In this document: positions 1 through 64,000 of the stretch, one piece after another | Numbering within the stretch: the first letter of the stretch is position 1 | Layout of the letters: every line of letters starts with the position of its first letter | Assembly (NCBI GenBank): GCA_009746045.1 | Contig: RPFO01000296.1 | Coordinates: 1,682,388-1,746,387, forward strand | Origin: Mesostigma viride | Lineage: Eukaryota; Streptophyta; Mesostigmatophyceae; Mesostigmatales; Mesostigmataceae | Direction of reading: 5' to 3' | DNA: 64,000 nucleotides | Program-made: the position numbers and the translations under genes | Notes under the pieces: generated by a model | Seen by the model: only the letters and a program-made list of their open reading frames with translations | Told to the model about the DNA's origin: nothing | Database searches by the model: none

Positions 1-195
1 ACATATTTGTTTGCAGCTGTCACAAAAAAAATACCAAAAATACCAGGATTTTTTCTTGAATTCTATGAGATGTTTCTGACCTATCTTGAAAGTTTCAGAC
101 CAAAAATCGCATGTTTAATAGGTTTGCCACGTGTCAGATTACAACGCGATACATCGCGTTCTAACCCTACAACGCGATGTATCGCGTTGTAAAAA
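1..195. other. Unassigned sequence
   Basis: No gene or repeat recognised. Two short motifs (ACAACGCGAT / ATCGCGTTGT) form an imperfect inverted pair around 140-190, just before the LINE tail. Confidence 0.4.
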
Positions 196-795
196 AACAC
201 GGGTTAATTAATTAAAATCATAGCTCCGTTGGGAGCATATGTAACACATAGCCCTGAGAAAGGGGCATCTATGGGTTTGTAATACAATCAGGGCTACAAC
301 CTGCAGGTGGAGGATGTACAACTGTCACCTGCTCTGGGTGCACAAGGTGCACCTGCACCGCCATGATGACCAGTTCATGCCTCCTTAACAAGCACAGGCA
401 CCGGCCCAGGGGGGGCTTGAGGAGAGGGCCTAGAAGGCCTGCATGACATATGGGGTGGAGGGTATGTGGCTAGGCTATAGCTGGTGTACACATGGCATCT
501 CAGCAGAGAGTAACTCCCTGCATAGGCATCGCATGGCTAAATTCTTAATGCATCATCCATGGGAGGTCCCATTGTAGGCTGGGCGCGGCTAAATACTGAA
601 AGCATCATCCATGGGGGCCATTATGGGCGCACATGCGCGTGGGCCACTTGCAAAGGCTAAGCCTATCTAATCTACACTACTGGTATATTCCCTAGTCTGG
701 GGTGGCAGGAGGGGCCTGCCAGGGCTTGTGGTCAACGTGGACGACCGCCCCCCTCCAGTATACCGGCTTCCCCCCTGCACGCTGCCGGACACATC
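196..795 (-). mobile_element. LINE family A, 3' end only (5'-truncated copy)
   Basis: Read on the minus strand, this starts inside the last ~25 codons of an ORF1 whose full-length relative lies at 9121-10530. It recognisably keeps the P-V-Y-W-(K/R)-G motif near 760 and then runs straight into a ~550-bp 3' UTR. It ends in a GCTCC-CAAC-GGAGC hairpin (223-236) and a TTAA-type tail (203-216). No ORF2 lies between ORF1 and the UTR. A parallel copy at 26218-26815 is truncated at almost the same base. Target-site duplications were not resolved. Confidence 0.7.
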
Positions 796-869
796 AATCC
801 AAAAACGCGTTTTTGTTCCCTGGTAATTATTTCAAGATAGGCTAATAGTCAGTTTGGCCTCAAATTTGG

Positions 870-1735
870 CACCAAGGTACCTAATCAGATATCTTATGAT
901 GCCATGTGGTCAAAAAATTTTTTGGGAGTCGGCACCATGGTAACATGGTGACATTTGCTAGCAAAAAATACCGTATTTTCAGCACTTTCTGGCATGTATG
1001 CATATATAATGACATCAAATGAACTCAGTTGGGCCTGGAACTTTGCACATGTTCTAAACACATCCCATGCAGCATGCCCACAAAGTTTCAGGCTGGTTGG
1101 ATGACAAATTGGTGACAAATGCTAGCATAAATACCCCAAAAATGCAGTTTTTCATGGTTTTTTAAGGGTTTTATCACACATATGCATACATAATGACACC
1201 AAATGAACTCAGTTGGGCCTGGAACTTTGCACATGTTCTAAACACATCCCATGCAGCATGCCCACAAAGTTTCAGGCTGGTTGGATGACAAATTGGTGAC
1301 AAATGCTTGCATAAATACCCAAAAAATGCAGTTTTTCATGGTTTTTTAAGGGTGTTATCACACATATGCATACATAATGACACCAAATGAACTCAGTTGG
1401 GCCTGGAACTTTGCACATGTTCTAAACACATCCCATGCAGCATGCCCACAAAGTTTCAGGCTGGTTGGATGACAAATTGGTGACAAATGCTAGCATAAAT
1501 ACCCAAAAATGCAGTTTTTCAGTGTTTTCCAAGTATTTCATCATAGGTTTGCACATATATAAGACCCAAGTGGACTCAGTTGGAGCTAGAACTTGGCACA
1601 TGTTCGAAACACATCCCATGCAGCCTGCCCACAAAGCTTCAGGCTGGTTGGATGACAAATTGGTGACAGATGCTAGCATAAATACCACAGAAAAAGCAGC
1701 TTTCTATTGTTCTTACAAGGGTTTCATGGCAATCA
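870..1735. repeat. Satellite-like tandem repeat, ~180-bp unit
   Basis: At least four head-to-tail copies of a ~180-bp unit. Each carries the same run around 'CTCAGTTGGGCCTGGAACTT', then 'CATCCCATGCAGCATGCCC' and 'GGCTGGTTGGATGACAAATT'. Unit starts are near 1009, 1190, 1376 and 1560; the last is the most diverged, and a partial unit precedes 1009. The short open frames in it (for example 1435-1833) are repeat artefacts. Confidence 0.8.
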
Positions 1736-2150
1736 TTCCACCTTGGTGTACAGAAGGTTCCAAACAACACATCATTACATTATGCATCATATTTACAATG
1801 CAGGAAGGCATACTTGGGGGCACATGCCTATAGTACAATGCATTAATAACACACCTCTAGCCAGCTAGCTAGCTATATAGTGGCTAATGCCACACCCGGG
1901 GGCACGTTCTCACGGCCCTGCTGCATCCTTTTCCTTTTCTTCTTCTCTGCATCTGACAGGGGCCTGCCCCCATCTTCTCATCCACCAGCCTGGTGAGCAC
2001 CCTGACGTTGGTGACTTGCGTCCGCTACCCTACCCCATGGCACGCTTGGCCTTACGCTTGGTGAAGGTGGAGGGGTGGGTGCGACAGTTGGTCTGGGTTT
2101 TCATCACCCCCTTCCTCCAGTGCATGTGTGTGCTCCAACGCCTAAGCAGA
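1736..2150. other. Unassigned spacer between satellite and microsatellite
   Basis: No gene recognised. There is a short GCTAGCTAGCTAGCTAT run near 1862. The open frame that continues into the microsatellite is not supported by codon-like composition. Confidence 0.4.
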
Positions 2151-2153
2151 GAA

Positions 2154-2822
<669 letters not shown>

Positions 2823-3107
2823 ATTCATACACCCGTTCATTCATGCATGCAGCCGCTCATCATTAACACGCCTCCGTTGGGAAACTCACGGGGTATGAAC
2901 TATGAAACGGGCGGTAAGAAAGGAAGAAGGAGCCGCCTCCCCAACATGCCGCCCGGCAAAGGCAGCGATGGGCCGTCCAGGAGGGAAACACTGCGCTTTG
3001 CCTTGTACGCCGGGGTGCGCAGGCGACGTGCGGGCACTGTCGCGTGTAAATTTGCCTGCCCGCCCCAGTCCTTCTCGGAACGCCTCCCCAGAGCATGCCG
3101 TCATGGT
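2823..3107. other. Unassigned sequence flanking the split-repeat element
   Basis: No gene recognised. It contains a possible degenerate LINE 3' hairpin near 2870 and then unique GC-rich sequence up to the left edge of the TOC1-like element. Confidence 0.35.
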
Positions 3108-3528
3108 AATCGGGGTTCTTTGAACGGAGTTTCTTCTATACGTGAATGCGGGAACAAGAGGCCGCTGGATGAGCGGCTTATAGGTCGCAGTGTTTACTCG
3201 TAGCTGTTTGGCTAGAGCTTTTGTGATTAGTAGATGCAATATAGTGCATGGTTGAAAAATGAATTAAATAAAATGTGCGTTCCGCGCTTGGGTTGATTAT
3301 ACCCGGGCGGAACGGGGCGTGAGGTGCAGTGCCCCTGAAAAGAACAACCTACGCATTATTTAATACTAGCCGTGCAGATTCGGGATATTCTACCCCCGGT
3401 CTGTACGGTTAGCGTCTTACTAGCATCCACTAAACATAAGGGTTTAATGACGTCAGTTAGCTAGGGATAAGGGAGGTTTTGCGACTAAAAGCCGCTCTGG
3501 CTGGTTTTGTCGGCCTCTTTCTTTGCTC
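3108..3528 (+). repeat. Split direct repeat A, copy 1
   Basis: 421 bp, from AATCGGGGTTC to CTTTGCTC. It contains an AATAAAATGTG stretch (around 3266) that could serve as a polyadenylation or promoter element. Paired with 4491-4910. Confidence 0.85.
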
Positions 3529-4364
3529 GTTGTCGTTGCGGCGGCAGCCGCAGCTATGGGTGCTGCGGAGCAAAATCCCAAAAGCACTGGTTGCACTGGC
3601 CACTTGGCCAGTGGTGAGACTTCCAGTTGTTAACCGGCCAGGCGTAGTTCCTCGCCCGGTTAACTAAAAGAAAAGAAAAAGATTACCTCCGGTCCGCACC
3701 TTTTCCCCAGCTTGGGGTCTTTGGTGGGCCGGATGCCGTGACAGGTGCTCAACTGTCGCTTGGTCGGCCCAGTGCGCGAGCTGGTGCTCCGTACCTGGGG
3801 ATGCTTGCACCCCGGGTTGGAGCCGGATGGCTGGCACTGGCGACCCGTGTCTCGGTCCGCGGCCTGCGGCTTTTTCTTCGGAAATTGCTGCTGGCCAGCA
3901 AACTTTGCAATTGCCTTCCGCCGAGGGGGGGGTGGTTGGGGCTGGGGACGGCGATGGGAAAAGCGTCTAAGCTAGAAATTTTTTCCCCACGCATAGAAAC
4001 CTCGGGGGGAATGCGGTCTTGGCTGAACGGACTCTCGTTCAGCCAGGTGCCTGGGGCTGTGGCCTCGGGCATCCGGGCTGGCGGGGCCTGGGCTAGGTCC
4101 ACGTTTTTTCTCGAAGCACCCCGGGTCTATGGGGAGACGGCCATAGCGGTACCGACTCGGGGCCCCGAGAGGGGTCATGATAGGCTGGCCGTGCGCAATC
4201 GCAGTGCAAATGCGCTGGGCCTTTTTGGGCCTGGCCATGCATCCACAGCCGCCGGGCACACGCCTCCCGATGTGGGGGGGCTCCCGTTTTGCGGCAGGGC
4301 GGTCACTTGTGACAACGAGCAAGGTGGAGTGCGGCTTCAAGGGAAAGCCAGGGCGGGGGTGATT
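3529..4364 (+). other. Internal region X of the split-repeat element
   Basis: 836 bp of GC-rich sequence between A1 and B1. The longest open frame (3738-4382) has no recognisable domain and is read through the B1 repeat, so I do not call it a gene. Confidence 0.5.
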
Positions 4365-4491
4365 GGGCAACGTACTTCATGAAGGGCCTTGAACGGCGTG
4401 CCTCCGGGCATGTCAATTAGTGTCACATGTATGCTTCCACTTATTGTTTTAATGAAGATGCTGGTTTTTGTGGGAGCTACGTGGGACATGA
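4365..4491 (+). repeat. Split direct repeat B, copy 1
   Basis: 127 bp, from GGGCAACGTAC to GGGACATGA. Its final A is shared with the start of A2. Identical by eye to 4944-5070. Confidence 0.85.
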
Positions 4492-4910
4492 ATCGGGGTT
4501 CTTTGAACGGAGTTTCTTCTATACGTGAATGCGGGAACAAGAGGCCGCTGGATGAGCGGCTTATAGGTCGCAGTGTTTACTCGTAGCTGTTTGGCTAGAG
4601 CTTTTGTGATTAGTAGATGCAATATAGTGCATGGTTGAAAAATGAATTAAATAAAATGTGCGTTCCGCGCTTGGGTTGATTATACCCGGGCGGAACGGGG
4701 CGTGAGGTGCAGTGCCCCTGAAAAGAACAACCTACGCATTATTTAATACTAGCCGTGCAGATTCGGGATATTCTACCCCGGTCTGTACGGTTAGCGTCTT
4801 ACTAGCATCCACTAAACATAAGGGTTTAATGACGTCAGTTAGCTAGGGATAAGGGAGGTTTTGCGACTAAAAGCCGCTCTGGCTGGTTTTGTCGGCCTCT
4901 TTCTTTGCTC
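4491..4910 (+). repeat. Split direct repeat A, copy 2
   Basis: 420 bp; it begins at the base where B1 ends. The B1A2 junction would be the fused repeat expected from a circular intermediate. Confidence 0.85.
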
Positions 4911-4943
4911 CCCACCCACCCACCCTTGTCTTGGTTGCCTCTA

Positions 4944-5070
4944 GGGCAACGTACTTCATGAAGGGCCTTGAACGGCGTGCCTCCGGGCATGTCAATTAGT
5001 GTCACATGTATGCTTCCACTTATTGTTTTAATGAAGATGCTGGTTTTTGTGGGAGCTACGTGGGACATGA
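4944..5070 (+). repeat. Split direct repeat B, copy 2
   Basis: 127 bp, preceded by a 33-bp C-rich spacer (4911-4943) that ends CTCTAG. Confidence 0.85.
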
Positions 5071-5765
5071 AGAGCTCTTTTCGCCCGTCGCCGGAAGCTT
5101 AAACCACAAGAATACGCCGGTTAATGACAGAAAATGGGGGGTTGTCGACGTTATAAACCAGTAGCTGTGGTTTTTCCCGCACCCCGAGCACACTCCGGAC
5201 GGGGCCAGCAAGCCCCGCCCGCAGGATAAACACCGGGCGATGTTGCTGCGCCCAATTGCTTAAGCGAAGTCATATAGCTGCAAGAAAAGACGAAAAAGCG
5301 ATTAAAAGCACGACATGCAGTGTTGCCCCTGTCAGCGCTCCTATAATTCTCACTTTTTCGCGGAAGGGGCGTAAAAATCGGAAACGCAAAATTAAGGGAA
5401 ATCCTACGCTGGGTTTCTTTGAAATGATGTAAGGAACTGGTGGAACGTGTTCGTTTCCACCGTCAAGTAGTTTGGGCAACGAGACCTTACCTTAAAGATG
5501 CACGGGTCTGGTCGGACGGCGAGCAAAAACTGCGCCAACTGCGTGCTTGTCCTCGTTCACACCCAATACAGCAGCGTTTCGCGAGTTTTTTTGTGAATAT
5601 TATTTTTCCCTATGACAATGCCGTTCGAACAAGCGAAATCCGGTACACAATGGCTTCGTATTCCGTGAGCAATAAATTTTCAGCTACCATAGCCTTGCAC
5701 ACCGAATTTCAGTCAACATTGCACGCGCGCACCGAATTTCGTCAACTTTCGCGCGGGAATTACCG
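5071..5765. other. Unassigned sequence
   Basis: No gene recognised. A short motif (CACCGAATTTC.GTCAAC) is repeated at about 5700 and 5732. The region ends at the truncation point of the neighbouring ORF1 relic. Confidence 0.4.
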
Positions 5766-6985
5766 GGGAACGGCCCGGCGCTGCGCCGGATTGATGTGGA
5801 GCTGAAGGTAGGTCGGCCATAGCTCGCGTCGCCGCTGTTGCTGGGCCAAGGTCAAGTCGTCGTCCAGCGTGAAGCGAGTCTCCGAGAGCTTCTTGCGGCA
5901 TTTAAGTAACGCCAGCTTGTCCGTCATGTACTTAAAGGTGAGGAGCACGGGTGCCGGGCCAGCCTTCCCCCGCGCGCGGGGGAGGCGGACAGCCGACATG
6001 TCCAGCTCACCAGTGAGTAACATGGGGGCAAGAATGGCGCGCTTAACTGCCTCAAGGAGACTCGTGGAGGTCTCACCTGCCGGCTGGTCGAAGTGCTTGA
6101 CGATGACATTGTGGCTGCGCTTGTCGAGCTCGGCCGCCTCGCGAAGGTCGGCACTAATTGCCCTCCACCTGGTTGAGGCGGGAGAGTAGGCGGCGGCATG
6201 TGCATCAGAGGCCTGCGCCGTGAGCTGAAGTTGAACCTTGTGGGCGACCTTGGTTTCCGTATTGGAGAGCTTGGCCTCCACCGTGTTGAGTGCCGTGGTC
6301 ATCAATGTCATCTTCTCGGCCAGCGGCCAGGTCACGTGCTCCGCTCCAGCACTGCTCGGATGTCATCCTTGCAGAGGGAGGGAGCCGATGTGGCTGCCGG
6401 CTGCGCAGGCCGGGCTGGGCTGCGGAGCTTAGCGCGACGATGTCTCAAAACTGTTAGCCAGTGGAAGAAGCTGCACAGGATGGCGAGGCGGTGGTTGAGC
6501 TCTGGCCTGGCGCTAGCCGGGAACCCCTCCAGGTCGTCGGCGGGGATGGGCCCAACGGGCCCACGGAGCTTGCGTTCCTGTGCTACGAAATGCACTATAT
6601 CGGCGCAAATTCTTCTTTGATCAGTCAGTTGCAGCCAGTTGCTGAAAGAAAAGCGTTCGTAGTCTGGTAGGTACTTTCGCCATTTGTGTTCGTGGCAGGG
6701 TTTCTTGGGCTCTGGCGAGGCGCTTGGCTATGGGTTTGCTGGCGATGGGTTTGCGGGCCCATTCTGAGACAGCTGGGCAAGGACGATGGAAAACTCGTTA
6801 TGCTTTTGGAGTTAATTGCCATAGCTGCTTGTCACGTGTGTAACTTTTTTGATACAGTTGCGTTTCAGCCGTAACCGATGATACTGGCGAGTGCGACTTA
6901 AAAAGGCGCATCGAATGCAAGCTGACTGAATTCGGGGGCTCAGACGCAAAAGATCTGAGCACCGCCGTCAGCCATACCCGGCCGT
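5766..6985 (-). pseudogene. LINE family A-like ORF1 relic (minus strand)
   Basis: Best preserved part: 5760-6335, which carries the C-terminal signature of the family: a V-I-V-K-(N/H)-F strand, L-P-R-A-R-G-K-A-G-P, and D-D-D-L-T-L-A-Q-Q-Q-R-R-R-E-L-W-P-T-Y. A second frame (6332-6595) supplies more N-terminal sequence after a frame break. The 5' end around 6965-6985 matches the 5' ends of the copies near 8981 and 36200 (GCTGACGGCGG, then GAGC.CCGAATT). The copy stops shortly after W-P-T-Y-L-Q-L and has no 3' UTR or tail. The ORF1 fold is inferred to be L1-ORF1-like (RRM plus C-terminal domain), a nucleic-acid chaperone for retrotransposition. Confidence 0.7.
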
Positions 6986-7074
6986 CAGCCATTTTCAGGG
7001 CATTTGGAGGACATCTCTAGGAAGATCTGCATGGAGGGATCGAGACAGAGGGTAACAAGAAAGGTTGATAGGGA

Positions 7075-7076
<2 letters not shown>

Positions 7077-7141
<65 letters not shown>
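7077..7141. repeat. (CA)n microsatellite
   Basis: About 32 uninterrupted CA dinucleotides. Confidence 0.97.
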
Positions 7142-7143
<2 letters not shown>

Positions 7144-7600
7144 CTACCAACATATTGGACAAGTCACACGCGGCAGTGCGAGGCCGGGCGACGGGCATAG
7201 ATAATCGTGACAAATCTTGGCCCTGAGGCGACGTGGGGTCTGTATGACTATGCACAGCCGTGCTCCGTCTATGTCCCTGGTTGTGGGAAGCTTTTGCAGT
7301 GCTTGCAACTGCGCTGAGCCAAGGCACAAGGAGGGGATATGTGTTGTTGGCTGTTTCCCGACAGTGCATGACAATTGCGAGGACCTCAATCTGACCATTG
7401 GACGTTTCAGCATGCATTTAGCATTCCCTGTGTTACATGCTCCAAACGTTCATGCGTGAGCAACGTGCGTTCCCCCTTGTTGGCCATTTCAGCGAACATA
7501 TATGAAGGGAGACAAAAACTAATTACCCTCATTTTTATACTACTAGTAGTTTTTACGTCAGTGCACCCACCCTGGGCTTGGAAATCCTTAACGACCGTAG
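7142..7600. other. Unassigned sequence
   Basis: No supported gene. Open frames on both strands overlap the CA repeat and lack recognisable domains. An AT-rich TTAA tail-like run follows (7609-7660). Confidence 0.35.
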
Positions 7601-7667
7601 CACGCGGCGATCAATTAATTAATTAAAATTCATCCATTAATCAATTAATTTAATTAATAATAGACAC

Positions 7668-8310
7668 GTGACTGCGTCACGTGAGCACGGGCGGCGATGG
7701 CCCTGGTCATCGCCTGTCCGACCTGATTTATGCGGATCGATGATACCACCCTCATCGAGCGCCCCGAGCACATTCAGATCTGGCCGGCTGGACTGTCTGG
7801 GCTTGAAGGCGCGGGCGGTACGTGGGGCTGGACTCCGGATTATAGCGTCAAAACAGATCGAGGTGATGGTGATTAGTGCTATACCAGTCGCCCGCCGCTC
7901 CCGCGGCAGACTGCTAGACGGGTCTGAGGTCCCGTTACGTGAGCGCGCGCTTCAAACTGTTGGGGAGCATGCTCCCTGACACGGCCGACGATGTGGACAT
8001 GCACCCGCATGGCGCCCTGGCCTGGGCCAGGCTCCGCTCGCTCAACACCAACTGGCACTCGAAGGACCTAGGCGAGGACAGCAAGCAAGTGCTCTTCAAG
8101 GTCTTGGTCCTCACGGCGCTCACATACGGCGCTAGAGGTCCTGAACGTATACGTAGTTTTTTCCACGCATAGGTCAGGTTAAAGTCGATCTTTGTATTGG
8201 TTTGCCTCGCATTACGGATGAGATTAGGCAGCGTAGAATAGCATTTGTAGGACATAATGCCCTAACCAATTCGCAATCAGGTAGACACCGCCCTTGGTCT
8301 GTCCGGCCCC
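7668..8310 (+). pseudogene. LINE reverse-transcriptase fragment (ORF2, decayed)
   Basis: The plus strand shows RT pieces in shifting frames. A degenerate Y-A-D-D-like catalytic motif lies at about 7728-7755, broken by a short duplication (GGATCGATGAT). It is followed by T-L-I-E-R-P-E-H-I-Q, then L-G-S-M-L-P-D-T-A-D-D-V at about 7960 and A-W-A-R-L-R-S-L-N. A C-terminal I-R-Q-R-R-I-A-F-V-G-H motif follows near 8225. The same motifs occur in the LINE at 37.2-39.26 kb and the fragment at 10.98-11.46 kb. A TTAA-type AT-rich run precedes it (7609-7660). Several frameshifts make it non-functional. Confidence 0.7.
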
Positions 8311-8440
8311 CATCGGTTCGGCCAGACCGAGGGCGGTGTCTACCGGACTGGTGCCGGAAGCAATATAGGCCTACGGATGCTTAATGAATTCTTCGCTGGG
8401 CCTAATCTGGTCCGTAATGCGAGGCATACCCTCATACAAA
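8187..8440. repeat. Nested inverted repeat (fold-back) in the RT relic
   Basis: Outer arms: GCCTCGCATTACGGA (about 8196-8210) against TCCGTAATGCGAGGC (about 8411-8425), with further imperfect pairing on both sides. An inner long hairpin at about 8281-8343 pairs GTAGACACCGCCC with GGGCGGTGTCTAC, extended by GGTCTG/CAGACC. A 5'-inverted (twin-primed) LINE insertion or a fold-back element could produce this. Confidence 0.75.
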
Positions 8441-8980
8441 GGGCTCTAATGACCTATCTATATGGAGGCCCTACGTTCAGGACCTGTGGGAGCATCCTGT
8501 AAACCGTGCCGTCCAGCCGGCTGGCCAGCTTGTCTGCGCGAGCGCGTGGTCCATGCCTCCGCGCCATATACAGGCCTCAGCATGGTGGGCCGGCAGCGAT
8601 GTTGCTGCGTGTCGCGTAGTTTTGTGATGTAGTTAGTTGTACGTCCTTGTGCAGCTGGCGTGATCCTTGGATGTCCATGTCAGATTACTATTAATTTCTT
8701 CAGGGTTCTTCTTATTTTCGGGGTTTTTCCTTATGTTGCATGCCAAGGCTCACCTCCGTAATTTATCATTCTAATGAATATATATATTCATTGAGAATGA
8801 TACATAATTACGGATGGGCGTTAGGATTTTCTAGATAGAGTTAGGATAGTTCGATCACGCGGCTTCCTCCACCCCATCCATCATGAAATATGTGCTACAT
8901 GACCTCCCCACGGAGGCATGTTATAATTTAATTTAATTTTTTTACGGATGGGCATATTACGGATAGGCACACGCCACGAG
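8441..8980. other. Unassigned sequence around the palindrome
   Basis: No gene seen apart from the short palindrome at 8756-8813. A TTTAATTTAATTT run lies near 8926. Confidence 0.4.
8756..8813. repeat. Short palindromic element (~58 bp)
   Basis: CCGTAATTTATCATTCT and AGAATGATACATAATTACGG face each other around an alternating AT centre (ATGAATATATATATTCAT). The flanking 'ACGGATGGGC' recurs at about 8943. Confidence 0.75.
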
Positions 8981-10960
8981 CCACGAGGTAGCCATGGCTG
9001 ACGGCGGAGCTCATAACTTTCACGTTTGAGCACCGAATTTAGCCGTGAATATCACAATCGACGCGTCTTTTTATGACGCACATGCTGATATAATTCTCCG
9101 AAGCTATTACGCAATATACGATGAGCAAACGCCTCTCGACGCAACGCAGCCTGGCGGCTGCGCTTAGCAATGAAAATACGTCTGCAGCCCCGGCTGCAGC
9201 TTCGCCAACCGGTCCAGAAGGCAGCGGCGCCACTAGCCAAGCTCTAGTGGTCGCCCAGCCCCCGCTGGCCGCCTCGCCAGCAGCGTCGCCTGAACCCAAG
9301 CGCAGTCGCCCTGCCGAGCCGACCTGGGAGGAGTTCGACTTTGACGCCAGCCAGCCCGGCTTTTTTGACAAGCTCAACCCCGACAAGATCCTGAGCTACG
9401 TGTTTTTCGGATCGTATGCCTCGCTTCTCGAGATGTGCAAGCAACTCTTCCATCAGGGCCGCCTCACCGATGCTTTCCAGAGACGCACCCACAACTTCGA
9501 CCAAATCCTCAAATGCCGCCGCCCCCACCTTCAGATTCGCGTCCTTTTCTCCCTCCTCGGCCGCTCCCTCGAGGAGCTTTGGCCCCCAAAGCCCCTCACC
9601 ACCACCTTAACCGAATCCTCCATCCGCTCACTCCTCAAGGAGGCCCTCGAGCAGCACGTGGCCCCCATCGCAGCAGATGTGGCGGTCATGGGCAGCACGT
9701 TGGCTGCCGAGCTCCCCCTCCTCTCCACCGCCACCTCCACCATCTCCACCGCCACCTCCACCCTCCTCGCCTCCTCCACCGCCACCACCTCCACCTCCGA
9801 CGCCATCACCGCCCAGCTCCGTGACATCGACCAGCGTCTTAAGGACAACGCCATTGCTATCGAGGTTCTGCAGAATACCGCAGGCCTCACCGCCCAGGCG
9901 GTGAAGGACATTGCCGCCAAGCCAGCCTCGGCTGGCCTGGCCGGCGATGCTCCTCCCATCACCACCTGGGCGGACATGCTTAAGCAACATACCACCTCCA
10001 CCACCTCCGCCGTCGCAGCCCAGCTTCAACGGCAGACGCTTGACCTCCGCGAGGAGGCCGAGCTCGCCAAGCGCAGCCTCAACGTCATTGTCAAGAACTT
10101 CAAGATGGAGGAAGGTGAGAATTCCGAGAAGCTTTTGCGTGCGTTTGAGAGAGAAATCCTTGGTCGCATGGGCCTTAACGGTGAGATAGAGCTGGCTGCC
10201 CACCGCCTTCCCCGCGCGCGGGGTAAGGCAGGGCCGCCCCCGCTCCTCCTCACCTTTAAGACCCCGGCGGACAAGATTTCTTTTCTCAGACGCCGCAAGC
10301 GGCTCGAGAAGACTCTCTTCACCCTTGATGACGACTTGACCCTGGCGCAGCAACAACGGCGACGGGAGCTATGGCCGACCTACCTCCAGCTCCGGCAGAC
10401 CAAGGCGGGGCAGCCGGTGTACTGGAAGGGGGCGGCCATCTACGTCGGCCACAAGCCCTGGCAGGCGACCCCCCCCCCCCCGCGGCCCCAGCGACTCCAG
10501 ACGCCCCAGCTTAGGGGAATACAGCAGTAGTAGTGCAGAATAGATAGACCGTGGCCATGTACATGTACGCCTCCTAGAGGCACTATCCCAGCTAAGCCCC
10601 GCGCTTTATTTAATCATGTACATGTGTGCCTATGATGTGCCACACTCCAGACGATGCATAGCCTTATTTAGTAATGTTGTGCCCATGCAGGGAGTCACTC
10701 TCTGCTGAGAAGCCATGCCATAGCTCTTGTATAGCCATGATGATCTTCCCCCTCACAGGCATGCTCCCCCCTTACCCGGGCATAGCGTGATAGACCATGA
10801 GGGTGCGGGTGCCCTGGTGCACCTAGAGCAAGTGTTGTTTACATTCCCACCCTTGCAGGAAGTAGCTTAGAATGTATTATAGGCCCATATGCCCCTTCTC
10901 AGGGCTATGTGCTACATATACTCCCAACGGAGTTATGTTCCTAATTAATTAATTAATTAA
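8981..10960 (+). mobile_element. ORF1-only LINE (family A), apparently full length
   Basis: The 5' end is inferred from sequence shared with two other copies (5' ends near 6985 and 36200), beginning around CCACGAGGTAGCCATGG. A 5' UTR of ~140 bp leads to ORF1 (9121-10530). The ORF1 stop is followed at once by a ~410-bp 3' UTR, an ACTCC-CAAC-GGAGT hairpin (10920-10933) and a TTAA tail (10942-10960). There is no ORF2 or RT. Three other 3' ends in the window show the same direct ORF1-to-3' UTR junction (two of family A, one of family B), so this is probably a lineage property and not a one-off deletion. It resembles the logic of mammalian HAL1 half-LINEs. Confidence 0.7.
9121..10530 (+). CDS. LINE ORF1 protein (family A), intact
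   Basis: 469 codons, ATG to TAG, no internal stop. The N-terminal third is low-complexity (A/S/P-rich) with basic patches. Residues ~180-280 are Ser/Thr/Ala-rich and could form a coiled-coil or stalk. The C-terminal third has an RRM-like strand 'N-V-I-V-K-N-F' at ~321, 'L-P-R-A-R-G-K-A-G' at ~363, 'L-L-T-F-K-T-P-A-D-K' at ~377 and the conserved block D-D-D-L-T-L-A-Q-Q-Q-R-R-R-E-L-W-P-T-Y at ~403. This order (coiled coil, RRM, C-terminal domain) is that of L1-type ORF1p, an RNA-binding trimeric chaperone; the assignment is by motif order only. It is the only uninterrupted copy here, so it may still be expressed. Partner RT must come from elsewhere. Confidence 0.75.
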   Translation: MSKRLSTQRSLAAALSNENTSAAPAAASPTGPEGSGATSQALVVAQPPLAASPAASPEPKRSRPAEPTWEEFDFDASQPGFFDKLNPDKILSYVFFGSYASLLEMCKQLFHQGRLTDAFQRRTHNFDQILKCRRPHLQIRVLFSLLGRSLEELWPPKPLTTTLTESSIRSLLKEALEQHVAPIAADVAVMGSTLAAELPLLSTATSTISTATSTLLASSTATTSTSDAITAQLRDIDQRLKDNAIAIEVLQNTAGLTAQAVKDIAAKPASAGLAGDAPPITTWADMLKQHTTSTTSAVAAQLQRQTLDLREEAELAKRSLNVIVKNFKMEEGENSEKLLRAFEREILGRMGLNGEIELAAHRLPRARGKAGPPPLLLTFKTPADKISFLRRRKRLEKTLFTLDDDLTLAQQQRRRELWPTYLQLRQTKAGQPVYWKGAAIYVGHKPWQATPPPPRPQRLQTPQLRGIQQ

Positions 10961-10974
10961 TGGGCATATGAATA

Positions 10975-11465
10975 TATAGGTGAGCACCGTGAGGACCAGG
11001 ACCTTGAAGAGCACTCGCTTGCAGCGGTCCTCGCCTAGGCCCTTCAAGTGCCAGTTCAGCGATGTTGAGCGAGCGGAGCCTGGCCCAGGCCAGGCCGATG
11101 CGGGTGTCCACATCATCGGCCGTGTCAGGGAGCATGCTCCCCAAAATGCAATTTGAAGCGCTCACGGAACGGGACCTAGCTCCGTCCCGTCTAGCAGCAG
11201 CGGCCGTGGCGGGCAACTGGTCGCCCCATTATCACAATCGCCTCAGTTTTGACACTAATCTCCAACCCGGGGGCACCGCCCGCGCCTCCAAGCCCAGAGA
11301 CAGTCCAGCCAGGTCTGAATGTGCTCGGGGCGCTGAATTGGGGTGGTATATCATCCGGATATATCAGGTAGGACAGCTGGCGGTTTAATCAGGGCCACCG
11401 CCGCCGGCCCTTTTCGCGGTCGAGGATGTCCAAGCCAGGCTCGAACCCCTTATACTGAGAGCGGT
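10975..11465 (-). pseudogene. LINE RT fragment (minus strand, decayed)
   Basis: Minus-strand translation gives L-G-S-M-L-P-D-T-A-D-D-V and A-W-A-R-L-R-S-L-N (about 11060-11150), then upstream a degenerate Y-x-D-D-like motif and the 'A-P-S-T-F-R' segment near 11320, the same order as in the relic at 7668-8310. It lies directly after the tail of the ORF1-only element in opposite orientation. Frameshifts throughout. Confidence 0.6.
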
Positions 11466-11985
11466 AAAGCGCGCATGTGCTTGCATGGGGCATGACGTGA
11501 TCCATAACAATAATGAACAGATATTATGGGGACAGGACACAACCTAATTGCCACACCGGCCCCGTGGTGAAGGGAATGGGTGGGGTGGTGCCTAACTGTC
11601 CGCAGTCCGCACTACAGCGTGCCTGTGAACCCTCATGCATACAGCCGGCGAATGGCAGCAATAAAGGCTGGTGGTGCCCACGCGATCCGGCAGGGCTATA
11701 AGAAGGCCCAAAGAGCCTCCCAGAGGACCATGGACCAAAGTAAGTAAGTAAGTAAGTACTTGCGTGTCATGCGCAAAGGCATGCCACGGAGTACTATGCT
11801 AATCTCATTAGAAAAATAATTACACAAAAGTTTAAACAAATATCGTCTGCATCATCCCCCAACCGTTAAGCACTAGATGGGGATGGACCAAAGCCTTGAT
11901 GTAGTAAACAAAAATGAAGACCAGCGGGAAACCATCAGGGCAAATGCGACGCACCTGAGTCCTCCACCAGCCAGCGCGCGACAAA
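11466..11985. other. Unassigned sequence
   Basis: No gene recognised. A short (TAAG)n run lies at about 11740-11757. Confidence 0.35.
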
Positions 11986-11989
11986 CACA

Positions 11990-12090
11990 GCCATGACCAG
12001 AGTGAGATCGTACGTTATACGCGTTATACGGTCACGGTGGAGTATAATGTATAATACGGTATAATACGGTATTATACGTTTTCGTACGGA
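11990..12090. repeat. TATAC/GTATA palindromic cluster, copy 1
   Basis: Clustered GTATAATACGGTATAATACG-type units that are self-complementary. The left edge (AGAGTGAGATCGTACG) matches, in reverse orientation, the edge of a similar cluster near 24715 (CGTATGATCTCACACT). A related but degraded cluster lies at 15222-15345. Probably ends of a family of inverted-repeat elements. Confidence 0.6.
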
Positions 12091-12497
12091 CACACTCAGA
12101 ATACTCTGATTTTACACATTTTAAGACACCCACCATCAATCCACATGTTTTTAACACTGTTTTGGACATAATCCAAGGTTGCCCTACCCTCGGCTATACT
12201 CTATACGGTGGATATTGTGGACACGATCGATGTATTGCATGTAATACTGAGAATGTAAACGTGCGCATGCATAATTGTGTGTATGTGTATATATGTGGCT
12301 TTATATTGGTTATGTTTACTTGGGTGCCTTCACTTTGATGCAAGTAATTATATATTTTAATATATATATATGTGGCTGTGCATGCACGCAAATACTACAG
12401 TAGTATACAATTAATGCATGTAGTATGTTTGCATGGTGCGATGCTATGTGAATATACTGAGCTGCATGTGACTACAGGTGTGTGACTCGTGGTGTGC

Positions 12498-12600
12498 ATT
12501 AATTAATTAATTAACTGAATTAATTAATTAATATTAATTAATCTCGTGTCCCCGTTGGGGAACCACGGAGGCTAAACAGGTGGGGATGTGATAAGTAACT
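12498..12600 (-). mobile_element. LINE 3' end fragment (tail and hairpin)
   Basis: A TTAA tail (12498-12541) is followed by TCCCC-GTTG-GGGGA (about 12549-12561). This is the same 3' signature, read on the minus strand, as the family B copies. Very little upstream element sequence remains. Confidence 0.55.
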
Positions 12601-13421
12601 CACATATTCTCACCTTCCATACAACAACCTTGTTTTCCAGCAGGCTGAAGAGCATGACAGGCGTCTATGAGCTCGCCAGCTCCTTGCAACGGTGATGCCG
12701 CTCCCAGGCAGCTAGGGTCCTTGACTACGCAATATAGAATGTCTACCGTGTGAAAACCTCCATACAGGAAGCGTAGCAAAGCCAGATAACTGCCCGATCA
12801 ATTCTGGGTAGCTTTAGGAAGCATGGCATATGCAGCGTAAGGAAAACCATTGAAAGCTGCGGAAAATCTGATAGCACAACTGCAACAAGTGGAGAACAAA
12901 ATAGCAAGAAAAACCCAGAAACGGCGCAAAAAGTTTCATGCCAGGTTCATTAAGAGCGCAAACAGACTGGGCGGTGACATGCGGCAAATCAACGTACCAC
13001 GGCCGGCATTATTTCCTACCCAGGCGCGCAAGAAAAGCCAGCCAGCCATGGATGGATTAACCGCGGATCGCGCAGGCCTGAACGAAATCATTTTAGAAAT
13101 GACAGGAAATGGCCGCAGATCGAAGATGCTTAGGTTATTTTCATGGTGTCCGTTACTAAACGGCTCTTGCTGCATCAAAATAACCCACGAATGTCGAGTT
13201 CTACCGTCGCAGGCACACATGCTAGATTATTCATCGCGGCCAAATTGACGTTGGATGAGACCCCCGTGCAAATCTGTACCAACAAAGGCAGCGAATTTGC
13301 AAATAGTGCAGATCTTGCTATGAAACATCATAATAGAACATCACTTTTAACCATCGGCTTAATTTTTTCGCCTGTCGCCCGCCGGATTAGCCATATTTTA
13401 ACGGAACGCACGTCGCCATGG
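12600..13421. other. Unassigned sequence
   Basis: Holds an open frame of 132 codons at 12850-13248 on the plus strand with a Lys/Gln-rich start. I see no domain and no splice support, so it is not called as a gene. Confidence 0.3.
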
Positions 13422-13631
13422 GGAAGCGCATAATTTGGCTCTGATGACACAAACTCTAGTGCGGGGGTGAGTGCGGGGTTCCGGGACACCACCGCACTAA
13501 GTCCGACGCGCCTGCCCAGGCCACGCCGCGCCGGACCGGCACACGAGTTACGCGGGAAAAAAGGGCCTGCCGCGCCAATTACTGTAGGACTTGGCTACTT
13601 TCTTTGTTGACTACAAGCGCAGTCAAGGATG
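13422..13631 (+). repeat. Terminal inverted repeat, left arm (~210 bp)
   Basis: From GGAAGCGCATAATTTGGCTC to CGCAGTCAAGGATG. Near-identical in reverse complement to 20522-20732. A short GCCATGG lies just outside both arms. Confidence 0.88.
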
Positions 13632-15220
13632 ATAAAACGTAGCAATGGCGGACATGTTAGGGTGATGCTCGGCTTAGGGACAGTGGACATGTTTGAGTGA
13701 TTGCTCGCCAGACTCGAGCTCGCTGGCATACACGTCCGTGGCACCCTCGGCATTTAGCTGGGTTGACGCAAATCCTTGTACTGTTTACTGGTGTGTGCGA
13801 TAATAAAGGAATGGTTATGCACGACATCTAAATGCGAATATCACACAAAAACTGGTTCCTGGAATTCTCGCGAGCTGCGCGGTGTATGACTGGCGCTTTC
13901 CGTTTTTAATTTGCTTCTCGCCTTTTGTGCTCCAAACAGGGGGGTCGTTTACATCCACTGCAACAAAGTGCTCGTGACCTCCAGCTTTCATGGCCCGGCC
14001 CTGCCTTTGCTGCTTGACCAGCACCAGACAGGGTGTGCTGGTGGCCATCCTCGCAATTTTTCTAGCGGTCAGCGGCATCGTGTGGGTCTGTGCCTTAGGT
14101 AAGGCGTTAAGCCCTTATTCCAGTTTCTGTCCAAATGGCACATCATATTAACTGTACTTGCTTCGTCTTGCGCATGCGGACCCCCCCTTGTTAATGATGC
14201 GTTGTCCTGACATTAGCTTCGCATGTGCATTAATGGGACGTGTTCCCGATGTGCATATTTCGGCCCATTATTACTTCAACATACAATTTCATGGCGATAT
14301 TAACTATATGAATTAAATGCATTTCCTCTTTCCTTAATCCTTCTAGTTATACCCTTTTTTCATGTTTGGTTGGTGGTTATCCATGTAGGGCATGTGGCGG
14401 TGCAAGAGCGCGCGCGGGTGCCTGCGAAGTTTTCAGTTGTCGCGCCTATCAACCCAGGTAAGCAAGGAGTAGAGGGAAAGACTAAGAATATATTTTCTGA
14501 ATTTCTAGGTCATAGTTGTCCTTTTGCACGAGATGGAAGCGTTATGCCATGGGGCTTTATGGTTGGGTAATAGCCCTCCTGAGAACGGCTTGCTCTGCAA
14601 CTTTGTTGGTATGTTCATACCTTGTCACGCGGCAATGTGGTGCAGATCTTCATGCATCCACATGGTGGATCACCTTGGCGTTATTGGCACTACATGTTGG
14701 TCTGAGGTAAGGAATCCATGCTACCCTAAAACGACTAATGCACTGAATGCTCCTCTTTCAGTTTCCAGCGGAATACACAATGATGAGTTGTTTCAGATAC
14801 TTCTTGGCGCCACGCGGTGGGCCTAGCCTATTGGGATCTAGCGGAAGCTATTCTTAAGTTAGGGTTTATTTTTGGAGTTATATTGGCAGCCCCATGCAGC
14901 TATGCCTAGACTTGCTTGGCCATTTTGAGGTGCGATCGAGGTAGTTCATAACTTCTTTCTTCGCTGCCCTTTTTCCTTTTGCGCGTTGCTGAGCAGGGAT
15001 ATGCCGAGGTGCTCTCCTTATGTCCATGTCTGCATTTGGCACAAGGCACAATGCATCGCTCCAAAACGGCAGTCAGTTCGGCGACCCAGGCATCGCGGTA
15101 TTGTTCGCCGCCTTCTCGCTCGGCGTAAAGCGGTGCGGCAACGCAAGCATCCTTCCTCACAGCGCGGGGAAAGCATCCCTCCCCCTCCCCCGCCACCTTC
15201 CCCGCAAAGGGAAATAGTGT
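13632..15220 (+). other. Region with possible short exons, no supported gene
   Basis: Contains intron-like 3' ends (a pyrimidine run, then TTTCTAG or AACCCAG, near 14455-14510) and short open stretches at 13911-14102, 14524-14826 and 14986-15200. No family is recognised. It could be the 5' part of the gene at 15788-18393. Confidence 0.25.
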
Positions 15221-15221
15221 G

Positions 15222-15345
15222 GCATATGATACGTTTCGTACGCAGACTATACATCATACGCAGCTTTGCCGTACGGATGTTAAACGTATGCCTACGGATA
15301 CGCGTACTCTTGCGTATTACGTACTCTCACGTATTATCTTTCTCT
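15222..15345. repeat. TATAC/GTACG palindromic cluster, degraded copy
   Basis: Dispersed CGTACG, ATACGC and GTATTACGTA motifs in both orientations, related to 11990-12090 and 24593-24720. Confidence 0.45.
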
Positions 15346-15354
15346 GCTTCCCCG

Positions 15355-15440
15355 CCACCCCCACCGCCACCGCCACCGCCACCGCCACCGCCACCGCCAC
15401 CGCCACCTTCTCCGCCACCTTCTCCGCCACTTTCTCCGCC
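15355..15440. repeat. (CACCGC)n / (CTTCTCCGC)n array
   Basis: CCACCGCCACCGC repeats followed by CCACCTTCTCCGCCA repeats. Translates to poly-proline or Ala-Thr in different frames. Confidence 0.9.
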
Positions 15441-15787
15441 ACCTTCCCATGTTGGAGCACCTCCACCTGCGGCAGCGCCGGCACCGATTGGTCAGCACGG
15501 CGGACAACCGTTTTCCAACGTACGTTGCCCTTCCATGTCGTTATCTCATTTTCCCGTTCGAACTCGCTCATGCTTGGTAGCGACATGGTCTGGAATGTTC
15601 TTGTTGTAAGCATCTTTCCATGATAATGGAGTTATTTGCATATAAGGCAGTTAGTGAGCTTCATAATGGCAACTTATGTTTATGGCGTCCCCAGCTAATT
15701 GCACCCACCAAATCCATGACTATGTTGTAACTTGTAATTAGTTTCTGAACATCGTGTTTAATTTCTTATGTTGCTGACCCAAAACAG

Positions 15788-18393
15788 GGAAGTTCAAGAC
15801 AAAATCCAACACCAGTGCCCAGTTGTGAAGGCACAAACAAGGCAACCAGGAAAAGGAAGGCCTCCTACAAGTGTGCTCGCAGAGGTATTTCTGGGAGGCG
15901 CTGCTGTGACAACACGGGCACCCATCCGGACAATCCACTTGTGGCCGGCCGTGAACCACTTCAATTCGTTGGCTCTCATTTATACTGCACGGGGTGCGCG
16001 GATGCTGTACGCTCCAAGAAAAGGTACGCCTGGGTATGCGCGTGTTGTTTTTACTCTACATGTCATCAATACATTGAACAACCTTTTTCTGATTTGCGTC
16101 GTTTATCAAGCACAGTCTCTTAGTTGCCTTAGCTTTCATGGTGTTCACCAAGGCCATATCAAATATTGTAGTAGTGCATAATGTAACTCTTTTGGCTGAA
16201 TGTTCTTTGGGTTTTGTTGATTGGCCTGTGATTGGTCTTTATGGCCTGCTAGTTTTGGTTTACGGTATGGTTTTGCTTGGAAATAGATTTTTATTCTACA
16301 GAAGCCTTATTGCAGCGTTTATGGTAGATGAGCCCGTTTGGCAGCCCTATGCCGGGCGTAATCTTATCTTAACCTCGTGGCTTGTCCTTTCCTACTAGCA
16401 CATTACTGACAAGCCACACACAACATGGGGTCGCAAGAAAACCTTAGCATAGCGCTCCATGGGGTGTTCATGGCAAGCCCAATGCGTGGTGGCTAAATGT
16501 TTAACCTTTACTCGGGGGCTCGGCGTGCCATGCTTCCAAGTTCGTTGTCTCTTTTCATTAATATAACTCTCCCCATTTGTTACCCATTTGTCCCGCATTG
16601 TCTTACATGAATGCTTTGTACTTTGCTGTATTCCGTGTTTGTGGCGTTTCAATATCGAGCAGCACCTTGAGCACTACGGAGATTAACCAATTTATTGACG
16701 CCCTGAAGCCTTACCCCAATGTTGACTGCGGTCAAATATATGAGACCCCCAAGCTCGCTAATCAGGCGCTCGACAAAGCCAACAAGCAAGAGCTCAAGAA
16801 TGGGCCCCTAAATTTTCACGACCTCAACTGGGTGTTGGTGTTTTGCGATAAAGGTCCAAAGCAAAGGGTCCTTTTGCGATCTAGCTTACCAACCAACAGA
16901 ACCGCTGACTATTTGAGCGGCGAGGGCGAAAGGGCAAACTGCAAGCCTCGTTGTAGACGAAACGAGAGCAATGCACAAAAGACATCAAAAGCTTGCGCCC
17001 CGCCTTCGGACGCCCCACTGGATGCCGCCCCGGCTGCCGTGCCCTCTGCCCCGGCTGCGGTGCCCTCCGCCCCGGCTGCCGTGCCCTGCGCCCCGGCTGC
17101 CGTGCCCTGCGCCCCGGCTGCCGTGCCCTCCGCCCCGGCTGCCGTGCCATGCGCCCCGGCTGCGGTGCCCTCCGCCCCGGCTGCGTGCCCTCCGCCCCGG
17201 CTGCTGTGCCCTCCGCCCCGGCTGCGGTGCCCTCCGCCCCGGCTGCGGCGCCCTCCGCCCCGGCTGCCGTGCCCTCCGCCCCGGCTGCGGTGCCCTGCGC
17301 CCCGGCTGCTGTGCCCTCCGCCCCGGCTGCGGTGCCCTGCGCCCCGGCTGCTGTGCCCTCCGCCCCGGCTGCGGTGCCCGACTGCCCGACTGCCCGACTG
17401 CCCGACTGCCCGACTGCCCGACTGCCCGACTGCCCGACTGCCCGACTGCCCGACTGTCGGACTGCCCGACTGCCCGACTGCCCGACTTCCCGACTGCCCG
17501 ACTTCCCGACTGCCCGACTGCCCGACTGCCCGACTGCCCGACTGCCCCACTGCCCGACTGCCCGACTGCCGGACTGCCCGACTGTCCGACTGCCCGACTG
17601 CCCGACTGCCCGACTGCCCGACTGCCCGACTGCCCGACTGCCCGACTGCCCGACTGCCCGACTGCCCGACTGCCCGACTGCCCGACTGCCCGACTGCCCG
17701 ACTGCCCGACTGCCCGACTGCCCGACTGCCCGACTGCCCGACTGCCCGACTGCCCGACTGCCCGACTGCCCGACTGCCCGACTGCCCCACTGCCCGACTG
17801 CCCGACTGCCCGACTGCCCGACTGCCCGACTGCCCGACTGCCCGACTGCCCGACTTCCCGACTGCCCGACTGCCCGACTGCCCGACTGCCCGACTGCCCG
17901 ACTGCCCGACTGCCCGACTGCCCGACTGCCCGACTGCCCGACTGCCCGACTGCCCGACTTCCCGACTGCCCGACTGCCCGACTGCCCAACTGCCCGACTG
18001 CCCGACTGCCAACCTAACGAACTCCCTCTCACTGCGTCTCTCTCTGCTGGGCTTCCTTTTCCCTTTTTCTCCCCCGTTATTGTATTGTGGTTGTGCATGT
18101 GCATGTAATGCCCATATGTACGCAATTAGAAAAAGAGATTCCTGAAGTTTTTCATCCATAGCTTGTCACGAATCATTGTTTGTGTGTGGTTGAGTCCAGG
18201 GTTCTAAACTCAGTGCTTGTCTATTTGCTCTTAATGCAGGAGGTGGTGACCGAGCTTTCGGCATGAAGATTCCAAGACTACCCTCATATTGGAGCATTAT
18301 CAGCTGGCAGCTGCAAATGCCCAAGGGCTGCAATGGATGGAGCTCTCGAGTTGAAGGGCCCATTATCATAAAGGCCTGCCTTCACGTTGGCCA
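15788..18393 (+). CDS. Hypothetical spliced gene with Cys-rich (BED/C2H2-like) segment and Pro-rich tail
   Basis: Exon-like segment 1 begins after a good acceptor (CCCAAAACAG, ending ~15787) and runs to a possible donor near 16022 (AAAAG|GTACGC). It encodes a Lys/Arg-Cys-rich stretch with L-Y-C-T-G-C-A-D-A-V-R-S-K-K, which resembles half of a BED or C2H2 finger. A second segment (about 16577-17030) encodes T-T-E-I-N-Q-F-I-D-A-L-K-P-Y-P-N-V and N-W-V-L-V-F-C-D-K-G-P-K-Q-R, then runs into Ala/Pro repeats. A possible 3' exon follows an acceptor near 18240. The product is unknown. I infer a gene from splice-like signals and non-repetitive coding-like sequence; the exon chain is uncertain, and a transposon-borne or captured gene is equally possible. 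Confidence 0.3.
17029..17385. repeat. 21-bp GC-rich minisatellite (Ala/Pro/Val-coding)
   Basis: About 17 units related to GCCCCGGCTGCGGTGCCCTCC. In one frame it encodes P-A-A-V-P-(S/C)-A; single-base slips change the frame part-way. Confidence 0.9.
17380..18010. repeat. 8-bp array (CCCGACTG)n, ~630 bp
   Basis: Roughly 78 tandem copies of CCCGACTG with sporadic substitutions. The unit has no stop in any phase on either strand, so every frame stays open and reads P-T-A-R-L-P-D-C (plus) or G-S-R-A-V-G-Q-S (minus). Confidence 0.95.
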
Positions 18394-18394
18394 T

Positions 18395-19030
18395 GTTACA
18401 CAGTCATGAATGAATAAATTAATAAACACGTAGACAGCGTCAGCATATTTCCTGATGGAATGGGGAAGGGGGGATGGGGACAGTCATAAGCTAGCCGCAG
18501 TGGTGCAGTATCATGTGTCTTATATGCATACTGCTATAAAACTGGTTGTCTCTTTGATAAAACTGGGCACCTTGAAAATTTTCCTCGTGGGCTAGCTAGG
18601 ATCCATGCGACAACTGGATGATTGTGAGGTTCTTCAACATCTACCTGGTCAGTAATTTTGCAGGTGGCCGGCCAACACAAGGTATGCGTTGCTAACATTC
18701 AACACATGCATGCGTCTGCTGATTTAATAATAATGCATACCGATGCTGGTTGACCTTGATAGCTAATTTATTGGCGGATCCACACGTCACGTTGCCGTAA
18801 GTAATAATCATAAGATGTCATGATTGACTGCGTCAACGAGCATACATCCCCATTGGAATGGTTGAGCAATGAGCCCCGACCAAATTATCAGTCAAACCTT
18901 AATTTGGGTTGAAAGAGCGTAAAACACATTCTTGATTGTCCAAATTCTTACTATATGATCTGACGTGCATCCATCCTCACAATGCCAATGGCCGCTATCT
19001 CATGGATGACAGGAACATGTTTCCTGCTCT
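18395..19030. other. Unassigned sequence
   Basis: No gene or repeat recognised. Confidence 0.35.
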
Positions 19031-19345
19031 AAAATTAAATTAAATAAATTATAGCATGCCTCGGTGGGGTGGGCATGTAGCACCTAGAGTGCTTTCCAAT
19101 CCCTGTAAGTTGCACAGTGGGAAAGGGGCAAAGACACCTGCGTCCTCACTCATGCCCGAAGGCAGGCCACAGCTGCGTTCAACGCTCGTTGGACTGCAAA
19201 CTGTGGGTGTGCTAAAGCTGAAATATGCGCGAGTATGCTGGTATGTTGGCTGCTCTAAGGACCGAGCCACTGATGGCCAGTGGTGGAATCATCTTGCACG
19301 TAGTCTAGCTAGCCAACCCCAACACTGTCCCAAGGTACCTAGCCA
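19031..19345 (-). mobile_element. Diverged LINE family B 3' end
   Basis: An A/T tail (AATTAAATTAAATAAATTA, about 19031) is followed by sequence that parallels the family B 3' UTR at 25510-25690 in the same order: GAAAGGGGCA..AGAC, CATGCC.GAAGGCA.G, CCACAGCTGC.TTC, CAAACTGTGGGTG. Strongly decayed. Confidence 0.5.
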
Positions 19346-20521
19346 CAAAGACCCCACTAGCTGCAGGCATGGGTGCCAACAAAGTGTGATTCGGCTAGGA
19401 TCGGCTCCCAAACATGCGAGCCATACATGTGTGCTTTACATTTACGCACACACTGACAACCTCAGCCCAGGTCGATCCACGTTGGTTGACATTAGACAAC
19501 GTATTGACGCTGTAATTACCAAATAAGCAAAAAAGCTCACCATGGGCTCAACAATTTTCAGGCACGGCATGTGCACGGCAGTTGCCTGCACCTATTTTAC
19601 AATGCACGTCAGTGGTAAAAAGCTTGGTACTGTATTTCATTGATATTTGTAATGCCATCCTTGCCTGCATGTCCCAAGGGCTACTCTAAAAAAAGAAGAA
19701 GCAGTATCAACGACAAGCTTTCTACTTTAGGACACAAGGATCCCTATACAAACACTCATACAAGAACAAACCCAGCATTCAACAAACCCATCACCAAATG
19801 ATACAGTGGTCAGTCACACTCTGCAACGTCACTAAACTTGAAGGATACAGCAACACTAGCAACCTACGCAAAATAAGCAAGATACTGTAACAGATACATG
19901 TGGTCCAGTTCCCAGATACGGGCTGACAGTTCCGCGAGGGCCGACAAGGTGTGCTACCAAGCTTTACGCAGAAAATCAGAAGAGAAAGGCGCGCACGATG
20001 ACCGCGTCCAGACGCATTTTCCGGTATATCTCTTCAAGGTCTACTTGGAAACTTGGTAGCGAGGTATGGAGAGGCAATGCATAAAAAGCTCGGAAGCTAA
20101 CGAGAGAAGGCAGGGTGGGGGGAAGAAGACAGGACGGGATGTTGGAGGAACGCATGAGACGGAGGGAGGGAGCGAGCAAGGGAGGGAGGGAGGGAGAAAA
20201 AAACGAGAGAGGGAAAGATTGCCAGACAAAAGATCGATTCGAAGAGGAAACTAAGTGTGCCGACATTACTGCGAGTAGAGAAAGCAGAATTTTTATTGCT
20301 ATGGATCCCAGGGACGTCAAAGACTGTTTGTCTCCTACTTTAGACAAATTAGGGTCCGATGATTATACTTTAGAACAACCATGGCATTCTCGTCGCCCAA
20401 CTTCCCGGCTGCGCAATTGCCAGGCAATAGTCACTACTGCATCACAAAGAAACCAGATTTTTGCCACCTTCAAGCGTAAATTGCCAGCACCTTGGCAAAA
20501 ATAATGCAATGATGCCAATTG
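19346..20521. other. Unassigned sequence within the 7.3-kb element
   Basis: No supported gene. A GGGA-rich purine stretch lies at 20095-20215. Confidence 0.3.
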
Positions 20522-20732
20522 CATCCTTGACTGCGCTTGTAGTCAACAAAGAAATTAGCCAAGTCCTACAGTAATTGGCGCGGCAGGCCCTTTTTTCCCG
20601 CGTAACTCGTGTGCCGGTCCGGCGCGGCGTGGCCTGGGCAGGCGCGTCGGACTTAGTGCGGTGGTGTCCCGGAACCCCGCACTCACCCCCGCACTAGAGT
20701 TTGTGTCATCAGAGCCAAATTATGCGCTTCCT
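20522..20732 (-). repeat. Terminal inverted repeat, right arm (~211 bp)
   Basis: Reverse complement of 13422-13631 with only scattered differences. Confidence 0.88.
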
Positions 20733-20811
20733 CGCCATGGCCACCTCCGCACGGTGCGCTTCGTTTAGACATTTTTCCACAGCCGGCGCCGCGCCGGCAA
20801 CAATTTCCCTT

Positions 20812-20882
20812 GGCCGGTAGCCGGCGTATGCCGGCCAATAGCCGGCGTAGGCCGGCCAATAGCCGGCGTAGGCCGGCCACGA
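20812..20882. repeat. 22-bp repeat of GGCCGGCC-rich units
   Basis: Three copies of a unit around AATAGCCGGCGTAGGCCGGCC. Confidence 0.85.
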
Positions 20883-21422
20883 GACCAACTGGCTGAGGAG
20901 TGAGGAGTGTGGAGGCACCGCTGATGGAACGCGGGAATGCTGGTTGATAAACTTGATAGATGTTTGAAAACTACACCCCTCACATTGTTAGTTTTACTAA
21001 ATAATTATGAGGTGCGGCGTCGACCACGTGCCGGCAACGATAAATAAAACAAAAGATTCTTAAATAATTATTCCTGAGCGTACCAGACCCCTGTCGTTTT
21101 TTCATAGCTACCAAACAAACAAAGAAAGTGTAAATAAATATTCTTTGACTGCCCAACTGAAGCGCTTCTTTTGCGGTAAAAAACAAAGAATCTCTGGCTG
21201 AAAAATGTGCTCAGTTTTACTAGCCGTCAAAAGAGCAGCCTAGTGCAGCCGGCTGGGTTATAAAACAAACAAAGAATTATTAAAATTTCGCAGCTAATTC
21301 AACGGTTGTTTGGTAACCCAACAAACAAACTAATCACTAATTAATTGGACGGGCACATTAGCACTTGCAACCAATAAAACGCTATTTTCTAATTCCAAAA
21401 TGCTAGGGGTGCCGGCGCTGCG
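20883..21422. other. AT-rich unassigned spacer
   Basis: No gene seen. The phrase 'AACAAACAAAGAA' recurs at about 21113 and 21265, suggesting decayed repeats. Confidence 0.35.
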
Positions 21423-21540
<118 letters not shown>

Positions 21541-21632
21541 TGATGAGTGGTTGCATTTGGACTGCGTTATCATCGACTGTTCGAACCATGTTTTGTATTA
21601 TGTGTACACATTAGGGATGTTAGCAAAAACTA

Positions 21633-21830
21633 CCAGTCCGGCCGGCAACCTGCCGGAGGAACGCGGACGCTAGCAAACACAAAAAATTTCACAGTGGACC
21701 AGTCCGGCCGGCAACCTGCCGGAGGAACGCGGACGCTAGCAAACACTAAAATTTCACCAGTTCGGCCGAAACGTGGACGCTAGCATAAATTACAAAAAAG
21801 ACCGATCCGGCCGGCTGACGGCGGCCGCTA
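21633..21830. repeat. Direct repeats with internal hairpin downstream of the Rep cassette
   Basis: Two near-identical ~48-bp units start at 21633 and 21699. Each contains the hairpin CCGGCA-ACC-TGCCGG and ends GGACGCTAGCAAACAC. Two shorter degenerate units start near 21760 and 21799. The last abuts the stop codon of the Rep C-terminal frame. Confidence 0.8.
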
Positions 21831-22150
21831 GCCCCACTTTGGGTCAAAGTATACTGCCATGACATGCTCCAATTCCATTTTCACAGTGTCACGGCTGCAC
21901 AAAACAACTGCTGCATGGAACTTGCTCCTAGACATGCCTTGGGCATTTTTTGGGGCTACCCATGAGTCGTGGACAACAAAATGCCCAGACCTATGCATGT
22001 GGAGTAAAACATCAGGCTCATCCATCCCATGCAAGTGGTTGGCATCAATATATCCGGCAACTTTAATGACAATATTGCATGGGGTCAATGCAACCACCCC
22101 CTTGTCGAATTTATGGTGTTTGGCATACAAAATGCGACCCCGGCTCTTCT
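21828..22150 (-). pseudogene. C-terminal continuation of the Rep-like protein (frame-shifted)
   Basis: About 105 codons open in the frame next to the Rep ORF, beginning as that ORF drifts to its stop. Coding potential passes from one frame to the other around 22130-22150. There is no ATG at the start, so it is best read as the rest of the same protein after a frameshift or an unrecognised tiny intron. It has His-rich and hydrophobic segments but no Walker A motif, so no superfamily 3 helicase is visible. Confidence 0.5.
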
Positions 22151-23370
22151 AAAATCTGAGCGGTGTTGCCTACATCAAAGATCTTCTTGAAATGTCCTTC
22201 CCCTGCCTCGGAGTCTTTCATGCAATACCCTGTCAAGCCTGCATAACAGTGCATATTGTTCTCAGCACATTTCCTTGCATGGATGGATGCCCCAGGTGGG
22301 GTCCTCATCCACCACCCCAAGGCCTCTGAAATACTGCGCCTCACGTAACAATCTCTACATGTGTACACTGTCACTACGCCTTGGATATGCAACTTTCCTG
22401 CGGTACGCCCGCGTTCACACACGCAAAGGCCACGTTTGGCGTGCTTGTCACACCATGCTACGAAGGGGACGATGATAGTGTCATCAACATCATCCCCACC
22501 AGGGGGGTTAACGGTAATGCTGACATCCATCCAGCAAAATTCATGTTCTAAGGTTATTTTGGAGGGTTTTATTGTGGCTTTTCCATCCATGAAATCAGGG
22601 CACGTTGGCAAAACATCGGCATCATTGTCAACGCGACGCCTCTGACGTGGTCGGTGTGGCGGCGCCGCTGCAGCAGGAGCAGCACGCCGGGGCTGCCCTT
22701 GGTCAGGTGCAGATTGCAGAAATATTATGCCTGAACTAACAGCATTTGAAGGACCAGCTGCACCAGCGTTATCAGGACCAGCTGCATCAGCATTAGAAGG
22801 ACCAGCTGCACCAGCGCTAGAAGGACCAGCTGCACCAGCGCTAGAAGGACCAGCTGCACCAGCGCTAGAAGGCGGAAAGTTTAGACGGCGACGGGCTTTT
22901 GGACCACTGTAAAATTCAAGGATTCCAGGATCGTTGGCCGCCAGCACCCGGTGTGCTCTTGTCATGTGGCATTTTAACCCACCAATGGACAGGAATGTTC
23001 GTTTACAATACTTGCACTGCGTTGGAGGTTGGCGGTGTGCTGTCGCTGCGGGGTGCCGATCAACAGATGCCGGCGGAGATGCCGGCGGAGATGCCGGCGC
23101 AGTTGCCGGCGGAGATGCTGGCGGAGTTGGAAAATGAAAAACATCGTCTTCGGATGGTGGGTCTTCGGAAGGCGGAAGCATATGCACATCGTCTTCTTCA
23201 TCTATTTCGTCTTCGGATGGTGGTGAAGGCGGAAGCATATGCACATCGTCTTCTTCAGCTATTTCGTCATCATTGATAAATGCCCGATCGGCGCTGGTTT
23301 CTGGCCCCCCGTCGTCTTCATCGCCGTCATCACTAGAACAGCCAGCTTCCAGGTCGCAGAATTCACTCAT
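22111..23370 (-). CDS. C2H2 zinc finger-HUH Rep-like endonuclease
   Basis: 419 codons. The N-terminus is acidic with a tandemly repeated D-D-V-H-M-L-P-P motif (residues ~42-68). Next comes a classical C2H2 finger (C119, C122, H135, H140), a 7-residue repeat A-G-A-A-G-P-S (~168-210) and a basic patch R-P-R-Q-R-R-R (~240). The C-terminal domain has three motifs in the order of CRESS/HUH Rep proteins: a hydrophobic strand F-C-W-M-D-V-S-I-T-V (278-287, motif I position), K-L-H-I-Q-G-V (326-332, the H-x-Q-G form of motif II, metal binding) and G-Y-C-M-K-D (381-386, the Y-x-x-K motif III, with Y382 as candidate nucleophile and K385). Four Cys in the Rep domain may add a zinc knuckle. No helicase follows. 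The start is set by the ATGA overlap with the upstream ORF. Inferred role: DNA nicking for element replication or transposition. Confidence 0.6.
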   Translation of the reverse strand: MSEFCDLEAGCSSDDGDEDDGGPETSADRAFINDDEIAEEDDVHMLPPSPPSEDEIDEEDDVHMLPPSEDPPSEDDVFHFPTPPASPPATAPASPPASPPASVDRHPAATAHRQPPTQCKYCKRTFLSIGGLKCHMTRAHRVLAANDPGILEFYSGPKARRRLNFPPSSAGAAGPSSAGAAGPSSAGAAGPSNADAAGPDNAGAAGPSNAVSSGIIFLQSAPDQGQPRRAAPAAAAPPHRPRQRRRVDNDADVLPTCPDFMDGKATIKPSKITLEHEFCWMDVSITVNPPGGDDVDDTIIVPFVAWCDKHAKRGLCVCERGRTAGKLHIQGVVTVYTCRDCYVRRSISEALGWWMRTPPGASIHARKCAENNMHCYAGLTGYCMKDSEAGEGHFKKIFDVGNTAQILEEPGSHFVCQTP

Positions 23371-23906
23371 TGCTTGTCCTCTAACGCAGCTGCCTGATCC
23401 ACTGCAGCCGCCTGAGCCTCTGCCCTGGCGTCCTCTTGCGCTTTCTCTAGCTCGTCACTTGCAAAAATTAGAAGAGGAAGCGCGCTGTAAAGCTTCTCTG
23501 CCGCATGCAGCTTTTTCATTTGCTTTTCCTTCTCCAGCCTGTCGACCGTCTCGGAGTCCTTCTTGAATTTTTTTTGCAAAACAAAAAAGTTCCGCCGAAC
23601 TTGAAAATCGTGGGTTTCTTTGGCAATTATCTCGCATTGTTTTTTGGCCTCGTCGCGTTCCCGTTTTGCCAGCAAAATACGAACGTCAAGGTCTGTGACT
23701 GTCAACTCATGATTGTCGCCAAGGATTGATATGATATTCTTTACGGCACCGCCGATACTGACAAAATTGTCTATTTGCTGCTGGGTATGCTTTGCAGGTG
23801 ACGTTGGAATAGGGTCACTCTGCGTAGACGCTGCCTTCTGCGGCGTGGATTGGGAGGACTGCGAGCCTCCGGCTCCTTGGCTTGTGGGATCGTCGACGGT
23901 GTCCAT
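23367..23906 (-). CDS. Coiled-coil protein, ORF1 of the Rep cassette
   Basis: 179 codons. The N-terminal ~45 residues are Ser/Thr/Gln-rich and disordered. A long charged helix follows: R-E-R-D-E-A-K-K-Q-C-E-I-I at ~82 through K-K-F-K-K-D-S-E-T-V-D-R-L-E-K-E-K at ~112-130, then a Leu-containing helix and an Ala/Glu/Asp-rich tail. It ends L-E-D-K-Q-TGA, and the TGA overlaps the Rep ATG (ATGA, 23367-23370). This suggests coupled translation, and possibly an oligomeric partner of Rep, analogous in position to LINE ORF1. No family recognised. Confidence 0.6.
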   Translation of the reverse strand: MDTVDDPTSQGAGGSQSSQSTPQKAASTQSDPIPTSPAKHTQQQIDNFVSIGGAVKNIISILGDNHELTVTDLDVRILLAKRERDEAKKQCEIIAKETHDFQVRRNFFVLQKKFKKDSETVDRLEKEKQMKKLHAAEKLYSALPLLIFASDELEKAQEDARAEAQAAAVDQAAALEDKQ

Positions 23907-23986
23907 TTTCCAGGTTATAGTACTTGCCCGGTTATGGCGGCGGACTTATCCTAATCTTTTCCTCCACTTCCACTGGACAAGGCTAT

Positions 23987-24094
23987 TCGGCTACATCTGT
24001 GCGGTTTTCGGCTACATCTGTGCGGTTTTTCGGCTACATCTGTGCAGTTTTCGGCTACATCTGTGCGGTTTTCGGCTACTTCTGTGCGGTTCTC
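23987..24094. repeat. ~21-bp iteron-like direct repeats upstream of the Rep cassette
   Basis: Five tandem units of about CGGCTACATCTGTGCGGTTT, 20-22 bp apart, the last two more diverged. They lie ~80 bp upstream of the coiled-coil ORF start. Rep proteins of rolling-circle replicons often bind such iterons; here that is inference. Confidence 0.85.
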
Positions 24095-24371
24095 GGGTGT
24101 ACCTGTCCGTCGGTCCGTTGGATTCACACATCTGACGGTCGTACATCGGTGGGAGAGTAATCGGGCGGGAGAGATGAGCATTCTTATTGTTGTTGTGTCC
24201 CACGCCGCACATGGGCAGCAGAGAATCTACAGTGGCCGAGGGCCGGATATATTACCTAGTAGGCTGCGGTGTAAGGTGTGCACCTTCAGTTACAGCATGA
24301 GGTGGGCCCCGCCGCGCCGGCACCTAGGAGAGCCAGCCGTCTGGCCGGATCCGCGCCGGGTACTTTTCTCC

Positions 24372-24421
24372 ACAGCCGGATCCGTCCGGATCCGGCAGCC
24401 GGATCCGACGGATCCGGCTGT
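24372..24421. other. Long near-perfect hairpin (stem 23-24 bp, 3-nt loop)
   Basis: ACAGCCGGATCCGTCCGG.. faces ..GACGGATCCGGCTGT around a CAG loop, with one unpaired base in the stem. It contains four GGATCC sites. Possibly the nick or terminal structure of the Rep element, or an unrelated palindrome. Confidence 0.85.
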
Positions 24422-24592
24422 AAACGAAGCGCTGCTGTGCACCACAATGTCAAAATAAGATCGCGTCGAATTGTGAAAGTTCAGACGGGTCAGTACTTAT
24501 AGTAGAGATACGAAATCTGTGGCTTCAAATCGTTGCCCTGTCGTTCTGGCATCCTAGCCGCGCAAAACGTAAAAAAAACGCGGAAAACACGG

Positions 24593-24735
24593 CATTATAC
24601 GGTATTATACGGTATTATACGTCATTATGCGCTAAAACGTATTACGTATGAAAAATCATACGCTAAAAGCCAGCGTATTACGTATTATACCGTATTATAC
24701 CGTATTATACGGCGTATGATCTCACACTGGCCATG
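24593..24735. repeat. TATAC/GTATA palindromic cluster, copy 2
   Basis: CGGTATTATACGGTATTATACG on the left faces TACCGTATTATACCGTATTA on the right, bounded by CGTATGATCTCACACTGGCC. Inverted relative to 11990-12090. Confidence 0.7.
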
Positions 24736-24799
24736 ACAGTGTTACAGCCACGACGGAAACCCATCTGAGATCGACTCACCCAGGTGTGGGGCCAGCCGG

Positions 24800-25440
24800 C
24801 AGCATCATGCGCATGTGAGGACCTTCAGCGCGGCGCTCTGGAGGCAGACACCCCGATATTTACCGGGGTCAGCAGCAGAACCCTTCTTAATTGTACAGCA
24901 TGACTCGGATGGCCGTCTGCCACTCAGCAGGCCGGGAGGTTCATCATGCATGCAGAGAGCAGAACACGGTTGCAGAACGCGCTAGCAGTTCTAAGCTCCC
25001 GAACCGCCAGGTCAGGGGTCTTCAGCAGCTCCGACGGGCGAGAGGTGCATGGTCGGCACTGGCCGCCGCGTCGTACCGCAGACGAGCGAGGGCACCGTCC
25101 ATGCAGTTCCTCGATCCAAAGTGAAGGCCGGTGGACGAGTCTTGTCACACCGTTGGTGGCATGGCGACTGGCAAGGCAACCCTCCTTCAAGGCGGGGACT
25201 TGGTAGTCCGCGGCCGAGGAGGGCGCGGCCGCAGGCGGCAGGGGGGGGGGGGGGGGCGTGAGCCCGGCCTCCTGTCAATTAAGGAGGCTGTGGGCCAACC
25301 AGCGGTCACTGTGCTGACCGGCGCCCGCGCGCCGTCCCCCATGTGCTCCATCGGGGTGCGCTGCCGCCGGCCGCCGAGCCGGTCGAGGTGGTAACGAATC
25401 TCCTTGCCCTGGTTGTGAGCTAAGTTGGCAGGCCTTGGCA
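24800..25440 (-). pseudogene. Decayed RT fragment of a second LINE clade (minus strand)
   Basis: The minus strand gives 'R-P-S-E-S-C-C-T-I-K-K-G-S' and 'D-P-G-K-Y-R-G-V-C-L-Q-S-A-A' (about 24840-24920), the typical RT entry segment (K-K-G..D-P-x-N-Y-R-G-I-S-L). The rest is frame-shifted and GC-rich, with a G13 tract near 25243-25256. It ends just before the tail of the next LINE copy. Confidence 0.45.
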
Positions 25441-25462
25441 TCCGCGATGCATTGGGACGCCT

Positions 25463-26045
25463 ATATTAATTAATTAATTAAACACGTGCTCCCGCTCCCG
25501 TTGGGGAGCTAGTCACGGAGCACCGAAGTGCTTTTAATCCCTGTGTGTGCGCACTACAGGAGAAAGGGCAGAGACCCCCAGTCTCCTTCATGCCAAAGGC
25601 ATGGCCACAGCTGCATTCGGGCGCGCTAGCTAAAGGACAGGCTACCGATCCGGCAAACTGTGGGTGCAATAAGACCCATGTAAGCGTGGCATAACAAGTA
25701 GCCGGTGGGCAAGTAATCTGAACATAGCCCGGCAGGGCGTAGCATGGCTGTACTAGAACTAGGCTAAGGCTATGGCTGGTTGTGTACTGTGCGTTGGCGG
25801 CACGCCGGACTAGGTATGTTGGCACAGCTAGGCAAACATTTGAAGCATGGCTGCCTTAGCGGCACTGACTCCAATGGTTACAAGCTAGGGCTATTGCTAT
25901 TCTAGCCCGCTGGGGGCGTCCACATCTTGTGGTTGATCATCCTGGGTCCCCGCCCCTCCAGTACACCTTGGGCTTCTGGGGGGCCTGCTTATGGCGGAGG
26001 TATTCCGGCCACAGGTCGCGTCGCTGCTGTTGGGACGCCTATGCG
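25463..26045 (-). mobile_element. LINE family B, 3' end (5'-truncated, minus strand)
   Basis: Tail TTAA (25463-25482), hairpin GCTCCC-CAAC-GGGAGC on the minus strand (25494-25509), then a 3' UTR and the last ~45 codons of ORF1. Collinear in inverse orientation with 27480-28040. Truncated within the Q-Q-R-R-D-L-W-P-E-Y segment near 26035. Confidence 0.8.
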
Positions 26046-26217
26046 TCCTGAGCATGTGCGTAGGCCTCCACAAGGCTGGCCTTGAGCACCGGTTTTAGCA
26101 GCGGGTCCCGGTTATGCTTGAAGCGGTACATGCCGGGCGGCCAGGACCTTACCAACTTAGGGTTGCATGGTAGACCATGCAGCCATTAACCTATACAGAT
26201 CAGCTGCTGGCCGACCT

Positions 26218-26815
26218 CATTGAATTGAATTGAATTGTAACATAACTCCGTTGGGAGAATATGTAGCACATATCCCTGAGAAGGGGCGGCATATGGCTTT
26301 TAATACATTCTGGGCTACTTCCTGCAACTGGGTGGGAATGTAAGCTACCCGTGCTCTATAGGTGCACCAGGGCACCTGCACCCTCATGATCTATCACGCT
26401 ATCAGTATGCCCAGCTAAGGGGGAGCATGTCATCATTGTCATGTACGTGGGGGAAGATCATCATGCATGGCTATATACAAGAGCTACTAGGGCATGGCTT
26501 CTCAACAGCGAGCATCTCTCTGCATAGGTATAGTTAGCATGGCTAAATTCCACATGCAACATCCATCCATGCATGGGGGTCCCATTATAGACATGGCTTG
26601 GCTAAATGCTGAAGGCATCATCCATGGGGGCCATTATGGGCGCACATGCGCGTGGGCCACATGCTAGGCTAAGCCTGACTAATCTACACTACTGGTATAT
26701 ATTCCTAGTCTGAGGTGGCAGGAGGGGGCTGCCAGGGCTTGTACGTGGTCAACGTGGATGACCGCCCCCCTCCAGTATACCGGCTTCCCCCGTGCGCTCT
26801 GCCGGAGCTGACACA
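26218..26815 (-). mobile_element. LINE family A, 3' end (5'-truncated, minus strand)
   Basis: Tail of TTGAA units (26218-26237), CTCC-CAAC-GGAG hairpin (26246-26257), 3' UTR, then ORF1 C-terminus (P-V-Y-W-R-G and V-D-H motif around 26750-26800). Truncation falls within a few bases of that of the copy at 196-795, and the sequence beyond the truncation is also weakly similar in the two places (CTTATGAT.CC near 26906 and near 894). Confidence 0.75.
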
Positions 26816-26884
26816 ACGGTCTGAAAGTGCCAAAAAACACCCATCTTACTCCTAGCTGCAGTTATATTCAGATGATGGTCAAAC

Positions 26885-27616
26885 TTGGTGGCAAGCTTCC
26901 TTATGATACCTTGGAAGCTTGCCTGGAATGATTACCTGGAAGGCAAGTGCGGCGTGCTCATGAAGAAGCTTGAGGCCATCACCGCCCACACCGAGGCCCT
27001 GGCCACACAGGTCCCAAAGCTAGCGGAGCAGACGGCCACCATTGCCTCCCAGCCACCCCGGCAGGATGCTGGTGACCTCCCGCTCTCCTACGCGGACCTG
27101 CTGCGGACAGCGACCGCCTCCACCACCGACGCCATCGCCACGAAGCTCCAGGAGCTGGAGGACCACCGCCAGGCCCAGCAACGGGAGGTCACCGATCGCG
27201 CTCGCCGCGAGTGCCGAGTGGTGCTACGTCGCTTCCCCCAGAAGCCAGGTGAGACGTCAACCTCCCTTGCTGACGAGATCAAGAAACAGCTTCTTACCCT
27301 CATGGGCCTGGTAGGTGAGGTAGAACTGCGTGGGTGCCACCGCCTTCCCCACTCACGGGACAAGGCGGCCACCCCACCAGTCCTGCTCACCTTCATCTCC
27401 CCTGAGGATAAGCAGCGGTTCCTCTCTCGTCGCAAGCGGTTGCACGACCTCACCTGGACGCTGGATGACGACCTAACCCCCGCTCAGCAACAGCAGCGAC
27501 GCGACCTGTGGCCGGAATACCTCCGCCATAAGCAGGACCCCCAGAAGCCCAAGGTGTACTGGAGGGGCGGGGACCTGATGATCAACCACAAGATGTGGAC
27601 GCCCCCAGCGGGCTAG
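26885..27616 (+). CDS. LINE ORF1 protein (family B), 5'-truncated but open
   Basis: 243 codons. The first ~17 residues look like read-in from flanking sequence. After that come a helical stretch (K-K-L-E-A-I-T-A-H-T-E-A-L-A at ~26), an acidic linker, and the conserved C-terminal half: C-R-V-V-L-R-R-F (RRM-like strand), E-L-R-G-C-H-R-L-P-H-S-R-D-K-A, L-L-T-F-I-S-P-E-D-K, D-D-D-L-T-P-A-Q-Q-Q-Q-R-R-D-L-W-P-E-Y and V-Y-W-R-G. Homologous block by block with the family A protein at 9121-10530 but clearly diverged, so a separate lineage. Inferred RNA-binding chaperone. Confidence 0.65.
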   Translation: MVASFLMIPWKLAWNDYLEGKCGVLMKKLEAITAHTEALATQVPKLAEQTATIASQPPRQDAGDLPLSYADLLRTATASTTDAIATKLQELEDHRQAQQREVTDRARRECRVVLRRFPQKPGETSTSLADEIKKQLLTLMGLVGEVELRGCHRLPHSRDKAATPPVLLTFISPEDKQRFLSRRKRLHDLTWTLDDDLTPAQQQQRRDLWPEYLRHKQDPQKPKVYWRGGDLMINHKMWTPPAG

Positions 27617-28046
27617 AATAGCAATAGCCCTAGCTTGTAACCATTGGAGTCACTGTCGCTAAGGCAGCCATGCCTAGAATGTTTGCCTAGCTGTGCCAAC
27701 AAACCTAGTCACGTGCCGCCAACGCACGGTACACAACCAGCCATAGCCTTAGCCTAGTTCTAGTACAGCCATGCTACGCCCTGGCTATGTTCAGATTACT
27801 TGCCCACGCTCCTTGCTATGACATGCTCACATGGGTCTTATTGCACCCACAGTTTGCCGGATCGTTAGCCTGTCCTTTTAGCTAGCCGCGCCCGATTGCA
27901 GCTGTGGCATGCCTTTGGCATGAAGGAGACTGGGGGTCTCTGCCCTTTCTCCTGTAGTGCACACACAGGGATTAAAAGCACTTCGGTGCTCCGTGACTCC
28001 CCAACGGGAGCACGAGTTTAATTAATTAATTAATTAATTATGATAC
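26885..28046 (+). mobile_element. ORF1-only LINE (family B)
   Basis: ORF1 frame 26885-27616, then ~380 bp of 3' UTR, ACTCCC-CAAC-GGGAG hairpin (27997-28010) and TTAA tail (28016-28040). As in family A, nothing separates the ORF1 stop from the 3' UTR. The 5' end is probably truncated or replaced near 26930. Confidence 0.65.
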
Positions 28047-28370
28047 CTAGTTTTAATGTGCCAAGTTGCACCTTGGCTGGTTACATGGTGCTTACTGAAC
28101 GGTGACGTCGAAAAGCATTAAAAACGCAAAAAATGCCAATTTTATTCATTATTAATTGCACAAACATCACAAATCATGTCTGCTTGACCTGTAAATGGGT
28201 AGATAACTTATTTACATCATATTTAGCTTACCTACCAAATTGCACCCGAGTTAGACACGGTTTGGAAAGCAATTATGCTGTCAAACGTCACACAAAGCCT
28301 ATTTTAGGCATTTTATTAACAAGTTGATGCCTCCATTAATGCAAATGAGCTTAGATTCACCTAGAAATTG

Positions 28371-30095
28371 TTAACCCTTAAACCGTCTTGACTGGGACCA
28401 CGAGAACGGACTGAGTTGACCTATCTTTGCAAACACGCTAGTATCAAGCCCAATAACATTTTCTGGCCCACCCTTGTATCCAAGCATGCTTTTATATCAA
28501 GTTTTGATGGGGTCATGTTGTTGGTCACATTTCCATGCTCCAAGGGTGCTATAAATAGCATGCCCCCCAAGGGGGTACCAAAAAAAAAGGGTATGAGACC
28601 TATACCATGCAATATAAACCATTTATACAAATCAGTTGGGCTTGGCCCTTCAAAGGTAGTTTGCTATACTCACAGGCATGGCATAGATGCACTCACATCA
28701 TGAAATGGCAGAGAGCTGCCTACCACAGCTAGCAAAATGCCCAAAATAACTCAGTCCGTTATAACGGCCCCAGTTTTTAGGGTGTGTTTCGCTAGCACTA
28801 CCGTATAGTTTCTTTGTGGCAACCTGGCCAACATCATCATAAACAACCACAAATGCATCCAAATGCACAGCCCCAGCATACAGAGCTACTGCCATTCTAT
28901 GCATTGGGTATAAAGCTTGTGCAATCAACCATACGCACACGGACGGTCGCAAGGAGGAGGCATAGCAAGGTGGAGATTACTAGTGCAGCAAAGGTATAAA
29001 AAAGCACCCCTAAAGTGTTGTCAATGATGAGAAAAACAAATGGTTTAAGCTGGACATGCTGCCATGCCAGCAGGGTCATGTTTCTAGCTTGCAAGGAGCA
29101 CACAACAAGAAGCTAGCAAGACATGAAGTGGTGCAGAAAGCTTGCCATGGAAACACTACTTTCGACCTGCATGAGCGAGGGATAATCACCTTGGTATTAC
29201 ATATATCTTATCCATGAACGACCCCGACCGTGTTCTCACCACCATGAGGCTAATATTGGCTGAACGGAAGTGAATATGGGCTAAAATCTGCCCGACATTG
29301 GCGTACACCAACCAATTGACAAGCCTGTGCAAAGAAGCAGCAAACCACAAAAAAACGATTACAAACCTTCTAGTACAAGCCTACGAACAAGTGCCAAACG
29401 TTAAACTATATATACTGGGTTCTTACAAGACGCCAGCGCTCAAATACGTACCAGCTGGAGACCGGACGTTACCTTGCTTGCGGGAGCCAGCACCCCCACA
29501 TTGTAGATGTATCCACCGCGGCTTTTTTCAACACGCCACTAACCACAAATGCTAAAAACAATTTATATATTGCATCAGTGCGCAAACAAATGGACTTTCG
29601 CTGCGATTAATGACGTAGCCCTGGCATGCTCATCGCCTGGCCGCCCTAACGAGCTGCCGCAAGGAAAAATTGCTCCGAAGCCTACATTCGCATTTCTATC
29701 TGTTCCGCAGCTAGGTATGCAGCATGTTTATGACATAAATAATATTTCCACAAAATTTCAGCGCAATCTGATCATCCGTGCTCCTGCCCCAATCATCTTT
29801 TGCTTCGCCATAGCCGGAATATTGCATGCACGACAAAATTATTTTTATGCACGTCGTCTTCGTTCGACCATGGTACCCCCCTGGACTTGCAAGCGCGTAG
29901 CACCCTGGCCAAGTGTCCGATGGACGGTCTGAGAAGTGCTGCGGATAGGCCACGTGGCCAGCTTTCAGGATCCGTCGAGTTGACCGTTAAATTCAAAGTG
30001 GCGCGGCGCCCAGTTCTGCCACAAACTCGGTCCGTTTAAATGGTCCCAGTTCGACTGGGACCATTATAACGGACCCGTGACGATTTAAGGGTTAA
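28371..30095. mobile_element. 1.7-kb non-autonomous DNA element with short TIRs
   Basis: The left end TTAACCCTTAAACCGTC (28371) and the right end GACGATTTAAGGGTTAA (to 30095) are inverted copies with one mismatch. Subterminal GACTGGGACC and GTCCGTTATAA motifs recur near both ends (28389, 28753, 30027-30072), including a GGTCCCAGT-TCG-ACTGGGACC hairpin at about 30042-30062. No transposase inside. Open frames are short and unsupported. Confidence 0.65.
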
Positions 30096-30897
30096 ACACA
30101 TCATTTGTGAAGTATGAAGCCTAACTAGGAACTTGCATCTTACAATTAATTGCAGTTAATGACAATATTCTGCTGTCACATGTCACCGCGATGCCAAATT
30201 AAGACATTCATTACACCGTAGGTGGTGGGAATGATCTCAGTTTGGCTTGAAATCTGGCAGGCAGTTATGCTGCACCATGTGCTACACAAGTCTCCCAAGT
30301 TTTACTGAGATTGCACATCAGATGGCGAAAAAACTGTGACGTGTGCCAGCAGCCAACAACTCGCACTTCCTAGAAAGTGCACACCTCCAAGCAAGCAACA
30401 GAGGTCCTAGTGAGCTTAAACTTGGTACCACTCCGGTATAATGATATACACATCAGTGAGAACGAGACATCCAGCAACTAGCCATCGTAAAATCACCAAG
30501 TTGTGACATGTGAAAGCATAAGAATGCCAGTTTATTCGTCTATCTATAACACACATCAATAACACATGGAGAGCCCACTGGCCACCATTGAAGAGCCCTC
30601 GCATGGCATGCATGCAAACGTCATCATGCTATGCCTTCATCAAGCTGCATGCCCTGCACGTCGACTCATTTTGCTGCAGCCCGCATGTGATCCAGCATCC
30701 TCTTCCTTGCTCGTTGTTCCGCATAGGAAAGTGGCATGCAGAGTCGGTGTGCCAACTCTTGGCGCACCATGCCAGCATGCATGCTCTGCGCAAGTGCACC
30801 AACGCCCATGGCCCTTAATTCCACGCTTGTCAGTCCCAGTTTTGACACGCTTGTTAGAGCGGTGTGCATAGGTCACCTTGTTCACATGGTGGAGGTG
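30096..30897. other. Unassigned sequence 3' of the transposase gene
   Basis: No gene recognised on either strand. Possibly the 3' flank of the transposon whose gene ends at 30898. Confidence 0.35.
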
Positions 30898-33023
30898 TTA
30901 GTCTAAGGCCTCCCCCGAAAACAGGCGCAGGTCACCCAACTCACGAATCTGAGATGGGATGTGGGCCACCAGGTCGTGCATGTATGTGGTGACATGCTCG
31001 GGGGCAGTGAAAGAGATGAAACAGGCAACATAAGTGGCTGCCAGCTCCTCTACCTCGGCTGCCTTTGCCTCCCGCTTGGGCCCCCCTGGCCCATCATCAT
31101 CAAAGTCACACAGGGCCTCCCAGACATCCTTCAAACCCTGCCACACCCTGGTCAGCTCCTCCCTGTCCACATGCGACTCTGCATCCTCATCAGCGTTGTG
31201 CTGGCAAACAATGTTCACACACAGATGGAACTTGTCCAGCAAGGTCTCAGCCTCCCTTCCAATGACATGTGGCTTCTCAACTGCCTTAGCACTGGCATTC
31301 TTAGATGGTGCTTTCACATACTTCTCCTTAATAAACACGCCCATCTCATCATGCAACACCTTCAGCATTTCTGCCTCCTCGCCCTTATGCATCCGTGCCA
31401 TGATGGTCCTGTCCAGGAGTGCACATACATTATTGAGAAGGCAGTGAAGAAGACAGGTTGGGTGTTCACAGTGCTCAACGGGGAGGAGAGGGGTGCAGCC
31501 CCACTTCTGGCCAAAGTGGTCCCGGGCATGCTGCCCTGCCTTGCTCTCGTTCCTTGGCTCTGTGGCTCTGAGCTCTGCCTGGGTATGGAAAACCTTGCCG
31601 CAGTGAGGGCTGGGGCACTTGAAAGGGGCAGTGGGATCAACCTGCACATCGTGGGCTAGCTCCCTAGCCAGCTGCACAGTGCGGGGTGAGAAGTGCTTGG
31701 ATGCCTCCAGGTCACCGAACTTGGCCTTGGGGCATGTGCACTTGTTGCAAGGGTACTGGTGTGAGCATCCTGCTTGCCCTCTCTCTGCATTCACATATGC
31801 CTTGTCCCCCCCCCGAGCATCCTGACAACCGGCACGCGCCTCCCATCACCTAAGTGCACCCCCTCCGCTTCAAGGACCTCCCCATACTCTCGGATGAGCC
31901 TAGCATAGCAGGCCTTTAGCGCACCATGGTTGCTATCAGAGCCCACATACATGACCATGGAGTGCAGGTCGGTGGGGGATGACATCGGACACCCCCTTGC
32001 CAGCTCCAGGTCTGCAGGCAACACATGGATGACTATGGAGACATACTTCTGGCTGCGAGAGAGTGAGGCTGCATCTGCCATGACCTGTATCAAGACGCCA
32101 TCCTCATGCAGGACATTGCCAAACTTGTTCTCAAGGTGGGTGATCTCCTTCTCCAGGGCATAATGCAGTGACCTGCTCACAAATAGGCCATCATCACGCT
32201 GCTCTACTTGTGCTGGGACGATCATGGACTGCCGCAGCTTCTCCAACTCATAAATACTAGGCAGCATGGGCATCTCAACGTCCATGACTTTCACCGGTAC
32301 CCAGACCCCCTCCTCCTCGTCATAGGTGTGAGACAAGGACATCCTGGCAAGCTGGTAGTCACGCCTCCCTAGCTGTAGCCTGCCTTGCAAGTAACTAGCT
32401 AGCTCAGCATTCCAGTGCTCTCCGACCTTGGCGAAAGCCTGTTCTGCAACAGCCTTGTCGATGCCAGCAGCGTGCACGACTTGTGAGGACATATCGGGGT
32501 AGGCTTTGTGAAATGCTACCAGTGCATCCACCTTAAGCGACTCTGCCTCCCCATACCTCTGCTGCAGAAACTCAGCAACATCGCTTGACAGCAAACGTGC
32601 CCGCCTAGCATCGTCCTGTGGCAACAAGTCTGCCTTCCTTGGGGGATGATACCCAGCCTTCCTGCCCCCCTTGCCCTTCCTGCCCACCCTAAGTGATGCT
32701 GGTATGGCACGGCCCCTCCAGCCATGAGCGGATTGAAGAAACACTCCCATCCTTCTAGTCTTCTTCTTGAGTTCATCCTCCAGCTCTGCCACTTTTGCTG
32801 TCAACTTAGTCTCACGATCCTTGCCAAGGCTGACATCATGCAGTGCTGCCTTGAGCTGCCTTCTAAGCGACTGAACAAGTCTTGGTTCCGTGCTGCGTGG
32901 CTGCGAAGTGCTGACAGGCGTGACGGTGGACACCTGAGTTGGCCTAAACCTCCCAGATGAGCCCCTTGCATGGTGGCGGTTGTCATGATTTCCCGAGCCT
33001 TGCTTCATGCTCTGCATGCACAT
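30898..33023 (-). pseudogene. Putative DDE-type transposase, main part (one frameshift)
   Basis: Two long minus-strand frames abut: 33023-31791 (~410 codons) and 31794-30898 (~298 codons). The first has a coiled coil (~residues 45-90), a basic G-R-K-G-K-G-G-R-K segment, and a candidate first catalytic Asp in V-L-I-Q-V-M-A-D-A-A-S-L. The frame breaks at a C9 homopolymer (31806-31814). The next frame brings a G-D-K-like motif and then a Cys/His knuckle (C-S-H-Q-Y-P-C-N-K-C-T-C), a second Cys pair with H (K-C-P-S-P-H-C-G-K-V-F-H), and L-H-C-L-L-N-N-V-C-A-L-L-D. The order 'D..(G)D-K..H-x-C-P-x-C..H-x-x-L' recalls several eukaryotic DDE families, but I cannot place it in a superfamily. A single-base change in the homopolymer separates it from a continuous frame; this could be a base-calling error. 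Confidence 0.5.
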
Positions 33024-33099
33024 TAAAATGCCGCGTCATCATCACACAAGCAGCAACACAAGTGCCAGGCATGCACTATATTAAAGGCAAGGTCCATAC
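33012..33099 (-). other. Intron of the transposase gene
   Basis: 88 nt on the minus strand, CAG|GTATGG ... TGCATGCAG|AGC. The downstream side continues in the frame of the main transposase part. The upstream side is open in that frame for a short distance only, so another frame break lies near 33130. Confidence 0.6.
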
Positions 33100-33121
33100 C
33101 TGCCACAAAACTGGGGAGTGC

Positions 33122-33808
33122 TCAAGGACGATAGTTGACTTGGCGGAGAAGGCACCAGTCGATGTTGTTGGCCCAGTGACCGAGGTTGTTTACCAGCAGT
33201 GCCAGCTCTCTAAACCGCTGGAAGGCAGGGGTGATCTGGGCCAGCTCCACGTCGCTCAATGTGTTCACCCTCCCCCCCAGCGGGCCTGTGATGCGCACAT
33301 CACGAGCAGTGACACGGCGAGGCAGCCTAGGTGCAGCAGCACGCCGAGCACGTGCACGTGTGACAGGGCGAGCCTCCTCCTCCTCACTCCCGCTAGCGCT
33401 ACCCTCATTGCCAAGCAAGTCAGCACGCCAGTTCATTGGTGCTGAGGCAGGAGGTGGGTTATTCAAAAGCCATTGCATGGCTGCATCGCGTGTGGCTTGT
33501 GGGATGGCTGGCACAGTGCAGTTGGACTTGGCTGTGCTCCTGTCTAAGGCACGCGAGGCAGCCACACGCTGGACAAAATTCCTCACCCCTTCTACCGTGT
33601 TCCTCCCCCCCAACCCGTTGGCAGCAAGCTCGTTGAATTGATGATCCCTAGCCACATTCACACTCCCCATTGGGTTTACCACGACCCAGCTGAAGTGAAC
33701 TGTCAACTTGGTGATGCCCTGGTGGGGAGATTGAGTCCAAACAAGCTTCATGGGAGGGGCCACAACACCTACACTGCCAGCTGAAAACAACACCATGCTC
33801 CCTCCCAT
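33122..33808 (-). pseudogene. Middle part of the transposase-associated protein
   Basis: 228 open codons. It has W-V-V-V-N-P-M-G-S-V-N-V, an Arg/Ala-rich basic stretch (T-R-A-R-A-R-R-A-A-A-P-R-L) and a C-terminal helix L-A-L-L-V-N-N-L-G-H-W. No family recognised. It overlaps the next frame upstream by 40 nt and runs into the intron at 33099, so all three minus-strand pieces probably belong to one gene. Confidence 0.4.
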
Positions 33809-34194
33809 TTATTCTCCCCAGGCACAGCCTGCTTGAGGAGATCTTGAATGTCTCGAGGAAGCATCAATAGGCGCACTTTACGCTTCTTTGGCGCTGCCTG
33901 GTCATCCTCACGCTCGCGGCTCCAGTTTTCTATTAGGCGCCCGTAATTTGTAAACATGGTGCGCTCAATCGGCTCAGGAAAAGGAGACACGCTGAAAAAC
34001 TTATTGGCGAAAGGTGTGGGCTTCACTAAGCTGTAAATGCGGTTCTGGACGTGTGCGTACCACTCTCTTGTGTCGACTCCAGCCATGCAGCTCGCGTCTG
34101 TGCCGCAGGAATCACAGACGTAGTTGAGCGACGCGTGCAGGCGCTCATCGCACCTTGGGCACGAGAGTAGCGAGGGATGTGCTCTGGAAGCCAT
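33769..34194 (-). CDS. N-terminal zinc-ribbon part of the transposase-associated gene
   Basis: 141 codons from a good ATG. Two C-x2-C pairs (C-P-R-C at ~12 and C-D-S-C at ~28) form a zinc ribbon. Next come T-R-E-W-Y-A-H-V-Q-N-R-I-Y, a basic K-K-R-K (possible nuclear localisation signal) and a short helix with I-Q-D-L-L-K-Q-A. It ends by running into the frame of 33122-33808. The product is unknown; proximity suggests the N-terminus of the transposase. Confidence 0.45.
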   Translation of the reverse strand: MASRAHPSLLSCPRCDERLHASLNYVCDSCGTDASCMAGVDTREWYAHVQNRIYSLVKPTPFANKFFSVSPFPEPIERTMFTNYGRLIENWSREREDDQAAPKKRKVRLLMLPRDIQDLLKQAVPGENKWEGAWCCFQLAV

Positions 34195-34640
34195 TTAAAC
34201 GGCCTGAGAAAGTGGAACGACCAAATTCGAAGAAACCAAACAGTGGCATATTTTTACGTTAGTGCACCATTACCGCTCCCGCAAGCACCTCCCAGCAACA
34301 ACATAATTTGCGGTAGCGCAGCATTTACAATGGCAGTCGTTTTAACAAAAAGTTTTTCGGTCAAAATTTTTGAATTAGTCATAGAATCGAGGGAGCGGCT
34401 TACCTCGAACTGCACTGTCGCCGTTTTCGATAAGTTTCCGGTGTGACTTTTTGGGGGTCCACTGCAAAATGCAGCGGACCTGACCCGACCTCGCGAAAAT
34501 GCCCGCCCTTTTTCTGTTTTCCTGAAAAAATGGGCCGATTTCTTTAGGATAAAAAAATATCTACGTGAAGTAGATGAGTTATGAAGGCTCAAAATGAATT
34601 CGCTGTCCGCAATGTGTTCTCAGGACGGTCGCTAGGATTT
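34195..34640. other. Unassigned sequence upstream of the transposase gene
   Basis: Nothing recognised. Probably contains the 5' flank and promoter of the gene at 34194. No reliable TIR was found. Confidence 0.35.
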
Positions 34641-34769
34641 TCACGGCCGCCATGGGTGCTGCGTGACTTTTTGCCTCGTCGTCACCTTCCCGCCCACCAG
34701 ATTTTCGGGATCTCGCGCCAATTTGGTGACGGAGTAAGTTGGTCGTTTTTGGCGGGGGTACGGACCGTT

Positions 34770-36205
34770 GTGGAAGGTATAGGTCGGCCATAGCTCGCGT
34801 CGCCGCTGTTGCTGGGCCAGGGTCAAGTCGTCGTCCAGCGTGAAGCGCGAGTCTCCGAGAGCATTCTTGCGGCATTTAAGGAACGACAGCTTGTCCGCCA
34901 TGTACTTAAAGGTGAGGAGCACGGGTGCCGGGCCAGCCTTCCCCCGCGCGCGGGGGAGGCGGACAGCCGACATGTCCAGCTCACCAGTGAGTAGCATGGG
35001 GGCAAAAATGTCGTGCTTAAATGCCTCAAGAAGGCTCGTGGAGGTCTCACCTGCCGGCTGGTCGAAGTGCTTGACGATGATGACATTGTGGCTGCGCCTG
35101 GCGATGTCGGCTTCCTCGCGAAGGTCGAGGGCTTGTTGCTTGAGTTGTGCCGTGATGGTGGAGGTGGTGGAGGTGGTGTGCTGCTTAAGCAAGTCCGCCC
35201 AGGTGGAGGGAGCATCGCCGCCCGGGCCAGCAGGCGCCGGCTGGGCGGCGATGTCCTTCACCGCCTGGGCGGTGAGGCCGGCGGTGTCATGCAAGCTCTC
35301 AAGGGCGGTGGCGGTGGCAATTGAAGGCGTTGGTCGAGGTCGAGGAGCTGGGCTTGGATGTCGGCAGTGGAGGCGGAAATGGCAGTGCGGAGGTGGAGGC
35401 GGCGGCGGTGGAAAGGTGAGGAAGTTCAGCAGTCAGCGTGCCACCGATTGCCAGTGCTACGTCGGCAGCAAGGGGGGTCACGTGCTGCTGGAAGGCTTCC
35501 GTGAGGATGGAGCGGAGGGTGGGAGCGGAAATGGATGGAGCCCCGGCAGATCTCGCCGTCAGAGCGCTGGAGAAGGGAGTTGAGGATGGCGTGCTGGAGT
35601 CATGGGGGCGGGGGCACCCGAACAGCGTGCTGATGTTGTTCCAGCGGCGGCCGTCCGGGAGGAGGAGGCGATTGTTGTCGTGGAGATGGAGGCACAGGTC
35701 GTAAAGCGAGGCGTAGTCCCCGTAGAGGATGCAGTGCAGAGCATCGGACGGAGACATGTTGCATGGTCCAGTCGCGTGATCATCGACCTGGAAAGGTTGG
35801 AGCCGACAGCGCGGTTCCGAGGCGTGTGAAGACCCTCCTGTTTTATCGGCTGAGCCCGGCGGGCGCGTTTAGGGTTAGGCGATGCCGATGGCGAGGCATT
35901 GAGCCCGGGACTCAGGTTGCTGGGCGACCACCAGTCGGCACGACTAGTGTCACCGCTGCATGCCTGCCGGAGCTGGCAAAGCTGCATGGCCGCAGCTGCC
36001 GCATTTTCATGGGCGAGCGCATCCGCCAAACTGCGTTGCGTCGAGAGGCGTTTGCTCGTCATATATATTGCGTTTTAGATTCGGAAAATTATATCAGCAT
36101 GTGCGTCTTAGAAAGACGAAGCGATTAAGTGATATTCACGGCTGAATTCGGTGCTCAAACGTGAAAGTTATGAGCTCCGCCGTCAGCCATGGCTACCTCG
36201 TGGTG
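34770..36205 (-). pseudogene. LINE family A ORF1 relic with 5' UTR (minus strand)
   Basis: The ATG near 36062 starts with the same residues as the intact copy (S-K-R-L-S-T-Q-R-S-L-A). The frame then shifts several times (36062-35559, 35757-35299, 35294-34790). The C-terminal block R-R-R-E-L-W-P-T-Y is reached near 34790, where homology stops. The 5' UTR matches 8981-9120. Truncation after W-P-T-Y is at nearly the same codon as in the relic at 5766. Confidence 0.8.
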
Positions 36206-36660
36206 GTCGTAACCAGCCATAGCCTTGGCCGACCTCATGGTCCCAGCTCAGCTTGAACACCGCATTTCCTCCCTCTCTCTAGGCTCTTGTCGACTGCCAT
36301 GCAGGACAAGAAGAGATGCAGGCAGACCATTGTCCAGGCCCACACGCTGCAGCCCCTCTGGGCAAGCCCCCCGGCTCCCAGCCCCGGCCCCCAGGAGGAA
36401 GGGGGGCTTTACTGAGTAGATCGAGTAGTAAGGATATTAATTAATTAGAGCAATACTGTGACATACCATCGATGGGTATGTCATGGAGAAGGCCTGCCTC
36501 AGTGACTGCCTTATTATTGTACCCACTATGGCACCCCGGCCGGGTGCAGGTATAGGGATTTCACTACATGCATGCATTGTAGATGTCCTTGTGAAGTGAG
36601 TCCATTGAACCCATCATAGCTTCTCATATACATGCTTGCACGTAGTGGTGCATGTAATGG
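36206..36660. other. Unassigned sequence between LINE copies
   Basis: No gene recognised. TTAATTAATTA occurs near 36436 and may be a further tail. Confidence 0.35.
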
Positions 36661-36726
36661 AATTAATTAGTTAATTAATTAATTAGACTCGTGCTCCCGT
36701 TGGGGAGAAACGGAGCATTAACCCCG

Positions 36727-37156
36727 ATGGATGGATGGATGGATGGATGGATGGATGGATGGATGGATGGATGGATGGATGGATGGATGGATGGATGGAT
36801 GGATGGATGGATGGATGGATGGATGGATGGATGGATGGATGGATGGATGGATGGATGGATGGATGGATGGATGGATGGATGGATGCCGGATGGATGGATG
36901 GATGGATGGATGGATGGATGGATGGATGGATGGATGGATGGATGGATGGATGGATGGATGGATGGATGGATGGATGGATGGATGGATGGATGGATGGATG
37001 GATGGATGGATGGATGGATGGATGGATGGATGGATGGATGGATGGATGGATGGATGGATGGATGGATGGATGGATGGATGGATGGATGGATGGATGGATG
37101 GATGGATGGATGGATGGATGGATGGATGGATGGATGGATGGATGGATGGATGGATG
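36727..37156. repeat. (ATGG)n microsatellite, ~430 bp
   Basis: Around 107 tetranucleotide units with a single interruption (ATGCCGG near 36884). Explains all M-D-G-W and H-P-S-I open frames. Confidence 0.97.
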
Positions 37157-37249
37157 GGTGCAAACAGTCCTACCGATCTAATCTATCTACAACAGCTATC
37201 TACAACATCTGTCTACAAAATCTATCAGCTACAACAACTCTACCCTAGG

Positions 37250-39265
37250 GACCTGTCTGGCGCGTGCTTCCCGTATGTTTGCACACGCGGGCGCTTCCCC
37301 ACGGGAGGGGGCTGGTTGTCCTCTATGACCTGGGCCCACTTGGCCTTGTCCATCATCTTTTTCCAAAGCACGGAGAGGCCTAGGCCCCCCATGTCCTCTA
37401 CTAGCTGTTCTTTGAAGGTGCGGGCCTTGCGGCGTCTAGCATCACGGGGCCCGGCCCACGTTACTAAGGAGGTGCCGGCCAGGCTGAGCGCTGGGCGCAG
37501 TCCCGCGGGGGGGCCATGTACGTGAGGTGTCTACCTGGTTGGTGCGAGCTAAGTGCCCTACTAGCTGCAGGCGCCGCTGCTTAATGGTGCTGGTGATATA
37601 TGGCATGCCGAGGTACAGGGCCTCATTGCGAACATGAGCAGCATAGCCTTCTCTGAAAATGGATCGCAGCATGTTGGTGACCGCGCCGTCCAGCTTTCGG
37701 GCCAGGTCGGCGGTGAGGGTCCACGTCTCGGCCCCATACGTAAGAAAAGGAAGGACGAGGATCGATCGACCTTAAGCAGGTCCTGTTTCTCGATCTTGCC
37801 CTGGGGCTTGCGCCACAGGGCCCGATATTGGCGTAAAACGTGCCAGGCGAGGGAGATGCGGTGGTCCACATCAGCCTCGCAGCTGGGGAGGAGGCTGCCC
37901 AGCAGCTTGACACGCGGTCCCGATACAGGACTCGAGAGCCGTCAAGGAGAAAGAGGGCGGGCGGTGGGTGAGTGAGCCCAATCGCCAGAGCCTCTGTCTT
38001 CTTGCTGACCTCAAGCCCCACTGCGCGGGCCTCGATAGCCAGGCAGTCAAGCCACGTCTGCACGTGCTCAGTGTCCTCGAAGAGGGTAGTGTCGTCTGCA
38101 TCACTACAATACGGTTCGTAGGAGACGCGAAATGAGTGAGAATGTTACCCGAGCGGTAACGAGGATTCGCACCGTTGATTTTAACATATGTTTCTTTTTT
38201 TGCGCCATTTGGCGAGCATCGACTGGAGCCTGAACCTAGCGGGGGGAATCGTGCGGGGGAATCTTGCGGGGGAATCTTGCGGGGAAAAATTCCGAACGTG
38301 AATTTAGCGAAGTCCTACTACATTTTGCTTGGGTACACGGTACTACAGTTTCGTCACTGAAAATTTTCTGTAGTTGCGTTGGTGTTTCGTACGTTCCGCT
38401 GAAATTTTCGTGTTCAGTGCCCAGATCACAATTTGATCCGGGCGCAAAATGATTGGCTGTACGGTACGAACCAAAAACGAAATTTTAGTAGATCTAAGTT
38501 CCGCAGCGCTTGCTGAATTTGCCCCGGAAGCCCGGGGGCACTTTCCCCGCTGAAAAAGGTGTCCGCGGAAGCGTATTGTAGTGATAGATGATGTCCGCCA
38601 GCCGAAGCTTCCGCCCCGCCATGCCAGAAACGGTTGTCAACCTGCACCCCTGGTTCCCTACCCACGATGCGGGCAAATCGCTTGCGCGCCTGAATCATTA
38701 CGTATTCGACCACAATAATGAACAGGTAGGGCGACAGCACGCAGCCCTGCCACACACCCTTAGTTTAGACTGTAAAGGGCATGGTGGCGTGGTCCCGTAG
38801 GAAGTGCCCACCGAAGTGGTGGACCCTTCATACAGGTTGCGGATGACAGCAATAAGGGGGCGGGGGATCCGGAACAGAGCGAGGATGTCCCATAGCGCAG
38901 GCCAGAAAACCGAATCGAAGGCTTTGATGAAGTCCACCAGCACAAGGTGCAAAGGGGACTCACCAGGCTGAAGGCGTTGCAGTTCTTCCACAAGGCGGAG
39001 AGTAGCGAAGAGCGCCTGTACTGTGTTGCGACCTGAACGGAAGCCGTGCTGAGTCTCACTGAGGTGACCGTCCAGGGCCGTGCGCAGGCGGTTCAGAATG
39101 AGCCGCATGAGAAGCTTGAGGGGGGCTCTTGGGATTCACACCCCTCTGTAGTTACCGGGGTCGGCTGGCGACCCCTTGTTCTAGATCTTGTACAGCATCG
39201 TGCGAAAATTGTGTTTCCAGGCCGCTGGAGGCGGTTGCGACGACAGCAGAAGGCGTAGTAAGGAT
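37250..39265 (-). pseudogene. LINE ORF2 reverse transcriptase, interrupted and frame-shifted
   Basis: RT blocks in order on the minus strand: T-Q-H-G-F-R-S-G-R-N-T-V (about 39050-39030), V-D-F-I-K-A-F-D-S-V (about 38930; catalytic D of motif A), G-C-V-L-S-P-Y-L-F (about 38740), A-D-I-I-Y-H (about 38590) and, 484 bp further on, D-A-D-D-T-T-L-F-E-D (about 38095; motif C). Then come E-V-S-K-K-T-E-A (about 38000) and the C-terminal region. Frameshifts near 38770, 38590 and 37870 plus the insertion make it non-functional. The clade was not determined. Confidence 0.8.
38101..38584. mobile_element. 484-bp TIR element (MITE-like) inserted in the RT catalytic motif
   Basis: The ends are TCACTACAATACG (38101-38113) and its exact inverse CGTATTGTAGTGA (38572-38584), with imperfect pairing extending ~13 bp further in. 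It splits I-I-Y-H from D-D-T-T-L-F, the Y-A-D-D motif of the host RT. No coding capacity. Confidence 0.8.
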
Positions 39266-42200
39266 ATTGGTAGACTAGATTAGATTAGATTAGAGTTGAC
39301 CTAGCTAGTTTTCGCGGCTCCGCTCACCCCGGCCACCCACCAGCAATGGATTACAACGGTGTTACCTGATCTCCCAGCGCATTCATGTAATAGTTTATTG
39401 TATATAATTTTTCAAAAGTATGATAATGAACAATACCACATGGATATGTACATCAACTCCAAAGTTAGACATTGTATATCTTGAGGACGTGAGTACCACT
39501 TGCATGGTGGTGGAAAAAGATAAGGATAAAAAAAAGATATGGATAATGTAGTATGCTAGTAACCACAGTATAATACACCATGCATGGGACACCATTGCTT
39601 CATGCACACACTTGCCGCCATGCAACTGAGTGAAAGCTCCGGGCACTTGGCAGTGATCTACACTACATAATCCGAATTGCCATGTTGCCAAAGAGGGATA
39701 TTCTCGCATGCTGAATCGGAGGCAAGTACGCGATACACAGGATACTCAAGACAAGGCAAGGCATCATCCAGAGGTCTTTGCGTATTGCATGCTGGGTACA
39801 CTACAGTCTATCCGCTGCCCATCACGCAGAGCCAGACCCTCCAATTTCAGTAATGTAAACTTGCCCACCCACGTATCAATCCATGAGGCTCTGCGCAGGC
39901 TATAACACATAGTAATACATAGGAGCGCCAAATAGAGCTGGCATCAAACTCACATTCAAGCGGTTCTCTAACTCAACCCACATCAAGGTGCGGTAGGTTA
40001 AATGCGTTGAAATCTGGGACAAATATGGCGTGCAAATGCAGGCACATCGCCTCCCAAACATGCGGCGGACCGATTTTGTGACAGGTGATGGCTGTCACCG
40101 CAAAAGACTAAGCCAAAGCCGGGCTGCTGTTCAAGAGTAAAGAGAAGAGAAGGCAGCACGTGTGTTCTCTGACACCTGTGTGAGCATCACAGGCAGGGCA
40201 TGTGCCTGTTAGCAGCTGGTTGATCCGAGGTTTTGCAGGGGGGGGGGCTGCGCTACGCATGCGATCGTTGACCCTTGCGGCGTCTGCTCCTCAGTGCTGT
40301 GTCATCATTGACGGTTGCTTCATTGTACCAACAGTGGCTGTCTCACTTGATGCCACCATACTTGATATATACCATACTTGATACTGTCTCACTTGACGCC
40401 TCCATGCGCCTAGACGTCCGGGAGGGTTGACCCCTCGTTGGCGTCTAGCACAAGGGAGCAAAACTCTGGGAACGCTGTACACATGCCGTGTTGCAAATCT
40501 CTTTTGCCGTGCAAATTGGTTGCCCCAAGATGTAGGTAGCCCTTCCAAGTGATATAATATGGCTCCGGGCATGCACCGCCAAATCTCTCTCAGACAGAAT
40601 CTCCCCCCCCCCCCATTCTCGCATGAGATTTCCCCATGCATATACCATACCAGACGTAGCGTGTCTCACTTAAGACCAGGATGCCCCCCCCACTTGCTAG
40701 GGCGCCCACTCAGGAACGCTGGTTCGCAACCATGCATGCTTCTCCTGGAAGCCTTGGCTCACCATGGCCCCCCTTGGGGCCACCCTGACAAAAATAAGTG
40801 CTGCAGCAATGAACACACCGCCCCTGATCGCCGTAGTCTACAAACAGAGTGCCCTCAGCCATGCCCACTAGGGATATTTCCAGACTGGCTGCCTTGCATG
40901 CAACCCGCACGCTGAGCCGCGATTTCCTGGCAAGAAGGCTGTTTGCGTGGGGAAGGCCAGAGACTGGAGGCTGGTTCCCCCACCCCTGGTGCTCATATGG
41001 CATTTTCCTTCACAGCCTCGCCGCAGAGGGCAAACAACTGGGGTCTGCAACCCTCGGACAAAAAGGTACTGTTGTAAAGCAGCTCGCGAAGACGGGTTGA
41101 TGGGTGGGTGAAGTGCTATGTGGAAAGACGTGTCAGCTGGCCCAGCGCGCTTGCTCAGAGAAGACCCATGCGATCCTGGTGGCAATGTGCACGCATGGGT
41201 CAGGCCCCTTCAAAGGCACCATGGCTATGCCTGGCCAGTATAACCATGGGCCTTCATGTACCCATGAGCTTTTGAATGGCGCCCGGTGATTGCTGCTATC
41301 GCTAAGAGGACGTCAGCAGCGGCCCGCTCAAGCAGGGTGACATCATCCCCTCACAGGGTTCTGTCTCCACACGTTAAACCGGGATAGGAGACCCAGAACC
41401 CCCATGCCCCCATACAGCCTCATTGCAAGGCATCGTTGCGCACACGAGGGCTAGCAAGAACAGCACCAGGCCTCTCCAGCCAATACTTGCGGCAGGAAGT
41501 TGATACTTGCCGCAGGAAGCCTTCATGTGGCCTGGATCTTGTGTCCTTGTCATAAGGTCACCAATAGCTAGCCCTAGCGTGGAACTGGAGGCCTCCTTGT
41601 TACCCCCAGCGAGAGCAGGAGGCCCCCCTAGTGCTCCTAGAGAAAGCGTGGGACCTCTCCATCGCATCCCAGGCAGGGCTGGTGCCCTGTAGCGCCACAG
41701 CAGTGAGAGCCAGTAGCGAGAACCGCACGAGTGGTGCTGCGAGAAGAGCAGCATCTTTGTTTTACATGGCATCCTTGTCAACCCTGGTGGCACAAATGCG
41801 ACGCAAGGTCCGCTAGCCCTAGCGTGAAACTGGACTCGCGGGCACGCCGACTGCACTCCGAGAAGAGCACCGTGAAGAGTGGCAGCGATGGCATCCCTAG
41901 CGCAACGCGATCCCTCGCCACCTGTCCTTGTGTTGCCCCCCTGAGGGCTGCCTCCCCAGTGCTAGCACGAACAGCACGAGCGCAACGCTGGCAGGGGCAG
42001 CGTTCGCGCTACAGGAAGCAGCCATTCAAGCTACTGGGGACAGCACTAGCGCTGTGAGAAAAGCTGCGTGGCCCCAAGGGCTGCGCTGGCGCTCGGGGGG
42101 GGCGCACGTGGGCTGTGCACAACACCACTTGCAGCGCTGAAGGGAGAGCACCACTAGAGCTTCGCTGACAGCACTAGAGTCAGCGAACAGCAGCCACTGG

Positions 42201-42600
42201 CGCTACGTTAACAGCACTAAAGCTGGTGACAGCGGCCACTGGCACTTGCGGGCACAGCATCAATGCTGTGAGAAAAGCCCCCTCAGCGCTGTGAACAAGA
42301 CAGCTTTGTACTCCTTTGTGCCCCACGGCGTCAGCAGAAGCAGCATTAGCGCTCCGAGAAAAGCACCTCTAGTGCTGCAAGGGGGCCCCCCTCAGCACTC
42401 GGAGAAGAGTATCCCACAAGTCAGCCTTGTGGACTCTTGCACTAATGGCGGCCACGCCAACTTGCCTTCGATTCTCCTTGCGGTGGCCCGTATACGCCCT
42501 CCTCAGCTCTAGGAGAGGAGCGCCATGCAAAAGGCAGTCTTTTGCCACCCTGTGCCTTCAAAAGTGCTAGCAGGAGCCCCCTACGCACTCCGAGAAGAGC
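39266..42600. other. Mostly unassigned intergenic sequence
   Basis: 39266-41600 shows no supported gene. Small motifs: (TTAGA)n at about 39276 and a G10 run near 40237. From about 41600 the sequence is filled with dispersed copies of the PP2C gene's last-exon edge (see the repeat at 41620-42683). Confidence 0.4.
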
Positions 42601-42683
42601 CCCCCCCCGCCCTTCCAGCGCTCCGAGAATAGCACCCTCAACAAAAGCGGGCACAGCGTCGACGCAGCAGGAGCATCTCCCCG
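41620..42683 (-). repeat. Dispersed copies of the PP2C stop-codon edge
   Basis: On the minus strand the PP2C coding end reads G-G-T-T-C-T-G-T-T-C-T-C-G-G-A-G-C-G-T-T-G-A. Degenerate copies (consensus GGTGCTNTTCTCGGAGCGCT) recur about ten times downstream, e.g. near 42616, 42590, 42508, 42398, 42350, 42262, 42048, 41852, 41735 and 41635, at irregular 25-210-bp spacing. Confidence 0.7.
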
Positions 42684-42856
42684 TCAACGCTCCGAGAACA
42701 GAACCACGGTCGCGCATGTGTTGTCCACGTCGGCGTGCTGGCTCTCGGCGAGCGAGCAGGCGAGCGTGACCAGCTCCTCGGCTGCCTTCTGCGCGCCCTG
42801 CTCTGCGTGGTCCATCACCAGCCGCACTGCCTCGCCGGGGGTGAGCACGTCCCACA
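42684..42856 (-). CDS. PP2C last exon
   Basis: Acceptor CGCCCAG|TGTGGG; the junction codon gives G-V-W-D-V-L. Ends V-D-N-T-C-A-T-V-V-L-F-S-E-R-TGA at 42684. Confidence 0.9.
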
Positions 42857-45800
42857 CTGGGCGGGGGGGAGGGGGGGGGAGACAGCGAAGAAAGGTGAGG
42901 CAAAGGGAAGGAAAGCACGGGGAGCAATGGGGTTCAGTACAAGAGGGCATGTCCCGCACATGGGGGGGATGAGCACGGCGGAAAAAGGGACGCGACCAGA
43001 AAATGATTGGGTTCAGTACATGCAAAGGCATCCCACCTGGGGGGGGGTCCCACAGGGAAGAACGGGAAGGGACAGCAGCAGAGAGGGCAGGGAGGGAAGG
43101 CAAAGGGAAGGAAAAGAATGGGGTTTGGTACGAGGGAGAGCATCCCATGCTGGAGGGGGGGAAGAATGGGACGGGAAGGCAAGGAAACGGGCTGGAGATC
43201 AGGGAAGGGAGCGGGGACAAGGTGGGGGCACTGGTTCGCTTGAAGGGAGCACGTCCCACACTGGGGCAGCAAGGAAGGGGAAAAATGCCGAGGCAGGAAG
43301 GGGGAGGGGGATGTTGGGGCCAAGGGAGGACCTGACTTTAGCACAAGAGAGCATATGCCAGGCCGGGAGCCAAGAAAAGGCGAGGAAGCACGGGAAGGCA
43401 CAGGCGGGGATGTGTGGGCACCACATTGTAGGCTATGAAACGAAAGGAGAGGGGATCGAGAAAACACCACACTTGAACAGGAGACATTGGCGGCATGTGC
43501 GACAGGCGGCATGAACCACATCCACGCTACTGGCACCTGCCCCCACCTGCCCCTGTGCCTGGCCGCTCACCTCCGTCCGACGCCAGAATGAGGCATTTGT
43601 AGTGTGGCTCAATCGCCCAGCTGGTCACCTCGGGGGTGGTGATAACACCGCCGCGCCTGGCAGCGGACAGCGGAGGGGTGGGCACCAAAAGAGCAGCCAC
43701 CAGGAGCAGGCATGCGTGACGAGGCAGCAGATGGGCAAGGAAGTCGCAAACCATCATCAGCACGGATGGGCAAAACAGCAGCATTGGCAAACAACAGCAA
43801 TTAGCCACATGGATGCAAAGAGGCAGGACCGGGGGGGGGGGGGGGCTGCGTGAGCACAGTGCAGCATTATGTTTTGTTCACATATTGTTACACGTTGCTT
43901 GCATTTAAAAGTGAGGTTACGTCAGTGTGGTGGGGTGCAAGCATCATGGGGCGGGGGTAGGAGTCTAAGACCTTTCCTATATTTGTCTCTTATTAATTTT
44001 TTGCTTTTGGTCATGGTCCCTCCATTCATGCCTTCCGATGCGCTTCAGGGTCACCAGTATTATTGTTACTCTCTGCCCTTCGATATTGTAGAAAACATTA
44101 AACAGGACATCAAGATCACAGTGCCATTGAGCAAGCGCACAACACGTTGCCTTGATTGACAGACTTGAGCCAAGTGCTTGGGCCATTCCAGACCAAGAGA
44201 GACATCAGATGCAGTATACACAGTTGCGACCTTTCGCATCCTGTCCCTACCCATCCCAAGTGTCCATCCTATTGGTTACCCGATCGTCTCATCATGCCCA
44301 CTATATTAAGCTCTAGTTTTGAAAGCCATGCGCATCATCCTGCGGCTGCCAAGCCGACGGTCGCAACATCGTGTGGCTACTAAGTCAACGGTCCCATCCC
44401 AACACCCTTGCGCATCCTTTCGAGACCAATACACTTAGTGCCCTCGTCTAAGGTAGGCAACCAGCCAAGCTATTCCCACCCCCCCATGGTTAAGCACAGG
44501 TAGCCACCCCCTGCACCACGCCCGCTACTGCAACACCGTCCAGCCATCCCCTCCACTGCATCAAGGTAGCTGCAAACGATGGTCCCCTCCCCCTCCCCCC
44601 CCCCCTTAACTTACGACATGAGCTTGTGCCCCAGCGCGCGCGTGACGCTGATCTGGCAGCCCTTTCCCAGACCCGAGGTGATGCACAGGTAGCCGTCCTC
44701 CAATATCCCTGTGGTGCCTTGGAACTCAGTCTCGATGCGCGTGCGTTCTTGCTCGCAGATGGTGTTGTGGTCCACTGGTGGAGGAGAGCCATGGTGCGAG
44801 GGCAGCGGTGCGTGAAAACACATAGATGCATATTGCAAAGTAGTAGTATAGTATTAGCATTTTATCTTTGATACTATTGTCCACTGGTGGACAAGAGGCA
44901 CGATGTGAGGACAAGGGTGGGAGGGGGGCGCATCACTTGTTAGCGCCATCATTGGTACGCGCCTGTGTTGTCGTCCACGGGCGGACAAGAGGCACCATGC
45001 GGGTGAGTGCAAATGCCTGCATCATAAGATACGACTACAAACCTACTACTATAAATTTAGCACTTTCTCATGCGTGCGCGCCCGTGTGGTATTCCACAGG
45101 CGCGTGGGACACCCTGGAGACGACGGGGGCCGCACTGAGAAAGAGGATGGTTCGGATGTGCAACGTGGGAAGGGGGGGGGGAGCAATGGCCAGAGCGCCT
45201 CCAGAAGATTGTATACTGCAAGAGTATATTCACCAACCTCCCGAGGCGTGTTGGTCGTCCACCAACCAACAGCGCATCACAGGCGCATCACAGGGACAAG
45301 AGTCGTGTGGGAGCACACAAGAGGAAGTCGTGTGGGAGCACCAAGGGTTGTGTGGAAGCACTCAAGAGGTGGCGCATGCTATGTGGGGGCAACGAGCGTG
45401 GTCGATACAACACGGTGATTATGCCCCGCTGGTGCGCGCTGGTTTCGGACGCAAGTTGTCAAGGTAGAGGCTATTCGTTAATTGGGCTCGTGACTGGGGT
45501 CGTGTGCTGGGGTTAGTTGACTGGGGGTGGGAACGGAGGGTCCGGTTGACCACGCTCACGACGTCCGCTACGTCATGACCATCCCCCAACCATCCCCCGC
45601 ATAACCGCCCGACTACCAAAAGAACGGCATGATTGCGTGAGCACCTGACAGCATCTCGCCCGCACTTCCATGTAGCCAACACCCACACTAGCACCCAGCG
45701 AACACAGAACCTCCTTCTATTGATACATGCGTACCCGACAGCATCTCGCCCGCACTTCCATGTAGCCAACACCCATACTAGCACCCAGCGAACACAGAAC

Positions 45801-48800
45801 CGCCTTCTATGATACACGCGTACCCGACAGCATCTCGCCCGCACTTCCATGTAGCCAACACCCATACTAGCACCCAGCGAACACAGAACCGCCTTCTATG
45901 ATACATGCGTACCCGACAGCATCTCGCCCTCGGTCGTGGCCACCTCCTCCTTGCCGGCCACCACGCTTGAGTCGCCCACGTTGGCCACCACCAGGATGTC
46001 CCCTAGGATGAGCGCCACGCTGCACGTCGCGCCAAACTGGCGCACAGCGTGTGCATGAGTTTGTGGTGGTGGTGGTGGGGGGGGAGGAGACGGGGGGGGA
46101 GTGAGGAGGGGGGGGGGGGGGGGGGGGGGGGAAAGGCACGGGAAAAAGAAGAGAGGCTCAAGTCCACGACACCTGGTGGTTCCGGTTGCCTGGGTGCACT
46201 GGGAGTTACCAAGGCGAGGGATAAGCGAGGGCGTTTCGTGGGCCCAAGCGAGTGGTGCGCAGGCAAAGGCGTGCAGGACAAGTGGCTCCCACCTATCGGC
46301 GCGCATGGCAACCACACGAAGAGGTCGGATGCTTCGATTCCAGTTTAATATATCAAGGAGACAACCAGGGCAGGCCAGAAATCGGGAGAATCCAATTAAA
46401 TATAGATCGGGACTCCCCACACGGCCTAACGGGCCATCACGGCCCAACAAGGGCCCCGATCGGACCCCCCCCCGAACCATCCAACAGGCAACCACGCCCG
46501 ACAACCATCCCCCATGAACCTGCACGGGACGCTTCCCCCCCACCCGCCACGCAACCGCAAAAGCACATCCGCCTCCACCACCCCCATGCAACTCCCCCCC
46601 CGGCCTCCCGTGCAACTCCACCGCCATTCTTCAAACCACCATGAGCCCCCACGCAACTCCACCGCCATTCTTCAGATCCCCCACGCACCTCTACCTGGCG
46701 CTTCATCGCGCGCTTGCCCTCCCTGGGCGCGGACACGTACACGGGGGACCCCCAGTTGGTGTCGATCGCGGCCGCCCCCGTGGCCTCATCCCGCGCCAGC
46801 TGGAATGTGCTGTCCCCGAACACGTACTCATGGGGCAGCTCGTCGTACAGCTGCAGCGCCGCCTGGTGGCCCAGCTCAAACGCCTCCACCATCCAGTCCT
46901 CGAGCTCTTCGAGGTCGGGCGTGTGGTGCTGCTCGCCACCTGTTAGAGGAGGATAATAAGGGGGGATCCGACGGGTGTTGGTGGTGGGATGAGGAGTGAG
47001 GTCTGCTGGCGACGAGAAGCATGGAGTGCTTCAAAACAAAACCCCGTGTTTTTTAAGAACAAGCACAGCGGCCAGAACAAGCCACTCACGTCCTTTGACC
47101 CTCTCCAACAGAGCTGATCAAAAAGCAATGCACACACTTACAACCGCTGCATGTATTTAAAAATAGCGCAAAGACAGCACCGCCGTTGCTCCCACAAAAA
47201 TCCGATGTGAGTTTGATTCAATCTTGCCCACCAGAACCTCATCAACAGCCCAACTTACATTGCCTGATCTTACCCACCAGAACCTCATAAACAGCCCAAC
47301 CCACATTGCCTGATCTTCCCCACCAGAAACTCATAAACAGCCCAACTCACACTGCCTAATCTTCCCCACCAGAAACTCATAAATTATAACTCCAACTCAC
47401 ATTGACTGATCTTCCCCACCAGAAACTCGCGGATCGCGTTCCCCGAGGCCTGCGCCGCGCGCTCCCCCAGGAGGCCATGCCCATCTAAGCAGCACAGCAC
47501 CCAGGCCTTGCTGCTGGGCTCACGGGAGCTATCGGTGGCCGCCGCGTTGGCCGTGGGGGACACCGGGGACACGTCCGACGGGGAGGCCCCTGCGCCGGAA
47601 GCATTAGTATCCTCGCGCCGAGACGCGGTGGGCGATGCGGGGGATCGACCCCAGGTGTGTTCGTGGAACCCTGGGTCAAAGTCGACCGAGTCCACCGCCT
47701 GGGTGGGGGGGGGAACGTGGCATTGAGAAAGACTTGTGTCAACGCAAGGGCAAAGCATTACACTGGGAAAGTGAAAGATTGTTGCAAACTCAAACCACTG
47801 AACTACCATGTTCAATATGACCAGCAAGCGAGGAATTCAACAGCAAACATAAAAGAGTACAGTACCGAGCCATGAAGCATTGCATTACATCCATGCATTC
47901 AAACTGGTTATCTGTGTAATGTGTTATAATGTATCATGTGATTCCCATACGCATTGATGCAGGCCATGTCCTACCTGTGCCCTGATTCCCTCAACCCTAA
48001 CACCATCGTTTAGTGCATTCTATCGTCCTGGCATTTGGGAGCCCCGTTTGGAACCATCAGGCTTATAATAGATAAGTAGCGAGATTCGGAGCAGGGCATT
48101 TGCATGCGGCATTGAAGCAAGGAGCTGCATTGCATACAACGTGAAAAACAGGGGTCAGGAGCTCCCAACTCAGCACATTGTGCCAAGTCAGCAACTAAGG
48201 GCTGCGTCGCGAACAACAAGCGCGGAAAGCAACCTCTCGAGAAATACTAGGGGGTTGCCTTGCAAAAGCACTAGTGTACTGTACTAGACCCATTGGTCAC
48301 TAAACTGGTCTTTACAACGCTTGGGCGGTTGCCTTCCAAAGCTGTAGTGTACTGTATTAGACCCATTGGTCACGAAACCAATCACCAAAATGCTTGGGCG
48401 ATTGCCTTGCAAACCGTTGATACTTTGGCCATGCTTTCCTTATTGCATCGAGCATAAAACTGTAAGCCAGCTTTGGAAACCTGAGCTCCGGTACAAAACG
48501 GGTCAGGTTCCACATGTCCAAAAATAGACCTAAGATGAAGGCCTACTCAACCACACAGTGCGGCGACACAACACTTTGGAAGGGGCCAGCACGGCACAAT
48601 ACGGTTGATTGTGTTTCATACATAACGCCAACTATTGCCGGGCACTCCACAATCCAAGGAAAACAAACTAGCTACGAGGTAGTAGGCATTTTCTGAGGCA
48701 GGGCGACAGGGGAGAGGCGAGTTTGTCACTCCGGGCTTCTTCCCGAGTGAGCCAGCAAGAGCGACGGTAGTCAGCTCATGCGGCCGCTAACCAGTGCAAT

Positions 48801-49194
48801 GGATTGCGATTAGTGCTAATGTCCCGCCGGCAATATATATACATATATATGCTTCCTTTCCCGAGTTCGATTTTATTGATAGCAGGGTAAGCATCTCCGG
48901 ACAATGTGGTAGGCATTCGACGAGAAATATTAGCACGCTGTGCAACCGCCTCGTCGTAAGCCCAACCAACTGTGAGGGCATCCAGGGCAAACCGCGCGAC
49001 TTCCATATACTCACTACGTAATCTTGATTCAAGTCTCCATATCGATTTCCGGGAAGGGTATAGAGGCCTACGTCGCACTTCACAAGATACCGCCCAGATC
49101 TCGGGGAAAAACTTGTCGGTGGAGGGTAATAATTAGATACGACGGCCAGCCTCGACTTCCTCTGAGTGCCATTGCACTCTTGTCCAGCTTCCAT
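42684..49194 (-). CDS. PP2C-family protein phosphatase (7 exons, minus strand)
   Basis: Ser/Thr phosphatase of the metal-dependent PPM/PP2C fold. I assemble seven exons with matching phases: 49194-49015 (start uncertain), 47698-47401, 46939-46695, 46036-45913, 44774-44615, 43656-43571, 42856-42684. Family motifs in order: L-N-Q-D (49.03 kb), C-C-L-D-G-H-G-L-L-G (the D-G-H-G metal site), F-G-A-T-C-S-V-A-L-I, A-N-V-G-D-S-S-V-V, S-V-D-H-N-T, V-T-R-A-L-G-H, P-E-V-T-S-W, L-A-S-D-G|V-W-D-V-L (codon split across an intron) and V-D-N-T-C-A-T-V-V. The Gly after R-A-L is followed by H where PP2Cs usually have D, which would remove one metal-coordinating Asp. Introns are 0.6-1.3 kb and crowded with copies of the neighbouring exon edges. 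The N-terminal exon is the least certain. Confidence 0.85.
42857..43400 (-). repeat. ~100-bp tandem copies of PP2C last-exon acceptor and 5' edge
   Basis: At least five degenerate units upstream of the real acceptor, with exon-like edges near 42950, 43030, 43145, 43255 and 43353. Each has a C-rich tract, a CAG or similar, and a TGTGGGACGTGCTC-like start. The inter-unit part (GTTCAGTACAAGAGGGCA on the plus strand) also recurs. Confidence 0.82.
43571..43656 (-). CDS. PP2C exon 6
   Basis: Acceptor GCTGCCAG|GCGCGG, donor GACGGAG|GTGAGC. Encodes G-G-V-I-T-T-P-E-V-T-S-W-A-I-E-P-H-Y-K-C-L-I-L-A-S-D-G. Confidence 0.9.
43657..44614 (-). other. PP2C intron 5
   Basis: No repeat of the exon edges is obvious here. 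A G14 run lies near 43831-43845 and a C14 run near 44594-44605. Confidence 0.5.
44615..44774 (-). CDS. PP2C exon 5 (D-H-N-T and R-A-L-G motifs)
   Basis: Acceptor CTCCACCAG|TGGACC; with the last G of exon 4 it makes Val, giving S-V-D-H-N-T. Donor ATGTC|GTAAGT. Confidence 0.88.
44860..45300 (-). repeat. Copies of PP2C exon 5 acceptor and 5' edge
   Basis: Four degenerate copies of 'TTGTCCACCAG|TGGACCACAACACC' lie at about 44880, 44972, 45095 and 45258 on the minus strand. The first keeps CCACCAG|TGGACAA. Spacing is 90-160 bp. Confidence 0.7.
45640..45912 (-). repeat. 88-bp tandem copies of PP2C exon 4 3' edge and donor
   Basis: Three units of ~88 bp. Each begins with the exon end GGCGAGATGCTGTCGG or a one-base variant, followed by an intact GTACGC donor in at least two. 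The remaining ~60 bp (GTTCTGTGTTCGCTGGGTGC..) is intronic and also repeated. Confidence 0.92.
45913..46036 (-). CDS. PP2C exon 4 (G-A-T and G-D-S motifs)
   Basis: Acceptor TGTGCGCCAG|TTTGGC, donor CTGTCGG|GTACGC. Encodes F-G-A-T-C-S-V-A-L-I-L-G-D and V-A-N-V-G-D-S-S-V-V-A-G. Confidence 0.88.
46085..46135. repeat. G-rich tract upstream of PP2C exon 4
   Basis: Nearly pure G on the plus strand (G20 or longer), so a C-rich tract on the transcript side just before the exon 4 acceptor. Confidence 0.9.
46695..46939 (-). CDS. PP2C exon 3
   Basis: Acceptor TCTAACAG|GTGGCG, donor CGCCAG|GTAGAG. Encodes an acidic helix (D-L-E-E-L-E-D-W-M-V-E-A-F) and Y-V-F-G-D-S-T-F-Q-L-A. No frameshift. Confidence 0.8.
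47210..47400 (-). repeat. ~56-bp copies of PP2C exon 2 3' edge and donor
   Basis: Three further copies of the exon end (GAGTTTCTGGTGGGGAAGAT, then a GT donor) follow the real one. The donors read GTGAGT (real), GTGAGT, GTGGGT and GTAAGT, each followed by TGGGCTGTT..ATGAG in the copies. Confidence 0.85.
47401..47698 (-). CDS. PP2C exon 2 (D-G-H-G metal site)
   Basis: Acceptor CCCACCCAG|GCGGTG. Donor CAAT|GTGAGT; the split codon T|GT gives Cys across the intron. Contains a Ser/Ala/Pro-rich insert before C-C-L-D-G-H-G. Confidence 0.85.
47699..49014 (-). other. PP2C intron 1 (if exon 1 is right)
   Basis: ~1.3 kb. It holds a pair of ~70-bp near-repeats at about 48245-48330 and 48325-48420 (CTAGTGTACTGTACTAGACCCATTGG). 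No other feature was seen. Confidence 0.4.
49015..49194 (-). CDS. PP2C exon 1 (tentative)
   Basis: Open from an ATG at 49194. It encodes Y-T-L-P-G-N-R-Y-G-D-L-N-Q-D-Y-V, where N-Q-D fits the N-terminal metal-binding Asp block of PP2C, and ends at a strong donor (TACGTA|GTGAGT). Phase 0 matches the start of the next exon. An upstream acceptor or other start is possible. Confidence 0.55.
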
Positions 49195-51080
49195 GATGCC
49201 GGCTTGTCCACCTGGGTTCGCCTTATGCTAACCTCGCATAACCCTTCTCTTTTCCCTCACGAGGCCCATGAGCTAGTCCAGACATAACCCGTGCTCCCTC
49301 GTGATGCGCGAAAAGTTCGAGCAACCAGGCAGCCCAGCATTCCAACGTACCGACAGGTTTACAATGCTGCCAGCTGAAAGCACGAGGATACTATTGATAG
49401 CCGTAGCTATCTACATGTGCCCGCACGAGTTGGCAATGAGCTCGCCATTTACGTTCCAGGACAAAAGAATGGCCGTCTCTGCGCTGGTGTGCTGAGTGCT
49501 GACATCCACTAGCGACCAGGAACGGTGTCCACGTTGTTGTTGTTGTTCACGAGGAATTTTGAATGGAAGCGCCCCCTGCCACCCTTTGTAGTGCCAGCCT
49601 CTAGTACAGCCTCTATTGACTCTGTAGAGACCTATCATAATCGTTTTAAAACGATTCAGAGCGGGTTTCGTGACCGGAACGTACTGACACTACTAGCTAC
49701 ATTTGAGTTGAGCTACAGTTGGTGGGCAACGCTCGACTGGCATGGCCGAGCGTGAGTTGCTGTCATCAGTTCAGGGTCAGTTGTGAGTTGTGACCACAAT
49801 GATCAGTGCTTTTCCAGCTGGCTACTGTCTACCGAATTTTTTTTGCTAGGCATACACTTGGCATGTTGCGGGAAGATATCTTTTTTTTCATAATAATGTG
49901 GCATATCGCGTACGGAAAGAACCGGAATGGCAGATACCAAAGTCTCTAGAGTAGAGATACCCCGTTATTCAAGGTAGCTCCACTATTAGCCCGCGAACCG
50001 GTTCGTGCTGCCACAGTCCCTTTGTCTGCAATGTGCGCACTCGACGATGATGTCCTGGAAACCAACGCGCAAGCATCGTAAATGTCGCCCGCGTTATAGG
50101 GGTATGGCAAGGCGCGTGGAGAAAATCAGCATCAAAAGAGATAGGAATGACGCTCCACGCTCGTAGAATGAACGGGTGCATGCGTTATTGCAGGCAAGTG
50201 CAAGCGCCATCGTTTTAGGATTACTGCCGCGGACATGCGCTTCAGGAACACTGACCGTGTTCGCGGTATTAACGTGGCAGCTGGTTAGCCATGAGGCACC
50301 GGAAGATGAACCAAGCATGCAGCGGGCGTCGTATCATGCTGGCCCATAAAATGTTGTACAGGGCCCGCGCCGGTAAATGTTTTTCTTATTCTTGGAATAT
50401 AGGTGAAGATTAAGCCTCCGCCGGTGGTCCTGTGGGACCAGAAGAACTCGGTCTGCGATGTATTTCAGCTATGGCTGGCCCAAGGTTATGCAAATCACGG
50501 TGGGGGGCGAAGAAACTGGAGTGCATCTCAGTTACGGCGATGGATATTTCGTTCTCGTCACGTCGTCCCTCATTCAAGTGTGGAGCGGCACGCAGGTCAG
50601 TGCGCATGCCGCGCCTTCCTAGATACGCTGTGCAATATAACCAAATGTTTATTATGCGTTTGCTCAATCCTCAGATAGGTTAGAATTCTTCATGTCACAT
50701 CCTTTTAGCTTTAACTGGCGTGCTGGCAACTCGCCCTTTTTAAGCGTAGTGGCTGATATAGACACGTGGCAGACGTCTCGACATTGCAAGGGGACCAATT
50801 GCTGTTACGCTCAGTGCTATCTGCTTTGCGAGCACCATGGTGTGCTGATTTTGAGCTTGGCCGCTATTTGCGTGGATTGGGCGGCCACGTGCTGGCAGCC
50901 TTCTGCAGTGTGTTGGGTACACGTTTACACAACTGCTGAGCATGGTCTGTGTTTCCACATACTGACACCAGTTCGTGTGTGTTACCATTATTTGTAGCTA
51001 GACTTCGATGCCAGGATGGTCATTCTATCGGTATTAGAAACAATATTTTTTTAAAAAATAGCATCTAGGCAAATCAAAGC
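49195..51080. other. Intergenic region between divergent PP2C and RIC1
   Basis: No supported gene. It should contain both 5' regions and the missing first exon(s) of RIC1, which I could not identify. A short inverted run (CGTTTTAAAACG, 49642) was noted. Confidence 0.35.
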
Positions 51081-51083
51081 TTT

Positions 51084-51595
51084 TCTAGTAGCGTGCCGTT
51101 CTTGCTACATGGTGAGAGCTGCACGTCTGCGCTGTCTTACTAGCGCGCCGCTCTTGCTACACAGTGACAGCTGCACGTCTGCGCTGTCTTACTAGCGCGC
51201 CGCTCTTGCTACATGGTGACAGCTGCACGTCTGCGCTGTCTTACTAGCGCGCCGCTCTTGCTACACAGTGACAGCTGCACGTCTGCGCTGTCTTACTAGC
51301 GCGCCGCTCTTGCTACACAGTGACAGCTGCACGTCTGCGCTGTCTTACTAGCGCGCCGCTCTTGCTACACAGTGACAGCTGCACGTCTGCGCTGTCTTAC
51401 TAGCGCGCCGCTCTTGCTACACAGTGACAGCTGCACGTCTGCGCTGTCTTACTAGCGCGCCGCTCTTGCTACATGGTGACAGCTGCACGTCTGCGCTGTC
51501 TTACTAGCGCGCTGCTCTTGCTACATGGTGACAGCTGCACGTCTGCGCTGTCTTACTAGCGCGCCGCTCTTGCTACAGAGTGACAGCTCACATCT
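51084..51595. repeat. 52-bp tandem satellite (~10 copies)
   Basis: Units around TACTAGCGCGCCGCTCTTGC, TACAYRGTGACAGCTGCACG and TCTGCGCTGTCT. Only a few positions vary (ACATGG versus ACACAG). Confidence 0.95.
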
Positions 51596-52473
51596 GCAGG
51601 TCTACGTTGTTTCCATAACCCTACGGGGCTTTGCAAGGCAAAACCCCCTTTTGTCCGATCATGGTACCTTCCCTTGCGTCATGCCGCGGTCCGTTCACAC
51701 GCAGTCATCAAGGACCCCCGGCGGCATTTATTTTCGCCAAGGGGTTTAGCAAGGCACATTTTCACGACGAGCTTCTGTTGGGCGCCAGGCTGGCTAGGAT
51801 CATGTGCTGCTTGCCGTTGTTGAATACATCGTTCATCCGCCATCCATCTGCTGGCTGGCAATGTCCGCCCTAGCCTGCGCGTATTCGCTGCTGCACGGTC
51901 ATGTGACAGAGAAGGCGTTGCCAAAGGCCCTGCGCATGGGAAATCAACCATAAACTGTTTTGTTTCGACAAAGTTCTTTTGTGTGTGTGTGGTGGGGGAA
52001 GGGTTGTTATTCTACCCTGCTGGCACGTGGGGTGGAACAGAGGGGACAATGAGGGCGAGGGACTTTCGGGGTTTGCGATGGGATGGGTGGGGAATGAGCA
52101 CCGCAAAACCTAACAATCTTTTTTGTCATAGCTGCAACTGCAATATCTAAAGGTGCAAGTCGAGCAAGCAAGAAGCCTTGCCATGGAAATCATTAGCAAT
52201 GTGGGGTCTGTGCCCTTTCTGATTCTCCAACCATTCCCTCTCGTGTCGCAATCCACGTATTAGTACTTTAAAGATTCTGGGGTGCCTGGTTTAGGAATCG
52301 CCCCTCCCTTGTCCGTCGGCTCCCCTGCACCTAAGCATTCCTTTTCTACAACACCCCTGCACTCCGTCAAGCTGGCCTAGGTCGCGCATGACTGTGTGCT
52401 TATTCACCCTTTGTTGACTGTGCGCCAACACCCCGTGCCGGTCCACCCCCTTGCCACTTTCTCGTCCATCCAG
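51596..52473 (+). other. RIC1 5' region, no exon recognised
   Basis: Searched for the RIC1 N-terminus (Y-x-x-G-W-P motif) without success. The ~25 nt before 52474 is a good polypyrimidine tract. Confidence 0.35.
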
Positions 52474-52581
52474 CACTGTGTCAAGCTGGGCGAGGTGGCG
52501 CGCGACCGGCAGTCCTTGGAGGAGGATGGCATTAACCGCCACGCGCTCTGGCAGCCCGACACATCCACGGTGGCGGTGTTG
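52474..52581 (+). CDS. RIC1: RIC1 exon a
   Basis: Acceptor CGTCCATCCAG|CACTGT, donor GTGTTG|GTGGGT, phase 0 at both ends. Encodes H-C-V-K-L-G-E-V-A-R-D and A-L-W-Q-P-D-T-S-T-V-A-V-L. Confidence 0.85.
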
Positions 52582-55500
52582 GTGGGTCCTGATTGCAGAT
52601 GATGGTCCTAGTAAGAACCTCCGTTGTCTACAAGGGGGGGGCGCTTTGTGCAGCCCGAAACTCTGGGGTGGTGGTTCTGGTGGGTTAAATGCAGTCCTAG
52701 TTAGTACCCTAATATCTAGGAATGATTGTTTCTTCTTTCTGGTGCCCCACTGCGTCTTCTCATTCCTCTCCCATGCCATATTTAGATTGATCATAAATCA
52801 CCATCCAGCTGTCCTTAGTCATGATGAACGTATGCCATGCCCCCGTCTTGATTGGGCTGGTGGCGTCATGGTTGGTCTGGTTTGGTGTCGTGTGGCCATG
52901 AACCTGCGCAGTTGTGTCACTCAGTAGGCGATGCCATGTGGAGCCCCTGTCTCTGAAATGCCGCCACACCCCATGTTGTTTCGCCTATGTCCCTTCCCTT
53001 TATCTGTCCTCATCTTCCATAGCGTATCGGCCCCTCTCCTCTTCTCCTCTTCTCCTCTTCTCCTCTTCTCCTCTTCTCCTCTTCTCTTCTCCTCTTCTCC
53101 TCTTCTCCTCTTCTCCTCTTCTCCTCTTCTCCTCTTCTCCTCTTCTCCTCTTCTCCTCTTCTCCTCTTCTCCTCTTCTCCTCTTCTCCTCTTCTCCTCTT
53201 CTCCTCTTCTCCTCTTCTCCTCTTCTCCTCTTCTCCTCTTCTCCTCTCCTCTTCTCCTCTTCTCCTCTTCTCCTCTTCTCCTCTCTCTTCTCCTCCTCTC
53301 CTCTTCTCCTCTTCTCCTCTTCTCCTCTTCTCCTCTTCTCCTCTTCTCCTCTTCTCCTCTTCTCCTCTTCTCCTCTTCTCCTCTTCTCCTCTTCTCCTCT
53401 TCTCCTCTTCTCCTCTTCTCCTCTTCTCCTCTTCTCCTCTTCTCCTCTTCTCCTCTTCTCCTCTTCTCCTCTTCTCCTCTTCTCCTCTTCTCCTCTTCTC
53501 CTCTTCTCCTCTTCTCCTCTTCTCCTCTTCTCCTCTTCTCCTCTTCTCCTCTTCTCCTCTTCTCCTCTTCTCCTCTTCTCCTCTTCTCCTCTTCTCCTCT
53601 TCTCCTCTTCTCCTCTTCTCCTCTTCTCCTCTTCTCCTCCTCTCCTCTTCTCCTCCTCTCCTCGTCTCCTCTTCTCCTCTTCTCCTCGTCTCCTCGTCTC
53701 CTCATCTCCTCTTCTCCTCATCTCCTCATCTCCTCATCTCCTCTTCTCCTCTTCTCCTCTTCTCCTCTTCTCCTCTTCTCCTCTTCTCCTCTTCTCCTCT
53801 TCTCCTCTTCTCCTCTTCTCCTCTTCTCCTCTTCTCCTCTTCTCCTCTTCTCCTCTTCTCCTCTTCTCCTCTTCTCCTCTTCTCCTCTTCTCCTCTTCTC
53901 CTCTTCTCCTCTTCTCCTCTTCTCCTCTTCTCCTCTTCTCCTCTTCTCCTCTTCTCCTCTTCTCCTCTTCTCCTCTTCTCCTCTTCTCCTCTTCTCCTCT
54001 TCTCCTCTTCTTCTCTCCCTTCTCTTCTCCCCTTCTCCTCTTCTCCTCTTCTCCTCTTCTCCTCTCTCTCCTCTTCTCCTCTTCTCCTCTTCTCCTCTTC
54101 TCCTCTTCTCCTCTTCTCCTCTTCTCCTCTTCTCCTCTTCTCCTCTTCTCCTCTTCTCCTCTTCTCCTCTCTCCTCTTCTCCTCTTCTCCTCTTCTCCTC
54201 TTCTCCTCTTCTCCTCTTCTCCTCTTCTCCTCTTCTCCTCTTCTCCTCTTCTCCTCTTCTCCTCTTCTCCTCTTCTCCTCTTCTCCTCTTCTCCTCTTCT
54301 CCTCTTCTCCTCTTCTCCTCTTCTCCTCTTCTCCTCTTCTCCTCTTCTCCTCTTCTCCTCTTCTCTCTTCTCCTCTTCTCCTCTTCTCCTCTTCTCCTCA
54401 TCTCCTCATCTCCTCTTCTCATCCTCTCCTCTTCTCCTCTTCTCCTCTTCTCCTCTTCTCCTGTTCTCCTCCTCTCCTCTTCTCCTCTTCTCATCCTCTC
54501 CTCTTCTCCTCTTCTCCTGTTCTCCTCTTCTCCTCTTCTCCTCTTCTCCTCTTCTCCTCTTCTCCTCTTCTCCTCTTCTCCTCTTCTCCTCTTCTCCTCT
54601 TCTCCTCTTCTCCTCTTCTCCTCTTCTCCTCTTCTCCTCTTCTCCTCTTCTCCTCTTCTCCTCTTCTCCTCTTCTCCTCTTCTCCTCTTCTCCTCTTCTC
54701 CTCTTCTCCTCTTCTCCTCTTCTCCTCTTCTCCTCTTCTCCTCTTCTCCTCTTCTCCTCTTCTCCTCTTCTCCTCTTGTCCTCGTCTCCTCTTGTCCTCG
54801 TCTCCTCTTCTCCTCTTCTCCTCTTCTCCTCTTCTCCTCTTCTCCTCTTCTCCTCTTCTCCTCTTCTCCTCATCTCCTCTTCTCCTCTTCTCCTCTTCTC
54901 CTCTTCTCCTCTTCTCCTCATCTCCTCTTCTCCTATTCTCCTATTCTCCTATTCTCCTCTTCTCCTATTCTCCTCTTCTCCTCTTCTCCTCTTCTCCTCT
55001 TCTCCTCTTCTCCTCTTCTCCTCTTCTCCTCTTCTCCTCTTCTCCTCTTCTCCTCTTCTCCTCTTCTCCTCTTCTCCTCTTCTCCTCTTCTCCTCTTCTC
55101 CTCTTCTCCTCTTCTCCTCTTCTCCTCTTCTCCTCTTCTCCTCTTCTCCTCTTCTCCTCTTCTCCTCTTCTCCTCATCTCCTCATCTCCTCTTCTCATCC
55201 TCTCCTCTTCTCCTCTTCTCCTCTTCTCCTCTTCTCCTGTTCTCCTCCTCTCCTCTTCTCCTCTTCTCATCCTCTCCTCTTCTCCTCTTCTCCTGTTCTC
55301 CTCTTCTCCTCTTCTCCTCTTCTCCTCTTCTCCTCTTCTCCTCTTCTCCTCTTCTCCTCTTCTCCTCTTCTCCTCTTCTCCTCTTCTCCTCTTCTCCTCT
55401 TCTCCTCTTCTCCTCTTCTCCTCTTCTCCTCTTCTCCTCTTCTCCTCTTCTCCTCTTCTCCTCTTCTCCTCTTCTCCTCTTCTCCTCTTCTCCTCTTCTC

Positions 55501-58500
55501 CTCTTCTCCTCTTCTCCTCTTCTCCTCTTCTCCTCTTCTCCTCTTCTCCTCTTCTCCTCTTCTCCTCTTCTCCTCTTCTCCTCTTCTCCTCTTCTCCTCT
55601 TGTCCTCTTCTCCTCTTGTCCTCGTCTCCTCGTCTCCTCGTCTCCTCGTCTCCTCTTCTCCTCTTCTCCTCTTCTCCTCTTCTCCTCTTCTCCTCTTCTC
55701 CTCTTCTCCTCTTCTCCTCATCTCCTCATCTCCTCTTCTCCTCTTCTCCTCTTCTCCTCTTCTCCTCATCTCCTCTTCTCCTATTCTCCTATTCTCCTAT
55801 TCTCCTATTCTCCTATTCTCCTCTTCTCCTCTTCTCCTCTTCTCCTCTTCTCCTCTTCTCCTCTTCTCCTCTTCTCCTCTTCTCCTCTTCTCCTCTTCTC
55901 CTCTTCTCCTCTTCTCCTCTTCTCCTCTCCTCCTATCCTCCCCGTCTGCACAGACGGACAAGAACACGGTCCTTCTCTTCCTGGTGGAGGTGCTGGAGGA
56001 GCAACTGCTGCCCGATGATGTGGTGGCCGACGGCAGCCGCGACAAGGGCCTGCGCAGCGTGAGCGTGTCGCTCCGCTCCAAGATTTTCATCAAGGACGAC
56101 ACCGTGTCGTGGTGCGTGTGCACGCCGCGGGTCAAACCTCCAACCTCGACCCCTTCAACTTGCTGGGTTGTTACAGCACGTATGCACACGTATATACTGA
56201 ACAGGGTGTACTATTCACACAGTACACTGCAGTGTTCGGTAGTGCACTAGTAACAGCTGGTGCTGGGAGTTTCCTGACGTAACTAAAACGTATCCGTATT
56301 GTATAACGCAACTTCTTGGCCTGTCCGCATCCTCCCCTCGTGCCTGACTGCATTTCCTTGCAAAGGGGGCTTGGCGTGGGTGAAAAGGCGGGCGGACAGG
56401 GGCACAGATAATGGCAGGCGTGTGAAAAGGGGACGAGGTGGGTGGCTTCCTTCTTACGGCATTGCCTCAGGGATCCAGGGGAGGAGAGGGATCGGGGGGA
56501 GGTGGACGGGGGACGGAAGTGGACGGGGGGGGCAGGTGGACGAGGAGAAGGGGGTGGGGTGGGGACCGGTGGATGAAACCTTTTGGGAGAGAGCTACATT
56601 GAAGTGCAGTTGATTCGTCTGGTAACTGGTTGTTACATGGTCAGGTGATGGTTGTTTGGGTGTCGGTTTGGTGCACTGGGGCAGCAGCAACGTGCCATCC
56701 TGCTGTTTTTCTGAACATGGGTTGCTACATTTCTGTTGGCTTTTTGATGGATGTGCCACTAATGCACACCATCTTTGTCTAGTCTATGACTTTGTGGTGA
56801 TCATTTTCTATTCTATTTTTGTACCCGATTTGTGTCTTGCTATTTGTGCACAGCTTGTCCCTGGAGGGCGATGCGGACTCCATCCTAGTCGGCCTGTCTT
56901 CGGGGATGGTCCTCTTCCTGTCGTGGAAGGGAGCGGTAAGGACGCATTTTGCCAGCACGTGTGTCACCAGGTGATGGATCCACCGCACCTAAAACACGGT
57001 GGATTTCTGTGTCCCACCACATACACTTGCGGATCGTTTCACCAAACATACCTGTTGTGCTTTCATGGGATTTTCGCTCAGCGATTGCTGCTATTATGCA
57101 TGTCTGACTTCAAGCATAGCTATTTTCAGGCATAGCTGCAAATGTCGCTATCCTTGAAAAGCGGGAAAAGCTTCTCTTTTTTTTCTTTCTTTGACCAAGC
57201 TGATAAAGTCCTCATTCTGTTTTCTTAGTTTCATAGTGTTGCGATTGATAGTGTTGCAATTTTGTAGTGTTGCGACGCCAAGTGGAATGACGGCAGTGGA
57301 GGCTTTGGAGACTCCATTTTGAGGATGGGGGCAGTCTTCAGGCACGATGGCCATGGAACTTGTCTGGGCTATGAGGTGGGATTTGTTAGGGTGTGACAAG
57401 GGGGCAATTTCAAGGGTTGGCGAGTTCTGGTGGGGCAACAACCGAGCCTCCTTTTGATGCCAGCTACTACATGGCCACACTGGCTGATAATAAAACGTTT
57501 GAAAGTACGTAGTCCTGTTTCTAGAAACCTACCTTCATGTGCGCTGCACTTATCATCTGCGCTTCGCTTTTCGTCTGCCTCCGGTCTTTGCTCCCGCCTC
57601 TGTTCTCCCCACGCTTCTTTCCTCCCGCCTCGGCTCTTTCCTCCCACCGCGCCACGCCAGCGGCAAGGCCTGTTGGACCTGTGTGCCAACGACATGCGCC
57701 TCCCTGGGAGCGGCGAAAAGGACCCCCTGGAGCCGGTCGCCATGTTCTACTCCCTGGGGGCGGTGGCCGACCCCGCGGCTGCCAGTAACAAGGACAAAGG
57801 ATCGCTCGCGGCCCAGCCACAGAAGGCAGGCTCCAAGGATGCGGTCAAGGGGGGCCAGCGAGAGAGTGATGGGAACGTGGGCGTGGATGCGGCTCGTATG
57901 GCCCCTAGTGGATACGGCAACGGGATCCCTGTCTCGCATGCGCAGGGTGACGGCAGCAGGGCGAGGGGTTCGTGGGATGGGGGACACCGGCATTCGCAGC
58001 AGAAGGGTCCCCCGGTTCACGTGAGTGGTTGAGCAATAGTGCCTCTTGACCCCGCAGCGTTCGATCACGTTCCGTCGTCTCCCATCCTCTGGACCCCGCA
58101 GCGTTCGATCATGTTCCATCTCATCCTCTGGACCTTGGCTTTCGACCATGTTCCATCTCATCCTCTGGACCCTGCAGCGTTCGACCATGTTCCATCTCAT
58201 CCTCTGGACCTTGGCTTTCGATCACGTTCCATCTCATCCTCTGGACCTTGGCTTTCGACCATGTTCCATCTCATCCTCTGGACCTTGGCTTTCGACCATG
58301 TTCCATCTCATCCTCTGGACCTTGGCTTTCGACCATGTTCCATCTCATCCTCTGGACCTTGGCTTTCGACCATGTTCCATCTCATCCTCTGGACCTTGGC
58401 TTTCGATCACGTTCCATCTCATCCTCTGGACCTTGGCTTTCGACCACGTTCCATCTCATCCTCTGGACCTTGGCTTTCGACCATGTTCCATCTCATCCTC

Positions 58501-61500
58501 TGGACCTTGGCTTTCGATCACGTTCCATCTCATCCTCTGGACCTTGGCTTTCGACCATGTTCCATCTCATCCTCTGGACCTTGGCTTTCGACCATGTTCC
58601 ATCTCATCCTCTGGACCTTGGCTTTCGACCATGTTCCATCTCATCCTCTACCTTCTTTAAAGATGTTTCATCCTGCCCTCGACAAGCAATGTCTGCCTCG
58701 AGCAATGTCTTGAGCAATGTCTGCCTCGAGCAACGTCTCAAGCAATGTCTGCCTCGAGCAACGTCTCGAGCAATGTCTGCCTCGAGGCTGCACTTTCTCC
58801 TGCCCTCATTTTTGCAATCTCACTTACCTTATTTCTCGCGCTTTTGTATCTCGATGCCCCCCCAAACTCCCCCCCAGCAGGCCCGCAGCGCGGTGCGCCA
58901 GGTGGAATACAGCGACGTGATGGGCCTCTTTGCCGCCGTGTTGGCGTCCGGGTCGGTCGCGCTCTGCACCGCGAGCGAGCGCGGACTTCTGACCGCCGAT
59001 ACGTACATGCGCAAACGCTGGCTGTCGTCACGCGAGGCCACCTGCACGGCCATCACCCCTCGCGCCCAAGTGCTCGCGGTCGGGACGAGGGACGGGACCG
59101 TGGACCTGTACGATGTCTCGGACAGCCGGGCGGATCTGCTCCGAAGCGTCTCGATTCTCGACTGGGGCTACACACCGGCGGATACGGGGCCTGTTAGGGG
59201 GTTGGCGTGGACGCCGGACGGGTGGGCGTTTGCGGTCCGGTGGCGTCGAAGGGGGCTCGCGGTCTGGTCGATATCCGGTTGCCGTCTCATGTGCACGCTG
59301 AGGAGGACATCTGGAGGGGTGAACCTGGGGGAGGGGCGGGAGGGGGTGGCGGGCGGGGAGGCTGGCGTGGCGGAGGAAAGAAGTGGGTCGAGTCGCGTGC
59401 GACGGGGCAGCGGGCTGGGGAGCGTGTGTGGGTGGGTCGAGGCGAGATTCGAGAAGGCAAGGCCTGGGGAGCACGAGGGTGGGGGCGGGGCGGATCAGGA
59501 TGGGTCTCAGAGCGGGAGCGCGCGTGGGTTGGACATGACGGGCCGGGGGGGCATGTGCTGGGGCGCGGAGGGGTACCGGCTGGTGGTGGTGGAGGATGGG
59601 CCGGAGCGGGGGGGCCAGATGCTCGTGTTCCCGTTCGCCAAGGGGTGCATGACGTCAGCGGTCGCTCAGAACACGCATGTGTGGCAGATGCTGCAAGCGG
59701 AGGACCGGCTCATGCTGATCCAGTCGGACGAGAACGAGGAGCTGCAGGTACGTGGCCGTTTGGTGGTGGGTCACGAGGGATTCGATTCCTCGATCGAGAG
59801 CTTGTCACTGGGATTTGATACCTCGATTGGAAACTTGTCTCGAGATGGGCTCATGCTGATGCAGGCCGACGAGATCGCGGAGCTTCAGGCACGTTGGTTT
59901 TGTCTAGCGGACAAGATCGCGGAGCGTCAGGCTCGTTGGTTTTGTCTAGCGGACGAGATTGCAGAGCTTCAGTCACGTTGGTTTTGTCTAGCGGACAAGA
60001 TCGCGGAGCTTCAGGCATGTTGGCTTTGTCTAGCGGACGCGATTGCAGAGCTTCAGGCACGTTGGTTTTGTCTAGCCGACGAGATCGGGGACCTTCAGGC
60101 ATGTTGGTTTTGTCTAGCGGACGAGATGGCAGAGCTTCAGACACGTTGGTTTTGTCTAGCGGACGAGATTGCAGAGCTTCAGTCACGTTGGTTTTGTCTA
60201 GCGGACGAGATTGCAGAGCTTCAGTCACGTTGGTTTTGTCTAGCGGACGAGATCGCGGACCTTCAGGCATGTTGGTTTTGCCTAGCGGACAAGATTGCAG
60301 AGCTTCAGTCACGTTGGTTTTGTCTAGCGGACGAGATTGCAGAGCTTCAGTCACGTTGGTTTTGTCTAGCGGACAAGATCGCGGAGCTTCAGTCACGTTG
60401 GTTTTGTCTAGCGGACAAGATCGCGGAGCTTCAGGCATGTTGGCTTTGTCTAGCGGACAAGATCGCGGAGCTCCAGGCACGTTGGTTTTGTCTAGCGGAC
60501 GAGATTGCAGAGCTTCAGTCACGTTGGTTTTGTCTAGCCGACGAGATTGCAGAGCTTCAGGCATGTTGGTTTTGTCTAGCGGACGAGATGGCAGAGCTTC
60601 AGGCACGTTGGTTTTGTCTAGCCGACAAGATCGCGGAGCTCCAGGCACGTTGGTTTTGTCTAGCGGACGAGATTGCAGAGCTTCAGTCACGTTGGTTTTG
60701 TCTAGCGGACGAGATCGCGGACCTTCAGGCATGTTGGTTTTGTCTAGTGGAGGAGATCGCGGAGCTTCAGGCACGTTGGTTTTGTCTAGGGAAACCTGCA
60801 ATTAAGGTAGTGTAGTATAAGGCAGTGTACTTGTTGTAGTTGAAAACATATTAGATCCATGCTCTCCCTGTCCGATGAGAACGAGGAGTGGCAGGTAACG
60901 GGACCGCCTGGTGGTGGGACGCTCGATCAAAAGTCAATAGTGGGATCGAACACCCTCGATAGACTGGGACCTTGTCCCACGTGCTCTCATGCTCACCCCG
61001 TTCGATGAGGACGAGGTGTTGCAGGGTCCTTTCCAATGGAGCGCAAGCAAGTATTGGTAATTGATGTAAATTACTGCATAGTAGCAAGCATGTCAGCACC
61101 ATGCTGATCCAGTCGGATGAGGACGAGGAGTTGCAGGTAAGCATTTTGGCATGGGAGCGATAGCTCGTATTATTGGCCTTACTAACAGTAGCATTTACAT
61201 TTCAATCATGCTCATCCACTCGGGTAAGGATGAGGGGTTGCAGGTATGTTGGTTTTCAGAGCACTAGTGAATATTACTAGAGAGCACTGAACAAATATTA
61301 CCAGTGGTAGCACAGATACCCTAAGGGCATTTACTAGGACACCAGAATTGCAAATATACCCGATTGGGAGGAGAGAGAAGAGCTGCAACCCCGAAACGCT
61401 ATGGTCTTTTAGCACTGGAAGTTGCTCCCTGGCACTGCGCACACGCAGAAGATGCCTCTTGACTTGGTGTTGCCACTAGTGTTATTGTTGCCTCTGGTCT

Positions 61501-64000
61501 TGGTGTTGCCACTTACGAGAGCCCAGGGTCGCGTGCAGGTTCCTTTTCTTTGCGTCCTTCAATTGCGGTAGTGGTTTCTTGGGTTTGGGGTTGTGTTACA
61601 TGGGGCAGTGAATCCCGCTCTGCGCTGCTATACTTTCTCGGAGACAGCCAGTGTGGGCCTGGAAGTTGCGAAAATCGTGGCCATAGGCAGCAACCCGTCA
61701 CAGTCTACCTCCCACCCCCCATCCTTAAGCCCACCCTACCCCACTCACCCCACTCACCAGGTAGAGCACCTGCTTGTTCCCTACCCATCGGTTGCCACCA
61801 ATTCGGGACGTGTGTTTACTCAATCCCCCTTCTTCCCCATGTCCCCCTTCACTTCTCGCCGCCCCAACCCCATCCCCACGCCCCAGGTCCCACACCTGCT
61901 GACCCCGTACTCCTACATGGCCACCAACGCAGGGCCGTGGCTCAATCTCAATGCTGTTTCTTGCCCGATTGCTCCTGTAATGTTTTCGTATTTGATCCAA
62001 CCACCCCCCAGGTACAACACCTGCTGGTCCCCTACTCCTACATGGCCACCAACTGGCCGCTGCAACACGTGGCCGCCAACGACGACAGCACGGACATCGC
62101 GGTGGCGGGCCGTAATGGTGTCGCCCTCTACAACCCGCGTAGCAAGAAGTGGCGTGTGTTCGGTGACGTGATGCAGGAGCGAGCCATCCGCTGCGTGGGC
62201 CTTATGTGGTTCCACCGCACGGTGGTGCTCTGCAACCACCGGCCGGACAACCGGTGAGTAGGACCTACGTTTATTCTTATGCTAGCGTATGTGCCGCATA
62301 TGTTTATTCTCATGCTAGCGCATCCATGGTGGCTATTTTGCGCGGTGGTTCTCGCAACCACCTGCAGGCGCAACAGTGCGCGTCGGAGAACCATTGCTGT
62401 CCTGGCGCATCCCTAGTATTCCTATCCTAGTATCCCTATCCCTATCCCTAGTATCCCTGTTCTAGTATTCATAGTAGTATCCTAGTATACCTATCCCTGT
62501 TCTAGTATTCATAGTAGTATCCTAGTATACCTGTCCTAGTATTCCTATCCTAGTATCCCTATGCTAGTATTCCTGTCCATCCCTAGCATTCCTATCCTAG
62601 TATTCCTATCCCTACCCCTAGTATCCCTGTTCTAGTATTCATATCCTTGTATGCCTGTCCTAGTATCCCTATGCTAGTATCCCTATGCTAGTATTCCTGT
62701 CCATCCCTAGCATTCCTATCCTAGTATTCCTATCCCTATCTCTAGTATCCCTGTTCTAGTATCCATATCCTAGTATGCCTGTCCTAGTATCCCTATCCTA
62801 GTATCCCTATGCTAGTATTCCTGTCCTAGCGCATCCTTAGGATTGAAGTACAATATCGGTCACTGCAGCTACCAGCTGGATAGCCGGTGTGGGGAGGTAT
62901 CGCTCTCCTGGCGGCGTTTCTCCCTCCCTGTTTTCTTTTCGAATCGCTGGCTCTTCCTTTTCCCTTGCGTCCTCCCATGGGTTCTAACGAAAGCTTCCCC
63001 CATCCCTTTTTGTGAGAACCTCACCTCCCACCAACCCATTTACTTCAAATTAGATCACATGCCCCCCAACATGCTGACTCCCCCCCTCCCACGGCGCCCT
63101 TCCTCTGCCCCTCCTGCGCTGCCCCCCCCCCTCCCAGCTTCGAGCTGCTCTTCTACCCCCACTACCACCTCGACGAGTCCTCGCTCCTCTACCGCCTCCC
63201 GCTGAAGAAACAGCCGCTCGCCCTCGACGTCTGCGGCCAGTACCTGCTGGTCGCGACCCCCCCTCTCGAGATCCGCGTCTACCACGTGCGCATGGACGGC
63301 GAGCTGTCCCCGCTCGGATCCCCCTCCGTCCACATGACCATGGTCCGGGACCTGTCCATCATGACCGTCCGGAAGCCGCCCGTGTCGATGCGGTTCGTGC
63401 CAAAGGGAACGTTGATCGAAGACGCGTTGCCCGAGCCCTGGTCCGCGAACAACTCCAGTTCGGCAGGCGTGGGTCTCGCCTCAGGGACTGTACCGTCTGC
63501 TCCCGTGACCCCCGACATGAATGGCCCGAGGGGAGTATCCGCGCAGCCACCCGCAGGGGCAGTGACGGGGAACAGCATCTCACAGGGAGGGCGGGGGATT
63601 GGTGTGCCCGTAGGGCCACATTCGGAGGACGAGGGGGTGGCGAGTCACGGGGTGGTGAGGGCCGCCCCCGATGATGCCCAGCTCCAAGGGGGCTCGGAGA
63701 GGCCTGGTCGGGGACGGGGAGACGCGCATGACAATGTGTCGGGTACCAGCATGACATCGGTGGTGGCTGCCAGCAGCGCATCCCCCGTGAAGTGCATGGT
63801 GCTGCGCACGGACGGCGAGCTGTCCCTGTTGGACCTCGAGCAAGGGAGCGAGCGAGCGCTATTGGAGGACGTGGAGCATTTTTGGCTCACGGTTGGGCGG
63901 CCCAAGGCCGACCCCTGGCTCGTGGAGGAGCTTCCTTGGTGGGCATATGGTCATCGGGGCATGCAGCTTTGGTTCCCGACCGTGCGCTCAGAGAACTCCC
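52474..64000 (+). CDS. RIC1: RIC1 homologue (Rab6 GEF complex subunit), N-terminal part
   Basis: RIC1 with RGP1 forms the exchange factor for Rab6/Ypt6 at the Golgi; its N-terminal half is a WD40/beta-propeller. Seven exons with matching phases: 52474-52581, 55954-56111, 56854-56935, 57661-58020, 58878-59747, 62012-62253, 63138-64000 (open at the window edge). Recognisable RIC1 blocks: V-K-L-G-E-V-A-R-D..A-L-W-Q-P-D-T-S, I-L-V-G-L-S-S-G-M-V-L-F-L-S-W-K-G, L-A-W-T-P-D-G-W-A-F-A-V-R-W..G-L-A-V-W-S, M-C-W-G-A-E-G-Y-R-L, Y-M-A-T-N-W-P-L-Q, D-I-A-V-A-G-R-N-G-V-A-L-Y, L-R-T-D-G-E-L-S-L-L-D-L-E-Q-G and Y-G-H-R-G-M-Q-L-W. Low-complexity inserts (Gly/Ser/Arg-rich, ~100 residues) interrupt exons 4, 5 and 7. 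The first exon(s) and the C-terminus are missing. Confidence 0.92.
52582..52725 (+). repeat. RIC1: Copy of RIC1 exon a 3' edge plus donor
   Basis: At 52666-52715, GTGGTGGTTCTG|GTGGGTTAAATGCAG and TCCTAGTTAGTACC repeat the real boundary GTGGCGGTGTTG|GTGGGTCC..TGCAG and TCCTAGTAAGAACC at 52570-52620. Confidence 0.7.
53035..55935 (+). repeat. RIC1: 2.9-kb pyrimidine-only 8-bp array (CTCTTCTC)n in RIC1 intron
   Basis: About 360 copies of CTCTTCTC with rare variants (CTCATCTC, CTCGTCTC, CTATTCTC). Blocks of variants recur in the same order ~776 bp apart (54395 and 55171), which is higher-order structure. It ends 19 nt before the exon b acceptor (55953), so it acts as an extreme polypyrimidine tract. 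All plus frames lack stops. Confidence 0.95.
55954..56111 (+). CDS. RIC1: RIC1 exon b
   Basis: Acceptor CGTCTGCACAG|ACGGAC, donor TCGTG|GTGCGT. The split codon TG|C gives Cys. Encodes T-D-K-N-T-V-L-L-F-L-V-E-V and K-I-F-I-K-D-D-T-V. Confidence 0.85.
56854..56935 (+). CDS. RIC1: RIC1 exon c
   Basis: Acceptor TTTGTGCACAG|CTTGTC, donor GGAGCG|GTAAGG. Encodes a propeller blade strand I-L-V-G-L-S-S-G-M-V-L-F-L-S-W-K-G-A. Confidence 0.9.
57661..58020 (+). CDS. RIC1: RIC1 exon d
   Basis: Acceptor CCACGCCAG|CGGCAA after a long pyrimidine stretch, donor GGTTCAC|GTGAGT. The second half is a low-complexity Gly/Lys/Ser insert. Confidence 0.8.
58105..58660 (+). repeat. RIC1: 37-bp minisatellite in RIC1 intron
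   Basis: About 15 copies of a unit around TTCCATCTCATCCTCTGGAC and CTTGGCTTTCGACCATG. 37 bp is not a multiple of 3, so it cycles through the frames without stops. Confidence 0.95.
58878..59747 (+). CDS. RIC1: RIC1 exon e
   Basis: Acceptor CCCCCCAG|CAGGCC; the CAGCAG gives a NAGNAG choice (58878 or 58881, one Gln). Donor CTGCAG|GTACGT. It holds the strongest RIC1 similarity (L-A-W-T-P-D-G-W..V-W-S-I-S-G-C-R-L-M-C-T-L and M-C-W-G-A-E-G-Y) around a ~65-residue Gly/Arg/Glu insert. Confidence 0.92.
59861..60795 (+). repeat. RIC1: 42-bp array (22 units) derived from exon e 3' edge
   Basis: Units read A-D-E-I-A-E-L-Q-(A/S)-R-W-F-C-L, 14 residues each, in the same frame as exon e. The E-L-Q matches the exon end (E-E-L-Q) and the unit continues through what would be the intron start. 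In every unit the GT is changed: 13 read CAG|GC, eight CAG|TC and one CAG|AC. The frame stays open from exon e to a stop at about 60813. Confidence 0.93.
60850..61245 (+). repeat. RIC1: Four further copies of exon e 3' edge
   Basis: Copies of ATGCTGATCCAGTCGGATGA..GAGTTGCAG lie at about 60858-60894, 60989-61024, 61101-61136 and 61208-61243. Three retain GT donors (GTAACG, GTAAGC, GTATGT). The third also has an acceptor-like GTCAG 4 nt upstream, so it could act as a mini-exon. Confidence 0.85.
61761..62011 (+). repeat. RIC1: Two upstream copies of RIC1 exon f acceptor and 5' edge
   Basis: ~125-bp tandem units. CACCAG|GTAGAGCACCTGCTTG (61761) and GCCCCAG|GTCCCACACCTGCTGA (61887) precede the real CCCCAG|GTACAACACCTGCTGG (62012). 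The second copy matches through 'TACTCCTACATGGCCACCAA'. Confidence 0.9.
62012..62253 (+). CDS. RIC1: RIC1 exon f
   Basis: Donor GACAACCG|GTGAGT. Encodes V-Q-H-L-L-V-P-Y-S-Y-M-A-T-N-W-P and I-R-C-V-G-L-M-W-F-H-R-T-V-V-L-C-N-H. The junction codon CG|C gives Arg. Confidence 0.92.
62334..62370 (+). repeat. RIC1: Copy of RIC1 exon f 3' edge
   Basis: CGCGGTGGTTCTCGCAACCACC repeats the exon end CGCACGGTGGTGCTCTGCAACCACC (62214-62240). The donor is not kept. Confidence 0.6.
62395..62835 (+). repeat. RIC1: CCTAGTATTCCTATC minisatellite in RIC1 intron
   Basis: Irregular units of 11-15 bp (TATCCTAGTATTCC, TATCCCTAGTATCCC) with larger duplicated blocks (about 62560-62690 against 62695-62830). Confidence 0.9.
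63138..64000 (+). CDS. RIC1: RIC1 exon g (continues past the window)
   Basis: Acceptor CCCTCCCAG|CTTCGAG. Encodes F-E-L-L-F-Y-P-H-Y-H-L-D, a ~110-residue Gly/Ser/Pro insert (about 63430-63790), then L-R-T-D-G-E-L-S-L-L-D-L-E-Q-G-S-E-R and Y-G-H-R-G-M-Q-L-W-F-P. Open at the right edge. Confidence 0.9.

Follow-up and report, generated by a model that had tools for sequence, protein, structure and literature searches.

Direct tandem copies of exon edges in introns of the streptophyte alga Mesostigma viride

The first paper on amphioxus mirages is reportedly that of Canestro in 2002. According to the cited parts of two papers (PMC3087553, PMC3902484), mirages are minisatellite-like tandem duplications across an exon–intron boundary, with units of 10–160 bp, found in the globin genes BflGb6 and BflGb9, in Adh3 and in PGBD5; many, not all, of the repeats contain AG/GT, and regular splicing is reported. 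A potato RdRp gene gained an intron via a tandem duplication across an intron–exon boundary, as recounted in part of a further paper (PMC4974935), which also outlines the Rogers-type AGGT model, where exonic sequence is duplicated directly, with AG|GT at the joints, and an intron is created. Intron lengthening and splice-site turnover have so far mostly been inferred from old, faded sequence.

Exon edges and their copies in RIC1 and PP2C

The window, i.e. the whole stretch of DNA analysed here, comprises 64,000 nt of nuclear DNA from the streptophyte alga M. viride and contains two genes, RIC1 on the plus strand and PP2C on the minus strand, whose introns are all GT–AG. Our PP2C model, with the end of exon 3 at 46689, is identical to the deposited protein P0059, and our RIC1 model, with the start of exon 6 at 58881, to the deposited protein P0001; both deposited proteins use the original edges, not the copies. 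The 500-shuffle edge test was run with these final edges; 46695 (PP2C exon 3 end) and/or 58878 (RIC1 exon 6 start) were used in the 200-shuffle, edge-versus-interior, exon-interior and fixed-cut-off scans. Note that a spliced alignment may settle on an edge copy, as happened once here, yielding a wrong RIC1 model; spliced alignments in such genes need caution, since copies can attract the alignment. The exons are as follows, with their basis in brackets.

49015..49194, minus: PP2C exon 1 (gene model, deposited protein P0059)
47401..47698, minus: PP2C exon 2, 3' edge copied (gene model, deposited protein)
46689..46939, minus: PP2C exon 3 (3' end from the deposited model)
45913..46036, minus: PP2C exon 4, 3' edge copied (gene model, deposited protein)
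44615..44774, minus: PP2C exon 5, 5' edge copied (gene model, deposited protein)
43571..43656, minus: PP2C exon 6, without edge copies (gene model, edge test)
42684..42856, minus: PP2C exon 7, including the stop codon (gene model, deposited protein)
50458..50595, plus: RIC1 exon 1, no edge copies detected (edge tests, deposited protein)
52474..52581, plus: RIC1 exon 2, both edges copied (500-shuffle test, deposited protein)
55954..56111, plus: RIC1 exon 3, without edge copies (same basis)
56854..56935, plus: RIC1 exon 4, without edge copies (same basis)
57661..58020, plus: RIC1 exon 5, neither edge with a copy exceeding the threshold (same basis)
58881..59747, plus: RIC1 exon 6, 3' edge copied (same basis)
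62012..62253, plus: RIC1 exon 7, 5' edge copied, weak copies of the 3' edge (same basis)
63138..64000, plus: RIC1 exon 8, extending beyond the window, no copy of its 5' edge exceeding the threshold (same basis)

Nine of the 26 splice edges have, in the adjoining intron, a same-strand copy that beats all 500 shuffles, with at least 8 exonic nt in the copies at seven of these nine, and the same test yielded reverse-strand copies at 0/26 window edges; the edge copies of the window are real and not due to chance. They are direct tandem duplications and carry exon sequence, splice signal and intron, as the earlier note had claimed. The copies and associated repeats are the following.

47221..47400, minus: PP2C exon 2 3' edge with donor, tandem copies of 46–50 bp
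46600..46688, minus: repeats of ~41 bp from the PP2C exon 3 donor onward (0 exonic nt in the alignment of the 500-shuffle test)
45643..45912, minus: PP2C exon 4 3' edge, 89-bp tandem copies (17 exonic nt, donor and intron)
44879..44999, minus: PP2C exon 5 5' edge, two copies at shifts of 109 and 203 nt
43228..43265, minus: PP2C exon 7 5' edge, 38-nt copy of which 33 nt are exonic, surrounded by weaker copies
42350..42636, minus: PP2C stop-codon edge, where no splice site exists, two to three degenerate copies within the 3' flank
52356..52387, plus: RIC1 exon 2 5' edge, copy with 28 exonic nt
52641..52685, plus: RIC1 exon 2 3' edge, copy with 39 exonic and 6 intronic nt
59849..59894, plus: RIC1 exon 6 3' edge, first copy, GT donor changed to GC, heading the 42-bp array
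59868..60789, plus: 42-bp array of 22 units in the RIC1 intron after exon 6
60858..61249, plus: RIC1 exon 6 3' edge, four dispersed copies spaced by 107–130 bp, three of the four with a GT donor
61750..61926, plus: RIC1 exon 7 5' edge, two copies 125–126 bp apart, AG kept
62299..62368, plus: RIC1 exon 7 3' edge, weak copies

The 500-shuffle test confirmed the copies previously claimed for the PP2C exon 2 3', exon 4 3' and exon 5 5' edges and, strongly, those of the RIC1 exon 6 3' and exon 7 5' edges (exons e and f of the earlier note). The GT is kept in all three tabulated copies of the PP2C exon 2 3' edge, a fourth, outermost unit being without a donor, and the closest copy of the exon 4 3' edge is identical to it at 46 of 47 positions. 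These 89-bp copies count among the youngest, together with units at the loci L032 and L038 outside the window. The copy assigned by the earlier note to the 3' edge of a RIC1 "exon a" exists for exon 2 (edge at 52581), not for exon 1. At the RIC1 exon 7 3' edge the claimed copy is weak, with a score of 26 against a threshold of 25 in the 500-shuffle test and only the intronic part aligned; a scan with a fixed, not shuffled, cut-off matched 30 exonic nt at 62340–62368. Evidence is likewise divided for the 5' edge of the last PP2C exon, where the copy has a blastn E value of 4e-6 and a score matched by 0/200 shuffles, yet fails the 500-shuffle test (38 versus 43), probably owing to the C-rich flank. 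The PP2C stop-edge copies, at 42636–42616, 42367–42350 and 42417–42387, stood up to scrutiny, shuffles giving 0.01–0.03 on average. Since this edge is copied in the absence of any splice site, a splice signal is not required for copying. Two edges missing from the earlier note came to light, RIC1 exon 2 5' and PP2C exon 3 3' (intronic part only). The fixed-cut-off edge scan found no copies of the start edges of RIC1 and PP2C, and no copy of the RIC1 stop edge was found.

The 42-bp array had to be considered as possible coding sequence. The exon 6 frame is indeed open up to 60815, yet three of the six frames are open there, and the array is spliced out in the deposited RIC1 protein. In its 21 scored units, the donor position reads GC (12), TC (8) or AC (1), never GT.

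The intron interiors of the window are themselves full of similar tandem repeats, in head-to-tail arrays with units of 37–124 bp. Exon interiors at least 40 nt from an edge are copied at 0–1.3% in the two window genes. Family counts were made with a 2.9-kb TCTCCTCT tract of RIC1 intron 2 masked; in the edge-versus-interior count the tract was set apart, and repeats were no more frequent at the edges than inside the introns (33% versus 38% of the scan windows). Copies were found at 4/13 donors and 3/13 acceptors (5/13 versus 4/13 in a re-count). Compared to pseudo-edges, i.e. random intron positions, the donors of the window score 3/12 versus 18/32 and its acceptors 4/12 versus 11/32.

Donors and acceptors in genes outside the window

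Counting copies with at least 8 exonic nt, we found donors copied more often than acceptors in the remaining introns of RIC1 (3/8 versus 1/8), in PP2C paralogues (11/42 versus 2/42), in CCT chaperonins (10/26 versus 1/26) and in two kinesins (2/5 versus 0/5), i.e. 26/81 donors versus 4/81 acceptors in the pool (Fisher, 1e-5). The gap persisted in a re-count with fresh shuffles and the kinesins excluded (27/76 versus 5/76; shuffle-based thresholds are random, so that repeated counts differ slightly), with clear models only, i.e. the rest of RIC1, PP2C paralogues and CCT (24/65 versus 5/65), and with exon-only queries (17/75 versus 1/75). Edge copies recur in genes outside the window and are therefore no local oddity.

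The edges of the paralogue families were computed rather than annotated, using a profile from 99 of the 112 retrieved PP2C homologues, or gap length, and a donor/acceptor matrix built from 21 introns. The introns tested (42 from PP2C paralogues, 26 from CCT, five from kinesins) are those whose exon pairs have a model gap within set limits; one in-limit pair in the PP2C paralogues, two in CCT and one in the kinesins lacked a splice candidate. Three CCT loci (L036, L037, L041) were left out on account of too wide exon gaps and a fourth, C1641, as the apparent twin of C887; the kinesin sample consists of two genes among 129 matches.

With a minimum intron length of 600 nt (760 nt for pseudo-edges) and the kinesins left out, 22/64 donors were copied versus 19/181 pseudo-donors (p 5e-5); the shortage of acceptors (4/64 versus 23/181 pseudo-acceptors) is not significant (p 0.24), and pseudo-donors and pseudo-acceptors have similar copy rates (p 0.62). 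In simulations of single events in random sequence, a conserved exon conferred a detection advantage of 1.1- to 2.05-fold. Multiplying the pseudo-edge rate by the largest of these bonuses yields ~21.5%, less than the 34% observed at donors (P 0.012), and the acceptor shortage reaches P 0.044 with the small bonus and 5e-5 with the large one. Out of sample, donor edges stand out, not exon edges generally. The genome-wide mechanism proposed by the earlier note is supported in part: copies recur in the sampled genes outside the window, and exceed the intron background at donors only. Its proposal of a choice of exon edges in general found no support: acceptors lie at or below background, a stop edge is copied and intron interiors are rich in repeats.

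As regards the signals within the copies, GT is kept in 52/65 donor copies with a mean identity of 0.88, a decay close to that of the other bases, so that we rejected selection preserving or destroying it, and AG is kept in 8/10 aligned acceptor copies. When weaker copies are included, the window list gives 11/13 for GT and 5/10 for AG. The expectation that surviving acceptor copies lack their AG was also dropped on these acceptor counts, as was a frame constraint on copy shifts: 5/23 are multiples of three, and 22/49 in a second list, where copies within one array are not independent.

Origin of the copies

We lean towards the reading that the junction segments are intron-dwelling, mirage-like tandem duplications, tolerated at donors and mostly removed at acceptors. 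Head-to-tail duplication of short segments, from tens to a few hundred bp, would occur at any point of the transcription unit; the duplicates would afterwards multiply or decay in the manner of minisatellites, those within exons being eliminated by selection. A duplication crossing a 5' splice site would do no harm, as the original donor still precedes its copy in the transcript: splicing would be unchanged and the second copy would turn intronic. A duplication crossing a 3' splice site would place a complete rival acceptor first, and for this reason most would be eliminated. Copies at donors would thus be neutral, those at acceptors under selection, and splicing would proceed from the original donor. 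Exon-end copies would also stay recognisable longer because the fixed exon serves as master copy, purely intronic duplicates fading sooner. As an outcome, introns would lengthen from their 5' end and hold spare donors. The retention of AG in most aligned acceptor copies (8/10) counts against selection at acceptors, as does an acceptor shortage that becomes significant only once the detection bonus is allowed for; the similar copying of acceptors and donors in the window, where edges are no richer than interiors, and the RIC1 stop edge, which has no copy, count against the mechanism.

The donor rate above the bonus-corrected background suggests that tolerance and visibility may fall short of a full account. 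It is possible, if doubtful, that 5' splice sites are favoured as the places where new tandem duplications form, and that these are otherwise neutral; R-loops, pausing or a switch of template as transcription passes from exon to intron might tentatively be named as routes. The excess of donors over pseudo-donors, beyond the largest bonus, speaks for such directed mutation, as does a repeat density of 23–27% at 40–160 nt past the donor versus 16–17% deeper (50 introns: the rest of RIC1 and PP2C paralogues), although this raised zone coincides with many of the donor copies themselves; moreover, copying extends to one stop edge, where no splice site exists, and the acceptors on their own do not point to a process linked to splicing. 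Conceivably, some activity coupled to transcription or to splicing keeps re-copying exon ends with their donor, so that introns grow on the donor side and store ready donors; if so, a stored donor could take over from the original one or give rise to a new exon. That edges are involved merely by chance in minisatellite-rich introns, the effect being exaggerated since exons do not drift, seems improbable to us. Such a view fits the window, where edges are no hotter than intron interiors, where copies cross 6/26 edges versus 24% of intron positions (3.7% outside arrays), and where 6/12 families include at least 8 exonic nt against 18–25% expected from uniform events with frozen exons, simulated as single events in random sequence (P 0.009–0.054 for an expectation of 0.17–0.25). 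Out of sample, the donor–acceptor and donor–pseudo-donor gaps are hard to obtain by chance, exon conservation is equal on the donor and acceptor sides, and the pseudo-edge comparison disfavours the chance-only reading.

It is very unlikely that the copies are retained for a function, for example as decoys or spare donors, in the tuning of splicing or in donor turnover. Donor strength does equal or exceed that of the original in 14/49 copies, those at 61136 and 61243 in RIC1 have as many consensus matches as the original, and GT is kept in 44/49, slightly above the 39 expected; but the wider set keeps GT as identity predicts, the scored units of the 42-bp array have no GT donor, and the donors of the copies score 5.2 bits on average versus 8.1 for the originals, a difference partly due to the same matrix having chosen the paralogue donors. 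Long-read assemblies are prone to errors in tandem repeats, so that misassembly might have repeated junction segments. We give this hardly any credence: many copies are 70–90% identical to the edge and differ among themselves, and therefore could not have been created by assembly. The published Mesostigma genome, as described in part of PMC6947507, was built from PacBio, Illumina and optical maps, which also counts against an artefact, although that assembly (441.8 Mb) may not be the one used here (439.9 Mb, 2243 contigs). Isoform sequencing is likewise reported in that paper.

Returning to tolerated duplications, about one third of the sampled donor edges (26/81) have recognisable self-copies of graded age, so that a single genome is enough to follow the process. 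The copies suggest how introns can grow without breaking genes. From the general idea that the splice site transcribed first wins, the donor–acceptor gap makes a prediction on which duplications survive.

Comparison with known systems

The Rogers-type AGGT model shares direct duplication with the Mesostigma copies; here, however, existing introns grow. No new intron between two exonic AGGT copies was found, the RIC1 and PP2C copies lying inside introns that keep their original edges. As in potato RdRp, the tandem duplications cross one boundary, but the potato event, in the cited part of its report, resulted in a new intron, and no Mesostigma copy was seen to create one. Among the literature matches listed, none reports a donor bias of junction copies. 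Ordinary intronic minisatellites form head-to-tail arrays like those that share the Mesostigma introns; unlike these, the units described here include exon sequence from donor edges, out of sample, at a rate above that at which matching random positions within introns are duplicated. The closest known kind is that of the amphioxus mirages: in both, 5' and 3' boundaries are affected (in the window, four donors and three acceptors of 13 each) and some copies keep their AG/GT signals. In the cited parts of their reports, mirages affect both boundaries in a few genes of one animal lineage; the Mesostigma copies occur in a green alga, at about one third of the donors and one twentieth of the acceptors sampled, and, unlike those of mirages in these sources, their rates are set against a measured background.

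Copies of exon edges in RIC1 and PP2C

The manual models of RIC1 (+) and PP2C (−), whose introns are GT–AG, match deposited proteins exactly: P0059 (423 aa) for PP2C, with exon 3 ending at 46689, and P0001 (1409 aa) for RIC1, with 16 exons to 72718 in extended window coordinates. The PP2C domain and the second propeller of RIC1 are recognized by Pfam. Each exon edge was searched with a 60-base query centered on it against at most 1500 nt of adjoining intron, with 500 dinucleotide shuffles as control. Nine of the 26 window edges scored above all 500 shuffles, seven of these with at least 8 exonic nt; in the reverse-strand search, none of the 26 did.

Scores of the four most strongly copied edges in the edge test
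PP2C exon 4, 3' edge: 89, the top of the window
PP2C exon 2, 3' edge: 67
RIC1 exon 7, 5' edge: 52
RIC1 exon 6, 3' edge: 51

Five copies were tabulated for the RIC1 exon 6 3' edge, the first of which heads a 42 bp array and has a GC donor. The frame of this exon is open over 58050–60815, the entire array included, and a CAGCAG tandem acceptor lies at 58875–58881, the second one being used in the deposited model. The PP2C stop edge has 2–3 copies (shuffle average 0.01–0.03); no copies were found at the RIC1 stop edge or at the start-codon edges of RIC1 and PP2C.

Inside the window, edges are not special compared with intron interiors. A nearby direct copy was found for 33% of 40-nt windows at edges and 38% of those in intron interiors (a TCTCCTCT tract set apart). 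Exons gave 8–14% and sequence outside genes 18%; reverse copies reached 6% at most. Copies crossing the position occur at 6/26 edges, at 24% of intron positions (3.7% outside arrays) and at 0–1.3% of exon-interior positions. Six of the 12 repeat families in the window introns include at least 8 exonic nt, a mild excess, since 18–25% is the share obtained in a simulation where events fall evenly and exons are conserved (P 0.009 to 0.054 for an expected fraction of 0.17 to 0.25). Against random intron positions (pseudo-edges), the window alone displays no donor excess, with copies at 3/12 donors, 4/12 acceptors, and 18/32 and 11/32 pseudo-edges.

Other elements of the window
9094–10530: LINE-like ORF
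22111–23454: ORF encoding a Replitron HUH endonuclease domain
30898–34194 (−): four adjoining ORFs
38698–39135: reverse transcriptase fragment
53035–55934: about 364 copies of TCTCCTCT over 2.9 kb, a repeat tract in RIC1 intron 2

The LINE-like ORF has many near-identical relatives among Mesostigma viride protein predictions (best nine matches 83–98% identical), some of which also carry ordinary gene domains. Three of the four adjoining ORFs were tested and lack a Pfam match at E 0.01; the four are perhaps one mobile element of unfamiliar type.

Donors and acceptors in other genes

Four further sets, beyond the sequence on which the earlier note was based, were examined in the 439.9 Mb Mesostigma viride assembly, where the window lies on contig C1446, again counting copies with at least 8 exonic nt.

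Copied edges outside the window
RIC1 introns 8–15: 4/16 (donors 3, acceptors 1)
PP2C paralogues: 13/84 (donors 11, acceptors 2)
CCT chaperonins: 11/52 (donors 10, acceptors 1)
Two kinesins: 2/10 (donors 2, acceptors 0)

No set contained a reverse-strand copy. Pooled, copies were found at 26/81 donors versus 4/81 acceptors (Fisher 1e-5); a re-count with different shuffles and the kinesins left out gave 27/76 versus 5/76. Exon-only queries, on which pyrimidine tracts have no influence, gave 17/75 versus 1/75. Edge copies are real and recurrent in this genome, extending, as the earlier note had proposed, beyond the two genes; its idea of a mechanism choosing exon edges generally was wrong, and the copies found are donor-biased.

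With 500-nt targets, copies occur at 22/64 true donors versus 19/181 pseudo-donors (p 5e-5) and at 4/64 true acceptors versus 23/181 pseudo-acceptors (p 0.24), the two pseudo-edge classes agreeing with each other (p 0.62). Exon conservation, according to simulation, makes copies 1.1 to 2.05-fold easier to find; the donor excess persists at the upper value (P 0.012), and the acceptor shortfall then has P 5e-5, or P 0.044 at the lower value.

Exon matches scoring identically on separate contigs (C1641/C887 and C2/C622) suggest haplotype contigs or recent duplicates.

Age and possible origin of the copies

Among the window copies, the parts derived from exons resemble the edge more than those derived from introns do (average identity 0.72 versus 0.61), and likewise resemble each other more (0.73 versus 0.61; 19/26 pairs), as repeated copying from an unchanging exon would predict. 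The out-of-sample copies have a median shift of 119 nt, and several are young, including those at two CCT loci, L032 (three 76-bp steps, 98% identity) and L038 (seven 48-bp steps, 92–95%). Multi-copy donor arrays in CCT genes, partly very young, lie at L034 3955, L038 4909 and L032 7385 (gene orientation) and are good markers for comparing strains.

The copies are direct and tandem, they recur, donors are in excess out of sample with far fewer acceptor copies, and exon-interior copies are scarce. A duplication across a donor may be tolerated because transcription reaches the original donor before its copy, while one across an acceptor would be removed because there the copy is reached first. 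GT is retained in 52/65 donor copies and AG in 8/10 acceptor copies above threshold (11/13 and 5/10 among hand-listed window copies, weaker ones counted), close to the expectation from identity; the AG state, with only 10 copies per list, does not support the simple form of this selection account. The donor excess left over the detection bonus also leaves room for a mutation bias toward donors.

Relation to known boundary duplications

The available portions of the Mesostigma genome paper give a mean intron of 1142 bp and 30.1% of intron space as repetitive, and do not mention boundary duplication (PMC6947507); among the papers listed in literature searches, no report of donor bias, or of boundary duplications in green algae, was found. 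A potato gene is described as having gained an intron after a boundary-crossing duplication (PMC4974935, in part). The closely similar amphioxus 'mirages', minisatellite-like duplications of intron–exon boundaries, are described, in the portions of the reports considered, for few genes and both boundaries, with splicing reportedly undisturbed (PMC3087553, PMC3902484). By comparison with these, the copies in Mesostigma, a streptophyte alga, are highly frequent, donor-biased mirages.
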